Both the position numbers and the translations under genes were made by a program. Shown piece after piece: positions 1-64,000 of a stretch of 64,000 nucleotides of DNA (its first letter is position 1; every line of letters begins with the position of its first letter). Origin of the DNA: an uncultured Sphaerochaeta sp. (GTDB lineage Bacteria > Spirochaetota > Spirochaetia > Sphaerochaetales > Sphaerochaetaceae); NCBI RefSeq assembly GCF_963666015.1, contig NZ_OY762555.1, positions 3,311,607-3,375,606 on the forward strand, in the 5' to 3' direction. The notes under the pieces were generated by a model. It had not been told where the DNA came from, made no database searches, and saw only the letters and a list, made by a program, of their open reading frames with translations.

Positions 1-2314
1 GTATGACTTCAACAAGCTACCGGCTGAACATTGGTCGCACCCATCACGGGTGCGTGGATTGAAACCCTGGTATCAAAATGGACATTTGATGTGTACAACC
101 GTCGCACCCATCACGGGTGCGTGGATTGAAACATTTAACAAATATAGAAAACTCAGTAGAAATCACGTCGCACCCATCACGGGTGCGTGGATTGAAACAA
201 GTATCAAATGTAACTACATCGTGGGACACTATGTCGCACCCATCACGGGTGCGTGGATTGAAACGCCCAATCTCCGTACTCCTTGCCAAAGGATAGACGT
301 CGCACCCATCACGGGTGCGTGGATTGAAACATAATCACCGGAACCTATAACTACACAATTATCCGTCGCACCCATCACGGGTGCGTGGATTGAAACAAGA
401 TAGAAACAAACAATTCCCAGACTGCCAGTGTTGTCGCACCCATCACGGGTGCGTGGATTGAAACGGCCATAGCATCAACATTTGTCGTGGTGATGATAGG
501 TCGCACCCATCACGGGTGCGTGGATTGAAACAGCCTTGCCTTTGGCGCCGAAGCAGCTCTTACGAGGTCGCACCCATCACGGGTGCGTGGATTGAAACCT
601 CATCTTCCCACGCTCAAACTCAAAGACGTTGGTCGCACCCATCACGGGTGCGTGGATTGAAACTACTGGTTTTGTAGCAGGTCTTGGAGTTTGGACGTCG
701 CACCCATCACGGGTGCGTGGATTGAAACACCTGACGCCGGCTGAATGAGGACATTAAACAACGTCGCACCCATCACGGGTGCGTGGATTGAAACATCACT
801 AAAGTTCTATATGGGTATCTTTCATCTTGTCGCACCCATCACGGGTGCGTGGATTGAAACACAGAGATATGCAAAGAAACCGGTATAGTCTATGGGTCGC
901 ACCCATCACGGGTGCGTGGATTGAAACAACACTCATAACTGTATCAATCACCTATGGGGGAGTCGCACCCATCACGGGTGCGTGGATTGAAACATCAATA
1001 GTTGTCTGGAGAAGGGTATCTCTTTTTGTCGCACCCATCACGGGTGCGTGGATTGAAACATTCTGCCCGGCAGCATAATCTAGCGTATATGTAGTCGCAC
1101 CCATCACGGGTGCGTGGATTGAAACCTTTTGGATTACCTTCCAAACCATCATCTTTCCGTCGCACCCATCACGGGTGCGTGGATTGAAACATATTTACTC
1201 CTTTACTTCCACAAATTCTCCGTGTCGCACCCATCACGGGTGCGTGGATTGAAACTCTAGTAATTGCTCACATTGCTTACATGTTTTCCGTCGCACCCAT
1301 CACGGGTGCGTGGATTGAAACCCTGCCCGACCGCCGCCTGTATATCCATTGTCCCGTCGCACCCATCACGGGTGCGTGGATTGAAACATATCAAACGGCC
1401 TGTATTCGCTCATCGTAATTTGTCGCACCCATCACGGGTGCGTGGATTGAAACTTCCCTTCTTCTACGTGCCTGGCAAGGACCTTGTGTCGCACCCATCA
1501 CGGGTGCGTGGATTGAAACCCAAACTCCAAGACTTGGTCAATCGGTTCTTACGTCGCACCCATCACGGGTGCGTGGATTGAAACCTTTTCGATGAGAAAA
1601 ACGCTACCCCATCATCCAGTCGCACCCATCACGGGTGCGTGGATTGAAACATTGCAAAGCTCCTGCACGTGGTCGAAGAAATCCGTCGCACCCATCACGG
1701 GTGCGTGGATTGAAACATTGCAAAGCTCCTGCACGTGGTCGAAGAAATCCGTCGCACCCATCACGGGTGCGTGGATTGAAACTGATATAGACCAGTGGCA
1801 GGAAAGCCGAAAGAGTGTCGCACCCATCACGGGTGCGTGGATTGAAACAGTGCTGACGTGGTAAGACTCGACCACTGGTTGGAGTCGCACCCATCACGGG
1901 TGCGTGGATTGAAACTTCAGCAATGCATCCAACAGAAGATTGAAAGACGAGTCGCACCCATCACGGGTGCGTGGATTGAAACACGTTAATCGAAGGCTTG
2001 AAGGCACCAGCGGTGGGTCGCACCCATCACGGGTGCGTGGATTGAAACTCAAAGTACATGGTGTCACTGTAGAGGTGCTTGAAGTCGCACCCATCACGGG
2101 TGCGTGGATTGAAACAACTTTCCCATTGATAGTACCTAGCTGATTTTCCGTCGCACCCATCACGGGTGCGTGGATTGAAACATCTGTCCGCTGTAAGTCT
2201 TTCGCCCTCGGTAGGCGTCGCACCCATTTCGGGTGCGTGGATTGAAACATCACTTGTGAGAAGGTGGAGAATGAGATCAGGCGTCGCATCTCGTGAAGGT
2301 TCGTGGATTGTCCC
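1..2314 (+). CRISPR. Type I-C-style CRISPR array, trailer end (35 repeats, 34 complete spacers in view)
   Basis: A 32-nt repeat beginning GTCGCACCC and ending GTGGATTGAAAC recurs every 65-68 nt from 34 to 2248, with spacers of 33-36 nt. Length, internal stem (GCACCC/GGGTGC) and the ATTGAAAC end match subtype I-C repeats. Repeats start at 34, 101, 167, 233, 299, 365, 433 and so on to 2217. The unit at 2217-2248 carries TTC instead of CAC in the loop, and the last at 2283-2314 is badly decayed (GTCGCATCTCG, ending TTGTCCC). Terminal decay marks the trailer, so leader and cas genes should lie left of base 1; bases 1-33 are a spacer. No cas gene is in the window. Spacers at 1651-1684 and 1717-1750 are identical. 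Confidence 0.98.
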
Positions 2315-2354
2315 AAAATTTTGTTAGACCACGACAGTTTTAGAACTTGATAGA

Positions 2355-2379
2355 CCCACTAGCTTGAGGTACTAGTGGG
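2355..2379. other. Hairpin CCCACTAG/CTAGTGGG
   Basis: An 8-bp perfect inverted repeat (2355-2362 and 2372-2379) with a 9-nt loop lies just beyond the array. No T-run follows on either strand, so a simple terminator is not supported. The stretch 2310-2335 (TGTCCCAAAATTTTGTTAGACC) resembles terminal sequences of some IS3-family elements, but no transposase is present. Confidence 0.5.
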
Positions 2380-2430
2380 AGAATCTTGTTCTGCCGCATT
2401 CTTTTGGGATATGTAGATCATTTGCAAATA

Positions 2431-2457
2431 TAATCTACGCAATAATTGCGTAGATTA
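2431..2457. other. 27-nt near-perfect palindrome, 12-bp arms with a 3-nt centre
   Basis: TAATCTACGCAA (2431-2442) and its exact reverse complement (2446-2457) flank TAA. Such a tight palindrome suits a dimeric regulator site or a folded RNA. It lies in the AT-rich gap between the CRISPR trailer and tRNA-Leu, and no gene starts nearby. A further short hairpin, AATCTCA-TAG-TGAGATT, is at 2484-2500. Confidence 0.6.
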
Positions 2458-2551
2458 ATAAACGTAAATGTTAATTCGCGGGGAATCTCATAGTGAGATT
2501 TGATTAAATAAGGTGTAAAAAATATTAAGTGTTAAAAATATAATAAATTAG

Positions 2552-2635
2552 TGCCGAAAGCGGGACTTGAACCCGCACTCCATTGCTGAAAAGGGATTTT
2601 AAGTCCCTTGTGTCTACCAATTCCACCATTTCGGC
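2552..2635 (-). tRNA. tRNA-Leu (anticodon UAA)
   Basis: On the minus strand the sequence runs from GCCGAAATGG to TTTCGGC plus discriminator A. It has a 7-bp acceptor stem, an anticodon arm AGGGA-CTTAAAA-TCCCT with anticodon TAA, a long variable arm (class II) and a T-arm GCGGGTTCAAGTCCCGC. It decodes UUA leucine codons. The 3' CCA is not encoded (the bases after the discriminator are CT), so it must be added post-transcriptionally. Confidence 0.97.
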
Positions 2636-2640
2636 TGGTG

Positions 2641-3114
2641 TTATCTATCATCCTCCGTATCTACCGTACGGGGGAGCACATTTGCCTCTGTCTTGATCGG
2701 TATCAGACGCTTGATAAACGGCTGTACCCCGACATAGGTCTTCTGGAACTCATCTTCACTCTCCTTGAGTGCTGCCTGCCAGGCGGCTCCAAAGCCAGGG
2801 CTATTGATCGTCAGTCGATCGACAGCAAGTTGGTAGACCTGCAGACGAGCGAGTTCTTTTCTTCCTGGTTTCTGTGAGTACGTGTTCATCGTGATGCGGA
2901 GGTTCTCATTCTGCTTCTTCAGCTCTTCGTTTTGTTCCTTCAGCTTGGACAGACCTTCGCTTTCCAAGTCCATTCGGTCTGTCAGCATCCGCTTCAGCCG
3001 CTCGTTCTCCTTGTTTGCTGCAAGGATCTCCTTGTGCCGTTTAACGGACATGGTAACCACGAGGACAATAGCGAGTACTACGCCAACGCCGAGGCCGATT
3101 AGAAAGTTCTGCAT
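2641..3114 (-). CDS. Small membrane-anchored coiled-coil protein, function unknown
   Basis: 157 aa. One N-terminal membrane segment (about residues 4-24, glycine/valine rich) is followed by basic residues (VKRHK) and a charged coiled-coil stretch (about 30-75, rich in K, E and L with repeated KEQNEELKKQNENL-like heptads). The C-terminal 80 residues are mixed and unrecognised. Start chosen at 3114 because GGAG stands 7-8 bases upstream; the longer reading from 3192 lacks this. It lies 103 bases downstream of the threonine-synthase-like gene, with a hairpin between (3183-3202). Not assigned to any family from sequence alone; a scaffold or septum-type role would be a guess. Confidence 0.75.
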   Translation of the reverse strand: MQNFLIGLGVGVVLAIVLVVTMSVKRHKEILAANKENERLKRMLTDRMDLESEGLSKLKEQNEELKKQNENLRITMNTYSQKPGRKELARLQVYQLAVDRLTINSPGFGAAWQAALKESEDEFQKTYVGVQPFIKRLIPIKTEANVLPRTVDTEDDR

Positions 3115-3182
3115 GCGAATCTCCTCATCACAGGTCAAAAGGTACTGTAAGCGGGCAATTTTGTCAAAGGAGAAAGAAGATT

Positions 3183-3202
3183 GCGGTGCCATTTGACACC
3201 GC
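3183..3202 (-). terminator. Hairpin downstream of the threonine-synthase-like gene
   Basis: GCGGTG/CACCGC arms with an 8-nt loop, extended by outer GGAGAAAG/CTTTCTCC pairing. On the minus strand it is followed by a T/C-rich stretch rather than a clean T-run, so it is a moderate terminator candidate. A TTGACA-type -35 for the next gene lies close by (about 3165-3170 on this strand). Confidence 0.45.
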
Positions 3203-3216
3203 TTTCTCCTGTTTTT

Positions 3217-4440
3217 TTACTTGAATCGATTTCTGACCGCCTCTTTGCTGTTCTCGATTGCCTCTGGTATGGAGACTTTACCCTCAAAAACAGCCATATC
3301 CTTGAAGCCAGTACCGGTAAGTAAGCAACAAACTTCAACATCCTCACCAAACTTCTCTCTAAGCATTTCGCTATCAGCTCTAAGCGCTGCCCATGCACAA
3401 GCAGCTGCAGGCTCTACGAAAATACCCGCTTCCTTGGCAAGCTCAAACTGAGCATCAAGGATCTCTGAATCATCCACCTCTGTTGCCCAGCCATTACTCT
3501 CGTTGATGTACCTTACCGCCATTCTACCGTTAGCAGGGCTCTCTACGCTGATTGAATCTGCACGGGTGGTTGCCTTTGGCAGGTTGGTGAAATCACCGCT
3601 CTTCCAAGCGGTGCTGATCGCATTGCTCTGCTTGCTCTGTGCACAAACAAGTTGAGGGACTTTCTCGATTAAACCAGCTTCCTTTAGGTCATAGAAGCCC
3701 TTGTAAACACCAGCGAAGATACAACCATCACCTACAGGTACATACACCACGTCTGGTACCTTACGCCCCAGCTGCTCGAAAAGCTCAATGGAAACACTCT
3801 TCTTTCCTTCGATGGTCATAGGGTTGTAAGCAGTATTCCTGTTGATTCCTCCGAACTCATCGGTATAGGCAATGGAGAGTGCAAATGCATCGTCATAGCT
3901 TCCCTTTACCGGAACAACAGTAGCCCCGTACAATACACTCTGCATCAGCTTATTCACTGGTGCGGTTGCCGGTACAAAGAGCACAATCTCAAGACCATAG
4001 GCAGCACCTGCACAACTCATTGCAGCTCCTGCATTTCCCGTGGATGCCAAGGCAATCTTGTTCTGGTTATGATAAAGAGCCTGGGCAGCGATCAATTGGC
4101 TTGCACGATCCTTGAAGGACCCTGAGGGGAGTGCACTGTCAAGCTTGCATGCCAAGTTCTTCAGTCCGTACTTGGTGGCAAGCCGTTTTGGTTTTGCTAC
4201 AGGAGTCCCTCCCACAGGATAGACATCCTTGTCAGGGACCGGGTAGGGGAAGAAATCATACATAGAGACATGGTCCTGCTTTGCAAGTATCTCTACATCT
4301 TCCTTATTCAATTTTACAATCACATTCCCTTTGGGAAATGAGGTGCCATCATTCTCTTTGGCACAGGAAGGGCATTGATAGAATACCTCATCCGTCTCAT
4401 AGATTGATCCACAGTCACAACATTCATAGGTAAAACGCAT
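3217..4440 (-). CDS. thrC: Threonine synthase-like PLP enzyme with N-terminal zinc ribbon
   Basis: 407 aa. The N-terminus carries two Cys pairs (CCDC near residue 8 and CPSC near 24), the zinc-ribbon seen in one branch of threonine synthases. The fold-type II core has the PLP lysine in SGSFKDRAS (about residue 110), the phosphate-binding STGNAGAA and a C-terminal LLTGTGFKD. The known family reaction is O-phosphohomoserine to threonine. Context is unusual: no homoserine or aspartate-family genes are adjacent. Instead it follows another PLP enzyme and lies divergent to the purine cluster, so a specialised lyase acting on a purine-derived amino acid such as 2,3-diaminopropionate is an alternative (inference). 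Start ATG with AAGGAGGAACC upstream. Confidence 0.8.
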   Translation of the reverse strand: MRFTYECCDCGSIYETDEVFYQCPSCAKENDGTSFPKGNVIVKLNKEDVEILAKQDHVSMYDFFPYPVPDKDVYPVGGTPVAKPKRLATKYGLKNLACKLDSALPSGSFKDRASQLIAAQALYHNQNKIALASTGNAGAAMSCAGAAYGLEIVLFVPATAPVNKLMQSVLYGATVVPVKGSYDDAFALSIAYTDEFGGINRNTAYNPMTIEGKKSVSIELFEQLGRKVPDVVYVPVGDGCIFAGVYKGFYDLKEAGLIEKVPQLVCAQSKQSNAISTAWKSGDFTNLPKATTRADSISVESPANGRMAVRYINESNGWATEVDDSEILDAQFELAKEAGIFVEPAAACAWAALRADSEMLREKFGEDVEVCCLLTGTGFKDMAVFEGKVSIPEAIENSKEAVRNRFK

Positions 4441-4458
4441 GGTTCCTCCTTATCAAGA

Positions 4459-4485
4459 AAATGCCGGACACAAGGCCCGGCATTT
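4459..4485 (-). terminator. Hairpin between the two PLP enzyme genes
   Basis: Perfect 9-bp arms AAATGCCGG/CCGGCATTT with a 9-nt loop lie between the stop of the 488-aa gene (4501) and the start of the threonine-synthase-like gene (4440). On the minus strand it ends in TTTTC. It may terminate or attenuate transcription, or stabilise the upstream message. Confidence 0.55.
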
Positions 4486-4500
4486 GTTGCTTTACTTGAC

Positions 4501-5967
4501 CTATTTAGCCAAGACTTCCTTGTTGAACGCTTCGATCAACTCGTCAATCTGGTCAGCCATTTTGGGAATATCCTTCCAGTAGTTCTTATCATACCACTGT
4601 GCATTGATTTCCTCATAGGTCTTGCCCTGCTGTTCAACCCAAGTATAGTACTTCAGGTTGTGTACAGCCAGACGATCGTAGTAGTTGAGTTCCTTCAGGT
4701 TGTCGATGCCCTGTGCGTGAGCACAAGCTGCAAGTGCGCGGATTGCTGCACTCTCGTCGAACTTGCCCTGGATCTCATCCTGCTCCTTCAAGCGGGAGGT
4801 GTACATCTCTGAGCTGTCGGTAAGGACTGTGATGATCACATCCTCTTCATCCATCTCATAGTACTTTGCCATCTTCATTGCTGCCAAGACATTGCCGATA
4901 CCACTGATACCATAGAACTGCAACTCGTCGATGGCTTTGGAGTCAACGCCCATCTTCTTGAGGTACTTGATACCAACAGGATCATTGAACAAGCGATAGA
5001 GGTCCATGCAGTCCTGGTCATCAACTGCAGCGATCATATCGGTATTCTTTACATTGTGTACCCAGGGAACGTGCTTGTCTCCGATACCTTCAATGCGGTG
5101 ACCCCCAAATCCATTTCGCAGGAGGGTAGGGCACTGCAGTGCTTCAGCAGCCACAATCTTGAGATTGTGGAAATGTTCCTTAAGGAAATCGCCTGCAGCC
5201 AGTGTGCCGCCACTACCGGTAGCTGAAACATACCCGCGGACGTTCTCAGGGGCGACATTCTCTTTCTTGAGTGCTTCGAGGATTGCAGCTCCAGTTACCT
5301 TATAATGCCAGAGGTAGTTACCGAACTGGTCGAACTGATTGAAAATAACAATATTGTTGCCTCTTTCAGCATCAAGTTCATGGCACTTGTCAAAAATTTC
5401 CTTTACATTGGACTCACAGCCTGGGGTTGCAATCACTTCGCCTGCAACTTCTTTCAGCCAATTGAATCGTTCCTGGCTCATTTCTTCAGGAAGAATTGCA
5501 ATGGATTCACAGTTCAGGAGTGCACTGTTGTATGCACCACCACGGCAGTAGTTACCGGTGGAAGGCCAAACAGCCTGCTGGTGAACGGAGTCAAAGTTTC
5601 CAGAAACCAAAGCGGGAGCGAGACAACCATAGGTTGCGCCTACTTTATGAGCACCGGTAGGGAACCACTTGCCGACCAAGGCAAGAATTCTTGCCTTTAC
5701 ACCGGTAATTTCATGAGGTACTTCAATATAGTTAACACCACCGAAGGTTCCGCCCTGTTTGGTAGGTTCGTTATTCCAGGTAATTCTGAATAGGTTCGTC
5801 GGATCGACATCCCAAAGTCCTACATGGGTAAGTTTCTCTTTAATATCAGCAGGTACGGTTGAAGGATCCATCATCTGCTTAAACGTAGGAAGTAAAATGT
5901 TTTTCTCCCTACAACGTTGGATATTCTTTTTCCGTACTTCTTCATTGACATTCAAATTAATTAGCAT
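4501..5967 (-). CDS. Fold-type II PLP-dependent enzyme (cysteine synthase/ammonia-lyase superfamily), substrate unknown
   Basis: 488 aa. The probable PLP Schiff-base lysine is in PTGAHKVGAT (about residue 107), with an asparagine in a PSTGNYCRGG loop and a glycine-rich phosphate loop ATGSGGTLAAGD (about 250). The C-terminal 70 residues (aromatic, YYTWVEQQGKTYEEINAQWYDKNYW) extend beyond the usual core of about 320-400 aa. It is the first gene of the minus-strand unit that diverges from ygfK across 382 bases. Known purine clusters use YgeX, a fold-type II diaminopropionate ammonia-lyase, which is missing here; this protein is a candidate replacement (inference). Cysteine or D-amino-acid lyase activity is also possible. 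Start ATG at 5967 with GGAGGAATAGGC upstream. Confidence 0.8.
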   Translation of the reverse strand: MLINLNVNEEVRKKNIQRCREKNILLPTFKQMMDPSTVPADIKEKLTHVGLWDVDPTNLFRITWNNEPTKQGGTFGGVNYIEVPHEITGVKARILALVGKWFPTGAHKVGATYGCLAPALVSGNFDSVHQQAVWPSTGNYCRGGAYNSALLNCESIAILPEEMSQERFNWLKEVAGEVIATPGCESNVKEIFDKCHELDAERGNNIVIFNQFDQFGNYLWHYKVTGAAILEALKKENVAPENVRGYVSATGSGGTLAAGDFLKEHFHNLKIVAAEALQCPTLLRNGFGGHRIEGIGDKHVPWVHNVKNTDMIAAVDDQDCMDLYRLFNDPVGIKYLKKMGVDSKAIDELQFYGISGIGNVLAAMKMAKYYEMDEEDVIITVLTDSSEMYTSRLKEQDEIQGKFDESAAIRALAACAHAQGIDNLKELNYYDRLAVHNLKYYTWVEQQGKTYEEINAQWYDKNYWKDIPKMADQIDELIEAFNKEVLAK

Positions 5968-6249
5968 GCCTATTCCTCCGTGGTGACACTTGGTTACTGT
6001 TTTTTAGATTAGTCAAGTATACCGTAATGAGAAAAAATGTAAAGAGAATATTCGTAAAAGTTGAATTTTTGAAAACTAATTTGCGTTAAGTGGTAGTTAG
6101 AATCGATAATACTAGCGAAAAGTGCGTTTTTTTCGATAGACATTGATGCTATACTCATACCAGAAGAGTTCCTTTTTTATATGTCATTGGCATTTGGGGA
6201 TATACAAAGAATTTCAGAGAGGGTGTTCATCGTTGGTATGAAATGTTTG

Positions 6250-6265
6250 TTGCGAAATGTTGCAA
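6250..6265 (+). promoter_or_regulatory. Candidate purine-regulon operator, copy 1 (upstream of ygfK)
   Basis: TTGCGAAATGTTGCAA, an imperfect palindrome. It differs in 2 of 16 positions from the copy before adenine deaminase at 23182. It ends 6 bases before the -35 hexamer, a position typical of an activator site. The binding protein is not identifiable in this window. Confidence 0.6.
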
Positions 6266-6271
6266 AAAATA

Positions 6272-6299
6272 TTGACTTCTCTTCAATCTGCATTAGAAT
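6272..6299 (+). promoter_or_regulatory. Sigma-70-type promoter of the ygfK operon
   Basis: TTGACT (6272-6277), a 16-bp spacer and TAGAAT (6294-6299). Start of transcription is expected near 6306, leaving a leader of about 44 bases with AAGGAG before the ATG at 6350. Confidence 0.65.
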
Positions 6300-6349
6300 G
6301 AGAAAGGGTCGGGTAGTGAACCCGGCGACACCTTTCGAAGGAGTGAGTA

Positions 6350-9300
6350 ATGGGAGACATTATGCGCCCAGTTCCCTTCACGGAACTTATTAGCCGTATC
6401 GTTGGTGAGTACAGAAATCACCATACCATATTCGGTATTGCCGAAGAACAATTTTATCATGAGAGCGGCAAGCACAGCCTGAACGTATTCTCCCAGAGTT
6501 GTGCCACACCCTGCGGGCCTGCTGCAGGCCCCCACACCCAGTTGGCCCAGAATATCATCGCAAGCTATCTTGTCGGTGGTAGGTTCATGGAGTTGAAGAC
6601 AGTCCAGGTGCTTGATACCCTGGAGATTGAGAAACCCTGTATTGATGCACGAGATGAGGGATACAACGTTGAGTGGTCCAGTGAGTTTACCCTTCCCAAA
6701 GCATGGGACGAGTATGCAAAAGCCTGGATTATCCTGCATCTGCTGGAAGCAGTAATGCAGAAAGGAAAGTTCGAGAAACCTTCCTTTATCTTTAACATGT
6801 CTGTTGGGTACAACTTGGAAGGCATCAAGACAGAGAAGATGCAGAAATTCATTGACTCCATGATCGATGCACGTAAAGATGAACGCTTTTCTGAGTACTT
6901 GCAGGAGCTGGAAGTGCTGATTGAAGAAGGGTTGTTTGAAGGCACTCCTTGGGAAGGGCTCGAAAAGAAGGTCAAAGGCATCAGTGAGAAGATCAGCTGG
7001 AATATCAGCCCATCGACTACGCTCAGCACGATGCATGGATGTCCTCCAAAAGAAATTGAAGCCATCTGCAGCTATATGCTGACAGAGAAGAAGGTAGACA
7101 CCTTTGTAAAGCTCAACCCAACCTTGCTCGGATTTGATACGGTTCGTACAATACTTGATGATCTCGGGTTTGATTACCTTACCCTCAGCAGGGAAAGCTT
7201 TGAGCACGACCTGCAATACCCCGATGCAATTGCCATGTTGCATCGCCTGGTTGACCTCGCAAAGAAAGAGGGCAGAGGTTTTGGTGTAAAACTGACCAAC
7301 ACCCTTGGATCAGTGAACGACCAGGGAGTACTTCCCGGCGGTGAGATGTACATGTCAGGCCGTACCTTGCTTCCTATCTCCACAACTGTGGGACTCAAGC
7401 TCAGTAAGGAGTTTGACGGCAAACTCCCTATCAGCTACAGTGGTGGGGCCAATGCCTTTACGATCAAAGCATTATTTGAGAGTGGTATCAGGCCTATTAC
7501 CCTGGCAACTGATATGCTCAAGCCAGGTGGCTACACCCGCATGAAACAGCTTGTGGAAATCCTTGAAGAGAGTGATGCCTGGAAGATGGATGGCATTGAT
7601 GTTGAGAAACTCGAAAAGCTCTCAGAGGATGCACGAGCGGGTAAGTATGCCGTAGCTGAAAAAGACTTCAGGGGAACTGATACCGTGAAGATTGGGGAGA
7701 AGCTCCCCCTCTTTGATTGCTATGTTGCACCTTGCCAGACTGCTTGTCCGATCCATCAGGACGTACCAGAGTATGTACAGCTTGTTGGCCAGGGCCGCTA
7801 TGGCGAAGCCTTGGCAGTCATCTACGACAAGAACGCACTTCCCTCCATCACCGGTCACATCTGTGACCACCAGTGCCAACTGCACTGTACCCGCATGGAT
7901 TATGAGGGAGCAGTTCGTATCCGTGATATGAAGCGTATTGCAGTAGAGAACGGATTTGAGGAGTACAAGCAGCTCTGGGAAGGTCCAACTGACAAAGCTG
8001 AAATCAAGGCTGCAGTTGTTGGCTCAGGTCCTGCAGGACTTTCTGCGGCATATTTCCTTGCGAGAGCAGGTTTCGATACCGCGGTCTTCGAGAGGGAAGA
8101 GAGTGCAGGTGGTGTCGTTCGCCATGTCATCCCTGGATTTCGCCTTCCTGTGGAAGCAATTGAGAGTGATGTCGAATTCATCAAGGCTCACGGTGTACAG
8201 TTCAATTATGGAGTAGATGCAGAGAAAATGACCGTAGAAGCACTACGTGCTCAAGGTTACTCCCGTATCTTCTACGCAATCGGAAGTGAAGTGGACAATG
8301 ATATTCCCTTGCAGGGGGACCGGAGCAGGGTAAGACCCTCTCTCTCCTTCCTCTCTGCATTCAGGAAAGATCCATCAACCCTATCCCTTGGCAAGCATGT
8401 TGTGGTTGTCGGTGGTGGAAACACTGCGATGGACAGCGCACGAGCCGCTACCAGGATCAAGGGTGTTGAGAAGGTTTCGGTAATCTATCGAAGAACCGAG
8501 AAGGAGATGCCGGCTGACCATGAAGAGTATGGAATGGCACAGGATGAGAATGTTGAGTTCATCTTCCTTGCAAATCCTGAACGCTTCGATGGCAATATGC
8601 TCACTGTCCGAAAGATGGAACTCGGTGAAATGGATGCCAGCGGAAGACGAAGACCCGTGGCGACCGAAGAGACCTTCACCATTGAAGCAGACACCATGAT
8701 CACTGCAATTGGTGAACATGCCGATACTGAGAAGCTTACTTGGTACGGAGTGCCTGTCAACGAGAAGGGTTGGGCTAAGGCAGATGAGGAGACCAAGGAG
8801 TCTGAAGTTTCAGATGTATACGTCATTGGTGACGCACAGAGTGGCCCTTCTACTGTGGTAAGGTGTATCGCAAGTGCTCGTTCGGCGGTTGAAGCCGCCA
8901 TCGACAAGGTGCTTGGTCCTGAAGAGGAAGAGCACGAACATGTGCACGATGAGCATTGTGACCATGACCACGAAGATGATGATGCATTTGAAGAAGAAGA
9001 GATGAGCGACGAAGAGAGGGTGCAGCTCGAAAAGGATGAGAATGAGTTCTTCGCAGACGTAACTGAAAAGAAGAGCAAAATTCTCTCTCCGAAGGAGTTC
9101 GGTGATAAGAAATTTGCAGCAACTGAGGCTGCTCGCTGTATGGAATGCTCCTACCTCTGTAATAAGTGTGTGGATGTATGTCCGAACCGCGCAAACGTTG
9201 CAATTGATGTAAGGAATCTCGGGTTGTTTGCAGACCCCTTCCAGATTCTCCACCTCGATGCATACTGCAACGAGTGTGGCAACTGTGAAACGTTCTGTCC

Positions 9301-9556
9301 CTACGATGGCGGCCCCTATCGCAAGAAGTTCACGCTCTTCAGCCGAAAGGATGATTTTGAGAACTCAGAGAACAGTGGATTCTTCGCAGAAGGTGAGGAT
9401 ATCCTGGTTCGCCTCGATGGGAAAACCTACGAGTGCGAGATGGACGCAGACGGTATCCTGGTAGGGGAAGAGGAAGGCATTACTGATGAGGTTGCCGCCT
9501 TGATCGAAGAGGTATACACCTCATACAGCTACCTGCTTGGATATGTAGAAGCGTAA
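6350..9556 (+). CDS. ygfK: YgfK-type iron-sulfur flavoprotein oxidoreductase (annotated as putative selenate reductase subunit)
   Basis: 1068 aa, the usual family size. Residues 1-430 form a dihydropyrimidine-dehydrogenase-like barrel domain. A glutamate-synthase-small-subunit-like module follows, with cysteines CYVAPCQTACP (about 457-467), the FAD loop GSGPAGLSAAYFLA (about 555) and the NAD(P) loop VGGGNTAMDSARAA (about 684). The C-terminus has ferredoxin-type clusters CMECSYLCNKCVDVCP (about 930) and CNECGNCETFCP (about 973). A His/Asp/Glu-rich linker (about 857-890) is inserted before the ferredoxin domain. It is known from anaerobic purine/urate degradation clusters and from E. coli selenate work; it probably passes NAD(P)H electrons to or from the purine ring together with XdhD (inference). 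First gene of the operon; ssnA begins 11 bases after its stop. Confidence 0.93.
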   Translation: MGDIMRPVPFTELISRIVGEYRNHHTIFGIAEEQFYHESGKHSLNVFSQSCATPCGPAAGPHTQLAQNIIASYLVGGRFMELKTVQVLDTLEIEKPCIDARDEGYNVEWSSEFTLPKAWDEYAKAWIILHLLEAVMQKGKFEKPSFIFNMSVGYNLEGIKTEKMQKFIDSMIDARKDERFSEYLQELEVLIEEGLFEGTPWEGLEKKVKGISEKISWNISPSTTLSTMHGCPPKEIEAICSYMLTEKKVDTFVKLNPTLLGFDTVRTILDDLGFDYLTLSRESFEHDLQYPDAIAMLHRLVDLAKKEGRGFGVKLTNTLGSVNDQGVLPGGEMYMSGRTLLPISTTVGLKLSKEFDGKLPISYSGGANAFTIKALFESGIRPITLATDMLKPGGYTRMKQLVEILEESDAWKMDGIDVEKLEKLSEDARAGKYAVAEKDFRGTDTVKIGEKLPLFDCYVAPCQTACPIHQDVPEYVQLVGQGRYGEALAVIYDKNALPSITGHICDHQCQLHCTRMDYEGAVRIRDMKRIAVENGFEEYKQLWEGPTDKAEIKAAVVGSGPAGLSAAYFLARAGFDTAVFEREESAGGVVRHVIPGFRLPVEAIESDVEFIKAHGVQFNYGVDAEKMTVEALRAQGYSRIFYAIGSEVDNDIPLQGDRSRVRPSLSFLSAFRKDPSTLSLGKHVVVVGGGNTAMDSARAATRIKGVEKVSVIYRRTEKEMPADHEEYGMAQDENVEFIFLANPERFDGNMLTVRKMELGEMDASGRRRPVATEETFTIEADTMITAIGEHADTEKLTWYGVPVNEKGWAKADEETKESEVSDVYVIGDAQSGPSTVVRCIASARSAVEAAIDKVLGPEEEEHEHVHDEHCDHDHEDDDAFEEEEMSDEERVQLEKDENEFFADVTEKKSKILSPKEFGDKKFAATEAARCMECSYLCNKCVDVCPNRANVAIDVRNLGLFADPFQILHLDAYCNECGNCETFCPYDGGPYRKKFTLFSRKDDFENSENSGFFAEGEDILVRLDGKTYECEMDADGILVGEEEGITDEVAALIEEVYTSYSYLLGYVEA

Positions 9557-9566
9557 GGAGGAACAA

Positions 9567-10889
9567 GTGGCTACAACGGTAATTAAACAAACCCGGATTA
9601 TGCAGACCCAGCCGCCCTTTGAGGTACAGGAAGGTGTTGACATCGTCATCGTCGATGATGTCATCACCAAGGTAAGCAAGGGTGCAGCAGAGACTATACA
9701 TGCAGATAAGGTTATTGATGGAAGGGGCAAGACGGTAATTCCCGGGAATGTCTGTTCCCATCACCACTATTACTCTGGGCTCTCCAGAGGCATGCTTGCC
9801 TCTGCAGGTCCGCAGACTGACTTCATCCAGATATTGAAAGAGTGGTGGTGGCGTATCGACCGTGCCCTTGATGAGGAAGCTTGTTACTACAGCTCTCTGA
9901 TCAGCTCGATCGACGCCATTGCAAGTGGTACCACCACCTGTATTGACCACCATGCAAGCCCTTCCTATATTGCAGGATCTCTTGACACCATTGCCAAGGG
10001 AATGGAAGACGTTGGGGTGCGTGGAGCTACCTGCTACGAAGTTACCGATAGAAACGGTGGAATGAAAGAGGTGGAAGCAGGCGTCGAGGAAAACCTTCGT
10101 TTTGCCATGGCCGCCAAGAGCAGTTCACTGGTTCGTGGAATGATTGGGGGACATGCCCCGTTCACCATCCCTGATGCTGGGTTGAAGCTTATGGGAGAGG
10201 CGATGGCAGAGACAGGTGCGGGCGTCCATCTCCATGTTGCAGAAGACAAGTACGATGTGGTGCACAGCCACCATAAGTACCACTTGGATATCGTTGACCG
10301 ATTGGAAAAATTTGGACTTCTGACTGATAACTCTCTCTTGGTTCATGGGCTTTGGCTCAGTGAGGCTGAGGTGGAAAAGATCAACGCTCATGGTACGTTC
10401 CTTGCACACAATGGACGTAGCAACATGAACAACAATGTTGGTTACTTCAAGCAGATCCAGAAGGTTGATAATTTGGTCATCGGAACTGATGGCTGTGGTG
10501 GAAATATGTTTGAAGAGCTCAAGATTGCATTTTTCAAGCATAAGGATCAGGGTGGTTCCTGGTGGCCCGCAGATTTTGTGACTGCCATGGGCCGCGGAAA
10601 CCAGTTGGTTGAGAAGTATTTTGACGGGAAGTACGGTAAGGTTGCTGCCGGTTATAAAGCTGATTTGACCATCTGTGATTACCATGCACCAACCCCGCTG
10701 GTCGCAGACAATGCTGCAACCCATTTTGTATGGGGCATGAGCAGCAACTGCGTGGAAAGTGTCATGATTAATGGAAAGCTGGTGATGGAAAACCATCAGT
10801 TCCCAGGCCTTGACGTACAGAAAATCTATGAAGAGGCAGCAAAAGTAGCTAAGCGCGTTTGGGATACAGTAAATACAATCGCTCCGTAA
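9567..10889 (+). CDS. ssnA: SsnA-type amidohydrolase/aminohydrolase
   Basis: 440 aa, matching SsnA length. Metal ligands of the amidohydrolase superfamily are visible: SHHHYYSG (HxH, about 65), HLHVAED (about 223), LVHGLWLS (about 258) and TDGCGGN (about 310). It starts with GTG at 9567, behind AAGGAGG overlapping the ygfK stop region, so it is translationally coupled. Family members hydrolyse C-N bonds of purine-like rings, and in urate-degrading anaerobes ssnA is part of the ring-opening set; the exact substrate is not settled. It is cytoplasmic. A second, distinct member of the superfamily is encoded at 12467. Confidence 0.92.
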   Translation: MATTVIKQTRIMQTQPPFEVQEGVDIVIVDDVITKVSKGAAETIHADKVIDGRGKTVIPGNVCSHHHYYSGLSRGMLASAGPQTDFIQILKEWWWRIDRALDEEACYYSSLISSIDAIASGTTTCIDHHASPSYIAGSLDTIAKGMEDVGVRGATCYEVTDRNGGMKEVEAGVEENLRFAMAAKSSSLVRGMIGGHAPFTIPDAGLKLMGEAMAETGAGVHLHVAEDKYDVVHSHHKYHLDIVDRLEKFGLLTDNSLLVHGLWLSEAEVEKINAHGTFLAHNGRSNMNNNVGYFKQIQKVDNLVIGTDGCGGNMFEELKIAFFKHKDQGGSWWPADFVTAMGRGNQLVEKYFDGKYGKVAAGYKADLTICDYHAPTPLVADNAATHFVWGMSSNCVESVMINGKLVMENHQFPGLDVQKIYEEAAKVAKRVWDTVNTIAP

Positions 10890-10941
10890 CTGGTTCGATT
10901 ACGACGAAGAAGAGAATAGAGAACGAAAGAGGTAAAGTAAC

Positions 10942-12156
10942 ATGACAATTCAAGAACAAATTAGGGCAAAGGCTGCCGAGTATCGTGACTACACGGCATT
11001 GAATCTCTCAAAGATGGTGCAGACCAAGAGCTATAGCTCCCAGGAAGAGGATGTATGTCGTCTCATCGTAACCCTTTGTGAAGAAGCTGGCTTTGATGAA
11101 GTGTATATCGATGGATTGGGCTCGGTTATCGGCCGCGTCGGCAATGGTCCCAAGAAGATTGCTTTTGATGCCCATATCGATACTGTTGAGGTTGGAAACC
11201 TGAAGAACTGGGATTTCGATCCTTTCAGTGGTGAGATCAAGGACGGCAAAGTCTGGGGTCGTGGTTCCAGTGACCAGAAGGGTGGTGCAGCTTCTATGAT
11301 CACTGCCGGTAGAATCCTCAAGGAGCTCGGATACAGTGGTGAGTATACCGCTTATTTTACATTCACCGTCATGGAAGAAGACTGTGATGGTATGTGCTGG
11401 AAGTACCTCATCGAGGAAGAGAACTTCAGACCCGATCTTGTTGTTTCCACTGAGCCTACCACCTGCCGCCTCTATCGTGGTCACCGCGGCCGCATGGAGA
11501 TCAGGGTAATCCTCAGGGGAATTTCCTGTCACGGTAGTGCTCCAGAGCGTGGAGTAAGTGCTGCCTACAAGGCTGCAAAGGCAGCTCTTGCCATCGAGCA
11601 GTTGAACAAGGACCTCAAGCCGGATGCAGAGAACTTCCTTGGGAAAGGTACCATCACCGTCAGCCAGATGGATGTAAAGGGACCGAGCCAGTGCGCTGTT
11701 GCAGACTATGCAATGCTCTACCTTGACCGCCGTCTTACTTGGGGTGAGGATGCAGATCTTGCTATCTCGCAGGTTCGTGAGTACATCAGCAAGGCAACCG
11801 GTGATGATCCAGAGTCAATCGTTGTCGAGATGCCCAACTATGAGAAGATTGGTTGGACCAAGAAAGAGTATTCACAAGAGCTGTACTTCCCTACCTGGAA
11901 AATTGACGCTGACCACCCACTGGTAGAAGCTGGTGTTGCCGGCCATGAGGCTCTTTTTGGTAAGAAGCCCGTTGTTGACAAGTGGACTTTCTCCACCAAC
12001 TTGGTCGCTACCACTGGTCGTCATAAGATTCCTGCTATTGGTTTTGGCCCTGGTGATGAGTCACAGGCTCACGCACCGAACGAAATCAACCGTGTGGATG
12101 ACCTTGAGATCTGTGCTGCATTCTATGCAATGCTTCCCTATTCCTTGGAGAGGTAG
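10942..12156 (+). CDS. ygeY: YgeY family M20 hydrolase/selenium metabolism hydrolase
   Basis: 404 aa. M20/ArgE/DapE di-zinc pattern: DAHIDTVE (about 76), GSSDQKGG (about 111), the catalytic EED in TVMEEDCDG (about 144), EPTTCR (about 172) and HAPNEI near the C-terminus. YgeY belongs to the purine cluster and is thought to cleave an amide or ureido bond of an open-ring intermediate. RBS GAAAGAGG lies before the ATG. It follows ssnA by 52 bases and is followed by a hairpin at 12192, so transcription may partly stop here. Confidence 0.92.
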   Translation: MTIQEQIRAKAAEYRDYTALNLSKMVQTKSYSSQEEDVCRLIVTLCEEAGFDEVYIDGLGSVIGRVGNGPKKIAFDAHIDTVEVGNLKNWDFDPFSGEIKDGKVWGRGSSDQKGGAASMITAGRILKELGYSGEYTAYFTFTVMEEDCDGMCWKYLIEEENFRPDLVVSTEPTTCRLYRGHRGRMEIRVILRGISCHGSAPERGVSAAYKAAKAALAIEQLNKDLKPDAENFLGKGTITVSQMDVKGPSQCAVADYAMLYLDRRLTWGEDADLAISQVREYISKATGDDPESIVVEMPNYEKIGWTKKEYSQELYFPTWKIDADHPLVEAGVAGHEALFGKKPVVDKWTFSTNLVATTGRHKIPAIGFGPGDESQAHAPNEINRVDDLEICAAFYAMLPYSLER

Positions 12157-12466
12157 TACGTAGAATAGTACTCGCTTCATATGGTATACTACAGCCACAG
12201 GGATTGACGCCTTGTGGCTGTTTGGAGCTTAAGGTGTTACATTGTTTATTTTTGTAGATAATGGTGGAACACAGGAACTGGCCCGACAGGTGCAAAAGGG
12301 GCTCTGCCTGCAGGGTATATAGAAATAACCAAGGTTGTGGAGTTGCCCCCTTCCTTCTCCACTCCTTCCTTGCGGAACTACCCGCATGCCGTCCTCATAA
12401 AGTATTGCAAGTGTAGCACCGACGTCTATGTGTCGTGTCCTTGCAGGAAGAAGGAGATATACAGGC
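12157..12466 (+). promoter_or_regulatory. 310-base untranslated region before the second deaminase, with hairpins
   Basis: No credible gene. The first part holds a terminator-like hairpin (12192-12220). Further on are GTGGAG/CTCCAC (12337-12362), a palindromic CCTGCAGG (12307-12314) and CACCGAC/GTCGTG (about 12417-12437), then AAGGAG before the ATG at 12467. A structured leader or an internal promoter is likely. I could not match it to a riboswitch class by eye. Confidence 0.45.
12192..12220 (+). terminator. Hairpin after ygeY
   Basis: CAGCCACAGG/CCTTGTGGCTG arms (8 perfect pairs plus a bulge) with a short loop, 36 bases after the ygeY stop. It is followed by only TTTGG, so it is a weak or partial terminator. 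Confidence 0.45.
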
Positions 12467-13855
12467 ATGAGTTCCTCGCTTCTCTTGAAGAACATCTATT
12501 GTCTACAACCCACATTTGATGGAAAGAAATATTGGGGCGCTGATTTGTTGATCGAAAACAACAAGGTCGCCAAGATTGCTCCTGGGGGTGGATTGGCTGC
12601 TCCCGCAAAGGGTCGTACCATCGACTGCTCAAACCATGTGGTCATCCCTGGTTTGGTCAATACGCATCACCACTTCTACCAGACATTAACCAGAAATCAT
12701 CCTGCTGTACAGAATGCAAAACTCTTTGATTGGTTGAAATTCCTCTATGAGGTGTGGAAATATGTGGATGAGGAAGCAGTCTATTACTCATCGATGCTTG
12801 CAATGGCTGAGTTAATGAAGACCGGATGTACGCTTACCACTGACCACCACTATCTCTATCCCCGTTCTTTCAAGGGTGATCTTATGGGCCTGCAATTTGA
12901 GGCTGCAGACACTTTGGGAATGCGCTTCAGTCCCACGAGAGGCTCGATGAGTTTGAGCAAGAAGGATGGAGGACTTCCCCCCGACAGCGTCGTACAGACT
13001 GAGGATGAGATCCTCGCTGACAGTGAGCGGTGTATCAAGACTTACCATGATAGTGCCCCGGATGCAATGCACAAGATAGCCCTCGCTCCCTGTAGTCCCT
13101 TCAGTGTCACCAAGGATTTGATGACAAAGACCGCTGAACTTGCAAGGAAGTATGGGGTGCGATTGCATACCCATCTCTGTGAGACCTATGATGAAGCTGA
13201 TTTCTGCCAGGAGATGTATGGGATGCGTCCTGTTGCTCTGATGCAGGAGTGTAATCTTATCGGGGATGATGTCTTTTATGCACATGGAATCCATTTCAAT
13301 GATGAAGAGTTGAAAATCCTTGCAAAGACAGGTTCCCATATTGCCCATTGCCCGTCCTCGAACATGCGCCTCGGTAGTGGTATCTGCCGGGTCAACGAGA
13401 TGTTGCCGATGGGTATCAATGTTGCGGTTGCTGTGGATGGAAGTGCCAGCAATGACAGTTCCGATATGCTTGCTGAGGTACGTCAGGCAATGCTTCTGCA
13501 ACGGGTGAAATATGGTTCTGATGCACTGAGTGCCAATGAGGCATTCACCATGGCAACTGAAAACGGTGCCAAAGCTCTCAATTTCTCGAATGTTGGCCGC
13601 CTGGAAGAAGGGTGGGCTGCCGATCTGGCAATTTTTGACGTTTCCAAATTACCCTATGCGGGAAGCCAGAGTGATCCGGTTGCAAGCTTGCTTTTTTGCG
13701 GCACCAATCACAACACTGACTATACAATCATTAATGGAAAGGTTGTAGTCGACCATGGGCAGCTGGTCGGATATGACGAGCAGGAACTTGCAGACAAGGC
13801 AAATGCCATCAGCAAGCGTATGATGGGTCAAGCTGCCAAAGAGGAGGCTGTATGA
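12467..13855 (+). CDS. Amidohydrolase-type deaminase, 8-oxoguanine deaminase/hydroxyatrazine hydrolase-like
   Basis: 462 aa. Metal-binding pattern NTHHHFYQTLTR (about 66), HTHLCETYDE (about 240), YAHGIHFNDEE (about 275) and VDGSASND (about 327). The HHxYQTLTR and TTDHHYLYP segments are those of the 8-oxoguanine deaminase/AtzB-like branch, rather than SsnA or guanine deaminase. The expected reaction is hydrolytic removal of an amino group from a purine, for example 8-oxoguanine or guanine to urate or xanthine. Start chosen at 12467 (AAGGAG 11 bases upstream); the upstream in-frame ATG at 12428 has no RBS. Its stop overlaps the ygfM start as ATGA, so it is coupled to the hydroxylase genes. Confidence 0.85.
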   Translation: MSSSLLLKNIYCLQPTFDGKKYWGADLLIENNKVAKIAPGGGLAAPAKGRTIDCSNHVVIPGLVNTHHHFYQTLTRNHPAVQNAKLFDWLKFLYEVWKYVDEEAVYYSSMLAMAELMKTGCTLTTDHHYLYPRSFKGDLMGLQFEAADTLGMRFSPTRGSMSLSKKDGGLPPDSVVQTEDEILADSERCIKTYHDSAPDAMHKIALAPCSPFSVTKDLMTKTAELARKYGVRLHTHLCETYDEADFCQEMYGMRPVALMQECNLIGDDVFYAHGIHFNDEELKILAKTGSHIAHCPSSNMRLGSGICRVNEMLPMGINVAVAVDGSASNDSSDMLAEVRQAMLLQRVKYGSDALSANEAFTMATENGAKALNFSNVGRLEEGWAADLAIFDVSKLPYAGSQSDPVASLLFCGTNHNTDYTIINGKVVVDHGQLVGYDEQELADKANAISKRMMGQAAKEEAV

Positions 13856-14685
13856 TACAGGAATATCTCATAGCGAATACTACTGAAGACGCTCTGAACA
13901 AGAAGCGTTCAAACACCAAGAGTGTGTTTTATGCTGGGGGGACGGAGATCAACCGTCTTCATTCAACTGTTGAGGGCCAGACTGCCATCAGCCTCTCCAA
14001 GCTTGGTTTGGATACCATCACAGATGAAGGTTCCACCATCAAGATTGGGAGCATGGTAACGTTGCAGCAGTTGATCGAATCACCATTGATCCCTTCATGG
14101 CTCAAGGATGCTGCTCATTTCTGTGGTTCCTTCACCAAGCGAAATATGGCCACCATCGGAGGCAATCTTGCACTGATGAGTGACCACTCCTATCTTGCTC
14201 CAGCATTGATTGCAAGCCGCGCTCGGCTTCTTACGGCCAACCTGACGGAAAAGGGAGTATACAGTGAGGACAATATTCCCATCCGCGAATACCATGCTTA
14301 TCACAAGCAGTTTGCAGGTACCTTGTTGTTAGCTGTCAGCCTCTCCAAGGATGACCGGTATGTGGGAACCGTGCGATATGCAATGAGCAGCCAGAACCGT
14401 GCTGCGGTAACCGTTGGATTCAGTGCAACAAAGGACAGTGAGCAGGTCATAGACCACGTACGGGTCTTTGTCGCTGTATACGGAAAAGGTGTCCAACGAT
14501 TGGAAAAGGTAGAGAATTCTATCGAGAACGGTGAGTTGACCACAAGAGAGGATGTACAGCTTGCTGTGCGGCATGACATCGAGGTCGTGGACGATATGAC
14601 TGGCAGCTCCGATTACAAGCGCTATATAGCCAGTGAAGGGGTGGGGCAACTCTTCTCTGCATTTCTCAAAGGAGGTGCACAATGA
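13852..14685 (+). CDS. ygfM: YgfM-type FAD-binding subunit of a molybdopterin hydroxylase
   Basis: 277 aa. The family is recognised from YAGGTEINR (FAD pyrophosphate loop, about 28) and NMATIGGNLA (about 98), as in XdhB/CoxM flavoproteins. It lies directly before xdhD, as in E. coli, with ATGA overlaps on both sides (13852 and 14682). Expected role: take electrons from, or give them to, the molybdenum subunit. Because the partner XdhD lacks [2Fe-2S] ligands, the usual Mo-FeS-FeS-FAD wire is broken, so the function of this FAD is an open question. Confidence 0.88.
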   Translation: MIQEYLIANTTEDALNKKRSNTKSVFYAGGTEINRLHSTVEGQTAISLSKLGLDTITDEGSTIKIGSMVTLQQLIESPLIPSWLKDAAHFCGSFTKRNMATIGGNLALMSDHSYLAPALIASRARLLTANLTEKGVYSEDNIPIREYHAYHKQFAGTLLLAVSLSKDDRYVGTVRYAMSSQNRAAVTVGFSATKDSEQVIDHVRVFVAVYGKGVQRLEKVENSIENGELTTREDVQLAVRHDIEVVDDMTGSSDYKRYIASEGVGQLFSAFLKGGAQ

Positions 14686-17561
14686 ACAAAATTGTCTGTA
14701 CCGTTAACGGTAAGAAACATACAGTAAGTTGTAAGCAGTCAGAAAGCTTGCGTGAAATGCTCGTTCGCCTGGGGTATACCAGCGTACGAGATAGTGATGA
14801 TAAGGAAGGTTTTGCAGGCAGTGATACGGTTATTTTCAATGACGTTCCTGTGTATGCCAATCTGATGTTGGCACTCCAAGCCGAAGGTGCTGAGATCAAG
14901 ACCGCTGAATCGATGGGTACCAGCCGTAACTTGAATGTAATCCAACAAGCCATGATCGATGCAGGCGTCGTACAGAGTGCTTACAATGCACCTGCTGCAG
15001 CGTTGCTCCTGACTTGGTTGCTTGAACATGAAACCAATCCTACCAAGGAACAAATCAATCAGGTACTCAGTGGTATCTTTATCCGCGATGCAGGCTATGA
15101 ACACTACTATCTGGCAGTGAAGTTGGCTCTGGAAAGAATGAAGGATGGTGCATACAAGAGCGAAATTTCTCCCTCCTTCAGAGATGAGCTGACCTATGTT
15201 GGAAAGCCCAAGGGAAAGGTCGATGGACCGCAACTGGTTGCAGGCGAAGCCAGCTTTGTTGAGGACAGGGTTTTGCCGGGATATCACTCCATGGTGATTC
15301 TTCGCAGCCCATACGCCCATGCTTACATCAAGAAGATCGATACCAAGAAAGCATTGGCCATGGAAGGCGTAGTCACGATCATCACCCATGAGAACTGTCC
15401 TGATGTATTCTATATGCAGGCTGGGCAGGGGAATCCAGAACCCAGTCCACACGATCGCCGATTGCTCAACCGGAAGGTTAGGCATGTGGGTGACCGTGTA
15501 GCAGCAATCGTTGCAGAAACCTATGAACAGGCAGTTGCTGCTCGATCTGCAATCAAGGTGGAGTATGAGGTACTCAAGCCAGTATTCACCGTCGAGGAAG
15601 CAATGGAAGAAGGAGCCCCTCGTGTTCATAACGGGGTGGCAGAGTATCGCAGTGGCGCTCCCGAGAATTTGGAAGAGTATAACAAGGATGCCGACCCCAG
15701 GGATGGGAAGGTTGTCTACCAGTTCCCGCTCCACGGCGACATCCGAAGAAATATTGCCTCAGCAGCCCATGGCCAGATTGGTGATGTGGAAAAGGGGTTC
15801 AAGGAAGCTGATGCAGTGGTCGAAAGAACCTACCAGACCAGTCAGATCCAGTGCACTCCCCTTGAGCCGCACCTTGCCTACGCTAGGATTGATGGTGGAA
15901 GATTGGTAATCAATGCCTCCACCCAGGTTCCCTATCATGTAAGAAGAATTGTCTCCTGGGTATGTCAGATTCCTGAGAACAAGATTCGAATTATCAAGGA
16001 GCGTGTTGGCGGTGGGTATGGCAGCAAACAGGATATCCTGGTGGAGGATCTGGTAGGATATGCCACTTGGATTACCGGTAAACCAATCTACTACCGCAAT
16101 ACCCGTGAAGAAGAGTTCATCGCAAACTCCACCCGCCATCCTATGCGGATGACAGTCAAGATGGGTGGAAAGAAAGACGGCACCATTACTGCAGTCTACA
16201 TGGATGTAAGGGCCAATACAGGACCATACGGCAACCACTGTCTTACCGTCCCGATGAATGCATGCAGCAAGACCCTGCCTTTGCTCAAGTGTGACAACAT
16301 GAAGTTTGATGTAATCACCTATTACACAAACATTCCACCTACAGGAGCCTATCAGGGCTATGGAGCCCCTAAGGGTACCTACTCCCTGATGACCTGTATG
16401 GCGGAGCTTGCAGAGAAGCTGGGAATCGATTACTACGACATGGCCATGAAGAACAAGGTTGAGCCAGGCTACATGCTTGAGATACTCAAGGGTCTTGGTG
16501 AAGGTCGTGAAGGAAATGTGGTGCCCGTCGGTTCCTGTGGCTTGGAACAAGCCCTCACCCAGGGAGCTGAAATGATTGAATGGGGTAAGAAAGTTGAATC
16601 CAAAGATCCCGACTGGAAAGTAGGCAAAGGGTTTGCCATGATTCAGCAGGGAAGCGGGTTGCCCGGACTCGACCACTCCAATGCATGGGCTAAATTACTG
16701 ACCGATGGAACGTTCCAGATATTCAGTGGCGGTGCCGATTTGGGTACCGGCCTTGATACCATCACCGCTAAGATGATCAGTGAAGCCTTTTGTGTGCCTC
16801 TGGACAGAGTGACGGTTACCAGTGGTGATACCGACAGCTGTACATTTGACACGGGAGCCTATGCTTCCAGTGGGACCTACTTCAGTGGTGGTGCAAGCTA
16901 CAAGGCTGCACAGGACCTGAAGAAGAATCTGCTTGATGAGGCAGCCTATCAGATGGGAGAGAAAGCAGAGGATTTGATCCTTCGCACTCCTGGAGAGGTG
17001 TACAGCACCAAGAGTGGAAAAACACTTGGTTATGCAAAACTCAGTCATGATGCACTTACCGGTACAGGCCGTGGTCAGGTGATGGGAAAAGGCTCCTTTA
17101 CCACGAACCACAACTCCATCCCTTACGGTGCTCACTTTGTGCAGGTAGCAGTAAACGTCAGAACTGGCCAGGTCAAGGTACAGAAGTACTACGCTCTGCA
17201 GGATGCCGGTACCCCGATCAATCCGGAATTGGCACTCTGTCAGATGTATGGTGCTGCCCTGAAATCTGTCGGGCATTCGCTCTATGAGCAGATGCTCCTC
17301 GATGAGAATGGTGTCTGCATCAATGCAAAACTGAGTGAGTATGGAGTCCCCATGATTGATGAACAACCAGAAGACTTCAAGGCAGTCCTGATTGATATCA
17401 ATGATGAGGTAGGTCCCTATGGAGCCAAATCCATCAGTGAGATTGCAACCAACGGAGCAGCTCCAGCTCTCGCCATCGCCATACATGATGCTGTTGGCGT
17501 TTGGATGCGTAGCTGGCCGTTCTCACCTGAGAAGATCTTGAAGGAGCTTGGCAAGATTTAA
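14682..17561 (+). CDS. xdhD: XdhD-type molybdenum hydroxylase with a ligand-less [2Fe-2S] domain
   Basis: 959 aa, full XdhD length. Residues 1-165 align with the two [2Fe-2S] subdomains of xanthine dehydrogenases, but all ligand cysteines are replaced: VRDSDDKEGFAGSDTV (about 35-50), QSAYNAPAAA (about 98) and FIRDAGY (about 134) stand where GCxxGxCGAC, QCGFCTPG and CRCTGY are expected. The molybdopterin part is intact, with VGGGYGSKQD (about 447) and a C-terminal catalytic glutamate in GAKSISE (about 920). The loop normally reading FRGFG is AYQGYG (about 556), so the substrate-binding arginine is Gln. I recall the same features in E. coli XdhD. Purine hydroxylation or its reverse, with YgfK and YgfM, is the likely job. 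Confidence 0.92.
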   Translation: MNKIVCTVNGKKHTVSCKQSESLREMLVRLGYTSVRDSDDKEGFAGSDTVIFNDVPVYANLMLALQAEGAEIKTAESMGTSRNLNVIQQAMIDAGVVQSAYNAPAAALLLTWLLEHETNPTKEQINQVLSGIFIRDAGYEHYYLAVKLALERMKDGAYKSEISPSFRDELTYVGKPKGKVDGPQLVAGEASFVEDRVLPGYHSMVILRSPYAHAYIKKIDTKKALAMEGVVTIITHENCPDVFYMQAGQGNPEPSPHDRRLLNRKVRHVGDRVAAIVAETYEQAVAARSAIKVEYEVLKPVFTVEEAMEEGAPRVHNGVAEYRSGAPENLEEYNKDADPRDGKVVYQFPLHGDIRRNIASAAHGQIGDVEKGFKEADAVVERTYQTSQIQCTPLEPHLAYARIDGGRLVINASTQVPYHVRRIVSWVCQIPENKIRIIKERVGGGYGSKQDILVEDLVGYATWITGKPIYYRNTREEEFIANSTRHPMRMTVKMGGKKDGTITAVYMDVRANTGPYGNHCLTVPMNACSKTLPLLKCDNMKFDVITYYTNIPPTGAYQGYGAPKGTYSLMTCMAELAEKLGIDYYDMAMKNKVEPGYMLEILKGLGEGREGNVVPVGSCGLEQALTQGAEMIEWGKKVESKDPDWKVGKGFAMIQQGSGLPGLDHSNAWAKLLTDGTFQIFSGGADLGTGLDTITAKMISEAFCVPLDRVTVTSGDTDSCTFDTGAYASSGTYFSGGASYKAAQDLKKNLLDEAAYQMGEKAEDLILRTPGEVYSTKSGKTLGYAKLSHDALTGTGRGQVMGKGSFTTNHNSIPYGAHFVQVAVNVRTGQVKVQKYYALQDAGTPINPELALCQMYGAALKSVGHSLYEQMLLDENGVCINAKLSEYGVPMIDEQPEDFKAVLIDINDEVGPYGAKSISEIATNGAAPALAIAIHDAVGVWMRSWPFSPEKILKELGKI

Positions 17562-17568
17562 CGAAATC

Positions 17569-17584
17569 TTGCAACAAACTGCAA
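17569..17584 (-). promoter_or_regulatory. Candidate purine-regulon operator, copy 2 (upstream of ygeW)
   Basis: TTGCA-ACAAAC-TGCAA, a perfect 5-bp inverted repeat with a 6-nt centre. Read on the minus strand it shares TTGCA and TGTTGCA with the other copies. It ends 8 bases before the ygeW -35, the same arrangement as at ygfK. Confidence 0.55.
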
Positions 17585-17592
17585 CATAAATC

Positions 17593-17621
17593 TGGACAAT
17601 GGGACGCCGCCATGGTATAGT
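17593..17621 (+). promoter_or_regulatory. ygeW promoter
   Basis: TGGACA (17593-17598), 17-bp spacer, TATAGT (17616-17621). An inverted repeat GACAATGG/CCATTGTC (17595-17602 and 17623-17630) straddles it from the -35 to the expected start site and is followed by TTTTTA, so the same DNA could also act as the xdhD terminator. Confidence 0.65.
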
Positions 17622-17669
17622 GCCATTGTCTGGATTTTTATGATTCAAAACTTACGGAGGTTTCCCCAC

Positions 17670-18869
17670 ATGAAGGACAAAGCCACAATCAAACAGATGA
17701 TCGAGGAACTGAAAACCCTCAAAACTGACAACATGTATCTCAACGACTTTTTCCATACCTGGAAAGAGAGTGATGACGAAATTGCTGCCGTTTTTCAGGT
17801 AGCAGAAGTACTGCGTGCATTACGCGAGAACAATATTTCCACCAAGGTGTTCGACAGTGGACTTGGAATCTCCGTTTTCCGTGACAACTCCACAAGAACA
17901 CGCTTCAGCTTTGCAAGTGCTTGTAACCTGCTCGGCCTTGAGGTCCAGGATCTTGACGAGAAGACCAGCCAGATCGCTCACGGAGAGACCGTTCGTGAAA
18001 CTGCCAACATGGTGAGCTTCATGGCTGACGTCATCGGTATCCGTGACGACATGTACATTGGCAAGGGTTACACCTACATGAAGACTGTTGCCGAAGCTGT
18101 ACAGGATGGCTATGACGATGGAGTACTCGAGCAGAGACCCACCTTGGTCAACCTCCAGTGCGATATCGACCACCCAACCCAGAGCATGGCTGATATGCTG
18201 CACGTAATCAACCACTTTGGTGGTGTTGAGAATCTCAAGGGTAAGAAAGTAGCCATGACCTGGGCCTACAGTCCTTCATACGGCAAGCCTCTTTCTGTTC
18301 CTCAGGGCATCATCGGGTTGTTCACCCGCTTTGGCATGGATGTCGTACTTGCTCACCCAGAAGGGTACAATGTAATGGCTGATGTTGAAGAAGTCGCTGC
18401 AGAGAATGCCAAGAAGAGCGGTGGTTCCTACAAGAGAGTGGAGTCTATGGCTGAAGCATTCAAGGATGCTGATATTGTCTATCCCAAGAGCTGGGCTCCT
18501 TTCGCTGTCATGGAAGAGAGAACTAAGATTGTTGAGCAGGGCGACCAGGAAGCATTGAAAGCACTGGAGAAGACCTGTCTGGCAAACAATGCAAAATTCA
18601 AGGATTGGACCTGTACTGAAGAGTTGATGAAGACCACCAAGGACGGAAAGGCACTCTACATGCACTGCCTGCCTGCTGACATCACTGGTCTTTCCTGTAA
18701 GGAAGGTGAGGTTGAAGCTTCCGTATTCGACAGGTACTTGGTACCCCTGTACAAGGAAGCCAGTTACAAGCCCTACGTCATTGCGGCCATGATTTTCCTT
18801 GCAAAGTTCCAGAATCCTTCTGCAAAGCTGGAAGAGCTGCTTGAGGCTGCTGTAAAGCGCATCAAATAG
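17670..18869 (+). CDS. ygeW: YgeW knotted carbamoyltransferase
   Basis: 399 aa, close to E. coli YgeW. The carbamoyl-phosphate loop SVFRDNSTRTRFSFAS (about 75-90) and the HCLPA motif (about 332) define an aspartate/ornithine carbamoyltransferase fold. The natural carbamoyl acceptor of YgeW is not established; in purine-degrading anaerobes it is thought to release carbamoyl phosphate from a ureido intermediate, which would allow ATP formation. Start chosen at 17670 (CGGAGG 9 bases upstream); the upstream ATG at 17640 has no RBS. It has its own promoter and operator copy, so it may be expressed separately from ygfK-xdhD. Confidence 0.92.
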   Translation: MKDKATIKQMIEELKTLKTDNMYLNDFFHTWKESDDEIAAVFQVAEVLRALRENNISTKVFDSGLGISVFRDNSTRTRFSFASACNLLGLEVQDLDEKTSQIAHGETVRETANMVSFMADVIGIRDDMYIGKGYTYMKTVAEAVQDGYDDGVLEQRPTLVNLQCDIDHPTQSMADMLHVINHFGGVENLKGKKVAMTWAYSPSYGKPLSVPQGIIGLFTRFGMDVVLAHPEGYNVMADVEEVAAENAKKSGGSYKRVESMAEAFKDADIVYPKSWAPFAVMEERTKIVEQGDQEALKALEKTCLANNAKFKDWTCTEELMKTTKDGKALYMHCLPADITGLSCKEGEVEASVFDRYLVPLYKEASYKPYVIAAMIFLAKFQNPSAKLEELLEAAVKRIK

Positions 18870-18898
18870 TCAGTATTTCAAAGGTATCTAGAGTTTTT

Positions 18899-18920
18899 GA
18901 GCCGGGAGAAATCCCGGCTC
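18899..18920. terminator. Strong hairpin between ygeW and the VOC gene
   Basis: GAGCCGGGA/TCCCGGCTC (9 bp, extendable by TTT/AAA) with a GAAA loop lies between convergent genes. The T-run is on the wrong side for a classical plus-strand terminator, but position and stability suggest a 3'-end structure for either transcript. Confidence 0.5.
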
Positions 18921-18928
18921 AAACTATA

Positions 18929-19288
18929 TCAGTTGCGTTCCACAAATTGTACACGGACACCGTTCGGGTCTTGCACAAAGCAAAACCGGATGGAAGGATT
19001 CGGTGAGAAGGGTCCCTCTGAGATGGAAATGCCTTTTTCCTGGAGTATTGCCATGTGGTCATCAAGATTCTCGACACTTAGTCCGATACTGATGTTTTTT
19101 CCTATGGGAGAGCTCTCCTCTCCTGGGTGATGAATCAACTCGATCTTTGTTTCTCCCTCTCCTAAAAACACGATCTCAGCGGTAGGTGTTTGCATCCTGC
19201 TCGATACCGGTAGTGAGAGAATATCCTGGTAAAATTCCAGGCTCTCTTTCATATTCCCAACGGTTATTGTTGTCCAAAGAAATTGCAT
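18929..19288 (-). CDS. VOC/glyoxalase-fold protein
   Basis: 119 aa, one vicinal-oxygen-chelate domain. The N-terminal MQFLWTTITVGNMKESLEFYQDIL and C-terminal DPNGVRVQFVE are typical of lactoylglutathione-lyase-like proteins. A metal-ligand glutamate is plausible in IELIHH and VQFVE. The substrate cannot be told: methylglyoxal detoxification, fosfomycin-type resistance and ring-cleavage relatives share this fold. It is 15 bases downstream of the YhiN-type flavoprotein, so probably co-transcribed with it. Confidence 0.8.
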   Translation of the reverse strand: MQFLWTTITVGNMKESLEFYQDILSLPVSSRMQTPTAEIVFLGEGETKIELIHHPGEESSPIGKNISIGLSVENLDDHMAILQEKGISISEGPFSPNPSIRFCFVQDPNGVRVQFVERN

Positions 19289-19303
19289 ATAATCTTCCTT
19301 CTG

Positions 19304-20530
19304 TCATTCTATATGTTCAGCTATACAGTACGCTGTAGAAAACGCCGCCTGAAGGTTGTAGCCTCCACTCTGTCCATCCATATCCAATAATTCACCACAG
19401 AAGTAGAGATGCTCAACCAGCTTCGACTGCATGTTGTTTCTGTCTACCTCTTTCAAACTTACTCCACCACAGGTGACCATCGCTGCATTGAATCCCTTAA
19501 TCCCCTTGATGATGAACCGTCTCTCTGTAACCATTTTGATCAGGTCCTGTCTCTGTAGTTTGTTCAGGTGGGCTGTGGTACTGGTAGGATCAAGCGCAAG
19601 TTCCCTGACTACCTGCTGGGCAAGGGATGTTACAAGACCTGCCTCCTTGAGGATGGTTGAAACCTGTTTCTTGGGTTGTGAGGAGAGGAGTGCAAGGAGC
19701 TCTTCCTGAACCTCTCGCTTGTTCTCCATCGGCAGCAAGGAGAATGTGATGGAATCGCCAGCTTTCAGCTCACGACTGGCCGTAAGGATCAGGGGGCCTG
19801 AGAGTCCATCGTGGGTGAACAATATATCCCCAGTAGCTTGCAGGAACCGTTTTTTCTCCCCTTGATGATGAAACTCTGCATATGCACAGCGGATTGCATT
19901 ACCTGCAAGATGCGTCCACTGATACGTATCCACCATGATGGCAGCGAGCGCTGGTTTTGGAGGAACAATGGAGTGCCCAAGCATTTTGGCTAGGCTATAT
20001 CCACTCCCATCACTTCCCGTATTCGGATAACTCATTCCACCAGTAGCCAATACCAGGTTTTTGCATGTAAAACTCCCCATATCGGTATGTATGGAAAAAT
20101 GTTCTCCAATCTTGCTTAGTGAAGAGATCTTGGAGTTATACAATATACTGGATTTACTCTCCCTGAGCAGTACCTCCCTGATCTCATGGGCATCCAGCGA
20201 AGCGGGGAACACCTTTCCATCCTCCCTGATTACGAGGGAAACCCCCTTGGATTCGAACCAATGCATGAGAGATGAGGGTGGGAAAGCCTGGAAGGAGGGA
20301 AGGAGAAAGTTGCGCTGTGCCCTGCTTCCATAATGCTGCAGGAAAACCTCTTTCGCTTGGGTATTGGTAAGGTTGCACATGCCACCACCGGTGATCAGGA
20401 TCTTTTTGCCTGCTGCTTCCTTGTGTTCGAGCAACAGGGCATTGGAAGTAGGAAGGTTAGCAGCAAGAAACAGCCCAGCGGCTCCTCCTCCAATTATCAC
20501 TACATCGTAGAGTGAATTTCTAGTATCCAT
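19304..20530 (-). CDS. YhiN/HI0933-family flavoprotein
   Basis: 408 aa. The N-terminal FAD loop VVIIGGGAAGLFLAANL is followed by KKILITGGGMCNLTN, and by LATGGMSYPNTGSDGSG in the middle; the C-terminal FCGELLDMDGQSGGYNLQAAFSTA is diagnostic of the family (aminoacetone oxidase-like/BaiN-type flavoproteins). The physiological reaction is unknown. Start chosen at 20530 (MDTRNSLYD), overlapping the epimerase stop by 11 bases; a longer reading from 20599 adds an unconserved extension inside the epimerase gene. Confidence 0.88.
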   Translation of the reverse strand: MDTRNSLYDVVIIGGGAAGLFLAANLPTSNALLLEHKEAAGKKILITGGGMCNLTNTQAKEVFLQHYGSRAQRNFLLPSFQAFPPSSLMHWFESKGVSLVIREDGKVFPASLDAHEIREVLLRESKSSILYNSKISSLSKIGEHFSIHTDMGSFTCKNLVLATGGMSYPNTGSDGSGYSLAKMLGHSIVPPKPALAAIMVDTYQWTHLAGNAIRCAYAEFHHQGEKKRFLQATGDILFTHDGLSGPLILTASRELKAGDSITFSLLPMENKREVQEELLALLSSQPKKQVSTILKEAGLVTSLAQQVVRELALDPTSTTAHLNKLQRQDLIKMVTERRFIIKGIKGFNAAMVTCGGVSLKEVDRNNMQSKLVEHLYFCGELLDMDGQSGGYNLQAAFSTAYCIAEHIE

Positions 20531-21524
20531 AGTATGGCTTGAACCACGAGACAAAAGCCTCAAGCCCTTGCTCAAGAGGAGTATTGGGTCTGAAATCAAA
20601 ATCTTTCATCAATTCAGTGACATCTGCATAGGTCTGGTACACATCCCCAGGTTGCATCGGCAGATACTCCTTCTCAGCGGTCTTGCCAAGGCACTGTTCC
20701 AGTGTTTCTATGAACTGCTTCAATTTCACTGGTTTATTGTTTCCGATGTTGTAGACCTTGTAGCGATCCTTTGCTTCATTCTCCTCGGGGATATTGGGAA
20801 TAATGTTCTCCAATGCGGTGATGATGTCATCGATATAGGTGAAATCACGCCACATATCCCCATTATTATAAACCTTGATACTTTTTCCTTCCATGATCTT
20901 TTTGCTGAAGGAGAAGTATGCCATATCAGGTCTTCCATACGGCCCATAGACCGTGAAAAATCTCAGTCCTGTGGTCGGAATATTATAGAGGTGCGTGTAC
21001 GCGTGGGCCATCAGCTCATTGGATTTCTTGGTAGCTGCATAGAGGCTTACCGGATTATCAACTTTATCATCTGTTGAGTAGGGTATCTTGCCGTTCAAGC
21101 CATAGACTGAGCTACTACTGGCGTATACCAGATGCTCTACTGCATGATGGCGGCAGCTCTCCAGGATATTAAGGAATCCCACAAGATTCGATTGTAGGTA
21201 AGCATACGGGTTGTCGATGCTGTATCTCACTCCTGCCTGTGCAGCAAGGTTGATGACATGGGTTACCTGGTGTCGGATAATGATTGCATCAAGCTCTTTC
21301 CTGTCAGAAAGATCAACTTTATAGAAAATGAATTGTTCTGAGGCCAACGTCCTCAGTCGCTCTTCCTTGAGAGACACCTCATAATAATCGTTCAGGTTAT
21401 CCAAACCGATGACCGTACATCCGAGCCCAAGCAATCGCTTGCTTAGATGAAACCCAATAAAACCGGCCGCTCCGGTGACTAAATACACTTTACTCGTATC
21501 CAATCGCTTCATGTTTGCGCGCAT
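20520..21524 (-). CDS. NAD-dependent UDP-glucuronate 4-epimerase-like sugar epimerase
   Basis: 334 aa, extended short-chain dehydrogenase. The NAD loop VTGAAGFIGFHLSKRL, a catalytic serine in YASSSSVYG and YAATKKSNE (YxxxK) are visible, and RFFTVYGPYGRPDMAYFSF is typical of UDP-glucuronate 4-epimerase (CapI/LpsL type). It would supply UDP-galacturonate for surface polysaccharide. Start at 21524 (GAGGAGAG 8 bases upstream) is preferred to the longer reading from 21614, which would run into the permease terminator region. Confidence 0.88.
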   Translation of the reverse strand: MRANMKRLDTSKVYLVTGAAGFIGFHLSKRLLGLGCTVIGLDNLNDYYEVSLKEERLRTLASEQFIFYKVDLSDRKELDAIIIRHQVTHVINLAAQAGVRYSIDNPYAYLQSNLVGFLNILESCRHHAVEHLVYASSSSVYGLNGKIPYSTDDKVDNPVSLYAATKKSNELMAHAYTHLYNIPTTGLRFFTVYGPYGRPDMAYFSFSKKIMEGKSIKVYNNGDMWRDFTYIDDIITALENIIPNIPEENEAKDRYKVYNIGNNKPVKLKQFIETLEQCLGKTAEKEYLPMQPGDVYQTYADVTELMKDFDFRPNTPLEQGLEAFVSWFKPYYGY

Positions 21525-21581
21525 AGTACTCTCCTCAACGAGTGTTATTGTACCGTAGAAACAGAGTGATGGGTAGGGGAT

Positions 21582-21612
21582 AAAAATTGGACCCCCTGTA
21601 AAAAGGAGGTCC
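21582..21612 (-). terminator. Rho-independent terminator of the purine permease gene
   Basis: On the minus strand GGACCTCC (loop TTTTTACA) GGGGGTCC is followed by AATTTTTATC, 22 bases after the permease stop. It is a clean stem plus T-tract. Confidence 0.8.
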
Positions 21613-21633
21613 AAAAGAACAGAGCTGAAGCTC

Positions 21634-22920
21634 TTAGAGGGCGCCGAAAATAATCTTGATCACGAACAGAGCAAAAACAACCCAGGTCATCTTCGAGATT
21701 TCTTTGGTCTTCTTGGTGAACAGCTTGAGCAATACGAATGAAAGAATACCAAACATGATACCATCGGCAATGCTGTAGGCTACGATCATGAAGATAATGG
21801 TCAAGAAGGCTGGGATAGCTTCGGTCATCTCGTCCCACTCGATATCCTTTACCGGGCTCATCATCATAACTCCGACAATGATCAAGGCAGGTGCTGTAGC
21901 AGCACTAGGAATGGAACCGAACAACGGTTCGAGGAAGAGGGAGAGAGCAAAAAGAATTGCAACGGTCAAAGCGGTCAAACCAGTTCTTCCACCTTCAACA
22001 ACACCACTGGAAGATTCAACAAATGTGGTAACGGTTGAGGTTCCGAGGATTGCACCAGCGGTGGTTCCGATTGCATCAGCGAACAGTGCTTCCTTACAAT
22101 TGGGGATGGATCCATCATCCTGGATCATGTCTGCCTTGGTGGCACAACCGATCAGGGTTCCAACTGTATCGAACATATCTACAAACAGGAAGGTGAAGAC
22201 AACAACGATGAAGTCAACACTCATGATATTAGAGAACTCGAATGGGAAGAAGTAAGGGGCTGGGGGAAGGTAAGAGCCACCCTTGTATGCGGTAATTCCA
22301 AAAGGAATGCCGATAATGGTGGTGACGATAATTCCAATCAGAAGGGCGCCGTTTACCTTGTGGGCCAAGAGGATACCGGTAATGATTAAGCCAATCATGG
22401 CAAGGCCGGGAGCTCCCATGAACCAGTCAGCATTCAGAGCAACCAACGTAGCTCCGTCAACGATGATACCAGCGTTCTGCATGCCAATGAAAGCAATGAA
22501 GAGACCGATACCAACACCAATTGCACGTTTTAGGTTGGCCGGGATACTGTTGACAATTGCCTCACGGATATTGGCAGCGGTGAGGATCAAGAAAATGATA
22601 CCTTCAACGAATACTGCCGTGAGGGCGAACTGCCATGTGTAACCCATACCGAAAACGACGGTGTAGGTAAGGAAGGCGTTCAGACCCATGCCTGGGGCAA
22701 GAGCGAATGGTAGATTGGCCAACAGGGCCATTACCAAGGTTGCGATTGATGCAGCAATTGCAGTTGCAGCAAATACTTTGGAGAAGTCCATTCCGGATTC
22801 GGAAAGGATGCCTGGGTTGACGGCAAGAATGTAAGCCATGGTTAAGAAGGTAGTAATACCTGCCATGACTTCAGTCTTGACGGTCGTTTTTCGTTCTTTG
22901 AGCTTGAAAAACTTTTCCAT
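21634..22920 (-). CDS. AzgA/PbuG-family purine permease (NCS2)
   Basis: 428 aa, about 12-13 membrane segments. The N-terminus MEKFFKLKERKTTVKTEVMAGITTF and the signatures NPGIL, ALAPGMGLNAF and FVDMFDTVGTLIG identify the adenine/guanine/hypoxanthine branch of the NCS2 superfamily rather than the xanthine/urate branch. It is a proton-coupled inner-membrane importer. Start at 22920 (AAGGAG 7 bases upstream); earlier ATGs are unsupported. It diverges from adenine deaminase, fitting adenine import followed by deamination to hypoxanthine. Confidence 0.92.
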   Translation of the reverse strand: MEKFFKLKERKTTVKTEVMAGITTFLTMAYILAVNPGILSESGMDFSKVFAATAIAASIATLVMALLANLPFALAPGMGLNAFLTYTVVFGMGYTWQFALTAVFVEGIIFLILTAANIREAIVNSIPANLKRAIGVGIGLFIAFIGMQNAGIIVDGATLVALNADWFMGAPGLAMIGLIITGILLAHKVNGALLIGIIVTTIIGIPFGITAYKGGSYLPPAPYFFPFEFSNIMSVDFIVVVFTFLFVDMFDTVGTLIGCATKADMIQDDGSIPNCKEALFADAIGTTAGAILGTSTVTTFVESSSGVVEGGRTGLTALTVAILFALSLFLEPLFGSIPSAATAPALIIVGVMMMSPVKDIEWDEMTEAIPAFLTIIFMIVAYSIADGIMFGILSFVLLKLFTKKTKEISKMTWVVFALFVIKIIFGAL

Positions 22921-23000
22921 CGATGCACTCCTTGCAGATGTTTTGGTTGATACCATTCTACCCTATCTGTATCAAATCGTACAGAAAAATCGTTACATTT

Positions 23001-23066
23001 GTTATATAACCAAATTATAGGGTACAATTTTGGGAATCTGGCTAAATTAATTCGAATAATTTTGCC
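23001..23066. promoter_or_regulatory. Operator-like inverted repeats in the permease/adenine-deaminase gap
   Basis: GTTATATAAC (23001-23010) is a perfect palindrome. GGCTAAATTA (23040-23049) and TAATTTTGCC (23057-23066) form a 9-of-10 inverted repeat around a 7-nt centre containing TTCGAA. The AT-rich 288-base gap separates divergent genes and may bind a shared regulator. No purine-riboswitch core was recognised on either strand. Confidence 0.45.
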
Positions 23067-23141
23067 ATATAGCTAAAAAAACAACTTCACTATCAATACA
23101 AATTATTAATTATGCTGTATACCTAGAACCAATATTTTTTC

Positions 23142-23169
23142 TTGAAGAATTATTGTGAGGTGTTACACT
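23142..23169 (+). promoter_or_regulatory. Adenine deaminase promoter
   Basis: TTGAAG (23142-23147), 16-bp spacer, TACACT (23164-23169). The predicted start near 23176 places the TTGCR-N6-TGCAR site at about +6 to +21. Confidence 0.5.
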
Positions 23170-23181
23170 GATAGAAAGACG

Positions 23182-23197
23182 TTGCAAAATGTTGCAG
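23182..23197 (+). promoter_or_regulatory. Candidate purine-regulon operator, copy 3 (adenine deaminase leader)
   Basis: TTGCAAAATGTTGCAG, 14 of 16 bases identical to the ygfK copy. It lies between promoter and ribosome binding site, a repressor-like position. Confidence 0.6.
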
Positions 23198-23208
23198 AAG
23201 GAGCTCGT

Positions 23209-24954
23209 ATGGTTACGAAGAAAAATATGCAGGAAGTGATAGAAACTGCAGCAAGACGAAAAAAAGCTGACTTGTGCATTACGAATGCCCATATTTTGGA
23301 TGTATATAACAAGGAGTGGTTTGAGGCTGACCTTCTGGTCCAGTCAGGATATATAGCTGGTTTTGCTGAGTGTGGACAGGGAGAGGCAGAAACAGTGATT
23401 GATGGTGGAGGACGATATCTTCTGCCAGGGTTTATTGACAGTCATGTGCATATAGAGTCCAGCCATGCCACTCCAGAAGAGTTCTCCAATCTCGTGGTTC
23501 CTTGTGGAACCACCACAGTAGTTGCAGACCCCCATGAAATCTGCAATGTATGTGGCCTCGATGGATTGTTCTATATGCTGGAGGCATCTAAAGAGACAGC
23601 TTTGCAAGCTTTCTTTATGGTGCCTTCCTGTGTACCGGCTACTACCTTTGAGCATAGTGGAGCTGTATTGGAAGCAAAAGATATCAAAGAAGCCCTGCAG
23701 CACGAGAGAGTTCTCGGGTTGGGAGAGATGATGGACTTCCCTGGTGTAGTGGCCGGTACAGATTTGGTCGTAGACAAGATCATGGAGGCGAAGCACCTCT
23801 GTAAGGTGATCGATGGCCATAGCCCAGCGATCAGCGGGGCAGAGCTTGATGCCTATGCAAGTACAGGAATACTAACCGACCATGAGTGTGAGAATGAGAA
23901 AGAGTTGCGTGATCGTATCCGTCGAGGTATGTATGTCATGCTCCGTGAAGGGTCGGCTTGTAAAAATGTATTGATGCTCCTGGGAGGAGTGACGGAAAAA
24001 AACAGCAGACGCTGTATCTTCTGCACGGATGACAGGCAACCAAAAAGCATTCTCACCGATGGGCACATCAACAACAACGTACGCATTGCAGTACAGGATG
24101 GACTTGATCCAATTGAGGCCATTTGCATGGCCACCATCAATAGCGCAGATTGCTATCACCTTACCGACCGGGGTGCGATTGCACCTGGAAAGCGTGCGGA
24201 CTTCTCTCTCTGCAATGACCTGAAAGAGTTCTCCATGCACCAGGTATATGTAGCGGGAGAGTTGGTAGCTGAGGATGGATTGGTCTGCAAAGCTGCTAAA
24301 GCAAAGCATGATGAGAGGGTCTCTGGCATGATGCATGTCAAGGATTTCTCTGTCGATCGCCTCAGGCTGCCTCTTTCCATATCCCATGTTCGGGTCATTG
24401 ATATCATCCCAGGGGGAGTGGTCACTGGAGCGGGGGAGGCTATAGTGACGGTGGAAAACGGTGAATGGGTGCATGATAAGAGTCAGGATATCATCAAGCT
24501 TGCAGTGGTTGAGCGTCACACAGGAACGGGAAATGTGGCTGTGGCGCTCTTGCGTGGGTATGGCCTGCAGGGTGGGGCGATGGCTACATCCGTAGCCCAT
24601 GACTCACACAATATCATTGTAGCAGGGGATGATGATGAGGATATGGCCATGGCTGTAGAACACTTGATCTCCATTGGTGGCGGTATGGTGATTGTGAAAC
24701 AAAGGAAAATACTGGCTTCCTTTGCACAGAACGTTGCTGGTTTGATGAGCTATGAACCAGGCTCAGTGATCGCTGAGCAGCTGGACAACCTTCACCATAT
24801 TGCACAGGAATCACTACATATAGGCAAGGAAATCGATCCCTTCATGACACTCTGTTTTATGTCGTTGCCGGTTATTCCTGCATATAAACTCACTGATATG
24901 GGGTTGTTTGATGTAAGAAGTTTCAGCTTTGTTCCTCTGGAGCTCAATAGATAA
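23209..24954 (+). CDS. ade: Adenine deaminase
   Basis: 581 aa, matching the bacterial Ade/AdeC family. HVHIESSHATPEEF (about 80) supplies metal ligands, DPHEICNVCG and GHSPAISG follow, and the C-terminal half carries HDSHNIIVAGDD, diagnostic of adenine deaminase. Reaction: adenine plus water to hypoxanthine plus ammonia, in the cytoplasm. Start at 23209 with AGAAGGAG upstream; the longer reading from 23155 would overrun the promoter and operator. Its 3' end overlaps the convergent ATPase gene by 11 bases. It feeds hypoxanthine towards the xanthine/urate route encoded at 6350-18869. Confidence 0.95.
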   Translation: MVTKKNMQEVIETAARRKKADLCITNAHILDVYNKEWFEADLLVQSGYIAGFAECGQGEAETVIDGGGRYLLPGFIDSHVHIESSHATPEEFSNLVVPCGTTTVVADPHEICNVCGLDGLFYMLEASKETALQAFFMVPSCVPATTFEHSGAVLEAKDIKEALQHERVLGLGEMMDFPGVVAGTDLVVDKIMEAKHLCKVIDGHSPAISGAELDAYASTGILTDHECENEKELRDRIRRGMYVMLREGSACKNVLMLLGGVTEKNSRRCIFCTDDRQPKSILTDGHINNNVRIAVQDGLDPIEAICMATINSADCYHLTDRGAIAPGKRADFSLCNDLKEFSMHQVYVAGELVAEDGLVCKAAKAKHDERVSGMMHVKDFSVDRLRLPLSISHVRVIDIIPGGVVTGAGEAIVTVENGEWVHDKSQDIIKLAVVERHTGTGNVAVALLRGYGLQGGAMATSVAHDSHNIIVAGDDDEDMAMAVEHLISIGGGMVIVKQRKILASFAQNVAGLMSYEPGSVIAEQLDNLHHIAQESLHIGKEIDPFMTLCFMSLPVIPAYKLTDMGLFDVRSFSFVPLELNR

Positions 24955-25699
24955 GTGTCTTTGTACCGACTTGTGCAACAGTTAGCTCGGTATCATAAAG
25001 GGTGGTCAGCATGGCAGTGGTGACCACCTTTTCTTTTGGCCCATAACAGAGCAGCGATCCCTTCTTCACCATGGCCACATGGCTTGCCAGGTCGTAAGCA
25101 AGGTTTGCATCATGGGTGGTAAACAGAAGGGTTTTTCCCTTCGCATGCAACTGTTTCAGGATGGTAAGAACCCGTTTCCGGTTGGCAGGGTCCAATGCAC
25201 TTGTAGGTTCGTCAAGCAAGAGCATGGAGCTTTGTTGAGCAATGGCTCTTGCAAGTAGCAACAACTGATGTTCTCCTCCGCTCAAGGTGGTGATATGCCT
25301 CTCTGCATAGTTTGCCAAACCTACATCATAGAGTGCTTGATAGGCTATCTCTGCATCCACTTCACTTGGTGTTCCCAGCCCTGAAAGGTAGGGGGAACGT
25401 CCAAACAGCACGTAATCGATCAGAGAAAAAGAGAAGTTGTATTGTTCGAATTGAGGAACCAATGCCAATGTCCTTCCCAGCTCCTTTCTTCCATAGGTGG
25501 AGAGAGATTTGCCATACAACGAAACTTCCGCGCTCCTCTGCCATCCCAACAGGAAATCCAGGAGCGTTGACTTTCCGGCTCCATTGGAGCCCAGGATAGC
25601 TACACTCTGTCCTTCTTCTACGGAGAGAGAGACATCATCGAGCGCTTTGGTGCCGCTTGGGTAGATAAAACTCAGATGATTTACAGTCAAAGCGTTCAT
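24944..25699 (-). CDS. ABC transporter ATPase of a FecCD/BtuCD-type importer
   Basis: 251 aa. Walker A GSNGAGKSTLL (about 37), signature LSGGEHQLLLLARA (about 140), Walker B MLLLDEPTSALD (about 161) and the H-loop TTHD. Its start at 25699 overlaps the permease stop as ATGA, with AGGAGGG upstream. It works as a homodimer with the permease dimer at 25696. The substrate class (iron-siderophore, haem, cobalamin, or molybdate/tungstate as in the MolBCA subgroup) cannot be read from the ATPase. Confidence 0.92.
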   Translation of the reverse strand: MNALTVNHLSFIYPSGTKALDDVSLSVEEGQSVAILGSNGAGKSTLLDFLLGWQRSAEVSLYGKSLSTYGRKELGRTLALVPQFEQYNFSFSLIDYVLFGRSPYLSGLGTPSEVDAEIAYQALYDVGLANYAERHITTLSGGEHQLLLLARAIAQQSSMLLLDEPTSALDPANRKRVLTILKQLHAKGKTLLFTTHDANLAYDLASHVAMVKKGSLLCYGPKEKVVTTAMLTTLYDTELTVAQVGTKTLIY

Positions 25700-26715
25700 G
25701 CTTTGCCCTCCTGGTGCTTGAGTGAGAGGATGATCATGAAGATAATCGCCCCAATGAAGCTGGTGAGCAGTCCGATGGGAATCTCTGTGGCCAGGACGGT
25801 TCTCCCGATGGTATCGCAAACCAAGAGAAAGAATGATCCCAGGATCATGGAACCAGGGAGGCTGGTGGAACTATCGGAGCCAAACAACTTACGAGCCAGG
25901 TGTGGGGTGATCAATCCAACCCACCCAATCAGACCGGTGATGGAAATGGTGACCGTGGTTCCTACCGTGGCAACTATCAGAAGAATAATCCTGTCTCGCT
26001 TGGGGTTCATTCCCACAGAGAAAGAGGTTTTCTCCTGGAGACTAAGCAAATTGAGTTTCCATCTGTAACCGAGGAGAATACCCATGCTGAGGATGACTAT
26101 CCATAGAATGGAGAGAATTTGGGTCCATGAGGCATTCCAGAGCCCTCCCATCATCCAGAAGGTGATGTCTTGCAGATCCTTGGTAGGTTCCGCCACCAGT
26201 TTTACCACACCTAGTGCACTGGAAAAGAGGGCTGATACCGCTATCCCACTGAGCACCAACCGTAACAACCACCCTCCAAACCTGAAACGGGTTGCAAGCA
26301 AGTAGGATGCGAGCAAAGCCAACAGCCCAAAAAACGTAGCACTCAGTTGGACGAAGAAGGTTGAGCCCACTCCCAGGACAATCATCAATGCTGCCCCGAA
26401 TGCCGATCCTTGGCTCACGCCCAGAAATCCAGGTTCAACCAAAGGATTGGAGAACAGCATCTGGAATGTGAATCCGCTTGCACTGAGCATAGCCCCGGCA
26501 AGCAGGGCTAGAACAATACGGGGAAGCCGTATGCGCAGGAAAATGCTCCTGGTCATGGCATTGGTTGACCAGTCAGCGGGAAATCTGAAACCGGCAGAGG
26601 GATACCTTCCTGCAAAGAGGAACAGGAAGGCCAGGAGCAGTGTTGCTCCCAACATTCCCAGCAGGAGCCCTGTTCGCCGTTTACGCTCTACCTGGTAGCG
26701 CTGGTGGGCCTTCAT
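25696..26715 (-). CDS. FecCD/BtuC-type ABC permease
   Basis: 339 aa with about ten hydrophobic segments. Family signatures are visible: RLPRIVLALLAGAMLSASGFTFQMLFSNPLVEPGFLGVSQG (shortened in meaning: the conserved R-L-P-R and N-P-L-x-x-P-x-x-L-G blocks, about 50-90) and GLIGWVGLITPHLAR with the GxxxFxGLxxPH-type ATPase contact (about 265). It sits in the middle of the binding-protein-permease-ATPase operon, with 4-base overlaps at both ends. Confidence 0.92.
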   Translation of the reverse strand: MKAHQRYQVERKRRTGLLLGMLGATLLLAFLFLFAGRYPSAGFRFPADWSTNAMTRSIFLRIRLPRIVLALLAGAMLSASGFTFQMLFSNPLVEPGFLGVSQGSAFGAALMIVLGVGSTFFVQLSATFFGLLALLASYLLATRFRFGGWLLRLVLSGIAVSALFSSALGVVKLVAEPTKDLQDITFWMMGGLWNASWTQILSILWIVILSMGILLGYRWKLNLLSLQEKTSFSVGMNPKRDRIILLIVATVGTTVTISITGLIGWVGLITPHLARKLFGSDSSTSLPGSMILGSFFLLVCDTIGRTVLATEIPIGLLTSFIGAIIFMIILSLKHQEGKA

Positions 26716-27815
26716 AGTGCATTAATGGCAACCGAATTACTGTAGCGGTCTCTCAGCAATTCAAGCTTCTGCTCATCGGTGAGATGATAGAAATCCTGGT
26801 AGAATGAGGTGACCTCATTCTGCATGTTCAACGCAGAAAAGTGCTGGGGATAGACTTCCGAAGCCATCCACTGCATCCCAAGGATCCAGGAAGCAACCGG
26901 CTGGATATAGTTCATCATATCATAGGGACTTGCCTTTACCTGTCTGTTCTCAACCGCTCGAAGGGACGACCAGATCTCTGACTCATAGATTGCCTCAATA
27001 TACTGGTCAGTCGGGGTACGGTAGCTCACAACGATAATGATATCAGGATCCCAGGCAGCAATCTGTTCGAAACTTACCGTAGACCAACCGTTTGCTGCCT
27101 TGTTGGCACCTTTCCATACTGCCTCGGCACCAATGGTCTCGACCATCCATGTTTGCATCCACTCATCTGGAGCAATCTTGTAGGAGTAGGTGTTGTCGGC
27201 GGTGTTTGCCTGGAGGAGGAGTACTCGCTTCTTATCCTGTGCATCGATTGAGGATGCCTTTTTCCTGATTGGATCAAGCCGTTCTTCGTAGAGGTCAAGT
27301 ATTTCAGCAGCTCGCGTGTTGTTCTTCAGTAGCTTGCCAAGCTCAGTCACCTCTCTCTTCCAATCCTCGTAGGATTCAAGGTTCATTGTGAAATTGGGTA
27401 CCCCAAGTTGGTCAAGCTTTTGTGCAATTGAGGCAAAGTGGGTTGCCTTGGTCAGTACCAGTTCACTCTGGTAGCTGGCGATCTCTTCCACACTGGCTAC
27501 CTGACTGATACGTGGGTTGTCATCCAACGAGGGTCTGATGAATGAGAAGAAGTCTCCTAATCCCTGGTCAGTCTTGGGAAGGGTAAGATCCATCTCAGTC
27601 ACTTCAGGGAAAAGAAATAATGCATTTGCAGGCATATTGCCCGCTTTTCCTGCAATCAATACCTTTGATGGTTTTTCCTGCAATTTGAGTGTTCTTCCAT
27701 TTGCATCGACTGCCTGGTAGTAGCCACTCTCTTGTATTGCTTGTTCAGCCGCCCCTTGTGCAAAGAGCAAGGCTGGGATCATGCAGAGTAGTAAGGCTAT
27801 AGTTTTACATTTCAT
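26712..27815 (-). CDS. Periplasmic substrate-binding protein of the FecCD-type importer
   Basis: 367 aa with a Sec signal peptide (MKCKTIALLLCMIPALLFAQG; cleavage after about residue 19). The rest has the two-lobe BtuF/FhuD layout with a long connecting helix (about 165-190). First gene of the operon, start at 27815 behind AAAGGAGA. A TTGCR-N6-TGCAR site overlaps its expected transcription start, the same motif as in the purine genes. Molybdate or tungstate for the molybdenum hydroxylase is therefore an attractive substrate (inference); iron complexes or cobalamin remain possible. Confidence 0.85.
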   Translation of the reverse strand: MKCKTIALLLCMIPALLFAQGAAEQAIQESGYYQAVDANGRTLKLQEKPSKVLIAGKAGNMPANALFLFPEVTEMDLTLPKTDQGLGDFFSFIRPSLDDNPRISQVASVEEIASYQSELVLTKATHFASIAQKLDQLGVPNFTMNLESYEDWKREVTELGKLLKNNTRAAEILDLYEERLDPIRKKASSIDAQDKKRVLLLQANTADNTYSYKIAPDEWMQTWMVETIGAEAVWKGANKAANGWSTVSFEQIAAWDPDIIIVVSYRTPTDQYIEAIYESEIWSSLRAVENRQVKASPYDMMNYIQPVASWILGMQWMASEVYPQHFSALNMQNEVTSFYQDFYHLTDEQKLELLRDRYSNSVAINAL

Positions 27816-27831
27816 AAAAGGGTCTCCTTTG

Positions 27832-27847
27832 TTGCGAATGGTTGCAG
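27832..27847 (+). promoter_or_regulatory. Candidate purine-regulon operator, copy 4 (FecCD importer)
   Basis: TTGCGAATGGTTGCAG, 14 of 16 bases identical to a composite of copies 1 and 3. On the minus strand a TATAAT hexamer (27854-27859) lies just upstream, so the site covers about +1 to +16 of the importer transcript. Confidence 0.5.
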
Positions 27848-27963
27848 TCTACCATTATACTTTTCAAAAGGCAATCGCAAATCAGAACCTCTTCAATCTT
27901 TATCACCTTGATAGCTTCCCATAATCAGTTTAGTGTATACTTACTGCATATAAGGGGCTGACT

Positions 27964-29292
27964 ATGGAAACAACTGACTTACAACAGAGCATTCGTTCAC
28001 TGAGAAAGAGTGCCAAACGCCTCGCTTCCAGTACGGAAAAAGAACGCAACCAGCTTCTCCAAATGATCGGGAAAGGTTTGCGTCGTGACTGGGTAACTAT
28101 CAAGGTTGCGAACGAAAGAGATATTCTCCAGGCGAAGGAATCAGGGCAGAGAGAAGCCCTGGTGAAACGACTGGTTTTCAATGATGAGAAGCTGCATGCA
28201 TCCCTGCTTGGGTTGGAACAAGTAGCATCCCTTCCAGATCCAATTGGCAGCATCAAGCAACGAAGAGAGCTTGATGAAGGGCTTTTGCTCGAACAGATTG
28301 TCGTTCCCATTGGCGTCATAGGTATGATCTTTGAAGCACGACCAGATGCCTTGATCCAGATCGCATCACTCTGTCTCAAGAGCGGTAATGGCATCATCCT
28401 CAAGGGAGGAAAGGAAGCATTTCAGACCAATACCGCCCTGGTTGCATCGATCAAGGAGAGTTGTAAGCCATCAAGGCTAGGCTCTGACTGGTTGTTGTTG
28501 CTTGAAAGTCATAGTGATGTTGATACGATGCTGGGCATGGAAGGGGATATTGACCTCATGATTCCTCGTGGTTCCAATGCCTTTGTCCGCTACGTCATGG
28601 ACAATACCTCCATCCCCGTATTGGGGCATGCTGATGGTATTTGCCATCTCTACATTGATGCAAAGGCTGATATCGAAAAGGCGGTTGAGATAGCATATGA
28701 TGCAAAAACCCAGTACCCGGCGGCATGCAACGCGATCGAGACACTGTTGGTACATGCACAAGTTGCCCCAGATTTTCTTCCCCTGCTTGCCGAGCGTTTT
28801 AGAGAAGCTGGGGTTGTCTTGCATGGGGATGAGCAGGCTTCTCAGTTCATGGATTGCATTCCCTATCAGGAGGGCGACTGGAAAAAGGAGTATCTTGCAC
28901 TGGAAATCAATATCCATGTGGTGGAATCCCTCTCAGAGGCGATCAACCATATTGAAACCTACGGTTCGCATCACAGTGATGCCATTGTCAGTGAGAACGA
29001 AGACTCGGTGAAAACTTTCTTTGCAGGTGTTGATTCAGCGGATGTCTTTGCTAATTGCTCCACTAGATTTGCTGATGGGTTCCGCTTCGGCCTTGGATCA
29101 GAGGTTGGTATCAGTACAGCAAAGATCCATGCACGGGGTCCTGTTGGCTTGGAAGGACTGATGACAACAAAATACCTTGTCAGGGGAAATGGACAGGTGG
29201 TTGCCTCCTATACCAAAGATGGAGGGAGGAGTTTCACCCATCATGAATTGCCATTGGGTGGGCCATCAATGCTTGGTGAAGAGGTTCTATGA
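27964..29292 (+). CDS. proA: Gamma-glutamyl phosphate reductase
   Basis: 442 aa, aldehyde dehydrogenase superfamily. The catalytic cysteine sits in YPAACNAIETLLVH (about 257), and IGMIFEARPDA (about 119) and GLGSEVGIST (about 380) are ProA signatures. It makes glutamate-5-semialdehyde from the product of ProB. It overlaps proB by 4 bases (ATGA). The operon order is proA-proB, the reverse of E. coli; proC is elsewhere (35411). Confidence 0.96.
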   Translation: METTDLQQSIRSLRKSAKRLASSTEKERNQLLQMIGKGLRRDWVTIKVANERDILQAKESGQREALVKRLVFNDEKLHASLLGLEQVASLPDPIGSIKQRRELDEGLLLEQIVVPIGVIGMIFEARPDALIQIASLCLKSGNGIILKGGKEAFQTNTALVASIKESCKPSRLGSDWLLLLESHSDVDTMLGMEGDIDLMIPRGSNAFVRYVMDNTSIPVLGHADGICHLYIDAKADIEKAVEIAYDAKTQYPAACNAIETLLVHAQVAPDFLPLLAERFREAGVVLHGDEQASQFMDCIPYQEGDWKKEYLALEINIHVVESLSEAINHIETYGSHHSDAIVSENEDSVKTFFAGVDSADVFANCSTRFADGFRFGLGSEVGISTAKIHARGPVGLEGLMTTKYLVRGNGQVVASYTKDGGRSFTHHELPLGGPSMLGEEVL

Positions 29293-30413
29293 TGAGAGAC
29301 TTTTCATCAGTTCGCAGGGTTGTGGTCAAGGTGGGAACCAATCTACTCAGTTGTGAGAGTGGAATTGATGAGGGTTGTATCGACGTAATAGTCGATCAAT
29401 TGACTCAGTTGCAATCGCTTGGGTATCAGATGCTCTTGGTCTCCAGTGGAGCAATCGGCATGGGTGCAAAGGAACTTTCACTCAAGGGACCCGTAAAACA
29501 GGTGCCGATGCGTCAGGCTTGCGCGTCCATAGGACAGCCTCTGCTCATGTCCAGCTACCGCCGTTCCTTTAAGCGTCATGGTATGGTATGTTCCCAGATT
29601 CTATTGACCCGTAACGACCTGAACAACCGCCTCACCTATGTGAATCTCAGAAATAGTATCTTTACGTTGTTGGAGCTTGGGGTAATTCCAATTTTCAACG
29701 AGAACGATGTGGTAAGTACTGCTGAAATTGGGACAGCCTTTGTTGACAATGACAGGATGAGCGCTATGGTTGCCAGTAAGATTGATGCAGATCTTTTAGT
29801 TATCCTTACCGATATTACGGGGTTATACACTGCTGACCCCAAGAAGGATAAGGAAGCCGTGCTGCTCAGTGATATCACCAGTCTTGATGCTACCATCCTA
29901 TCCTACGCAGGAGGAGCTGGTTCTACCCATTCAACTGGGGGAATGAAAACAAAGCTGCTTGCTGCAAAGATTGCGAGAATGGCTGGTTGTACCACCATTA
30001 TTGCCAGTGGTTATGAAGGGAATGTACTTCCCAGACTTCTGACCGGCGAGGTGATAGGGACATGCATACACAGTGTCAAACGTCTTAGTCAGCGACAACG
30101 TTGGATTCTCTACAATTCTCATCTTGGATCCATTGTGATTGATGATGGCGCGAAAAAAGCTCTTATTGCAAAAAAAAGCCTGCTTCCCAAGGGTATTGTG
30201 TCGGTGGAAGGAGTTTTTGGTGCCGGCGATGTAGTACAGATCTCAACTACCGATGGTAAACCCTTTGCGAAGGCAGTTCCCTACTATAATAGTACTGAGA
30301 TAGCTGCAGTGGCTGGCCATAGCAGCAAGGATATCCATAGGATTATCAAAGAAGGGCATAAGGGTGTGATTTTTCGCCCTGAGGACTTGGTGTTGTTGAA
30401 CGATGATGACTAA
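29289..30413 (+). CDS. proB: Glutamate 5-kinase with PUA domain
   Basis: 374 aa. The amino-acid kinase domain (1-255) shows RRVVVKVGTNLLS, VSSGAIGMG, NENDVV and GTGGMKTK-type STGGMKTK. A PUA domain occupies the C-terminal 100 residues (LLPKGIVSVEGVFGAGDVV). It phosphorylates glutamate for proline synthesis and is normally feedback-inhibited by proline. Start ATGATG at 29289 overlaps proA. Its end overlaps the next gene by 11 bases. Confidence 0.96.
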   Translation: MMRDFSSVRRVVVKVGTNLLSCESGIDEGCIDVIVDQLTQLQSLGYQMLLVSSGAIGMGAKELSLKGPVKQVPMRQACASIGQPLLMSSYRRSFKRHGMVCSQILLTRNDLNNRLTYVNLRNSIFTLLELGVIPIFNENDVVSTAEIGTAFVDNDRMSAMVASKIDADLLVILTDITGLYTADPKKDKEAVLLSDITSLDATILSYAGGAGSTHSTGGMKTKLLAAKIARMAGCTTIIASGYEGNVLPRLLTGEVIGTCIHSVKRLSQRQRWILYNSHLGSIVIDDGAKKALIAKKSLLPKGIVSVEGVFGAGDVVQISTTDGKPFAKAVPYYNSTEIAAVAGHSSKDIHRIIKEGHKGVIFRPEDLVLLNDDD

Positions 30414-31323
30414 CTATCGGATTTATCGGAGAAAACAAGAGATTGGCAAACGTATCAATCAGTTACACAACATTGAACAGCTTGCCATCGGGATTCTCGA
30501 TACCGGTACTCCTGAACAGTTGAAGGAGGCCTTAGACTGGTATGTACAGGAGATGAATTACAGTCTGCATGTCGTAACACAAGAGGGTAGATTCGATATC
30601 CTTGCTATGCAACAAGAGTATAAGGATGTCACATTTCTGGTATTTACCACACACGCCTTTACCGGTGAGAAGGTAAATGCGGTTGCAAATGAGTGCCATG
30701 CTAATCTATTTCTAATCGTGAGAAGCGATCTATTGCTCGTGAAATTTGATGGTACGTTTCTATTCTCCGCTATGAGTGAGGGTGATCATCCTGCAGCGTT
30801 CGCAGCGGTTATCGCAAATGCCAATCGGGAGATTATTCCCTGCCTCAGAATTCCCCGCCTTACAGGGCGGGAGCTTGACCCTGACTCTGATTTTCCTTCT
30901 CCCGATTCTTCTGTCATCCGTTCAACACTCTATCCCATCTCTTGCCTGGGGCTCTATGACCGGGCACTGTTTCAAAGGCTGAGGGGATTTGATGAGGAAA
31001 TACATAGCGAATACTGGCAGGCCCTCGATTGGGGACTACGCTGTCACCTCTATGGCTATGAACTTGCCCTCAACAGCAATTTGATGATACAGGTCCCAGA
31101 CCGGGAGAGTGTAATCGAGGACCGTAGTGAAGCGCAGGGATTCCAGCGTTGTTATACCAAAGCTCTGAGCGTACAGCAAATCAAGGGAAAGAATGTAGCA
31201 AAACGATACTATGGGTATGTCGATAAGGAAGTCTATAACGATGATGTAAAGAAGAGGATGGTATGGTTGCAAAAGCTCGATTTTCATACTCTATGTAGCC
31301 AATGGCCCAAGGAGGATGCATGA
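30403..31323 (+). CDS. Glycosyltransferase-family-2-like protein, function uncertain
   Basis: 306 aa, soluble. GLYDRALFQRLRGFDEEIHSEYWQALDWGLRCHLYGYEL (about 188-226) resembles the acceptor-side motif of GT2 enzymes (GGFDE...D.D...R....G). The N-terminal half, however, has no clear DxD nucleotide-sugar motif in the usual place. Its start overlaps the proB stop and its end overlaps the amidase start (ATGA), so it is in the proAB operon. Possible role in surface polysaccharide or wall synthesis; a degenerate transferase is also possible. Confidence 0.7.
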   Translation: MMTNYRIYRRKQEIGKRINQLHNIEQLAIGILDTGTPEQLKEALDWYVQEMNYSLHVVTQEGRFDILAMQQEYKDVTFLVFTTHAFTGEKVNAVANECHANLFLIVRSDLLLVKFDGTFLFSAMSEGDHPAAFAAVIANANREIIPCLRIPRLTGRELDPDSDFPSPDSSVIRSTLYPISCLGLYDRALFQRLRGFDEEIHSEYWQALDWGLRCHLYGYELALNSNLMIQVPDRESVIEDRSEAQGFQRCYTKALSVQQIKGKNVAKRYYGYVDKEVYNDDVKKRMVWLQKLDFHTLCSQWPKEDA

Positions 31324-32066
31324 AACATCAGATACTGATCATCCTCATCCTCATGCTGGCTTCACTGGGGTTGTTTGGTGCATCCGATCCGTTCTCCTAT
31401 CCCTTGGGTACGGTGATCATCGATGCCGGCCATGGAGGACATGACCCTGGGGCTACGAATGCATGGAGTTTCGCCGGTGGTACCATCTACGAAAAGGACC
31501 TTACCTTGGATTTAGCCAAACGGCTTCATGCCTTGCTTGCAGTCTCCTATCCCCATTTGCAGCTTGTAATGACTCGTTCTGAAGATGTATTCCTGTCTTT
31601 GGAAGAGCGATGCAACATCGCCTATAAGACTCCCCTCCAACCGCAAAGCAGTTCGCTTTTCATTTCCATTCATGTAAACAGTGCTACGAGCACTCAAGCT
31701 ACCGGTTTTGAGATACTAACCAAGGAACAGGATAAACGGGTGACATTGCTTGACACCTCCACCCCGATTGAAAATATCCCACTCTATGCGGCACACTCCC
31801 AACTCTCCTTGAACCGGCTTCTCAATCAGCGGAATCTAGTGGTTGCTTCAATCTTCGAGCAAGCCCTGGATGGTTCGTTGGCGACCAGTCGTAATCGTGG
31901 GATAAAAGAACGTGATCTATGGGTACTCAATGGTTCCAGAATGCCTGCCGTATTGGTAGAGGTTGGTTTTCTTTCCAATGAAGAGGATGCGAGAAACCTG
32001 GTGTCTCCCCAATGGAGGCAACGAATGGCCCAGATCTTGGCCCAAGCAGTAGAAAAATGCTTGTAG
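31320..32066 (+). CDS. N-acetylmuramoyl-L-alanine amidase (Amidase_3)
   Basis: 248 aa with a signal peptide (MKHQILIILILMLASLGLFGA). Zinc ligands of the AmiA/B/C family: IIDAGHGGHDPGA (His, about 42), IYEKDLT (Glu, about 61) and SIHVNS (His, about 119), with the catalytic Glu in LVEVGFLSNEEDA (about 217). It cleaves the stem peptide from murein in the periplasm. Start at 31320 (AAGGAGG 6 bases upstream) is preferred to the in-frame ATG at 31302. Confidence 0.93.
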   Translation: MKHQILIILILMLASLGLFGASDPFSYPLGTVIIDAGHGGHDPGATNAWSFAGGTIYEKDLTLDLAKRLHALLAVSYPHLQLVMTRSEDVFLSLEERCNIAYKTPLQPQSSSLFISIHVNSATSTQATGFEILTKEQDKRVTLLDTSTPIENIPLYAAHSQLSLNRLLNQRNLVVASIFEQALDGSLATSRNRGIKERDLWVLNGSRMPAVLVEVGFLSNEEDARNLVSPQWRQRMAQILAQAVEKCL

Positions 32067-32075
32067 GAGGTAGTC

Positions 32076-32645
32076 ATGGGTATTGGAGTAGGGCGAAAGT
32101 TTCTCTACAAAGCAAAAGAGACTCCTTCCTTGGTTATTGTTCCCTCAGTCCCGTATCTGATCATTGATGGTGAGGGAAACTCGAACGAAGATGAGTATAA
32201 TCGTTCCACCCGCTTGCTTTTTTCCTTACATAATCTTCTTTGTGAACGAAATGGAATAGTGGAGAACCCTGTCTTGGAGTGTATCTGGACAGCGAGGGAA
32301 ATTGAGAATCGAGAACCATGGAGTTGGTCTGCAATGATAGGCGAGCCACAAAGGATGACAGATTCCTTGTTCGCGGAACTAAGGGATGAGTTAGCCTTCA
32401 AGCAAGGCCTTCCTACCCTTGATATCTACCGTTCCAATATTGAGGATGGGCTCTGTGTCACACTCCTGCATACCGGTACTTTCAGCTTTGAAGGAAAAAG
32501 CTTCCAGTTGATGGAAGCCTATTGCAAGGAGCATAATATGATTCGTCGAAGTAGATCTCATCGTGAGATCTACCTCAATCATTCAAGGAGGAGGCAAAGG
32601 GATGATTTAAAAACCATCCTCCGTCTCCCAGTGAGGGAATTATAA
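32076..32645 (+). CDS. GyrI-like small-molecule-binding domain protein
   Basis: 189 aa. A stand-alone GyrI-like domain: the N-terminal ETPSLVIVPSVPYLIIDGEGN and the C-terminal YLNHSRRRQRDDLKTILRLPV are typical of the family. Members bind or modify small aromatic compounds, and some are hydrolases. It follows the amidase by 9 bases with an AGGAGG site. Its stop overlaps the convergent pncB stop within a shared TTATAA palindrome. Confidence 0.82.
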   Translation: MGIGVGRKFLYKAKETPSLVIVPSVPYLIIDGEGNSNEDEYNRSTRLLFSLHNLLCERNGIVENPVLECIWTAREIENREPWSWSAMIGEPQRMTDSLFAELRDELAFKQGLPTLDIYRSNIEDGLCVTLLHTGTFSFEGKSFQLMEAYCKEHNMIRRSRSHREIYLNHSRRRQRDDLKTILRLPVREL

Positions 32646-34091
32646 CCCTTCCTTGGTTCTCTTTCTTTGGGCAACCAAAAGATCCATCTTCAGTTTCTTC
32701 AGCTTGGAAGAGAGACTGACTTTGTAGATATGTGGGTTGATCTGTCGCAAGTAGCTCTTATGGAACGTTCCCAGTTCCTTCTGCACATACCTCTGGATCT
32801 CCTGGAGGCTTGGTTTCTCCCCAATTCTCTTGCCATTTTCCATCTGTTTATTGATTAGCTGTTTCAGATGGGAATATTTACCACTCTGCATCTCAAAGAA
32901 GTCAGCCTCAGCGAAAGGATGGTAGAAAACATATTTCCTTCCTAGGGTGATTTTTTCCTTATCCAGTGTGATCAGGTCAGCAATGGAACCGGCCTCGTCA
33001 TCACTGAAGCGGTAGACCTGTTTGATGCCAGGGTTGGTGGTCTTCTCAAAACTATTGGAAATCTTCATGGTTGGGATGAAAACTCCATCATCTCCTTCCT
33101 TTGCAGCGAGTTTATACACCCCATTCAAGGAGGACTGCGAACCACCGGTGACCAGATGTGTCCCAATTCCCCAGCTGTCAATGGGAACCCCATCAAGAAC
33201 CAGCGTTTGCACAATAGCCTCAGTCAAGTCGTTTGAGACTACGATGGTGGCATCTTCTAGTCCTGCCGCATCCAGGCGTTTTCTGATAACCCGAGGCAGG
33301 TAGGAGAGGTCCCCACTATCGATTCTTACCCCAATCTTCTTTCCTTTTTGCTTCTGTTCCAATCCAACAATGATGGCATTTTCGATACCGGATCCAAGCG
33401 TATCATAGGTATCGATCAAGAGTACCGTGTTGTCAGGATAGAGCTCTGCATAGGCACGAAAAGACTCCAGTTCACTAGAGAAACTCATGATCCATGAGTG
33501 GGCCATGGTACCTGCAACCGGAATGTTGTACTGCTTGCCTGCAAGGGTATTGCTGGTGACCTGACAGCCCCCAATGAATGCTGCCCTGCTGGCTGAAAGC
33601 GCCCCATCACTTCCTTGTGCTCTTCTCAGACCGAACTCCATCAGGAGTCCCTGTTTGCTTGCAAGAGACATCCTGGAGGCCTTTGTAGCAATAAGGCTTT
33701 GGAAATTGAGGGTGTTGAGCAACAACCCCTCGATCAACTGGGCCTCGATCAGGTCGGTATGGATGCGGAGCAGCGGCTCCCCAGGAAAAACCACTGTACC
33801 TTCTTCCATGGCATACAAATCCCCTTTGAAGCGATAGTCTGCCAGATAGGAGAGAAAGTCAGGGGTGAACTTCCCCAGGTTTTCAAGATACGCGATATCC
33901 TCTTCGCTGAAACATAGCGATTCAAGCTTGTCTATCAATTCATGGAGACCGGCGAAAACCACATATCCTCCTTCAAACGGGTTTGTACGATAGAACATAT
34001 CGAAGACTACATTCGGGTTATGCCTGTTCGAGAAGTAGCCCTGCATCATGGTCAACTCATAGAAGTCGGTTGTAAGTGCGCTGATCTGCAT
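32640..34091 (-). CDS. pncB: Nicotinate phosphoribosyltransferase
   Basis: 483 aa. FGLRRAQGSDGALSASRAAFIGG (about 150-175) and IRIDSGDLSYLPR (about 255) are NAPRTase signatures, and TDFYELTMMQGYF marks the N-terminus. It converts nicotinate and PRPP to nicotinate mononucleotide with ATP hydrolysis (NAD salvage). Last gene of the trmL-proC-serS-pncB unit, 13 bases after serS. Confidence 0.95.
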   Translation of the reverse strand: MQISALTTDFYELTMMQGYFSNRHNPNVVFDMFYRTNPFEGGYVVFAGLHELIDKLESLCFSEEDIAYLENLGKFTPDFLSYLADYRFKGDLYAMEEGTVVFPGEPLLRIHTDLIEAQLIEGLLLNTLNFQSLIATKASRMSLASKQGLLMEFGLRRAQGSDGALSASRAAFIGGCQVTSNTLAGKQYNIPVAGTMAHSWIMSFSSELESFRAYAELYPDNTVLLIDTYDTLGSGIENAIIVGLEQKQKGKKIGVRIDSGDLSYLPRVIRKRLDAAGLEDATIVVSNDLTEAIVQTLVLDGVPIDSWGIGTHLVTGGSQSSLNGVYKLAAKEGDDGVFIPTMKISNSFEKTTNPGIKQVYRFSDDEAGSIADLITLDKEKITLGRKYVFYHPFAEADFFEMQSGKYSHLKQLINKQMENGKRIGEKPSLQEIQRYVQKELGTFHKSYLRQINPHIYKVSLSSKLKKLKMDLLVAQRKRTKEGL

Positions 34092-34104
34092 CCTTCCTTC
34101 CTTG

Positions 34105-35382
34105 TTAGCGTGCCTCTATCTTGGTGAAACCCGTATAGGGGACCAAGATGGGTGGAATCGTGATAGATCCATCTTCATTCTGGAAATTTTCCAAGACGGC
34201 AACCATTGCCCTGCTTAGTGCTATGGCTGTTCCGTTGAGCATATGAGGGAACTGTGTTTTTCCCTCCTCGTCCTTGTAGCGAATTGCCAATGAACGTGCC
34301 TGGTAATCGGTACAGTTGCTGGTGGATGTAACCTCACCATATTCGCCTTCCTCTCCTCGGCCTGGCATCCATGCTTCAATATCAAACTTCCGATAGGCTG
34401 GGGCACCAAGATCACCAGTACAAGTATCAACTACACGGTAGGCTACGCCAAGTCCATTGAAAATCTCTTCCTCGATTGCGAGCAGTTCATCATGGAATGC
34501 CTCAGACTCTTCACTTGTACAGTAAATGAACATCTCAAGCTTTGAAAACTGGTGAACCCGGTAGAGTCCCTTGGAATACTGTCCAGCACCTCCAGCTTCC
34601 CTACGGAAGCAATGGGAGAGGCCTGCCATCTTGATTGGCAATTGTTCCTTGGAAAGGATTTGGTTTGCGTAGTAGCCGCCAAGGGTAATCTCGGCAGTTC
34701 CTACCAAGCATGTATCAGTATTTTCAATGGTATAGATGTTGCTCTCTTCCCCTCTGGGATTGAACCCAATGCCCTGGAGAATCTCTTCCTTGGCAATATC
34801 GGGGGTAATGAAGGGAGTGAATCCCTTCTTAATTAGAACGTCCATTGCATACCGCTCCAAGGCCATCTGTAGAATGACTGCTTCCCTCTTCAGATAGTAG
34901 AACTTAGGGCCACTTACTCTTGTTGCTGTGTCGAAATCGATCAAATCGAGCCGTTCCGCAAGTTGGACATGGTCCAGTGGCTTGAAGGAGAACTGGGGAG
35001 GGGTACCGACAAACTTGATTGCTGTATTGTCCTTGTCTTCCTTTCCCACCGGGGCGGCGGGGTGGGCATAGTTGGGAATAGTCCTTGCAAGTTTCTGGAA
35101 CTCTTCCTCAACGTGGGTAAGGTTGCCCTCAATCTCGGCAATTGCTTCTTTCAGCGACTTACCTTCTGCAATCAGGTTGCTACGGGTATCAGCATCCAGC
35201 TTGCCTTTCATTTTCTTGGCATTCTCGTTTCTCTTGGACCGGAGTTCCTCAACCTGCTGCAGCAGTGCAGAACGTTTTTCCTGTAATTCAATGATGGCAT
35301 CAATATCCACCTGCATGTTTCTTACAGCAATGTTGTTTGCAATTTCGTCCCGTCTGATTTTTAGTTCTTTTAAATCTATCAT
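34105..35382 (-). CDS. serS: Seryl-tRNA synthetase
   Basis: 425 aa. The N-terminal coiled-coil arm (about 28-105) binds the tRNA long arm. Class II motif 2 is in FRREAGGAGQYSKGLYRVHQF (about 262) and motif 3 in NGTAIALSRAMVAVLEN (about 383). It charges tRNA-Ser in the cytoplasm. RBS AAGGAAGAAGG before the ATG. Confidence 0.97.
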   Translation of the reverse strand: MIDLKELKIRRDEIANNIAVRNMQVDIDAIIELQEKRSALLQQVEELRSKRNENAKKMKGKLDADTRSNLIAEGKSLKEAIAEIEGNLTHVEEEFQKLARTIPNYAHPAAPVGKEDKDNTAIKFVGTPPQFSFKPLDHVQLAERLDLIDFDTATRVSGPKFYYLKREAVILQMALERYAMDVLIKKGFTPFITPDIAKEEILQGIGFNPRGEESNIYTIENTDTCLVGTAEITLGGYYANQILSKEQLPIKMAGLSHCFRREAGGAGQYSKGLYRVHQFSKLEMFIYCTSEESEAFHDELLAIEEEIFNGLGVAYRVVDTCTGDLGAPAYRKFDIEAWMPGRGEEGEYGEVTSTSNCTDYQARSLAIRYKDEEGKTQFPHMLNGTAIALSRAMVAVLENFQNEDGSITIPPILVPYTGFTKIEAR

Positions 35383-35410
35383 ACTGATTCCTTCTTCCTT
35401 TCAGAATTAC

Positions 35411-36214
35411 TTATTTCCCCTGATTGGCCGCTTTTGCCTCAAGCACTTTTGACTTCTCACTCGATGCCTCGACAGCACGCATGACCAAGCCCTCAAATCC
35501 TCCCTGGGCGAGTGCTTTCATACCCTCAATGGTGGTTCCCCCAGCAGAGCAGACCCGTGAGGCAAGGTCCACTGGATTTGCCTTCGTAGCGTCGATCAAG
35601 GAGGTGGCACTCTTCATGGTGTCACTTGCTATCTTCAATGCTTCTGGATAGGCGATCCCTTGCGCTACTCCCCCCATTGCAAGTCCATGCAGGAACGAGA
35701 ATACATAGGCGATGGCTGAGCCGCTGATCCCAATAAAGGCAGAGAACTGGGACTCTGGTAGAAGGAAGGCAGAGCCAAAGGAGGATGCAACATGGAGGGA
35801 GTCTTCACGTAGGGAAGAGGAACAACCCTCAGCTGGAGCTACAGCAGTAACAGCTGATTTGTATTGTGCTGCAATGTTTGGCATGAACCGTACTATCTCA
35901 TCAGTGGCGAGTTGCTCGGCTAGTACCGAGAGAGGAATGCCTGCCGCAATGGAAATCCATCGCTTCTTGTCACTACCCAATGCTCTCAGCTCAGGATAAA
36001 GTGTAGAGAGAATCTGGGGTTTTACTGCAATGAGTATGGTTCTGCATTCACCCATCAGGGCTTCGAGAGATTCTGCCACTGAAAGGGTTTTCGTGCTTGC
36101 CGCGAGCTGCTTGGCTTTCTGCTCATCATTGTCATATACCAAGACTTCCATTTGCAGGCTTCCTGCGATTGCTCCACCCATGTTTCCACATCCAATGATG
36201 CCGATACTATCCAT
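35411..36214 (-). CDS. proC: Pyrroline-5-carboxylate reductase
   Basis: 267 aa. NAD(P) loop IGIIGCGNMGGAIAGSL, the substrate-site SGSAIAYVFSFLHGLA (about 165) and a C-terminal VCSAGGTTIEGMKAL, all diagnostic. It makes proline from pyrroline-5-carboxylate and so completes the pathway begun by proA-proB at 27964. Start at 36214 with GGGAGG upstream; the 5-residue longer reading consumes that RBS. It is 2 bases after the trmL stop. Confidence 0.95.
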   Translation of the reverse strand: MDSIGIIGCGNMGGAIAGSLQMEVLVYDNDEQKAKQLAASTKTLSVAESLEALMGECRTILIAVKPQILSTLYPELRALGSDKKRWISIAAGIPLSVLAEQLATDEIVRFMPNIAAQYKSAVTAVAPAEGCSSSLREDSLHVASSFGSAFLLPESQFSAFIGISGSAIAYVFSFLHGLAMGGVAQGIAYPEALKIASDTMKSATSLIDATKANPVDLASRVCSAGGTTIEGMKALAQGGFEGLVMRAVEASSEKSKVLEAKAANQGK

Positions 36215-36216
36215 GC

Positions 36217-36717
36217 TCAGGCCTCCCATGTAAGTCTATGTAACATTCCTGTCCCTTGTAGGAAGGGAAAGGATTGCTGTCGTAGGTATTCATATGCTGC
36301 AATTGCTACGCTGTTAGAGAGATTCAGGCTTCGTGCTTCTTCCCTCATAGGGATTCTCACACAACGTTGTTTGTTTTTGACAAGAAGCGATTCGCTGATA
36401 CCCGCACTCTCCTTGCCGAAGACAAGATAGGTCTCTTCAGGGTAGGTGACCTCACAATAGGTTCGAGGAGCTTTTGTGGTGAAGTAGTACAACGGTTTTT
36501 CTTGGTGTGTTGTCAAGAAAACTTCAATGCTAGGGTGTTCAACCATCGTAAGCAACGGCCAATAATCCAACCCGGCACGTTTGAGATATTTCTCCTCCAG
36601 GCTGAATCCAAGAGGATGTACCAAGTGCAAGGTTGCACCAACTGCTGCACATGTCCGTGCAATATTTCCGGTATTTTGTGGTATCTCTGGCTCAAACAGG
36701 ACAATATGCAGTGCCAT
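36217..36717 (-). CDS. trmL: tRNA (cytidine(34)-2'-O)-methyltransferase
   Basis: 166 aa, SPOUT class. MALHIVLFEPEIPQNTGNIART, LVFGKESAGIS (about 98) and RIPMREEARSLNLSNSVAIAAYE (about 118-140) are the knot motifs of TrmL. It 2'-O-methylates the wobble nucleotide of tRNA-Leu isoacceptors, including the UAA species encoded at 2552. Confidence 0.93.
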   Translation of the reverse strand: MALHIVLFEPEIPQNTGNIARTCAAVGATLHLVHPLGFSLEEKYLKRAGLDYWPLLTMVEHPSIEVFLTTHQEKPLYYFTTKAPRTYCEVTYPEETYLVFGKESAGISESLLVKNKQRCVRIPMREEARSLNLSNSVAIAAYEYLRQQSFPFLQGTGMLHRLTWEA

Positions 36718-36802
36718 GCTCCTCTCCCTTACACGGCAAATCTATCATTTGCGGGGAATCAACACAAGGTGGTGGAACTTATGCATGAGCGAATAACCAA
36801 TC

Positions 36803-36831
36803 TTGTAAAGCGGAACGCTTTGCTTTAGACT
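36803..36831 (+). promoter_or_regulatory. Probable uppP promoter with embedded palindrome
   Basis: TTGTAA (36803-36808), 17-bp spacer, TAGACT (36826-36831). AAAGCG-GAA-CGCTTT (36807-36821) lies inside the spacer and could be an operator. Confidence 0.45.
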
Positions 36832-36852
36832 GGCTCAGGATTGGAGGGGTAT

Positions 36853-37683
36853 ATGTTTCAGGAAGGTTTGAAGTCATTGCTATTGGGGATTGTGCAGGGG
36901 ATTACCGAATGGCTTCCTATCAGTTCAACAGGACATTTATTACTGTTGGATGAAGTGATCCATCTCAGTTTGGGCGAGGAAGCAAGAGAACTCTTCTTTG
37001 TCATCATTCAACTTGCATCGATACTTGCCGTGATTATCTTGTACTTCTCTACGTTGAACCCCTTCACCAAGATTAAGGATACCAAGCAGAAGACTGCGAC
37101 ATATATTCTCTGGTTGAAAGTGATCATTGCAACAATTCCAGCTGGAGTGATAGGGATTTTGATTGATGATCTGATGGACACCTACCTTTATCGGTGGGAA
37201 GTGGTTGCCTTTACACTCCTTGCCTACGGCTTGCTTTATATTGTACTGGAGAAGGGGAAGTGGGGCAAAAGGGATCACCGTGTAAAGGAGCTTTCCGAAA
37301 TTACCTACCGTGATGCCTTATCCCTTGGGCTCTTCCAGATGCTTGCCCTGATTCCAGGAACCAGCAGAAGTGGTTCCACCATACTTGGTGGGATCATCAT
37401 TGGATTGGAACGGTCGGTGGCAGCAAAATTCTCTTTTTTTATGGCAATACCGGTCATGGCAGGAGCTTCTCTCTTGAAATTGATCAAACTGGGATTCAGC
37501 TACAGCACAGAGGAATATTTCTTGATAGGCATCGCTTTTATTGCCTCCTTCTTGGTTTCCCTGCTTTGTATCAAGGCATTGGTTGCTTATGTCCGTCGTC
37601 ATGACTTCTCTGCTTTTGGCTATTACCGTGTTGTTCTTGCTGTGCTGGTAACAGTCTATTTCCTTACTTGGGGGGCTGCTTGA
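36853..37683 (+). CDS. uppP: Undecaprenyl-diphosphatase
   Basis: 276 aa, polytopic membrane protein. GIVQGITEWLPISSTGHLLL (about 13-32) and IPGTSRSGSTILGG (about 160) are the two conserved active-site blocks of BacA/UppP. It recycles the lipid carrier for murein and polysaccharide synthesis. Start at 36853 (GGAGGG 5 bases upstream); the reading from TTG at 36841 is less likely. Confidence 0.95.
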   Translation: MFQEGLKSLLLGIVQGITEWLPISSTGHLLLLDEVIHLSLGEEARELFFVIIQLASILAVIILYFSTLNPFTKIKDTKQKTATYILWLKVIIATIPAGVIGILIDDLMDTYLYRWEVVAFTLLAYGLLYIVLEKGKWGKRDHRVKELSEITYRDALSLGLFQMLALIPGTSRSGSTILGGIIIGLERSVAAKFSFFMAIPVMAGASLLKLIKLGFSYSTEEYFLIGIAFIASFLVSLLCIKALVAYVRRHDFSAFGYYRVVLAVLVTVYFLTWGAA

Positions 37684-37684
37684 T

Positions 37685-38842
37685 ATGGCTCTTTTAGTGG
37701 TCATCTATCTTGCCTTCATCAGCCTCGGTCTGCCTGATGGCGTATTGGGCAGTATCTGGCCGGTCATGCAACAATCACTCGAACTTCCGTTTTGGAGTGC
37801 TGGACTTATTGGGGCAACATCCTCCATCGGCACGGTTGTCTCAGCTCTTCTAAGTTATAGGATGACCAGTCGATTTGGGACGGGAAAAGTGACCCTTGTC
37901 AGTGTAACGATGACAGCAGTTGCTCTCTTGGGATTCTCCTTTGCCTCATCGCTTCCTATGCTCATGCTGTGGGCAGTTCCCCTTGGCTTGGGTGCTGGTT
38001 CAGTTGACTCAGCTCTCAACAACTATGTTGCACTGCACTACGAGGCGCGACATATGAACTGGTTGCACTCATTTTGGGGCTTGGGAGCAAGTGCAGGCCC
38101 TGCAGTCATGGGTCTTGCCCTCTCCTTGCAGCTAGGATATCGCAGCGGGTATCGGATACTCACCCTGATGCAAACCATTCTGGTCTTTGCCTTGATAGCT
38201 TCTCTATCCCTCTGGGTAGATCCCAAGGGGAAAAAGGAAGGGGAACACCACACAGTTCATCAGAAGGGATCTCTTCGTCATAAGGCGCTTCCCTTTGCCT
38301 TGCTCTCTTTCTTCTTCTACTGTGCACTGGAAATTTCCACAGGACTTTGGGCGGTTAGTTATCTGGTTCAGGTGAAGCAGTTGCTTCCCTCCGATGCTGC
38401 CTTCTATGGGTCTCTGTTCTTCCTTGGAATTACTGTGGGAAGAATGGCTAGCGGTTTTATCAGTTACCGTTTGAGTAATATCCAGATGATCTTCCTGGGA
38501 TTGTTCCTCTGCCTTATCAGCATTATAGCCTTATTCTTTTCTTCCCTGATCTATGCAGGACTTTCCCTCTTGTTGCTTGGTTTGGGATGTGCTCCCATAT
38601 TTCCGAGCTTGATTCACCAAACCCCACGAAGTTTTGGACCTGACTTGAGCCAAAGGATTATTGGTCTACAGATGGCCAGTGCGTATATTGGAAGCACAGT
38701 CACTCCTCCACTGTTTGGGCTGGTTGGGTCTTTTGTAGGATTGCATTGGATGCCTCTCCTGCAAGGAGCCATTCTGGTATTGCTTGTCTCAAGCATCACC
38801 ATTCTGGTGTTGCTTACCAAAAATAAGGAATACCCACTCTAG
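37685..38842 (+). CDS. MFS transporter (FucP/sugar-type)
   Basis: 385 aa, 12 predicted membrane segments. The start lies one base after the uppP stop, so it is co-transcribed. YLAFISLGLPDGVLGSIWP and GLGAGSVDSALNNYVALHY resemble fucose-permease-like MFS proteins of Firmicutes and spirochaetes. The substrate is not determinable. Its end overlaps the convergent DUF454 gene by 4 bases. Confidence 0.85.
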   Translation: MALLVVIYLAFISLGLPDGVLGSIWPVMQQSLELPFWSAGLIGATSSIGTVVSALLSYRMTSRFGTGKVTLVSVTMTAVALLGFSFASSLPMLMLWAVPLGLGAGSVDSALNNYVALHYEARHMNWLHSFWGLGASAGPAVMGLALSLQLGYRSGYRILTLMQTILVFALIASLSLWVDPKGKKEGEHHTVHQKGSLRHKALPFALLSFFFYCALEISTGLWAVSYLVQVKQLLPSDAAFYGSLFFLGITVGRMASGFISYRLSNIQMIFLGLFLCLISIIALFFSSLIYAGLSLLLLGLGCAPIFPSLIHQTPRSFGPDLSQRIIGLQMASAYIGSTVTPPLFGLVGSFVGLHWMPLLQGAILVLLVSSITILVLLTKNKEYPL

Positions 38843-39228
38843 TGATCTGTAACAGCATGTTTCGGTTTGATGCTTATGATGTGGATGCTGACGATGATGG
38901 CGATGATGGCGAGCATGATGATCAAGGGAAGCTTTCCTACAATGAAAAAGGTGATTCCCATACCTATCCAGAGTGTAATAAGAGCCTTTACTTTTGCTCT
39001 CTTTGGGATTCCTGTCCCTTTTCTGTAATGTTTGAGGTAGGGGCCTAAAATCCGGTTCTGTTCCAACCAATTGCCGAGACGTTCACTGGAAAAAGAGAAA
39101 AGAAGGCCTGCTAGCAGTACGAAAGGGGTGGTAGGAAGGACAGGTAGAAAAACACCAATCCCTCCCAGGATTGCTGAGATGATGCCTAAGAAGGCAAGCA
39201 GGATACGTAGTACCTTATTTCTAACCAA
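38839..39228 (-). CDS. YbaN/DUF454 family inner-membrane protein
   Basis: 129 aa with two hydrophobic regions (about 7-45 and 88-120). GIGVFLPVLPTTPFVLLAGLLFS is the DUF454 signature. The function is unknown. It starts with TTG at 39228 behind a well-placed AAGGAG (8 bases); no ATG alternative exists. Confidence 0.88.
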   Translation of the reverse strand: MVRNKVLRILLAFLGIISAILGGIGVFLPVLPTTPFVLLAGLLFSFSSERLGNWLEQNRILGPYLKHYRKGTGIPKRAKVKALITLWIGMGITFFIVGKLPLIIMLAIIAIIVSIHIISIKPKHAVTDH

Positions 39229-39323
39229 GAGCTCTGCTCCTTACCCATTATGTTTTATCAATACTATGAATTAAGATAAAGAAATACAAAAGCAAAGTAA
39301 AGAGCTAGGAATTGTAATGGTTG

Positions 39324-40505
39324 TTACTCTGATGAAGTAGTCGTTTCGAGATTCTTGGCTTTGAATACCTGCTTGCCCTGTTTCTGCAGTGCAAGTACAA
39401 CCTGCTCAATCTTTCGTTTCTTTTGATATGGATCCTCGAAAAGTTCTTCCTGCAGAGGCCGACTCCCTTCATAGAGTTGATATAACCCAACACCAATCAA
39501 TCTGATAGGAGTGCCGTCATGCCATTTTTGCAGCAGGAGCTGTTTTGCCAGATGATATATTTGTTCAGCGCTGTAGATAGTGCCCTGTGGGGTGATCTGA
39601 AGGGTGTAGGTAGTAAAATCAGGTAGTCTTACCTTGATTCCTACGGTACGGCCGATTTTCTTTTCTTCCAATGCCCGGAACATCACCTCATGACTCATGG
39701 ATAGCAAGGTCTGTTCAAGGATTGAGAGGGAGGAGACATCACTCTCAAAGGTTGTCTCAGTAGAAATGGAATGACTTTTCGTTTCACCAGAGAAGATTCC
39801 AGGATCAATCCCTCTGCATGCAAGATAGAGGAAGTGCCCCATACTTTTTCCGAAAAGTGATTGTAGGGAGTCCATGGTAAAGGATCGTAGTTCTTCGGTT
39901 GTTCTGATGTGATGCTTTGCAAGCAGTGCTTGGGTGACCTTTCCCACACCCCAGAGTTTTTGTAAACCCACTGCATCGATAAAGGCAATCTCCTTGCCTT
40001 TGGATACCCTGCATAGCCCATCTGGCTTATCATAGTCACTTGCCATTTTCGCGATAAAGCGGCTGGGGCCAATCCCCACTGAAATAGTCAACCCTGTCTC
40101 ATTCTTTACTCGTTCTTTCAGCAATTTTCCTGCCTGACGGGGAATGCCGAACAATCTTCTTGTTCCAGTCATATTGAGGAAGGCTTCATCAATCGATATC
40201 TGTTGTAGATCAGAGGAAAACTCCTTTAGGATATCCATGACTTGCAAACTAACCTGGCTATATCGCTCCATCCGGGGTTTTACCACTATCGCATGGGGAC
40301 AAAGACGGCGTGCCTGTGCCATTGGCATAGCTGAGTGGATACCATACTTTCTTGCTTCATAGCTTGCAGTGGCAACCACCCCTCTGGAACTGTTGCCTCC
40401 GATGAGCAGGCAAGTGCCAGCGTAAGCAGGGTTGTCGAGAATTTCAATCGCTGCATAGAAGGCATCCATATCTACATGAAATATGACAGGTTCCAAGTCA
40501 CTCAT
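39324..40505 (-). CDS. dinB: DNA polymerase IV (Y family)
   Basis: 393 aa. Catalytic FHVDMDAFYAAIE (about 9-21) and SIDEAFLNMTG (about 107) are intact, and the little-finger domain follows (about 240-350). An error-prone translesion polymerase. Start at 40505 overlaps the ddl stop as ATGA. No LexA-type box was recognised upstream, since the gene is internal to the murE-ddl-dinB unit. Confidence 0.95.
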   Translation of the reverse strand: MSDLEPVIFHVDMDAFYAAIEILDNPAYAGTCLLIGGNSSRGVVATASYEARKYGIHSAMPMAQARRLCPHAIVVKPRMERYSQVSLQVMDILKEFSSDLQQISIDEAFLNMTGTRRLFGIPRQAGKLLKERVKNETGLTISVGIGPSRFIAKMASDYDKPDGLCRVSKGKEIAFIDAVGLQKLWGVGKVTQALLAKHHIRTTEELRSFTMDSLQSLFGKSMGHFLYLACRGIDPGIFSGETKSHSISTETTFESDVSSLSILEQTLLSMSHEVMFRALEEKKIGRTVGIKVRLPDFTTYTLQITPQGTIYSAEQIYHLAKQLLLQKWHDGTPIRLIGVGLYQLYEGSRPLQEELFEDPYQKKRKIEQVVLALQKQGKQVFKAKNLETTTSSE

Positions 40506-41578
40506 TGTTTTGGCGGTGTGAAGCAACGCCCTCGCTCCTCTTTGTTTCGTTGTATCGCGTGGTTAATCAGGCTGGTGACCACGCTAGGTAGATCAAATCC
40601 GATCGAAGCCATCAAGACAGGGTAGTGACTCATTGCTGTCATCCCTGGACTAGTGTTGATTTCATTGAGAAAAATCTCATTTCCTTGGACAAAAAAATCC
40701 ACCCTCGCATACCCGTCCGCCTTCATTGCCAGGAACGCAGTGCTGGCATACTCCCTGATTCGGTTCTCCATGGCAGATGGCAATCCAGAAGGAATACGAA
40801 TATGCGCTGTATCAATCTGTCCATACTTATGGGCATAGCTCAAGTACCCTTCTTGCTCTCTTGCCGGGTCTATGACCCTTCCCGGTCCTGCTACATGCAG
40901 GGTACCGTCCTCAGTTCTCAGTATGGCACACTCTACCTCTACAATGGAATTCATGTATTGCTGTACCAGTACCCGCTCGCTGTATCTTCCTGCATCCTCA
41001 ACAGCTTCCAGAAAATCGTGATATGTCGCATTGATCAGCGCTTTCACACCCACCGACGATCCTGCATTCTCTGGTTTGATAAATAGGTCCTGACCGTGGG
41101 TAGCACAGATGGTTCTGAATAGATCGTGGTTGAGTGATGTCATCTGGTAGCAATCAATCGTGGTTGAGGGAACTGTCGGGATACCATGAGCAGAAAAAAG
41201 GGTGGAGGCAATGGCCTTATGCATACCGATTGCACTGCTGAGTGTATCGCACCCACAAAGAGGTATATTGCAGAGCAGGCAGGCCCCCTGTAGGTTTCCA
41301 TCCTCTCCCTGGTAGCCATGGGTGGTTGCAAAAGCTGCTTTGACCTGGAGTTTTTCTTCTCTGTTGTAAATACCCAAACCCGGCCTGAGATTCAGTGGTT
41401 GGGTTGTGTCAAATTCGCGATTCAATGTCTGTTGCAGGAACCATCTCCCCTTGATGGTAATGGCAATCAAATGGACTGAATAGCCAGCTTGGAGGAGTGC
41501 TTGATGAATCGTGAATGCACTGTTGATGGAGACCTCATGCTCTGCTGATCGCCCCCCATAGAGTAATGCTACTTGCAT
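40502..41578 (-). CDS. ddl: D-alanine--D-alanine ligase
   Basis: 358 aa, ATP-grasp. LLYGGRSAEHEVSINSA (about 5-21), LFIKPENAGSSVGVKAL (about 165) and LNEINTSPGMTAMSHYP (about 303) are diagnostic. It makes the D-Ala-D-Ala dipeptide for murein. It overlaps murE by 10 bases. Confidence 0.95.
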   Translation of the reverse strand: MQVALLYGGRSAEHEVSINSAFTIHQALLQAGYSVHLIAITIKGRWFLQQTLNREFDTTQPLNLRPGLGIYNREEKLQVKAAFATTHGYQGEDGNLQGACLLCNIPLCGCDTLSSAIGMHKAIASTLFSAHGIPTVPSTTIDCYQMTSLNHDLFRTICATHGQDLFIKPENAGSSVGVKALINATYHDFLEAVEDAGRYSERVLVQQYMNSIVEVECAILRTEDGTLHVAGPGRVIDPAREQEGYLSYAHKYGQIDTAHIRIPSGLPSAMENRIREYASTAFLAMKADGYARVDFFVQGNEIFLNEINTSPGMTAMSHYPVLMASIGFDLPSVVTSLINHAIQRNKEERGRCFTPPKQ

Positions 41579-43056
41579 TGTCTTCTTTGCTCCTCGGCTC
41601 TCAGTGCATTCTTTACTTCAATAATTTCATCCCAGGGAATTTTTCCCGAATCTCTCTCGATGGTCTTCTCATGTCCTTTTCCCAAGAAGAGTAGGGTATC
41701 TCCCGTTTGAGCAAGGGAGACTGCTTTTCGGATTGCCTCCCTCCGATGCTCAATTTCTAAAACGGTACAGGAGGAATTATGCATCAGGAAACGAAGATCG
41801 CTGAAAATAGCTTGGTTCCCTTCATATCTTGGGTCCTCCTCGGTAAGGATAATGGTCGAGCAATACTTGTTTGCAATCTTTCCCATAGGGGAGCGTTTAG
41901 TAGTATCGCGTTCCCCTGCTGAACCAAAGACAGCAATAAGGTCTCCTCCTTCACTGGTTCGTTTTGCAAAGAAGAAGATGCCTTCATATGCATCTTCAGT
42001 GTGGGCAAAATCAATGATTGCACGTACCCCAAGCGTGTTCTCGATTAGTTGCATCCTTCCCTTGACCGGTTCAATGAGTTCGATGAGAGGAAGCAGGTCC
42101 TCTGCTGGCTTTCCTACAAGATGGGCAGCACAGAACACTGCAAGTAGCGAGTTGGTTGCCAGGCTGGGAAGCAGCAATGGTGTGTGAATTCTTGTTCCCA
42201 AGATTTCCACGACCACTCCCTGGTATCCCATGAATTCTATACGCATTGGCACATCCTTGCCAAGAATAATTGCATGTTGGGTAGGGGAGAGGGCTTCTGT
42301 GAATGCGCTAATCCTTGCATTGTCAGTACTGCTCACCAATACTCCGTTCTCTTTGAGTGCACGAACCAGATTGACCTTTGCATTCGTGTACTCCTCCAGA
42401 CTGTGGTGGAATTCAAGATGCTCACTCGTTACCTTGGTGATGATTGCGGCGCTGAATTCAATACCACCAAGCCGGTCAAAGGTTTTGCTCAGAGCATGGC
42501 TGGTGCACTCCAAGACCACGTGGGTTACTCCACTGTGAGTACATCGATACAGGAACTCCTGTAGTTGGTCTGCCTCCGGTGTGCTTTGGCGGAAGGGGGA
42601 GTCTTGCTTTCCTGAGCCATCATCCATATTGACAGTGGTCAATAACCCTGTCTTTATTCCTTGCCTCTGAAGTATCTGGTAGAGGTAGTCGCTGGTGGTG
42701 CTTTTCCCATCAGTGCCACTGACACCAATGATGCTCAACTGTTTTTGTGGGTAATCATAGAAGGCAGAACACATCAAGGCAAATGCCGTATGCGGGCGTT
42801 TAACTGTATAGTAGCGAACAGAGGAAGGGAGCCTTGGGCGTAGGTTTGTTTCCTCTGCAATGATACATACAGCACCATTGTCTATGGCGTCGTTAATATA
42901 GTGCCCTCCGTCAGTCCTGAGGCCGCGAAAGGCAAAGAATATTGAATGGGGTTGGCACATCCCTGAGTGCTGGCAAATCTGATCGATGGTCTGTGTATCG
43001 GGAACGCTCGAATCGTTGATGCCGATGGCGTTTAAAAGTGTCCGTAACGTTTTCAT
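41569..43056 (-). CDS. murE: UDP-N-acetylmuramoyl-tripeptide synthetase (MurE-type ligase)
   Basis: 495 aa. The ATP loop reads GVSGTDGKSTTSDYL (about 112) where GTNGKTT is usual. STPEADQLQ, CTSHALS and LGKGHEKTI are MurE features. The residue-3 selectivity motif, DNPR in meso-DAP enzymes, reads EDPR here (about 415), so the third amino acid of the stem (meso-DAP, ornithine or lysine) is uncertain. It leads the murE-ddl-dinB unit. Confidence 0.9.
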   Translation of the reverse strand: MKTLRTLLNAIGINDSSVPDTQTIDQICQHSGMCQPHSIFFAFRGLRTDGGHYINDAIDNGAVCIIAEETNLRPRLPSSVRYYTVKRPHTAFALMCSAFYDYPQKQLSIIGVSGTDGKSTTSDYLYQILQRQGIKTGLLTTVNMDDGSGKQDSPFRQSTPEADQLQEFLYRCTHSGVTHVVLECTSHALSKTFDRLGGIEFSAAIITKVTSEHLEFHHSLEEYTNAKVNLVRALKENGVLVSSTDNARISAFTEALSPTQHAIILGKDVPMRIEFMGYQGVVVEILGTRIHTPLLLPSLATNSLLAVFCAAHLVGKPAEDLLPLIELIEPVKGRMQLIENTLGVRAIIDFAHTEDAYEGIFFFAKRTSEGGDLIAVFGSAGERDTTKRSPMGKIANKYCSTIILTEEDPRYEGNQAIFSDLRFLMHNSSCTVLEIEHRREAIRKAVSLAQTGDTLLFLGKGHEKTIERDSGKIPWDEIIEVKNALRAEEQRRQCK

Positions 43057-43168
43057 GTCTCTATGGTAACAGCAGTGTGGGTGTAATCACAATAGAAAGG
43101 TTCAGCAAGTATTGGTGTCCTTCTTTTGTTTTTTTTGCTATGCTGGGAGGGAAGGAGCATATGATCTG

Positions 43169-44242
43169 ATGAAACGATGGATATTGGTCGGAGTGCTGGC
43201 AATACTGCCTCTCACTTTCCTGCAAGCTTTCCCCTTGGATTTTGCATCGACTGCTTCCTGGGGCATGGGAAGTGCAGGTCTTGCCCTCGACTATGAATCA
43301 GACTCCTTTGTTGCCAATCCCGCATTGCTGGCACTTCCAGGGAGGGAGGATACCCATTTGCTTGCCTCCTTGCGCTATCAGGACCAGATTGAGACCACTT
43401 ACTTGGTGAATAATGAACCTAACCCAAGGCTGGTACAGCCTATAGCCGACTGGACCGTCAGTTTCAGTGCAGGAAGTCTCGCTTTCACTGTTCAGAATCG
43501 GAATACCTTGCTGGATAGGCAGATTGCATCGACTCAGACTCAATACAATGGTCACAAGATCACGATGTTTCAGTTTGACTGGGCTAGCGGTAGGGCTCCT
43601 TTCTATTTTGGGGTGTCTGTACGTGCTACTGCTGAGAGTGATCGCCCGATGATTGAGATTAGGGATGATAGAACATTTCTGGACTACATCGTGGAGACAT
43701 CCATTGGACGTTATGAATCCTTAAACAGCAGTTCAAATGTTGCCTTCGGCATGGGGTTGCTGCTTGATTACCAGTGGTTCAAGATGGGGGTGGTAAGCAA
43801 TCAGTTTGCCTATGCCCGAGCTGATGATACCCTTATTATCAGCGGTGACTCAGTGCTTAAGACATTGGACTGGGGTTTTTCTGTTAGCTCCCCGACCTAT
43901 GATGCCTCCAATCAGTTGCATCTTGTAAAATTGCAAGGCGCCTATGATTTCCTGAATATTGGAAGTGATGAGGACCGCCAACTTCGTCTTGGCGTCTCGG
44001 TGAAGCTGCAACTATTGCCAACCTGGTCTGTCAGCCTTCTCTTTGGATACCAGGAGGGGAAACCAAGCCCTTCAGATCTCCTTGCTATCAGTTTCAGTAG
44101 GGGCTTGCAAACCATATCACTTGATGCACAATTAGATACGCTTAAGATTGGCCTTGGGTATGGGTACCCTACTGCCTGGTATGTGGGATCCTCGGCTGAT
44201 ATCAATCCACGCTTCGTAATTTCCCTTGCGCTAAGCTTGTAG
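43169..44242 (+). CDS. Outer-membrane beta-barrel-like protein
   Basis: 357 aa with a signal peptide (MKRWILVGVLAILPLTFLQA). The body is rich in alternating hydrophobic/aromatic strands, and the end PRFVISLALSL is compatible with a barrel. The N-terminal FASTASWGMGSAGLALDYESDSFVANPALLA resembles the UPF0164/FadL-like N-terminus common in treponemal outer-membrane proteins. Start at 43169 behind AAGGAG. Transport of hydrophobic solutes is possible but unproven. Confidence 0.78.
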   Translation: MKRWILVGVLAILPLTFLQAFPLDFASTASWGMGSAGLALDYESDSFVANPALLALPGREDTHLLASLRYQDQIETTYLVNNEPNPRLVQPIADWTVSFSAGSLAFTVQNRNTLLDRQIASTQTQYNGHKITMFQFDWASGRAPFYFGVSVRATAESDRPMIEIRDDRTFLDYIVETSIGRYESLNSSSNVAFGMGLLLDYQWFKMGVVSNQFAYARADDTLIISGDSVLKTLDWGFSVSSPTYDASNQLHLVKLQGAYDFLNIGSDEDRQLRLGVSVKLQLLPTWSVSLLFGYQEGKPSPSDLLAISFSRGLQTISLDAQLDTLKIGLGYGYPTAWYVGSSADINPRFVISLALSL

Positions 44243-44252
44243 ATGTTCGCAC

Positions 44253-44282
44253 TTGACATGCAACGTCGACCACCAGTATAGT
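44253..44282 (+). promoter_or_regulatory. Strong promoter of the zinc-ribbon gene
   Basis: TTGACA (44253-44258), 18-bp spacer, TATAGT (44277-44282), 11 bases after the barrel gene stop. Confidence 0.65.
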
Positions 44283-44321
44283 CAGATGAGTGATTATTTG
44301 AACCTGTAAGGAGTAATGTAT

Positions 44322-44501
44322 ATGTCCAAAGCACATAGAGGTAGTGGTATTCGTAATGAAACGGTGAATGGTGGCCGAGGCGAGTGTCCCGTTTGCAAGA
44401 GAACCGGTGTAAAGGTACTTTACGAGGTAACCATTGACGGTGAAAAAGCCAAGGTTTGCAAGCCTTGCAACGCCCACCTCAAGGCTGCAGCCTCAAAATA
44501 A
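44322..44501 (+). CDS. Small zinc-ribbon protein, function unknown
   Basis: 59 aa. Two CxxC pairs (CPVC about 23 and CKPC about 47) around a short beta region (KVLYEVTIDGEKAKVC), with a basic, glycine-rich N-terminus (SKAHRGSGIRNETVNGGRG). Start at 44322, 8 bases after AAGGAG; the ATG at 44316 is too close. It has its own strong promoter and terminator, so it is a highly expressed monocistronic gene. It is not ribosomal protein L28, L32 or L33 by sequence. RNA- or ribosome-associated function is a guess. Confidence 0.82.
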   Translation: MSKAHRGSGIRNETVNGGRGECPVCKRTGVKVLYEVTIDGEKAKVCKPCNAHLKAAASK

Positions 44502-44520
44502 GGCACCATCCTAGAAGCTG

Positions 44521-44548
44521 AGACTGTCTTTCGTGGCAGTCTTTTTTT
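44521..44548 (+). terminator. Rho-independent terminator of the zinc-ribbon gene
   Basis: AGACTGTC-TTTCGT-GGCAGTCT (8 pairs including one G-T) followed by a run of seven T, 19 bases after the stop. Confidence 0.85.
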
Positions 44549-44561
44549 ATTGGAGAACGGA

Positions 44562-46010
44562 ATGCAGATAAAGGAAACTCACTTGTTCTTGGTAGGCATC
44601 AAAGGGACTGGCATGTCCAGTCTGGCATTGTTGCTCCAGCACTGGGGGGTCTCCGTCTGTGGCTGCGACACCTCTGAGATATTCAGCATTGATGCTGTAC
44701 TCAACGATGCAGGCATTGTGATATACGAAGGGTTCGATACGTCATTGCTCCCCCCTGATGCAGACGGGGTAATCTTCAGTAGCGCCTACAGTGAATCGCT
44801 TCCGATTCTCCAGGAAGCGCGCAAACGTTCCATTCCCCTCTATTCCTATCCTCAATATCTGGCATATCTCAGCAGACAACAGGATAGCTATGCTGTTGCC
44901 GGAACACACGGCAAGACAACCACGTGTTCGGTTGCCACCCATCTGCTTAAGCATGCATGTGATGGGCGATTCCCCTTTTATGCTATCTATGGAGCCCCAC
45001 AGGAAGATGTGGCAGGGGGAAGGGAGTGTGCACTCTTTGAAGCGTGTGAGTATCAGGACCACTTTCACTCCTACAAGCTACGTGGCGTGTTGATTACCTC
45101 GGTAGAATATGACCATCCTGACTATTTCTCTTCCAAGGAGCATGTCATGAGAAGCTTTGAGACCCTTGTCGATAACCTGCAGGGTGGTGGCTTCCTGATC
45201 TATTGCAGTGATGATCCTGGTGCAAGTGCAATTGGCTCCTATGCAAAGAAAACACGCCCTGATCTGAGTATACTCAACTATGGATTTTCCTCAGACGGAC
45301 CCTTCAGGATAGAGAAGGGTACAGACGATACGTATAGGCTTGCCTTGCTTAAGGATATTTCCTTTTCTGTAACCAGCAAAGCAAAAGCACTGGTGGATGA
45401 CCATGTGGGAGCATTGGTACTCTCCCTTGCCATGCTGCTTGACCGAAGCGAACCCAAACTCTATGGAGAAGACAAGGGACCCCTTACAGATGAGGTATTG
45501 CCCACCCTTGCCTCCCTTTTCTTGCCTCATCTTGCCAGTTATCAAGGATGCAAGGGAAGGACTGAGGAGCTGTTCAGAGATGGGGAAGTCATCTACCTCG
45601 ATGACTATGCCCATCATCCCAGTGAGATCAAGACTTCCCTGGAAGAGCTTCGTCTTCGCTATCCTGGATATCCACTTCTGGTGATCTTCTCTGCACATAC
45701 GGCAAGTAGGACCTTTGCCTTGTTGAATGAGTTTGCTGAAGTGCTTGCCCAATGTGACCAGCTTATACTCCAGAGTACCTATGCATCAGCTAGAAAAGAT
45801 GGTTCAAAAACTGACGACCCTGCTTTGATATTGTTCTCCCTGCTCAGGAAATCCATTGGGGATGGGGTGGCCTATGCACCAAGTGATGAAGCAGCCACGG
45901 AGATAGCAGCCGCTTGGTTGCAAGAGCGATGGTTGTGTATTACCATGGGTGCTGGTAATAACCGGTCCCTTGGACCGAAAATTGCCGAAAGGCGAAGGAG
46001 TCTCCAATGA
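44562..46010 (+). CDS. murC: UDP-N-acetylmuramate--L-alanine ligase
   Basis: 482 aa. LVGIKGTGMSSLALLL (N-terminal UDP-binding loop), VAGTHGKTTTCSVATHLL (ATP loop, about 114) and LDDYAHHPSEIKTSL (about 348) identify the MurC/Mpl branch; length and context favour MurC. First amino-acid addition of murein synthesis. Start at 44562; the reading from TTG at 44550 would use up the GGAG site. It overlaps yicC as ATGA. Confidence 0.9.
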   Translation: MQIKETHLFLVGIKGTGMSSLALLLQHWGVSVCGCDTSEIFSIDAVLNDAGIVIYEGFDTSLLPPDADGVIFSSAYSESLPILQEARKRSIPLYSYPQYLAYLSRQQDSYAVAGTHGKTTTCSVATHLLKHACDGRFPFYAIYGAPQEDVAGGRECALFEACEYQDHFHSYKLRGVLITSVEYDHPDYFSSKEHVMRSFETLVDNLQGGGFLIYCSDDPGASAIGSYAKKTRPDLSILNYGFSSDGPFRIEKGTDDTYRLALLKDISFSVTSKAKALVDDHVGALVLSLAMLLDRSEPKLYGEDKGPLTDEVLPTLASLFLPHLASYQGCKGRTEELFRDGEVIYLDDYAHHPSEIKTSLEELRLRYPGYPLLVIFSAHTASRTFALLNEFAEVLAQCDQLILQSTYASARKDGSKTDDPALILFSLLRKSIGDGVAYAPSDEAATEIAAAWLQERWLCITMGAGNNRSLGPKIAERRRSLQ

Positions 46011-46876
46011 ACAGCATGACAGGATACGGATTCTCTGAATCCGTGTGCGAGAAATTCCATCTCGCGGTCGAATTGAAGTCATACAACAACCGATATCTCG
46101 ATATCAATCACAATATTCCATACTACCTCTCTCCCTTTGAGATCGAGATTGACAATAGGGTGAAAGCCGTTGCAAAACGTGGTCATGTTGAGGTGAATAT
46201 TCGGATCAAGAATCTGGTCAGTGATGTTCAACTCACGGTCGACCCTACTGCTGTCAAGCGATACAGCGATGCGTTTGCCCAGATTGCAGCACTCTCAGCC
46301 AAGGCACTTAAACCTCAGCTCTCAGACTATCTTGGGAGTGAAGGGGTTCTCTCCAGTGTACGGGAGAGTGATAGTGAGCAGTATCGGCTCCTGCTTTTCT
46401 CCACTTTGGAAGAGGCGCTCAGCCAACTCGCAGAGAGCAAGCAACGGGAAGGTAATTCCACTAAAGCTGACCTGAAAAGGTTGGGAGAGGTTATCCAGAC
46501 AGGACTGGCTGTAGTAAGCAGTCATGCCGATGAACTGGAAGAGTTAGTCAAAACGAACCTGAGAAGTCGTTTTGAGGAGATGCTGGGAGACCAGAACTAT
46601 GATGAAAATCGCATTCTCAGTGAAGTGGCGGTAATGCTGGTCAAGTATTCGGTGAGTGAGGAAATAAAGCGCCTCGCCATCCACTTGAAGGAGTACTTCT
46701 CTTTCCTTGAGGAAACAGAGCCTGTGGGCAAGCGACTCGATTTTCTCTGTCAGGAGATGAATCGGGAGATAAACACCATCGGAAGCAAGAGCCAGATGGT
46801 TGCATTGAACATCCAAGTGGTCAGGATGAAAGATGGGTTGGAAAATATCCGGGAACAAGTCCGTAATATCGAGTAA
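46007..46876 (+). CDS. yicC: YicC family endoribonuclease-like protein
   Basis: 289 aa. Family ends are intact: MNSMTGYG at the start and EMNREINTIGSKS near the C-terminus (about 245-262). E. coli YicC has been described as an endoribonuclease; the role here is inferred. It is coupled to murC and followed 8 bases later by the CMP-kinase-like gene. Confidence 0.92.
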   Translation: MNSMTGYGFSESVCEKFHLAVELKSYNNRYLDINHNIPYYLSPFEIEIDNRVKAVAKRGHVEVNIRIKNLVSDVQLTVDPTAVKRYSDAFAQIAALSAKALKPQLSDYLGSEGVLSSVRESDSEQYRLLLFSTLEEALSQLAESKQREGNSTKADLKRLGEVIQTGLAVVSSHADELEELVKTNLRSRFEEMLGDQNYDENRILSEVAVMLVKYSVSEEIKRLAIHLKEYFSFLEETEPVGKRLDFLCQEMNREINTIGSKSQMVALNIQVVRMKDGLENIREQVRNIE

Positions 46877-46884
46877 CGGGGGAA

Positions 46885-47412
46885 ATGGTGCGTATAGCAA
46901 TCAGTGGAAAGAGCGGCTGTGGGAATACCACGGTTTCCAGCAAGGTAGCCCAGGCATTGGGATTCGAGATGATCAACTTCACATTCCGAAACCTCAGTGA
47001 GGAGAAGGGGATTGATTTTTGGCAGTTCTGCAAATTGGCAGAGGAGAGTGATGAATATGACCTGGAGGTAGACCGCCGACAGGTGGAAATGGCACTTTCT
47101 CGGGAACATTGCGTACTGGGCAGCCGTTTGGCAATCTGGATGCTCAAGGAAGCTGACTTGAAAATCTATCTTACTGCCACTACTGAAGAGCGTGCAAGAC
47201 GCATTACCGAACGTGAAGGCGGTTCATATGAGAAACGTCTCGATCAGACAAAGATGCGTGATGCCAATGACAGTGCGCGTTATCTCAGGCTGTACGATAT
47301 TAACAATAGCGACACATCAGTTGCCGACCTGGTAATCGATACCACCGAGTTACAGTCGGATGAAGTAGCAAAAATCATTATAGAAGAGGCAAGGAAGCGT
47401 GAAACACAATAA
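46885..47412 (+). CDS. cmk: Cytidylate kinase-like protein (short, archaeal type)
   Basis: 175 aa, about 50 shorter than E. coli Cmk. The P-loop reads ISGKSGCGNTTVSSKVA (GKSGCGNTT, with Asn where Lys is usual), followed by DRRQVEMALSREHCVLGSRLAIW, typical of the AAA_33/cytidylate kinase-like branch. RITEREGGSYEK and DYLRLYDINNSD-like motifs follow. The Asn in place of the P-loop Lys may lower kinase activity. It phosphorylates CMP/dCMP if active. Confidence 0.78.
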   Translation: MVRIAISGKSGCGNTTVSSKVAQALGFEMINFTFRNLSEEKGIDFWQFCKLAEESDEYDLEVDRRQVEMALSREHCVLGSRLAIWMLKEADLKIYLTATTEERARRITEREGGSYEKRLDQTKMRDANDSARYLRLYDINNSDTSVADLVIDTTELQSDEVAKIIIEEARKRETQ

Positions 47413-47884
47413 GCTTATCCTCTCTCTGTTCCTCATTATTCTTTTCGTTCCTTCGCTCTTGTCGGCAGGGGCTTTTCTGGGCGTCAGTCAGGGATTGGCA
47501 TCAACAACACTTGAAGTAGGGATTCTTGGACGGAGAGCTGAACAACACCTCTCCTTCAGCCTTCCCACCATTGATGCAACTCCAGAGGATTACTTCAAGG
47601 CTCCGGTACTGGGCGGGACTGTTTCTGTGAGGACTCTCCGATTCAAGCCATTGGTACTATCCGCTGGGGTCAAAAGTCAAATAAGCTGGGAATCTACAGA
47701 TGGATATGTGCTAGGGCTTGGGGGAACGCTTGCTCTCTCCTACGAGTTCATTGGAAGAGGGGGGGTGCTTTTCTTGGAAGGTTCGTACCTTCCATGGATC
47801 ACAACCCAGGGATCCCTTTCCACCAATCTGGGCGAAAAACAACTTACACAATGGATACGCTTGGGGTATCGTCAAGTCTTCTAA
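47399..47884 (+). CDS. Small exported beta-rich protein (outer-membrane type)
   Basis: 161 aa, GTG start at 47399 overlapping the cmk end by 14 bases. The signal peptide (MKHNKLILSLFLIILFVPSLLSAG) is followed by strand-rich sequence with GG turns and a terminal ...IRLGYRQVF, where the final Phe fits an outer-membrane barrel. Not assigned to a family. Confidence 0.68.
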   Translation: MKHNKLILSLFLIILFVPSLLSAGAFLGVSQGLASTTLEVGILGRRAEQHLSFSLPTIDATPEDYFKAPVLGGTVSVRTLRFKPLVLSAGVKSQISWESTDGYVLGLGGTLALSYEFIGRGGVLFLEGSYLPWITTQGSLSTNLGEKQLTQWIRLGYRQVF

Positions 47885-47897
47885 GGGCTGTACATAA

Positions 47898-47925
47898 TTG
47901 ACAAAAATCTCTATGATTAGATAGT
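47898..47925 (+). promoter_or_regulatory. rpoZ-miaA promoter
   Basis: TTGACA (47898-47903), 16-bp spacer, GATAGT (47920-47925), 38 bases before the rpoZ start. Confidence 0.55.
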
Positions 47926-47963
47926 TGTAGCAAAGTGACCTTTTACAATCAAGGAGTTACGAG

Positions 47964-48164
47964 GTGAGCATTCCACTCAACAGTCTTATTGACTATGAAG
48001 ATAATATCTACCAGATAACCTGTGTAGCCATCAAAGAAGCCAATATCTTGAGCAACCCAGGATGTGGTGGCGAAGAAATTGAGAAAAACAATGGCAAGAT
48101 TGTCAGCGAAGTCCTCACAAGAGCGCTCAAAGGTGAAATCCATTTCGAAGAGTCTGACGAGTAG
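47964..48164 (+). CDS. rpoZ: DNA-directed RNA polymerase omega subunit
   Basis: 66 aa, GTG start with AAGGAG 7 bases upstream. SIPLNSLIDYEDNIYQITCVAIKEAN and the C-terminal KIVSEVLTRALKGEIHFE match the short omega subunits of spirochaetes. Omega helps assemble beta-prime. The gene overlaps the probable miaA start, and omega next to miaA is, as I recall, a treponemal arrangement. Confidence 0.75.
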   Translation: MSIPLNSLIDYEDNIYQITCVAIKEANILSNPGCGGEEIEKNNGKIVSEVLTRALKGEIHFEESDE

Positions 48165-49083
48165 CAAAGCTTTCAGCCGTATTATTTTTCTCTTCGGTCC
48201 TACGGGGGTCGGAAAAACAGAACTTCTGCTGGATCTCGATCCGCAGAGGTTTTCTGTTATCAACGCAGACTCCATCCAGGTTTACCGACATCTGGACATA
48301 GGTTCTGCAAAGGCTTCCAAGGAAGTACAGAATGCGATTGCTCACCATCTCATTGATGTGCAGGACCCATGGGAACAGTTCAGTGTAGGTGATTTCATCA
48401 CCTATGCAGATGAGGCATGTGAGAAGATCCATCGGGAGGGGAAAATCCCCGTCATCAGTGGTGGAACTGCCTATTACTTCAAACATTTCCTCTATGGCCT
48501 CAGTGAGGCCCCTCCCAGTGATGAGTGCATTCGATCCCAAGTATTTGCAGAAATTGAAGCGAAGGGAAATGAGTGGGCGTATACACGTCTTGGTGAAGTG
48601 GACCCCATCTCTGCTGAACGAATCCATCCCAGTGACATGTACCGGGTGAGCAGGGCCCTGGAAGTCTATGAGGCGAGTGGTAAACCCCTGAGCAGCTTTT
48701 CTCTCCCCACTGTTCCCAGAAATGGTATGAAGCCGCTTGTCATTGGCTTGGTTCGCGACAGTGCTCTTCTTCGCAGCAGGCTTAGCCTGAGGATCAAGAT
48801 GATGTTCGCCGAGGGCCTGGAGGATGAAATTCGTTCTCTTTTAAGGTTGGGAGCTGAAAGTTCATGGCCTGGATTACAAGGTATCGGCTACAAGGAGTTC
48901 TTTCAGGCAATGGAACATGGCGAGTGGTCTCGTTCCATCATTGCCGACCAGATAGAGAGAAACAGCCGCTTCTATGCGAAGCGACAGATGACATTTTTTA
49001 AAAGTTTTTCAGAAGTAATGTGGATGGATCCCGCTGATAAGGGATCAATACTTACTGAGATTGAGCAGTATTGCTGTTCTTGA
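48133..49083 (+). CDS. miaA: tRNA dimethylallyltransferase
   Basis: 316 aa from the proposed GTG at 48133. P-loop FLFGPTGVGKTELLLDL (about 18-34), INADSIQVYRHLDIGSAKAS (about 43), ISGGTAYYFKHFLYG (about 112) and GIGYKEF (about 256) are MiaA signatures. It isopentenylates A37 of tRNAs reading U-initial codons. The start is uncertain: the reading frame is open back to 48064, inside rpoZ, and ATG at 48091 or GTG at 48133 are both possible. Its 3' end overlaps the convergent gene by 32 bases. Confidence 0.92.
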   Translation: MKSISKSLTSSKAFSRIIFLFGPTGVGKTELLLDLDPQRFSVINADSIQVYRHLDIGSAKASKEVQNAIAHHLIDVQDPWEQFSVGDFITYADEACEKIHREGKIPVISGGTAYYFKHFLYGLSEAPPSDECIRSQVFAEIEAKGNEWAYTRLGEVDPISAERIHPSDMYRVSRALEVYEASGKPLSSFSLPTVPRNGMKPLVIGLVRDSALLRSRLSLRIKMMFAEGLEDEIRSLLRLGAESSWPGLQGIGYKEFFQAMEHGEWSRSIIADQIERNSRFYAKRQMTFFKSFSEVMWMDPADKGSILTEIEQYCCS

Positions 49084-50524
49084 TGTAGGTTTCCACCATC
49101 AGTTTTTCCAACGGTTGGACCGAGGCTCTCGTGATATCGGTAATCTCATACCATCCTCTTTCTCCCATTTCAACAGAGAATTCCTGATTCAGTTCATATG
49201 TGTAAACCGGAGTAGCCTTAGCATTTTGCTCTGGTTCCTCATCATTGTAGGCGTAGGGAGTCCACATAATCCCCTTTGCAAGATATCTGTTCTGTCCCAT
49301 CTGCTCAATGGAGAGATCGGTAATGCCATAGAGGAAGGTCCCCGCCAAGATGGGAGGTCTACCCTCTGCTATCCAATCATTCGGGTCAATCTGTGTATTG
49401 ATACCCTCATAGGCTTGCCTGGTCTGACGGGTTACATAGAGGTTGGTGACTTCCATTGATGCTGGGTTCTTTACCCCTTTCGCAAGGGAAGCTTCCATAT
49501 TCTCCAAGCTTAGTTCATTCATGCTGTCAAAATACGCCTCAACGATTTGTGCTGGTTCCATACCGGCAGTGTAGGGTGGCTTGCGTGATTCCTGGATTCG
49601 TGTGGTGGTGAACCAACTCACTGAAATGATGATAGCTGCAATGGTAATGACCAACCAACCCTTTTTTCTCCAGAAGACCCGGCGTTTAGCTCGTTTGTGT
49701 TGACCCTCCAGGAATGAGGCACAATCCTCTACCACTGTGAGAGAATTCCTGCTTTGCACCGATTCGGTAGCTTGCAGTGTCCACTGCAAGGATTCTGTCT
49801 GGGAAAGGAACCAGGATAGTGCCTTCTGGGGTTCCTTGTTCATAGCAGCATCCCGTTGCTTGGTAAGGCTTAGGGAGAGCGAACGGTCGATGAACTGTAT
49901 GGTTGATTGCGGCAGGGCAATCCCTGTCAGGGATAAGGGAAGTGGTCTGAAAGAGTCCTCCCTGCTGTCTTTGTCATGGAATGGTGGAAAACCCAAGGCT
50001 GCATAGTAGAGAAAGCTGGCCATCTGGTCGCAGAGTGTAAAAGGCTGATGTAGTCCATGATGTACCCAGGAGGAGCTGTGGAAGTAACGGGTATCCTCAT
50101 CACTGCAGGCAGCAAAGAGGTCTGCCAGATCCTGGGGAAGGATCAATAATCTATCATCTTCCATACCCCATACTCTCCAGAGCGGAAGAATGCCACTTGA
50201 GAGGTCCAAGAAAGAGTAGGGCAGTGATTCCAGTGCACGAGCGAGATCCCTGACCAAGGTCAGAGCCTGAGATCTTTTGCTGGTGGCAATGTCTGAAAAA
50301 GGAAACAAGGGCAATGGATCAAAGTAGAGACAGCGCTCTCCATCGACTACACTCAACCCCTTCCAATACCATTTCGTGAGAGTTCCGTCCTCATATATAT
50401 AGCCACAGGCTTTTTCTCCCTGCAGCAGATAGGAGGGAAGATCCATTGATTGAGGGCCTATCACAATGCATTGCATTTTCTGTCCATCAATTTCACAGGG
50501 AAAGGTTCGACTCATCTTATGCAT
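49052..50524 (-). CDS. Single-pass membrane protein with pseudokinase-like cytoplasmic domain
   Basis: 490 aa. Residues 1-270 vaguely resemble a protein-kinase C-lobe (LPQDLADLF, DQMASFLYYAALGFPPF, then RPLPLSL and QSTIQFIDRSLSLS), but no HRD or DFG residues are visible. One membrane segment (about 288-308) follows, then an extracytoplasmic 180-residue domain with an NTF2-like feel (PAQIVEAYFDSMNELSLENMEASLA). Start at 50524 (AAGGAG 6 bases upstream), overlapping the MEMO gene. Function unknown; the kinase likeness is a weak inference. Confidence 0.7.
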   Translation of the reverse strand: MHKMSRTFPCEIDGQKMQCIVIGPQSMDLPSYLLQGEKACGYIYEDGTLTKWYWKGLSVVDGERCLYFDPLPLFPFSDIATSKRSQALTLVRDLARALESLPYSFLDLSSGILPLWRVWGMEDDRLLILPQDLADLFAACSDEDTRYFHSSSWVHHGLHQPFTLCDQMASFLYYAALGFPPFHDKDSREDSFRPLPLSLTGIALPQSTIQFIDRSLSLSLTKQRDAAMNKEPQKALSWFLSQTESLQWTLQATESVQSRNSLTVVEDCASFLEGQHKRAKRRVFWRKKGWLVITIAAIIISVSWFTTTRIQESRKPPYTAGMEPAQIVEAYFDSMNELSLENMEASLAKGVKNPASMEVTNLYVTRQTRQAYEGINTQIDPNDWIAEGRPPILAGTFLYGITDLSIEQMGQNRYLAKGIMWTPYAYNDEEPEQNAKATPVYTYELNQEFSVEMGERGWYEITDITRASVQPLEKLMVETYIKNSNTAQSQ

Positions 50525-51365
50525 TCGTTTCTCCTTGATATGCACTGATGTGCCAAACATGTTTTTCCTTCATATCGTAATGTTCCTTGATCTCTGGTAG
50601 TTCGCCTTGCTTGTCAAAGTATCCACACATCGTCCATTTCCCAGAGAGAACGGTCAGTTTGCGTAGTGCTTCCAGGCTCGAGCTATTGCAACTGCTTATT
50701 CTCTCTCCTCGCTTGTTTTCCAAAAGACTTGCACCTGTCTTCAGACGGGAAATGAAAGTTCTTGCATCTTCCTCCGCTTGCGGGGATGGCAGGAGTGCAT
50801 TTGCATTGGCCGAAACGATGAACAGCACGTCCTTCTCTCTCCTTGCCACAGACTCAAGAAGCGTATGGTAGGTTTGAATTTGTTCGCTCGTACATGAGGA
50901 AGCAAGAATGGGGAGTACCGGGACATCAGGGAAATAGCTGTGAATCATAGGAAGTGTCAGCTCAAGAGCAGGTTCCTCTGTCAGGTAGCTATCTTCTTGA
51001 GCAAAGAAAGGAGCATGGGAGGTAGTAAGATCCTTGATCAAGGTAGTAGCAAAGTGATGTTCCACCCCAGCTATTGATATCCCTTCCATCCTGCTGGTGA
51101 ACAAGAAAGCTGGAGCATCTGCTTCCAGCACTTCCTGATGCAAGGGGCCAAGGAAAACAATCAAGGAGGGGTTCAATTTTCCTGCAACTGAAAAGCTTCT
51201 ATGCAAAGCCTCCAATGAAAACTGGTAGGCTGCATGAGGTATCAGGATTGCCGAGGGAAGAGAGCGCAGATAAGCATCTGCTTCCCTCTTTGCCGTTGCA
51301 AGGGAGAGTGATTCCTGATTCTCAGGGTAGAAGAATGTATGGTGGATACTGTCAAGCATGCTCAT
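50517..51365 (-). CDS. MEMO family protein (AmmeMemoRadiSam protein B-like)
   Basis: 282 aa. AILIPHAAYQFSLEALHRSF (about 40), VFLGPLHQ (about 70) and the C-terminal GYFDKQ region match the MEMO1/class III extradiol dioxygenase-like fold. Metal-site histidines are IPHA and GPLH. Usually accompanied by AMMECR1 and a radical SAM protein, neither of which is here. Overlaps NFACT by 14 bases. Confidence 0.82.
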   Translation of the reverse strand: MSMLDSIHHTFFYPENQESLSLATAKREADAYLRSLPSAILIPHAAYQFSLEALHRSFSVAGKLNPSLIVFLGPLHQEVLEADAPAFLFTSRMEGISIAGVEHHFATTLIKDLTTSHAPFFAQEDSYLTEEPALELTLPMIHSYFPDVPVLPILASSCTSEQIQTYHTLLESVARREKDVLFIVSANANALLPSPQAEEDARTFISRLKTGASLLENKRGERISSCNSSSLEALRKLTVLSGKWTMCGYFDKQGELPEIKEHYDMKEKHVWHISAYQGETNA

Positions 51366-52785
51366 GTCCTAAAAGTAATCTTGAAAGTCTCCCTTCGTCC
51401 AGTGTAACTGTCAAGTTTTTCTCCTGGGTGGGGAGGACCAACCCGGTTTTTCCTCCCTTTGCCCTTCTCAGGTGTTTTACCTGGGTATAGTACAGATCTG
51501 CACGACCCTGGTTTTTTGCCTTGCTGAAGACAAGCGCGAGGTTTGCTGCATCAAGCAGGACCTCCAAAGGAACACTCTTTCCCCTGACGTACTTGATGAA
51601 TACATACCCTCCAGGGACATCGCGGGTGTGCATCCAGTAGTCATTTCCCTTCACATAGTGACGGAGTAATTCATCGTTTTCCTTGGCATTTCGGCCAACA
51701 AGCAGGGTGAAAGTACCACTTTGAAGGGTGAGGCCAGGACTCTGTTTCTTTTGTGGTTCACTCCTAGAGCTCTCTTCAAGTTCCTTCGTCAGGCTCCTGA
51801 TCGCCTGTAATTGGTCACGGTTTGGATCGAGTAGTGCCAGATAGTGTGCTTCTCTCTGCGCAATGAGCGCTTTGGTTTTCTCAACCTCTCCCAAGGCATT
51901 CTCATGAGTCTTCTTGGCTTTCTGATATTTCTCATAGTAGAGATGAATATTCTCGCGAGAGAGGATTTTGTCATCCAGAGGTATGGTTAGCATTTCTCCC
52001 GTCTCCCAGTCTTCCAGGGTTATCTCATCCAGTGTTCCTTTGAGTAGATGCTGGTTTGTACTGAGAAGATCGCCGAACTTTTTGAAATGTATGTAATTCT
52101 CGGTGTTCCAACTGGTGCGTATGAGACTGCTGAGTGTGGTATTCAGGCTTTTGAGCTCTCGTTCCATTTTGCGCTCAACGCGTCCAACCAGCTCTTCCCG
52201 GGTGAGTGTATTGCTCTGCTCACCGTACGCTTCCTCAATCTGCTTATTGAAGGAATCGCCGGTTCTCTCTCTGACAAGAAACGTTTTTCCCTCTTCCGTT
52301 TTCGGCTCGGGGAGTACGAAGGGTTGCCCACTCTGCTCCTCTCTTCCAGGACGCCTATACAGCAGGTCAAGGAGGATGTCATGCTCATCAGTGACCAGCA
52401 TATTTGCTCCTGGCCCGCTGTAGAAGCGAAGATAGAGATTCAGTATCGTGCCATGGTTGTCCATGCGTAGAAGTACAACCCTGTCAAAGGGTTGTTGATA
52501 AACTGATTCAACCTTTGCTCCCTCAAGATTCGCTCGACAGAACTGTATGAAACGCTGTAGCTTTGCTGTCTTTCCCATTTGGTTTGCGCTAATGGGTTTC
52601 TTAAGTTCATGGAGTCGGCTGAAAGGGGTGCCTACCTCGGTATACAGTGTCCACCTTCCTGCCTCAGGATGATAGAAGTGCCAGCTGAGCGAGTGGAAGT
52701 CATGTTGGGTAGTGCGTTGCAGGGAACTACCCAACAGCGGTAGCTCCTCTAGGATGAGCGCTATCTCACGCCAGTTGAGACTCAT
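51352..52785 (-). CDS. NFACT family RNA-binding protein (RqcH/FbpA-like)
   Basis: 477 aa. N-terminal NFACT-N domain, a coiled coil (about 280-335) and a C-terminal NFACT-R domain with VGRNAKENDELLRHYVKGNDYWMHTRDVPGGYVFIK in outline (about 365-405). RqcH relatives bind stalled 50S-peptidyl-tRNA and add alanine tails. It is shorter than RqcH (about 570 aa), so part of the middle may be reduced. Start at 52785 (GGAG 7 bases upstream), overlapping folC by 20 bases. Confidence 0.87.
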   Translation of the reverse strand: MSLNWREIALILEELPLLGSSLQRTTQHDFHSLSWHFYHPEAGRWTLYTEVGTPFSRLHELKKPISANQMGKTAKLQRFIQFCRANLEGAKVESVYQQPFDRVVLLRMDNHGTILNLYLRFYSGPGANMLVTDEHDILLDLLYRRPGREEQSGQPFVLPEPKTEEGKTFLVRERTGDSFNKQIEEAYGEQSNTLTREELVGRVERKMERELKSLNTTLSSLIRTSWNTENYIHFKKFGDLLSTNQHLLKGTLDEITLEDWETGEMLTIPLDDKILSRENIHLYYEKYQKAKKTHENALGEVEKTKALIAQREAHYLALLDPNRDQLQAIRSLTKELEESSRSEPQKKQSPGLTLQSGTFTLLVGRNAKENDELLRHYVKGNDYWMHTRDVPGGYVFIKYVRGKSVPLEVLLDAANLALVFSKAKNQGRADLYYTQVKHLRRAKGGKTGLVLPTQEKNLTVTLDEGRLSRLLLGHEHA

Positions 52786-54130
52786 GGGAACTCCAGTCCT
52801 GCTCATAGGCAGATGCTATACCTCCGGCAAGGTAGAATGATCCACAGGTAAGGATAGCCCCATCCTTTGCCGTACGTGAAAGTGCTTCCTTCAATGCTGA
52901 GAGATTGTCCTTGATTAAAAGAATTTCGTACTTTTTGTCCCGCTTGGAGGCAAGCTCCAAGAGAAGCTCATGTAATTGATTGATATCACTTTTCTTGAAC
53001 GTACCTGGCATGCTGATGATGATTTTCTGAAAATGGTCGAGCAGCAGTGAGAGCATGTGGGTATGATCCTTGTCTTCCAGTGCTCCGAAAATGACCGTAT
53101 TTTCCTTGGTTGGATGCAGGCTGGAGAAGGATGAGAGTAGGGCCTGCAAGGAGCGGGTGGTGTGCGCACCATCGACATAGAGGCAGGGATCTCTTGAGAG
53201 CTGTTGGAATCGCCCTGGTATCTGGTTTGATTCGATGGCTGGAAGCATCGCTTGGTCAAAGAGATTGAGTGTCTTCAAGACAAGCATGGCCAGAGCGCTA
53301 TTCTGTGCTTGGACCAATCCTCGCATGGAAAGGCAGAGTTGCTCCTCCTGCCCATTCTTCCACCGGTAGCGGACCTGTTCCCCTTCACTGGTGGTGCTGC
53401 TTGTAAGGGAGCCCAGATGTTCCTTGAGTAGGTATGGAGTGCTTTGTTGTTCCTTTGCTTCCTTGAGGAAGACTTCCAATGCTTCACCTTCTTCGAGGCC
53501 AATGAATACAGGTACCCCTCTCTTGATGATCTTGCTCTTCTCTGTGGCAATTTCCCTAATGGTAGAGCCGAGAATCTTGGTATGCTCCAGCTCAATGGGG
53601 CAGAGAACACTCGCCTCAGGGATGATGGTATTGGTTGCATCAAGACGCCCACCGAGGCCGGTCTCAATAATCGCCCAGCTGCAGCCACTGTTCTTGAAGA
53701 GCAGATAGGCATAGGCGGTGAAGAGTTCAAATGTGGTGGGGTTGGTCTCCCCCCACTCATCGCGGAAGGTGAATCCCTCAATACTGTGTGCCAACTCCTG
53801 ACCTGTTGCAATGAGCAATGAATCGTCAAAGAAGGTTCCACTTAACGTGAACCGCTCCCGGTAATCAACCAGGTGAGGAGAGAGGTATAAGCCTGTTTTA
53901 TAACCCATGGCAGTCAGGGCACTTGCCAGATAGCTTGCTGTTGAACCCTTCCCTTTTGACCCTGCAAGATGAATTTTCTTGAAAGCCTGCTCAGGGTTGC
54001 CCAAGTGGGCCAACAGGTTGTGCATCCTGTCAAGCCGATAGGTGCGAGTGGTGTAGTGGGACGTCTGCTTCTCGAGGTTGGTGAACTGCTCGGTGAAGCG
54101 GATTACATCTTCAAAGCTGGAAATTTGCAT
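52766..54130 (-). CDS. folC: Folylpolyglutamate/dihydrofolate synthase
   Basis: 454 aa. HLAGSKGKGSTASYLASAL (ATP loop, about 55), ETGLGGRLDATNTI (about 155) and YVDGAHTTRSLQALL (about 315) are diagnostic. It adds glutamate to folates. Start given at 54130 (GAGG 11 bases upstream); GTG at 54154 would add 8 residues. It probably belongs to the unit running from 57628. Confidence 0.93.
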   Translation of the reverse strand: MQISSFEDVIRFTEQFTNLEKQTSHYTTRTYRLDRMHNLLAHLGNPEQAFKKIHLAGSKGKGSTASYLASALTAMGYKTGLYLSPHLVDYRERFTLSGTFFDDSLLIATGQELAHSIEGFTFRDEWGETNPTTFELFTAYAYLLFKNSGCSWAIIETGLGGRLDATNTIIPEASVLCPIELEHTKILGSTIREIATEKSKIIKRGVPVFIGLEEGEALEVFLKEAKEQQSTPYLLKEHLGSLTSSTTSEGEQVRYRWKNGQEEQLCLSMRGLVQAQNSALAMLVLKTLNLFDQAMLPAIESNQIPGRFQQLSRDPCLYVDGAHTTRSLQALLSSFSSLHPTKENTVIFGALEDKDHTHMLSLLLDHFQKIIISMPGTFKKSDINQLHELLLELASKRDKKYEILLIKDNLSALKEALSRTAKDGAILTCGSFYLAGGIASAYEQDWSSHESQLA

Positions 54131-54178
54131 GCTGGAAACTACCTCGTCTGTCACTGTAGACGGTAAGGGCCTCCTTGG

Positions 54179-54928
54179 TCAACGCAGTGAAAACCGGTAA
54201 AAGCTACCATACGTGTTGATGGCCACCCCAAAGGTTTTTTCCAGGATTCCACAGGCAACTGCATGTTCGGGTTTTCCATCAAATGCGACCGTTTTCTGAT
54301 CAATAAGGATGATCCTGGTTGCAATCCTCAAGGCTTCTGAGAGATCATGTAGGGAAGCCACAACGCAGTGTCCCTCAGTTGCCAGGTCCTGCAGGAGTTT
54401 GTGAACCATATACATCTGTGAGATATCAAGGTGGGCATCCGGCTCATCAAAAAGGAGATATTCGGCTTCCCTGGCAAGGGTCATCGCGAGAAATGAGCGT
54501 TGCTGATATCCTCCGCTCAAGTGCTTAAGCGGGGTGTCCAGCACGTTTTGGAGTTGCATTCTCTTGCTTGCATGCTCGATGGCCTTATAATCTCTCTCTT
54601 CAAGTCTCCTTACGAATCCTTGATAGGGATACCTGCTGTGAGCGAGCAGGGTTCTGGTATTCATATCTGGAATTTCATGACGTTGCCCATGGTATGCAAT
54701 CAGTCTGCCCAAATGCCTTGGTGCATAGTCATCTAGAGGCTTCCCGTCCAGAAGCAAGGTTCCCTGTTTTTTCTCCAGCAGACCGGCAAGGATCTTCAGG
54801 AGTGTAGATTTCCCACTTCCATTTAATCCCAGTACTGCTATCAATTCTCCTTTACTAAAGGAGAGAGAAATGTCCTCGAGAACCGTTTTTCCAGGGTATC
54901 CTCCACAAAGGTGTTGGGCTTCAAGCAT
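54179..54928 (-). CDS. ABC transporter ATPase, second FecCD-type importer
   Basis: 249 aa. Walker A GLNGSGKSTLLKIL (about 36), signature LSGGYQQRSFLAMTLAR (about 137), Walker B YLLFDEPDAHLD. FepC/BtuD-like. Start at 54928 behind AAAAGGAG, overlapping the permease stop by 8 bases. It works with the genes at 54921 and 55900. Confidence 0.92.
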   Translation of the reverse strand: MLEAQHLCGGYPGKTVLEDISLSFSKGELIAVLGLNGSGKSTLLKILAGLLEKKQGTLLLDGKPLDDYAPRHLGRLIAYHGQRHEIPDMNTRTLLAHSRYPYQGFVRRLEERDYKAIEHASKRMQLQNVLDTPLKHLSGGYQQRSFLAMTLAREAEYLLFDEPDAHLDISQMYMVHKLLQDLATEGHCVVASLHDLSEALRIATRIILIDQKTVAFDGKPEHAVACGILEKTFGVAINTYGSFYRFSLR

Positions 54929-55928
54929 ACCTGGCTCCTTTTCTGTGTCTGATCAAGACTACCAGGAAGCTTGGTCCCCCCAGAGCAGAGAGTACAATGC
55001 CTACCGGTAGTTCATAGGGTGCGAATACCAATCGGGCAGTGGTATCAGCGAAGAGGGCAATGCACCCGCCTAGTAAGGCAGTGTAGGGAAGGTGGAAAGT
55101 TTCGTGGGGTGGTATTATTCTTCTGGCAATGTGGGGTACCAACAGCCCAAGAAATCCTACCAGCCCACATAAACTGATCGCAAGTGCACTAAGTACTGCG
55201 CTTAAAGCCAAGAGCAAGAGACGTACCCGATTGACCCTGAGGCCAAGCGATGTTGCACACTCATCGCCAAGACTGAGCATCGTCAGCGGACGGCCCATCA
55301 GGCAGGCTATGAACATGGCTATCAGTAAGAGGGGAGAGAGCAAGGAAAGTTGCGCTGAAGTGATATGAGCAAAAGAACCAACAAGGAAGTCAACTTTCAC
55401 GGTCGCCAGGTCTGGAAAGATAGTCAGTAAGGTGTCGCTGATAGCACCAAGGACTGTAGATAAGGCAATACCACTGAGTATGAGGGTAAGTCGGCTGAAT
55501 CGATACATGGATGCAAGGGAAAACACGATCAAGCTGCCAACGAGTGCACCAACTGAAGAGAATAACGGCAAGAGCTTTGCAAGAGAAGGAAAGAGGAGCA
55601 TACCGAGCATCACCGACAGAGCCGCTGATGCGTTGATACCCAAGAGGCTTGGCCCGGCCATGGGGTTGTTCAGGGTCTGTTGCAATAAGGAACCAGAGAG
55701 GGAGAGTGCACTGCCACAAAGCAGTGCGGAGGCTATACGAACCATGCGAAGATGCATGATCATGGAAAGGCTTCCTCCACTTGCGATACTGGATGTCAAC
55801 CCAGAGAGCAACTCCCCTGGAGAGAGAGGAATAGCTCCCTTGCAAAGCGAATAACATACACCAGCTAAAGCGAGAGCGAACAGTCCAGTAAATTTTCCTT
55901 TAGAAGAGTGAGGTAAGATATGCATAAC
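54921..55928 (-). CDS. FecCD-type ABC permease, second importer
   Basis: 335 aa from the ATG at 55928, about ten membrane segments. LRMVRIASALLCGSALSLSG, LNNPMAGPSLLGINASAAL and GFLGLLVPHIARRI are FecCD signatures. The start is uncertain: ATG at 55934 or 55928 both overlap the binding-protein gene by about 30 bases, and neither has a strong RBS; the frame is open to 56033. Confidence 0.9.
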   Translation of the reverse strand, partial: VMHILPHSSKGKFTGLFALALAGVCYSLCKGAIPLSPGELLSGLTSSIASGGSLSMIMHLRMVRIASALLCGSALSLSGSLLQQTLNNPMAGPSLLGINASAALSVMLGMLLFPSLAKLLPLFSSVGALVGSLIVFSLASMYRFSRLTLILSGIALSTVLGAISDTLLTIFPDLATVKVDFLVGSFAHITSAQLSLLSPLLLIAMFIACLMGRPLTMLSLGDECATSLGLRVNRVRLLLLALSAVLSALAISLCGLVGFLGLLVPHIARRIIPPHETFHLPYTALLGGCIALFADTTARLVFAPYELPVGIVLSALGGPSFLVVLIRHRKGARYA

Positions 55929-56763
55929 TTTCATCCCAGCGATTGTTTGGTTTATAACCGAAGAGTGCTTTTGGTAGTAGATGTACATCTCCAGTCCTGA
56001 TTGCCTGCACGTTGGAGAGAATCGGATTGTCACTGATCAAGGTCTGTACCTGAGCTTCTGCTACCGATACATCACCCATGGGGACAACCAGAATCAGTGT
56101 AGGGTCCTCTTTCAGGATAATCTCCCAGCTCAGTTGATCAAGAAGGGATGGATATTGGTCAGAGAGAGTCTCTATCTCCAGGTCCCGAAGCATGGCCCCT
56201 ACCAGGGAATGTTCGTCAAGCGCTTTTACCTTGGTGCTATGGGCTCTGAGCAGGAGAACTCGCTCTTCTTGAGGAAGGGAAAACGATGAGATGATTGACG
56301 CAGTGCGTGTTGCAGTCTCCTTGCCATGAGTCCAGTAGGCATCATCATTTCCTGTTTTCTTGCTACACCAACGCAAGGCTTCCAGATAGTGTTCCAGTGT
56401 ATCAAGGTCGAAGGATTTGCATGGTATCTGGTACGATTCTAGCTGACCCTTGATGCCTTGATGACTTGGAATCAGTGAGGAGAGCAAGACTAAATCCGGG
56501 TCGAGGGAGAGGATTTGTTCGATGCTGGGGTCCTTAACTGTACCCAGATTGATGCAATTCTCACCTAAGTTTATGGGATGTTCCTGAAAAGCCTCATCAG
56601 TTGAAGCCGCAACATCCCCTCCTGAGAGGATCCAGAGTTCAGCCAAGGAAGAGGTGAGAGCAACCACCGTCATCTCACTCCCTGCTTGGCTGGAGTGCGC
56701 CTTGGTACCGCATGCGACAAGCAGTATCATGAGTAAAGGCACTATCCACTTATACAGTTTCAT
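55900..56763 (-). CDS. Lipoprotein substrate-binding protein, second FecCD-type importer
   Basis: 287 aa. A lipobox (LLVACG, Cys about 18) marks a membrane-anchored lipoprotein. VVALTSSLAELWILSGGDVAASTDEAF and EQILSLDPDLVLLSSL are BtuF/FepB-like. It overlaps the reductase gene by 14 bases. The ligand could be a corrinoid, haem or iron chelate; the neighbour with sirohaem-type motifs makes iron or a tetrapyrrole plausible (inference). Confidence 0.87.
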   Translation of the reverse strand: MKLYKWIVPLLMILLVACGTKAHSSQAGSEMTVVALTSSLAELWILSGGDVAASTDEAFQEHPINLGENCINLGTVKDPSIEQILSLDPDLVLLSSLIPSHQGIKGQLESYQIPCKSFDLDTLEHYLEALRWCSKKTGNDDAYWTHGKETATRTASIISSFSLPQEERVLLLRAHSTKVKALDEHSLVGAMLRDLEIETLSDQYPSLLDQLSWEIILKEDPTLILVVPMGDVSVAEAQVQTLISDNPILSNVQAIRTGDVHLLPKALFGYKPNNRWDESYAYLTSLF

Positions 56764-57628
56764 GTAGTACCCTCGCTATATGGTCCATCCCGAGGCGTTC
56801 CACCACGGATGCAAAACGCTCTGCTGGTCTTCCCTCTTCTTTGTAGAGGTTCAATATTCGGGTGATCAAAGGGAAGAGCTGTTCCTCACTATACAATAGG
56901 GGCAGTGGTGTCCCATACCGTTTCAGCTTGCCCCATCGGCCTCCGAGATAAAGTTTGTAGCGGGGCTTATCTGCGGTGATTTTCCCAAATGGGCAAGTCT
57001 CGAGGCATCGGCTACAGTTGTTGCAGAGGTTTCGGTCAATATACCGTTTCCCATCTTCACGTTGCTTGATTGCTCCCATTGGGCAGCGCTTCTCACTGAT
57101 GCAACGGCCACAAGCCTTGCACTCAGGTGAAAGATGCATCATTTTCTGCCCTACAATGCCAAGATCATTGAGCTCAGGTTTTACACAACTGTTTGGGCAT
57201 CCTCCCACTGCTATCTTGAATTTGTGAGGAAAGATGACCTCATGCCAACCTTCATAGAATGCAGTATGGATTTTCTGCGCAAGGGATTGGGTATCAGCCA
57301 GTCCATAAATGCACGTACTTCCCTTACAGGCTACAACCGGTCTGACTTTCGCTCCTGTTCCCCCGGTTGACAGGGAGAGGGATGCAACCTCCTCCCGGAA
57401 GGCAGGAATACGGGAGTAGGGGATACCGGGGATCTCAACGGTGAGCCTACCGGTAAGACTTACCATACCATTGCCATAGGTCTCACTGAGGTAGGAGAGC
57501 TGTGAGAGCCTCTCTGCTTGTAAGGTGCCGTTCCCTGTAATGATACGGGCGGAAAAGTTCTCTGTTCCTCGATTATGTAGAAACCCTTCTGCCTTCAATG
57601 CTTTGATCGTTTGTTCTGTAAGCGCCAT
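56750..57628 (-). CDS. Small sirohaem sulfite/nitrite reductase-like iron-sulfur protein
   Basis: 292 aa. A ferredoxin-nitrite/sulfite-reductase half-domain (1-75) leads to sirohaem/[4Fe-4S] ligands ACKGSTC (about 105-111) and GGCPNSC (about 145). A two-cluster ferredoxin insert follows: CKACGRCISEKRCP (about 172) and CNNCSRCLETCP (about 200). Size and layout match small assimilatory-type sulfite reductases and anaerobic Asr/Dsr relatives. First gene of the unit that continues into the importer. The divergent LysR gene may regulate it. Confidence 0.85.
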   Translation of the reverse strand: MALTEQTIKALKAEGFLHNRGTENFSARIITGNGTLQAERLSQLSYLSETYGNGMVSLTGRLTVEIPGIPYSRIPAFREEVASLSLSTGGTGAKVRPVVACKGSTCIYGLADTQSLAQKIHTAFYEGWHEVIFPHKFKIAVGGCPNSCVKPELNDLGIVGQKMMHLSPECKACGRCISEKRCPMGAIKQREDGKRYIDRNLCNNCSRCLETCPFGKITADKPRYKLYLGGRWGKLKRYGTPLPLLYSEEQLFPLITRILNLYKEEGRPAERFASVVERLGMDHIARVLHETV

Positions 57629-57714
57629 AATTCCTCCAAATCGTGTTGCAGTCTAAAAGGGTTTTGATATAAAGTAAATAATGAAAAATTTATATAATAT
57701 ATAGGTAAAAACAA

Positions 57715-58593
57715 ATGACAATTCGAGATCTTTCCATTTTCATTGCAGTAGCCGAACAGCTGTCCATGAGCAAGGCAGCAGAGAAGCTGCATCTCGCCCA
57801 GCCAACAGTCAGTGCGGTGATAGGTTCCCTTGAGAAGGATTACGGGGTTTTACTGTTCGATCGGTTGGGACGGGGTTTGCATTTGACCGATGAGGGGAGG
57901 TTCCTCCTCTCACGATCTCGTTCGATTGTTGGTTTGGTCGATACCCTTGAAAGTGAACTTGGGGCATATACTCGGCAGCAGACGATCAGAATTGGTGCAA
58001 CCATCACCGTCGGAAGCACACTGCTTGCTGATCTTATTGCACGCTTTGAAAGCAATCACCCACTCTTGCGTGCCCAAATACAGGTTGACAACACACAGAC
58101 CATTGAGAGATTGCTACTTGATGGGAGCCTGGATTTGGCCTTGATTGAGGGAGTGGTGCAAAGTAAGTCACTGATATGTAACCCCTGTTATGTTGATGAA
58201 TTGATTCCCGTGTGTGCAAGGAAGTTTCCTGCCCCTTCAACGCTTAGCTTAAAGACATTGAGTGACTATCCACTTATTCTCAGGGAGGAAGGCAGTGGGA
58301 CGAGGGCATTGTTTGTTGGGTTGTTGCAGGAGCAGGGAATTTCCTTTGAGGAGAAATGGTCATGCCATAGCAGTGATGCCATTGTAAGTGCAGTGTGCGC
58401 AGGTCAGGGGATTACAGTTATTTCCAGGCGTTTGGTACGTCATCTGATCAAGGAAGGTACACTCAGGGAATTGTCTTTGCTGGGAGTGGATATGAAGCGG
58501 AATTTCTCACTTGTTCATCACAAGGACAAGGTATTTACTCCTTCGATGGAGAAGTTATTGCATCTACTGAAATGTGATACGATGCAAGAGTGA
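57715..58593 (+). CDS. LysR family transcriptional regulator
   Basis: 292 aa. N-terminal helix-turn-helix (residues 1-60: MTIRDLSIFIAVAEQLSMSKAAEKLHLAQPTVSAVI in outline) and a LysR substrate domain (about 90-290; SGTRALF near 190). It is divergent from the sulfite/nitrite-reductase-like gene across 86 AT-rich bases, the usual LysR target layout. A CysL/CysB-like role in sulfur metabolism is inferred only from context. Confidence 0.92.
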   Translation: MTIRDLSIFIAVAEQLSMSKAAEKLHLAQPTVSAVIGSLEKDYGVLLFDRLGRGLHLTDEGRFLLSRSRSIVGLVDTLESELGAYTRQQTIRIGATITVGSTLLADLIARFESNHPLLRAQIQVDNTQTIERLLLDGSLDLALIEGVVQSKSLICNPCYVDELIPVCARKFPAPSTLSLKTLSDYPLILREEGSGTRALFVGLLQEQGISFEEKWSCHSSDAIVSAVCAGQGITVISRRLVRHLIKEGTLRELSLLGVDMKRNFSLVHHKDKVFTPSMEKLLHLLKCDTMQE

Positions 58594-58615
58594 GGAGTGC
58601 ATTACACAATTACGC

Positions 58616-58636
58616 ATTGTGAAAACTTGTCACAAT
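58616..58636 (+). promoter_or_regulatory. Palindrome ATTGTGA-N7-TCACAAT upstream of the acyl-CoA synthetase
   Basis: Perfect 7-bp arms, 21 bp overall, CRP-like in look but with a 7-nt centre. A second inverted repeat CACAAT-N5-ATTGTG (58605-58621) shares its left arm. The centre is about 50 bases before the expected transcription start. Confidence 0.55.
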
Positions 58637-58640
58637 AATC

Positions 58641-58670
58641 TTGATTTTTCATGATGCTTCTGCCTATAGT
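58641..58670 (+). promoter_or_regulatory. Promoter of the acyl-CoA synthetase gene
   Basis: TTGATT (58641-58646), 18-bp spacer, TATAGT (58665-58670). Confidence 0.55.
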
Positions 58671-58714
58671 ATAGAAAGATCGGAAGCAGAAATCGAACAC
58701 AGGAGGTGGGAACG

Positions 58715-60454
58715 ATGGCAACACACAAGAAAGGTGAGAAACCTTGGGATTTCCTTGAGGCTTATCGGGGTAACAAGTTCAAAGGTGCATGGCCAACTGT
58801 GGTGGAAATGTTCGAGATCTCAGTCGAACGCTATCCCCAGAACAAGTGTTTTACAGCCTTTGTTCCACAGTACGAAACCTTTAGCTATTCAGAAGTGCAT
58901 TCGTATGTTCTTTCGGTTGCGGATTATCTTGTCTCCAAGGGTGTAAAAAAGGATGACAAGATTGCAGTGATAGGAAAGAACAGTCCTGAGTGGGCTATTG
59001 CCTATCTTGGTATCCTTTTTGCCGGAGCGATTGTAGTGCCCTTGGACAATACCTTGGTTAATAAGGATATGTCCAAGTACTTGGAGTTTGCAGGTGTGAA
59101 GATTCTCTTTGCAGATGCTGACCGTGTGGAAACCTTTGATGCAGAGAATAAGCTTGGATTGACTGATCGAATTTCCTTGGAGAAAGAAGGGAACATGCCT
59201 TTTATCCTGGACTGCAAGGCAGAGACTCAGGATAGACATAAGGCAGAGAGTGAGGATACCGCTGCGATTCTCTTTACCAGCGGAACCACAGGAACTCCAA
59301 AAGGCGTTATGCTGAGCCATCGCAATATGGTTGCAGATTGTTACCTTGCACAGGGACATATGACGCTGTATCCCACTGATGTATTCTATGCAATTCTTCC
59401 AATCCATCACTCCTATACCATGATGGCGGTCTTCTTTGAGGCCATGAGTGTAGGGGCTTCCATTGTCTTTGGCAAAAAATTGGTTATTAGCCAAGTGCTC
59501 AAGGAGCTAAAGGAGGGTGAGGTAACGATGTTCCTTGCTGTTCCCATGCTTTTCAACAAGATGATTGCTGCCCTGATGAATGGTGTAAAGGAGAAAGGTA
59601 TAGTCCTCTACGGGATCATACGATTCATGATGGGAGTTTCTGGTGTCCTGAAGAAGATATTCAAGGTGAATGTCGGCAAGAAGATGTTTGGCTTCTTGCT
59701 CAAGAAGCTTTCCCTCGATACGAACCGCATTTGTATTAGTGGCGGCGGACCGCTTCCTGCTTCAACCTTCAAGATGTTCAACCAGCTTGGAATTGATTTT
59801 GTACAGGGCTATGGACTTACCGAAACCAGTCCTATCACTCACCTCAATCCAGTGGAAGCGTATATTGAGAGTTCGGTCGGCAAAAAGTTGCCGCAGACTG
59901 AAGTCAAGATCATGAATCCGGATGCTGAGGGTAATGGGATTATCTATATCAAGGGACCCATGGTCATGCAGGGATATTACAATAACCCCGAAGCCACCGC
60001 TGAGGTGCTTGAGGATGGATGGCTGAATACCGGTGATGTTGGCTATCAGGATGCACAGGGGTATCTCTACCTGACCGGAAGAGCAAAGAATCTTATCGTG
60101 ACCGAAGGTGGTAAGAATGTGTTCCCCGAGGAGATTGAGGACCACTTCCAGCTCTACACTGAGATAGATACGATCTGTGTACTCGGGTATCTCGTTGACA
60201 AGAAGAACAAGAGTGAAGGGATCAGGGCCTTGATTTATCCTGCTGAAAAGTATCGTGACGAAATGGCAAAAGAGCACGGTGATTCTGCCAAGGCTGTAAT
60301 AGAGGAGAGGATGCAGCAAATTGTGAGCGAGGTAAACAAAGAGTTGCAGTCCTACAAGAAAATCACTCGTGTCACCGTGGTAGATGAACCGCTTGAAATG
60401 ACCAGTACCAAAAAAGTAAAGCGTTTCGTAGTTGCACAAAAGTACAAGGACTAG
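58715..60454 (+). CDS. AMP-dependent acyl-CoA synthetase/ligase
   Basis: 579 aa. ANL-superfamily motifs: ILFTSGTTGTPKGVMLSHRN (about 185), QGYGLTETSPITHLNP (about 365), LNTGDVGYQDAQGYLYLTGRAKN (about 440) and the C-terminal SYKKITRVTVVDEPLEMTSTKKVKR with the catalytic lysine. It activates a fatty or other carboxylic acid to acyl-AMP and then acyl-CoA. Start at 58715 (AGGAGG 8 bases upstream). Followed after 14 bases by yhbY. Confidence 0.92.
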   Translation: MATHKKGEKPWDFLEAYRGNKFKGAWPTVVEMFEISVERYPQNKCFTAFVPQYETFSYSEVHSYVLSVADYLVSKGVKKDDKIAVIGKNSPEWAIAYLGILFAGAIVVPLDNTLVNKDMSKYLEFAGVKILFADADRVETFDAENKLGLTDRISLEKEGNMPFILDCKAETQDRHKAESEDTAAILFTSGTTGTPKGVMLSHRNMVADCYLAQGHMTLYPTDVFYAILPIHHSYTMMAVFFEAMSVGASIVFGKKLVISQVLKELKEGEVTMFLAVPMLFNKMIAALMNGVKEKGIVLYGIIRFMMGVSGVLKKIFKVNVGKKMFGFLLKKLSLDTNRICISGGGPLPASTFKMFNQLGIDFVQGYGLTETSPITHLNPVEAYIESSVGKKLPQTEVKIMNPDAEGNGIIYIKGPMVMQGYYNNPEATAEVLEDGWLNTGDVGYQDAQGYLYLTGRAKNLIVTEGGKNVFPEEIEDHFQLYTEIDTICVLGYLVDKKNKSEGIRALIYPAEKYRDEMAKEHGDSAKAVIEERMQQIVSEVNKELQSYKKITRVTVVDEPLEMTSTKKVKRFVVAQKYKD

Positions 60455-60468
60455 GTATAGTACTTTAT

Positions 60469-60774
60469 ATGAATAGCAGTGTGAGAAATTTTCTTCGATC
60501 ACAAGCACACTCCCTCAAGCCGATTGTCATGGTCGGCAAAGAGGGTGTTGATGATCGAGTAGTATCTGCTTTGAATGAAGCCTTATCCAGCCATGAGCTG
60601 GTGAAGGTTAAGTTCCAGGCAAAAAAGGATGAGATGAGACCTCTCTCAGAACAGTTGGCCCAGAAGACGGATAGTGATTTGATCAGTATCATCGGCTTCA
60701 TTGCTACGTTTTACCGCGAAAGCGAGGAGCATCTCATACATATTCCCAAGGAACTTGCCAGAAAGAGTGAGTAA
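60469..60774 (+). CDS. yhbY: YhbY/CRM-domain RNA-binding protein
   Basis: 101 aa, one CRM domain: LRSQAHSLKPIVMVGKEGVDD (about 9), the GxxG loop replaced by VGKEG, and LIHIPKELARKSE at the end. YhbY associates with pre-50S ribosomal particles. It sits in one unit with the acyl-CoA synthetase. Confidence 0.92.
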   Translation: MNSSVRNFLRSQAHSLKPIVMVGKEGVDDRVVSALNEALSSHELVKVKFQAKKDEMRPLSEQLAQKTDSDLISIIGFIATFYRESEEHLIHIPKELARKSE

Positions 60775-60834
60775 CTTGGGTATCGTACATGAATGCAAGG
60801 CTGTTTCCTTAGGGACGCAGCTTTCTTATTGTAC

Positions 60835-60875
60835 AAAAAAAAGCAGGCCCGCATTCCAACGGAAGCAAGGCCTGC
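60835..60875 (-). terminator. Rho-independent terminator of the GH20 gene
   Basis: On the minus strand GCAGGCC/GGCCTGC (7 perfect bases, imperfectly extended inside) is followed by a run of eight T. It lies 68 bases after the hexosaminidase stop. A second small hairpin, CCACC-AGAA-GGTGG, is at 60888-60901. Confidence 0.8.
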
Positions 60876-60942
60876 ACTAGAGAAAATCCACCAGAAGGTG
60901 GTACCTTAGTGGTATCACAGCTTTCTAGTGGAAAGCAAGAGG

Positions 60943-62424
60943 TCAGGCAAGCGGACCTCTGTAACAATTAATCGATAGAGCATCACAAACCTTATACAAA
61001 AACGGAATTCTGTCCAATGTCTTTTCTGGTTCCTGTGGGTTCCATAACCGTTCAGCCAATACCATCAATCTGGGGAACAGCATATATTCTGCTTGTCGAC
61101 CACTGGTGATTTTTTCGGTCCAAAGATTTCCTTGGCTTCCCAGCACCCGACCGCGAACTATTTCACCCTGCAGTCCTGCAAGAGGATCGAATTTGGCAAC
61201 CTCGGAGATACTGCTCACACCTAAATTACCCATCTCTTCCTCTCCATCGGTATGTTGATAATCAAAATAGCATCCATCGGTGTTGGGACACATGATCACC
61301 TCATGTCCTCGTTCACTTGCTTCAATACCACCGGAGACCCCTCTCCAGGACATCACGATTAGATCCTCGGGGAGACCAAGGGATTCGGTACCCTCAAGGA
61401 CCTCATCCCAGCCGATGGGGCGTTTACCTGTCTTGTTTACCATTGCACAGATTTTACTGGTCATCCAACTCTGGAGTTCCTTTTCTTTGGATAATCCCTC
61501 TTCTTGCATTCGCTTCTGGCATTTGGGGCAGGATTCCCAGGCAGTGTGTGGGCACTCATCCCCACCAACGTGGATATAGGGGTCGCTGAACAGTGCAGCT
61601 ATCTGGGTAATGGCATCCTCGAGGAACTCCAGTACCTGGTTGTTCCCTGCACAGAGTACTTCATCAAAGATTCCCCAACGATCTTGTACCTCATACGGCC
61701 CTCCACTGCACCCAAAATGGGGATATGCTGCAAGTAGGGAAGAGACATGCCCTGGTGTCTCAATCTCCGGTACAACGATCATGTGGCGATCATGGGCGTA
61801 GGCTTGGACTTCCAGTATCTCCTCTTTGGTGTAAAGCCGTCCATATGTTCTTCCGTCTGTGTATTGTAAGAGGGTTCTCTTGCTCGCGATCTTTTCCAAT
61901 TCCGGCCATCCTTCCAAGGGAATTCTCCAACCTTGGTCGTCACTCAGGTGCCAATGAAAACGGTTGAGATGATACAACGAGGCTACATCGATCAGTTTCT
62001 TGAGGAATGCAGTACTGAAGTAGTGTCTGCTGCAGTCAATCATGAAACCTCGCCAAGCGAAGGAAGGGGAGTCCTCAATAGAGCAACAAGGGATCCTATG
62101 GTCAGAGGTGTAGGTAAGGTTCCTGAGGGTTGAGATTCCACGGAATGCACCTTCCTCATTGCTGGCCTTTATCACTATCTGCTTCTTGCCGATAGTGAGA
62201 CTGTATCCTTCACTTGGAAAGCCATCTTGTTGCCTAATCAGGATGTCTTCACCACCTTGTTGTATCTGCAGAAGAGCAGGAGCAATCTCTATGAGGGATG
62301 TAAAGGAAGGATCGACTGCGATGGTAATCCCATCGTGGAAGCGAAAGAATCCTTCTTTATCTTCGACGGTTCTGGGTTTGGGAAACAAGAGTTCACTTGC
62401 TTTTACTGTATTTATTTTGGCCAT
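60943..62424 (-). CDS. Beta-N-acetylhexosaminidase (GH20)
   Basis: 493 aa, no signal peptide. An N-terminal GH20b domain (1-120) precedes the barrel with FHWHLSDDQGWRIP (about 160), VVPEIETPGHVSSLL (about 213) and the catalytic Asp-Glu in IHVGGDECPHTAW (about 290). It releases terminal GlcNAc/GalNAc from short glycans; without a signal peptide it likely acts on imported oligosaccharides. Divergent from the ROK regulator. Confidence 0.94.
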   Translation of the reverse strand: MAKINTVKASELLFPKPRTVEDKEGFFRFHDGITIAVDPSFTSLIEIAPALLQIQQGGEDILIRQQDGFPSEGYSLTIGKKQIVIKASNEEGAFRGISTLRNLTYTSDHRIPCCSIEDSPSFAWRGFMIDCSRHYFSTAFLKKLIDVASLYHLNRFHWHLSDDQGWRIPLEGWPELEKIASKRTLLQYTDGRTYGRLYTKEEILEVQAYAHDRHMIVVPEIETPGHVSSLLAAYPHFGCSGGPYEVQDRWGIFDEVLCAGNNQVLEFLEDAITQIAALFSDPYIHVGGDECPHTAWESCPKCQKRMQEEGLSKEKELQSWMTSKICAMVNKTGKRPIGWDEVLEGTESLGLPEDLIVMSWRGVSGGIEASERGHEVIMCPNTDGCYFDYQHTDGEEEMGNLGVSSISEVAKFDPLAGLQGEIVRGRVLGSQGNLWTEKITSGRQAEYMLFPRLMVLAERLWNPQEPEKTLDRIPFLYKVCDALSINCYRGPLA

Positions 62425-62459
62425 GATCTTGTCCTACCACGACTGGAAGCTGAAGTCAA

Positions 62460-62547
62460 GTACAAAGGTTGTACAAACCTGCGTAAATATTGCTTGACAG
62501 CGGGAAGGGGCGGTGTTACGCTTAGTTTGTACAGAGAGCGAACAAAC
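62460..62547. promoter_or_regulatory. ROK promoter with XylR-like operator half-sites
   Basis: Promoter TTGACA (62494-62499), 17-bp spacer, TACGCT (62517-62522). Around it are GTACAAA (62460-62466), GTACAAAC (62471-62478) and GTTTGTAC (62525-62532). GTTTGT-N11-ACAAAC (62525-62547) covers the start site and resembles the AGTTTGT...ACAAACT operators of XylR-type ROK repressors. Confidence 0.6.
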
Positions 62548-62586
62548 ACATCCTATTCATATGTACCTGGAGTATACAGAACCAGT

Positions 62587-63834
62587 ATGAGAATCAACAA
62601 CAACAATTTTCAGAAAAATGCAAATACTTCCTTGGTTGCTCAGTTGATCTGGAAAAGTCCAGGTATCAGCAGGGTCGATATTGCCAGGGAACTGAACCTC
62701 TATCGTTCCACCGTTACCAATATTATCAGTGCCTTGATTGATGACGAGGTAGTCTATGAGGGAGAAGAGGGAAGTGGTGTAAGCAGGGGAGGACGGAAGC
62801 CGATCTGCCTGAAGCTGAATGAACGTTTCGGCTGTGTTGTAGGTTTCGATATCCAGCCTTCACACTACAGGGCGGTCATTCTACCAGATATCCAGCCTTC
62901 ACACTACAGGGCGGTCATTCTGGATATTACCGGAGGATTGCTTTACCAGAGCAAAGGAAAACTACCGGAAGTTGGATTTGATGAAATCCTTACTTTCCTG
63001 ATGGACCTGGTGCTCACAGAGATCGAGAAGCTTTCCATACCATTGCTTGCCGTCATTGCCGGAATTCCGGGTATTGTGAATGCAGAGGATGGCATCATTC
63101 TTTATGCAGAACCTTTTGGTCTCAAGCATTATGATTTCTATGACTTCTTTGCAAAACGCTATGACGTACTGGTCTTTGTAGAGAATGATGCGAACTGCAC
63201 TGCTTGGTTGGAGATGACGATCAACAGAAATGTGAATCTTGGTGATTTCATGTGCATGATCGCAGACTACCATGAAGGGAACTACCAGTTTGGGGACCGT
63301 GCAGGTATCGGTGTTGGTATCGGGCTCTCCATTGGTGGGAAAGTTTATCATGGCTCCCATCACAGCAGCGGCGAAATCTGTACGCTGAGCTGGAGGGAGC
63401 ATAACAAGGGACAGACTGGTTTACCCGAAGAGCTTCTGATCAAGTCTGTCTCTGATGAAAACGCATGGAAGACATTCATGAAAGATCTGTTTGGATCCCT
63501 CGTTCCCATCCTTTCTGTATTGGACCCCCGTGTCTTTTTTGTCCATGGAAAACCGTTCAGTGATGAAGGAAGGATCAGGGAGTTCCTCAAGGAGGAGTGC
63601 CCGCAATTCCTTGCTGTCATGGACAAAATCGGATGCAAACTGCTCTTCGATACCAAGGACGAGTTTGTGGTAGCAAAGGGAGCTGCGACCATGTTCTTGC
63701 AGAAGTTGTTTGCAGTTCCTGAGCTCTCAGAAATAGAAAGTCGTACTCATTTCGATTGGGAGGATGTCATCGATCAAGCATATCCTATGAAGAAAACGTA
63801 TAAAAAACCCAGGTTGGAGGTTACGCATGCCTAA
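62587..63834 (+). CDS. ROK family transcriptional regulator (with internal 13-residue tandem duplication)
   Basis: 415 aa. A winged helix-turn-helix (about 12-70: SRVDIARELNLYRSTVTNIISAL) is followed by a ROK domain with IAGIPGIV (about 158), VENDANCTAW (about 199) and GIGVGIGLSIGGKVYHG (about 240). The zinc-cysteine cluster of sugar-kinase ROKs is not evident, fitting a repressor. At residues 88-113 the segment DIQPSHYRAVIL occurs twice with period 13, in the first phosphate-loop region where other ROKs have a single copy. It likely controls the sugar transporter that starts at 63827 and the GH20 gene. The 120-codon upstream extension of the open frame is not used. Confidence 0.88.
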   Translation: MRINNNNFQKNANTSLVAQLIWKSPGISRVDIARELNLYRSTVTNIISALIDDEVVYEGEEGSGVSRGGRKPICLKLNERFGCVVGFDIQPSHYRAVILPDIQPSHYRAVILDITGGLLYQSKGKLPEVGFDEILTFLMDLVLTEIEKLSIPLLAVIAGIPGIVNAEDGIILYAEPFGLKHYDFYDFFAKRYDVLVFVENDANCTAWLEMTINRNVNLGDFMCMIADYHEGNYQFGDRAGIGVGIGLSIGGKVYHGSHHSSGEICTLSWREHNKGQTGLPEELLIKSVSDENAWKTFMKDLFGSLVPILSVLDPRVFFVHGKPFSDEGRIREFLKEECPQFLAVMDKIGCKLLFDTKDEFVVAKGAATMFLQKLFAVPELSEIESRTHFDWEDVIDQAYPMKKTYKKPRLEVTHA

Positions 63835-64000
63835 AACGCATACGCTGGCAGATGCGAAGCGAGAGCAGAAAAGGGCCTATTGGACCTTGGTGCTTCCCGG
63901 CTTTCTCATCTATATATCGGTCATGGCATTCCCGACGCTATTTTCGATCTTTCTCAGTTTAAGTGATTATAGCGGAGGAAAACTCTTTGGTGGCAAGCCG
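63827..64000 (+). CDS. Sugar ABC transporter permease, MalF/UgpA type (partial, runs off the window)
   Basis: The first 58 residues only: MPKTHTLADAKREQKRAYW then a hydrophobic segment LVLPGFLIYISVMAFPTLFSIFLSL, as in N-termini of carbohydrate ABC permeases. ATG at 63827 behind GGAGG, overlapping the ROK stop by 8 bases, so it is co-transcribed with the regulator. Confidence 0.82.
   Translation, partial: MPKTHTLADAKREQKRAYWTLVLPGFLIYISVMAFPTLFSIFLSLSDYSGGKLFGGKP

Follow-up and report, generated by a model that had tools for sequence, protein, structure and literature searches.

The locus examined here raises the question of whether the similar short sequences that stand before several of its purine genes are operators of one regulator and, if so, of which one. 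It lies in an uncultured Sphaerochaeta sp. (contig NZ_OY762555.1), and "the window" denotes the whole stretch of 64,000 nucleotides that was analysed. The original prediction described four copies of a palindrome, TTGCR-N6-TGCAR, shared by the ygfK operon, ygeW, the adenine deaminase gene and a FecCD importer. All four sites were confirmed in place and in sequence, copies 1 and 3 being identical at 14 of 16 bases and copy 2 fitting TTGCA-N6-TGCAA exactly. Repeated sites before the urate/purine genes of Sphaerochaeta-like bacteria are real and conserved, and the four in the window look functional. Quite probably, they are operators of a single autoregulated factor of the HTH-(WYL-like)-WCX type that governs reductive urate/purine catabolism.

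Sites and genes in the window

The sites, promoters and genes concerned are as follows, with the sites given in the form established in the next section.

6248-6264, plus strand: site 1, direct repeat TGTTGCGAAATGTTGCA, exact match, before the ygfK operon (genome 3317854-3317870)
6272-6299, plus strand: ygfK operon promoter TTGACT-N16-TAGAAT, 7 bp after site 1, read from the sequence
6350-9556, plus strand: ygfK (TIGR03315; 1416.7 bits, cut-off 835.3)
9567-10889, plus strand: ssnA (TIGR03314; 529.3 bits, cut-off 455.5)
10942-12156, plus strand: ygeY (NF009555; 494.3 bits, cut-off 321)
12428-13855, plus strand: amidohydrolase, 8-oxoguanine deaminase-like (NF006055; 597.8 bits, cut-off 532)
13852-14685, plus strand: molybdenum hydroxylase FAD-binding subunit
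14682-17561, plus strand: xdhD-like Mo/Fe-S subunit (TIGR03313; 1229.6 bits, cut-off 1101.9)
17570-17586, minus strand: site 2, direct repeat TGTTGCAGTTTGTTGCA, exact match, before ygeW
17593-17621, plus strand: ygeW promoter TGGACA-N17-TATAGT, read from sequence and alignment
17640-18869, plus strand: ygeW (TIGR03316; profile match), likely real start 17670 from its RBS
21634-22956, minus strand: xanthine/uracil permease family gene
23180-23196, plus strand: site 3, CGTTGCAAAATGTTGCA, one mismatch, between the -10 box TACACT (23164-23169, by eye) and the ade RBS
23155-24954, plus strand: adenine deaminase, ade (TIGR01178; profile match), likely real start 23209 from its RBS
24944-25819, minus strand: importer ATPase (PF00005)
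25696-26715, minus strand: FecCD permease (PF01032)
26712-27815, minus strand: periplasmic binding protein (SBP) of the FecCD-type importer (PF01497)
27830-27846, plus strand: site 4, TGTTGCGAATGGTTGCA, one mismatch, immediately before the RBS of the SBP gene on the minus strand

Site 2 has the same strand and position here as in eight aligned relatives and in L008. The cargo of the importer might, as a guess, be molybdate. In the own genome, no site within one mismatch was found upstream of the xanthine/uracil permease gene; relatives of this gene do carry one elsewhere (L155, L304, L308).

Form and conservation of the repeated site

Each of the four window sites is a direct repeat, with two units arranged head to tail and a period of 10 bp (TGTTGCR-N3-TGTTGCA). 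The palindromic reading was rejected, as the TG preceding it belongs to the repeated unit and copy 2 is the same direct repeat on the minus strand. A true palindrome bound by a symmetric dimer of the CRP or LysR kind would account for the symmetry of copy 2 and for the inner TTGC-N8-GCA symmetry, but it is contradicted by an alignment of 41 ygfK promoters (chosen for already showing the site, with near-duplicates excluded) and is very improbable. Both TGTTGC units occur there without variation, the TG at positions -1/0 and that at 9-10 being fixed in 41/41 sites, whereas the palindrome mates at 17-18 vary; the mirror-symmetric conserved bases of a palindromic operator were not found in these 41 sites.

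The distance between the units is also specific. Across 61 genomes of the family, a gap of 3 gave 188 matches, against 261 for 20 other gaps together, or about 13 each. This spacing control is better than the reversed pattern, which contains the CpG-bearing ACGT and gave 0 matches in what was too easy a test. The exact repeat is present in 53/61 family genomes. In the own genome the direct repeat occurs at three exact and six one-mismatch places, and all nine are gaps preceding genes, as judged from ORF lists and reading by eye. As for the pattern TTGCRN6TGCAR, the window has six matches to it at five places, where 0.95 would be expected, and none of 100 shuffles reached six. Its fifth place, 35677-35692, falls within an ORF and is no match to the direct repeat. 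Over the 3.48 Mb of the genome it gave 77 matches, distributed over 60 places, and because of these 60 places it is a poor, unspecific pattern on that scale. The same 60 places could suggest a chance likeness among unrelated gap sequences, an explanation that the conservation and spacing specificity of the direct repeat contradict and that can practically be dismissed. A search of the window against Rfam for an RNA element gave only a tRNA.

Conservation before orthologues was determined for ygfK, ade, the importer SBP, xdhA and the regulator gene introduced below, at loci selected by protein. A site within one mismatch precedes ygfK at 48 of 69 loci (of 75, six without a usable gene start being excluded), as opposed to 0/69 coding stretches; as far as these control stretches go, the motif is rare inside genes. 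Sites were found at 10/30 ade orthologues (30 loci of 60 matching genomes), two of the ten lying more than 200 bp upstream, and at 8/19 SBP orthologues (those of 30 loci with at least 38% identity), with a shuffled null of 0.0 in both cases. Each of these two sites occurs in 6/7 genomes of the genus, the own genome included, and is uncommon outside it. Outside the window, conserved sites stand before xdhABC, where the xdhA site is present at 16 of the 17 genus loci having upstream DNA, and before carbamate kinase. The carbamate kinase and ygeW loci were picked by their sites and give no unbiased rate. Similarly, the 60 regions compared (5 own, 55 from relatives) and 10 further motif regions were centred on motif matches, and gene tallies drawn from them are biased. 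The predicted link between the genes of the four window sites is supported, and the site-bearing genes together make up a putative regulon for reductive urate/purine breakdown. The members originally listed all hold; the list was incomplete, lacking the regulator, xdhABC and carbamate kinase. Two other candidates were left out: deoD, since of its 21 loci no more than the six closest have a near-match within two mismatches, and an SBP1 site by pyrG (L185), a single one-mismatch match in one locus.

A candidate regulator

The most likely candidate for the regulator is a protein of 322 residues encoded outside the window:

2004395-2005360 of contig C1 of the own genome (G000): HTH–WCX protein, candidate regulator

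Its N-terminal winged HTH matches HTH_11 at 29.2 bits (cut-off 25), and both HTH_11 and WCX are matched at E<=1 in 28/28 orthologues, the best E for WCX being 5e-8; the own protein scores 20.6 for WCX, below the cut-off of 23.9. The profile matches two DriD sequences over the C-terminal WCX region (E 7.2e-6 and 8.4e-6). Fold search returned 32 PDB chains at E<=0.001, of which 30 are DriD, PafBC, BrxR or CapW, and the other two belong to 6oaw, a CRISPR-related protein, WYL1. DriD is the best fold match (E 4e-11 over about 350 columns), with TM-scores of about 0.2-0.3 and a model whose confidence is modest (pLDDT 68). A central WYL domain was absent among the 25 best Pfam matches listed for the protein and the 25 families listed for the orthologue set, and the protein has no W-Y-L triplet. 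The fold and WCX evidence makes an assignment to the WYL type, as HTH-(WYL-like)-WCX, likely. An invariant stretch, P-I-x-V-T-G-R-L-R-H, is no more than a hint that a nucleic acid or nucleotide might bind as ligand in a positively charged groove.

The gene for this protein carries the repeat in its own promoter, just after the -10 box. Among 29 orthologues, 26 have it within two mismatches and 20 within one, with shuffled nulls of 0.05 and 0.0, respectively, and 0/60 coding stretches; the tally was drawn from the 30 best loci of 51 matching genomes, less one locus with 18 bp of upstream sequence. The second unit of this site is mostly TGGTGC rather than TGTTGC, and in other families the own site is weak (5/10 within two mismatches, one of them at -145). 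The protein is probably a repressor of its own gene. Across 148 genomes of the spirochaete class, motif and regulator occur together in 19, are discordant in 4 + 4 and are both missing from 121 (Fisher p=1.6e-16, and p=1.6e-10 outside the own family, neither corrected for phylogeny). The regulator was counted only at E<1e-120, a cut-off set by the analyst; at E<=1e-20, matches are found in 35/148 genomes; the 12 added by this looser limit lack the motif and are taken for paralogues by score alone.

It is unlikely that another factor reads the repeat and has the HTH-WCX gene as just one of its targets. Regulon membership is no proof of being the regulator, and five family genomes have the motif and no detected HTH-WCX gene (G003, G012, G019, G034 and G054, 79-96% complete), but four of these five are less than 90% complete (G019 is 96%), and autoregulation together with co-occurrence across families favours direct reading by the HTH-WCX protein. 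The GntR protein whose gene adjoins that of carbamate kinase was rejected in this role, being kept in only 2/13 loci. Four ygfK-bearing genomes without a detected regulator are also without the exact motif (G006, G013, G030, G043). Three family genomes have the regulator and no exact motif; in G051 a site with one mismatch stands before ygfK, and G009 and G016 have none within three mismatches.

Promoter architecture and mode of action

The placement described in the original prediction is borne out by promoters read by eye: a -35 box stands 6-8 bp downstream of each of sites 1 and 2, and sites 3 and 4 fall at about +1 to +21. The latter position is shared by the sites of ade, the importer and the regulator gene, while those of carbamate kinase and xdhABC lie over the -35/-10 region. 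We infer that the HTH-WCX protein binds the repeat, reading TGTTGC units that follow each other head to tail at a distance of one helical turn, and that it would thereby control the ygfK-ssnA-ygeY-amidohydrolase-xdh operon, ygeW, ade, xdhABC, carbamate kinase and the FecCD-type importer. The sites at about +1 to +21 or over -35/-10 suggest that it acts mainly by repression, with release by a purine-derived ligand. Site positions differ between promoters, yet most could be accounted for by a single repressor.

Promoters dependent on sigma54 follow a -24/-12 spacing rule. No such promoter was found among the 41 ygfK promoters examined, and this class was rejected, as boxes and spacing do not fit and the 10 bp from GC to GC in the repeat are unlike -24/-12. 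In 39/41 ygfK promoters the site is followed instead, at 6-9 bp, by a TTGAC box, reading TTGAC[AT] in 37 of these 39, and then by a -10-like hexamer 16-17 bp further on in 38/39 (TAGAAT or TACAAT in 28/39).

The tight distance from site to -35 box at ygfK, and the like centring of both -50 sites, would also suit a mixed mode close to that originally proposed, in which the same regulator activates ygfK and ygeW from -50, and perhaps carbamate kinase from over -35, and represses elsewhere. The carbamate kinase loci have a TATNNT-like -10 box exactly 7 bp past the repeat at 11/13 (our own reading), a fixed distance that resembles the DriD sites over -35, and DriD and PafBC, the proteins closest in fold, act as activators in the parts of the reports available (PMC12340889, PMC11804915). 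Such activation is possible but doubtful: the ygfK -35 box is unlike the poor -35 boxes that the accessible text reports for DriD promoters (PMC12340889), and the repeat has opposite orientations at ygfK and ygeW. Because of this near-consensus -35 box and the opposite orientations, the -50 sites are better read as supporting repression, with polymerase probably blocked rather than recruited.

Dedicated regulators of purine catabolism are known elsewhere; PucR of Bacillus subtilis is likewise one, of a different protein family and for a different pathway. The regulon had been thought not to be described from the genes alone. This is not so for its content, since DioR, a sigma54 enhancer-binding protein, controls a similar set in Clostridiales according to the available part of that study, namely ygeW-ygfK-ssnA-ygeY, pbuX, xdhC-containing genes and fepDCB, whose name points to an importer of the FecCD type (PMC6615313). 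The novelty stands for the type of regulator: DioR is an enhancer-binding activator of sigma54 promoters, whereas sigma70-like promoters, a direct-repeat operator and a candidate HTH-WCX protein are found here. The reductive uric acid degradation pathway comprises XdhD, YgfK, SsnA, HyuA, YgeW, YqeA, YgeY and YgeX, largely the enzymes of this putative regulon; the accessible sections note SsnA in Spirochaetota and, for E. coli, a Crp-binding site and glucose repression, and name no spirochaete regulator (PMC12507026). A search of the open-access literature found no described regulator of spirochaete urate/purine breakdown.

Among WYL-domain proteins, the Caulobacter activator DriD has a layout of HTH, three-helix bundle, WYL and WCX that the candidate would share, but in the text available DriD binds a 20-bp pseudo-palindrome, serves in DNA damage and does not regulate its own gene (PMC12340889). 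BrxR and SiwR are likewise HTH-WYL regulators, and BrxR represses, as proposed here, from a repeat between its own -10 box and start codon; the accessible accounts of both describe inverted-repeat or palindromic operators and roles in phage defence or genotoxic stress, not catabolism (PMC9122601, PMC10693628). That the sites of DriD, SiwR and BrxR are given there as inverted or pseudo-palindromic argues against a protein of this type as the reader of the direct repeat, and a dimer on head-to-tail units would be a mode of DNA reading absent from these descriptions. Only tentatively is a WYL-family metabolic switch for spirochaete urate/purine catabolism proposed, with a purine or nucleotide in the WYL-like pocket and an asymmetric dimer on the direct repeat.

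Many Sphaerochaeta-like genomes derive from animal guts and rumen. The HTH-WCX protein provides a candidate, open to experimental test, for the regulator of anaerobic urate breakdown in these spirochaetes, and TGTTGCR-N3-TGTTGCA a clean search pattern for more purine genes and transporters in spirochaete genomes. If the proposal is true, the roles of WYL-type regulators would reach beyond DNA damage and phage defence into catabolism. A homodimer on the direct repeat, if this is indeed how it is read, would reveal how an operator can encode the asymmetric binding to DNA seen in DriD and PafBC.

The repeat upstream of the purine genes

The genome is a single contig of 3.48 Mb (the window being bases 3311607-3375606), and its YgfK protein is, over the best segment, 98% identical to that of a Sphaerochaetaceae MAG and 94% to that of Sphaerochaeta halotolerans. 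One gene run comprises ygfK, ssnA, ygeY and genes for an 8-oxoguanine deaminase-like amidohydrolase, an FAD subunit and an XdhD-like Mo subunit; ygeW, a xanthine/uracil-type permease gene, the adenine deaminase gene ade and a FecCD-type importer follow. For the most part, the genes around the sites encode the enzymes known from reductive uric acid degradation (PMC12507026). Divergent from ygfK lies a pair of PLP-enzyme genes that remains beside it in many relatives; for the smaller of the two, threonine synthase models give the highest scores, which fall short of the cut-offs. At the gathering score, Rfam matches nothing in the window except a tRNA gene.

2552-2635, minus strand: tRNA gene
3217-5967, minus strand: two PLP-enzyme genes

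The original prediction linked the ygfK operon, ygeW, ade and a FecCD importer through a palindrome, TTGCR-N6-TGCAR, in regulatory gaps, and all four sequences are present, letter for letter, at the predicted positions. This pattern occurs six times at five places in the window (0.95 matches expected), but it is unspecific, since the whole genome holds 77 matches at 60 places; the fifth place in the window (35677) falls within an ORF and departs from the direct repeat proposed here. The palindromic reading fails in 41 ygfK promoters, where positions 17-18, which should be C and A, are mixed. These promoters (40 distinct sequences) already showed a site, near-duplicates were left out, and they were placed by the neutral anchor TTGC-N8-GC. 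In the ygfK upstream DNA of relatives, the TG preceding the first TTGC is conserved as much as that preceding the second, and TGTTGC is invariant at positions -1 to 4 and 9 to 14 in 41/41 site-bearing promoters, the anchor itself fixing positions 1-4 and 13-14 and leaving -1, 0 and 9-12 as free invariant positions. At ygeW, the window, eight aligned relatives and one further locus (L008) all have the repeat on the minus strand. Because both units are invariant at ygfK and the same repeat recurs at ygeW, the predicted operator, TGTTGCR-N3-TGTTGCA, consists of two head-to-tail units spaced by one turn of the helix.

Conservation and membership of the regulon

The exact repeat is present in 53 of the 61 family genomes. 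When gaps of 0-20 were allowed between the units in these 61 genomes, a gap of 3 accounted for 188 of 449 matches, as compared with a base-uniform estimate of about 2, and the other 20 gaps shared 261, about 13 each. As predicted, the motif is conserved upstream of orthologues and is not equally frequent inside genes: a site within one mismatch precedes ygfK at 48/69 loci with 250 bp of upstream DNA and occurs in 0/69 coding stretches of these loci. Among the 21 ygfK loci lacking it, 13 are not titled spirochaetes and eight are, one of which (L033) belongs to the family itself. Five spirochaete loci without the repeat (L034, L035, L038, L039, L081) share another long conserved block before ygfK, ATTACGCT...CGCAATA and TTGCWTAAAACC.CAGTTTTTT, for which an Rfam search of three loci gave no match. 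In three other loci (L023, L027, L078), a one-mismatch repeat lies before the PLP-enzyme gene pair next to ygfK.

The three exact matches of the genome precede ygfK, ygeW and a gene for carbamate kinase, and one-mismatch sites lie before ade, the gene for the importer's binding protein (SBP), xdhA, an HTH-WCX gene, deoD and an ABC binding-protein gene adjoining pyrG. The gene xdhA belongs to an xdhABC operon, and its product XdhA exceeds two NCBIfam cut-offs; the site is found at 16 of 17 genus loci of xdhA with upstream DNA (19 found). It precedes ade at 10/30 loci, including 6/7 genus genomes (two of the ten lie more than 200 bp upstream), and the importer SBP gene at 8/19, again including 6/7 genus genomes. 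We dropped deoD, as its site, within two mismatches, occurs in 6/21 loci, in nearest relatives only. There (L332-L337; G000:C1:587784-587810 in the present genome), the head-to-tail units include a degenerate third; since TCTTGCACTTT is all that is left in some genus members further away, the site may be arising or decaying. The pyrG-side site resembles site 4, that of the importer, in layout.

G000:C1:1976514-1976530 (present genome; locus L185, near 4515): one-mismatch candidate site before the ABC binding-protein gene adjoining pyrG

In ten motif regions from other spirochaete families, the genes preceded by an exact site are ygfK, those for permeases or adenine deaminase, and those for carbamate kinase and a Mo hydroxylase. 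In relatives, sites also lie near a PnrA-type transporter gene and further Mo hydroxylases, in regions picked for their sites; other regions so picked hold genes with no obvious connection, which encode a GGDEF protein, a protein with DUF1015 and a TctC receptor. Sites near genes for a PnrA-like nucleoside-binding protein and two-domain ABC ATPases (L166, L150, L153) suggest that purine nucleoside uptake is part of the regulon in some genomes. In three genomes (L156, L171, L189), the repeat precedes a class-V aminotransferase gene (family by profile, one member scanned), which adjoins a Rex-like repressor gene at L156 and could encode a purine-pathway aminotransferase.

In Clostridiales, the DioR regulon, with sigma54 promoters, closely resembles this one in its genes, fepDCB among them (PMC6615313). 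Its fepDCB lends independent support to a link between such an importer and the pathway; the cargo might be molybdate, a guess made because the pathway needs molybdenum enzymes. On this computational evidence, the regulon is real.

A candidate WYL-like regulator

The protein reading the repeat is probably an HTH-WCX protein encoded outside the window.

G000:C1:2004395-2005360 (present genome): candidate regulator, 322 aa, HTH_11 N-terminal, WCX C-terminal

In its own promoter, TGTTGCAGAATGGTGCA begins 11 bp past a TATACT box and ends just ahead of the RBS, and many orthologues have a similar layout. Among the best 30 loci, one of them without usable upstream DNA, 26/29 have a site within two mismatches and 20/29 within one, as compared with 0.05 and 0.0, respectively, in shuffles and 0/60 in coding stretches; the site is absent from L222, L225 and L231 among these 29, and is weak in other families (5/10 within two mismatches).

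Protein and motif also co-occur, with p values that ignore phylogeny (Table).

Table. Genomes with the candidate regulator and the exact motif.
Set: both; protein only; motif only; neither; p
Family, 61 genomes (protein match at E<=0.001): 48; 3; 5; 5; 0.0019
Class, 148 genomes (full-length matches at E<1e-120 only): 19; 4; 4; 121; 1.6e-16
Class outside own family: 10; 2; 4; 119; 1.6e-10

At a looser cut-off of 1e-20, 35 class genomes match, and the 12 weaker ones, all without the motif, were taken for paralogues by score. Four family genomes with ygfK but without a detected regulator (G006, G013, G030, G043; three from one genus) lack the motif, as expected. Against expectation, five family genomes 79-96% complete (G003, G012, G019, G034, G054) carry the motif without a detected regulator. 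As for the protein-only family genomes, ygfK carries a site with one mismatch in G051, and no ygfK site within three mismatches was found in G009 and G016.

An AlphaFold2 model built on 28 orthologues (pLDDT 68) gave 32 Foldseek matches in the PDB at E<=0.001, 30 of them chains of DriD, PafBC, BrxR or CapW and two (6oaw) of a CRISPR-related protein; CapW and 6oaw we take to be WYL proteins. TM-scores were low because domain placement is uncertain. The regulator profile matches DriD chains in sequence across the WCX region, and from this and the fold matches the protein is therefore labeled WYL-like, with a putative central WYL domain. Unlike the present direct repeat, the sites of DriD, SiwR, BrxR and PafBC are palindromic, inverted or asymmetric single ones, and these regulators act in phage defence or in the response to DNA damage or genotoxic stress (PMC12340889, PMC10693628, PMC9122601, PMC11804915). 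In the open-access literature, we found no report of purine catabolism under a WYL regulator, nor any of the present direct-repeat regulon.

Site geometry and mode of control

With promoters and start sites assigned by eye from sequence, three geometries emerge: the site is centred near -50, ahead of a near-consensus -35 (ygfK, ygeW), lies over the -35/-10 region (carbamate kinase, xdhABC), or runs from about +1 to +21 (ade, the importer, the regulator's own gene). The second and third would suit a repressor. For ygfK and ygeW, the strong -35 boxes and the opposite orientations of the repeat point to repression as well, activation being the less likely alternative. The repeat lies a fixed 7 bp from the -10 in 11/13 carbamate kinase promoters, which would also fit a DriD-like activator. 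In the likely regulatory loop, the repressor would hold down the pathway together with its own expression, and a purine-derived signal would release it.
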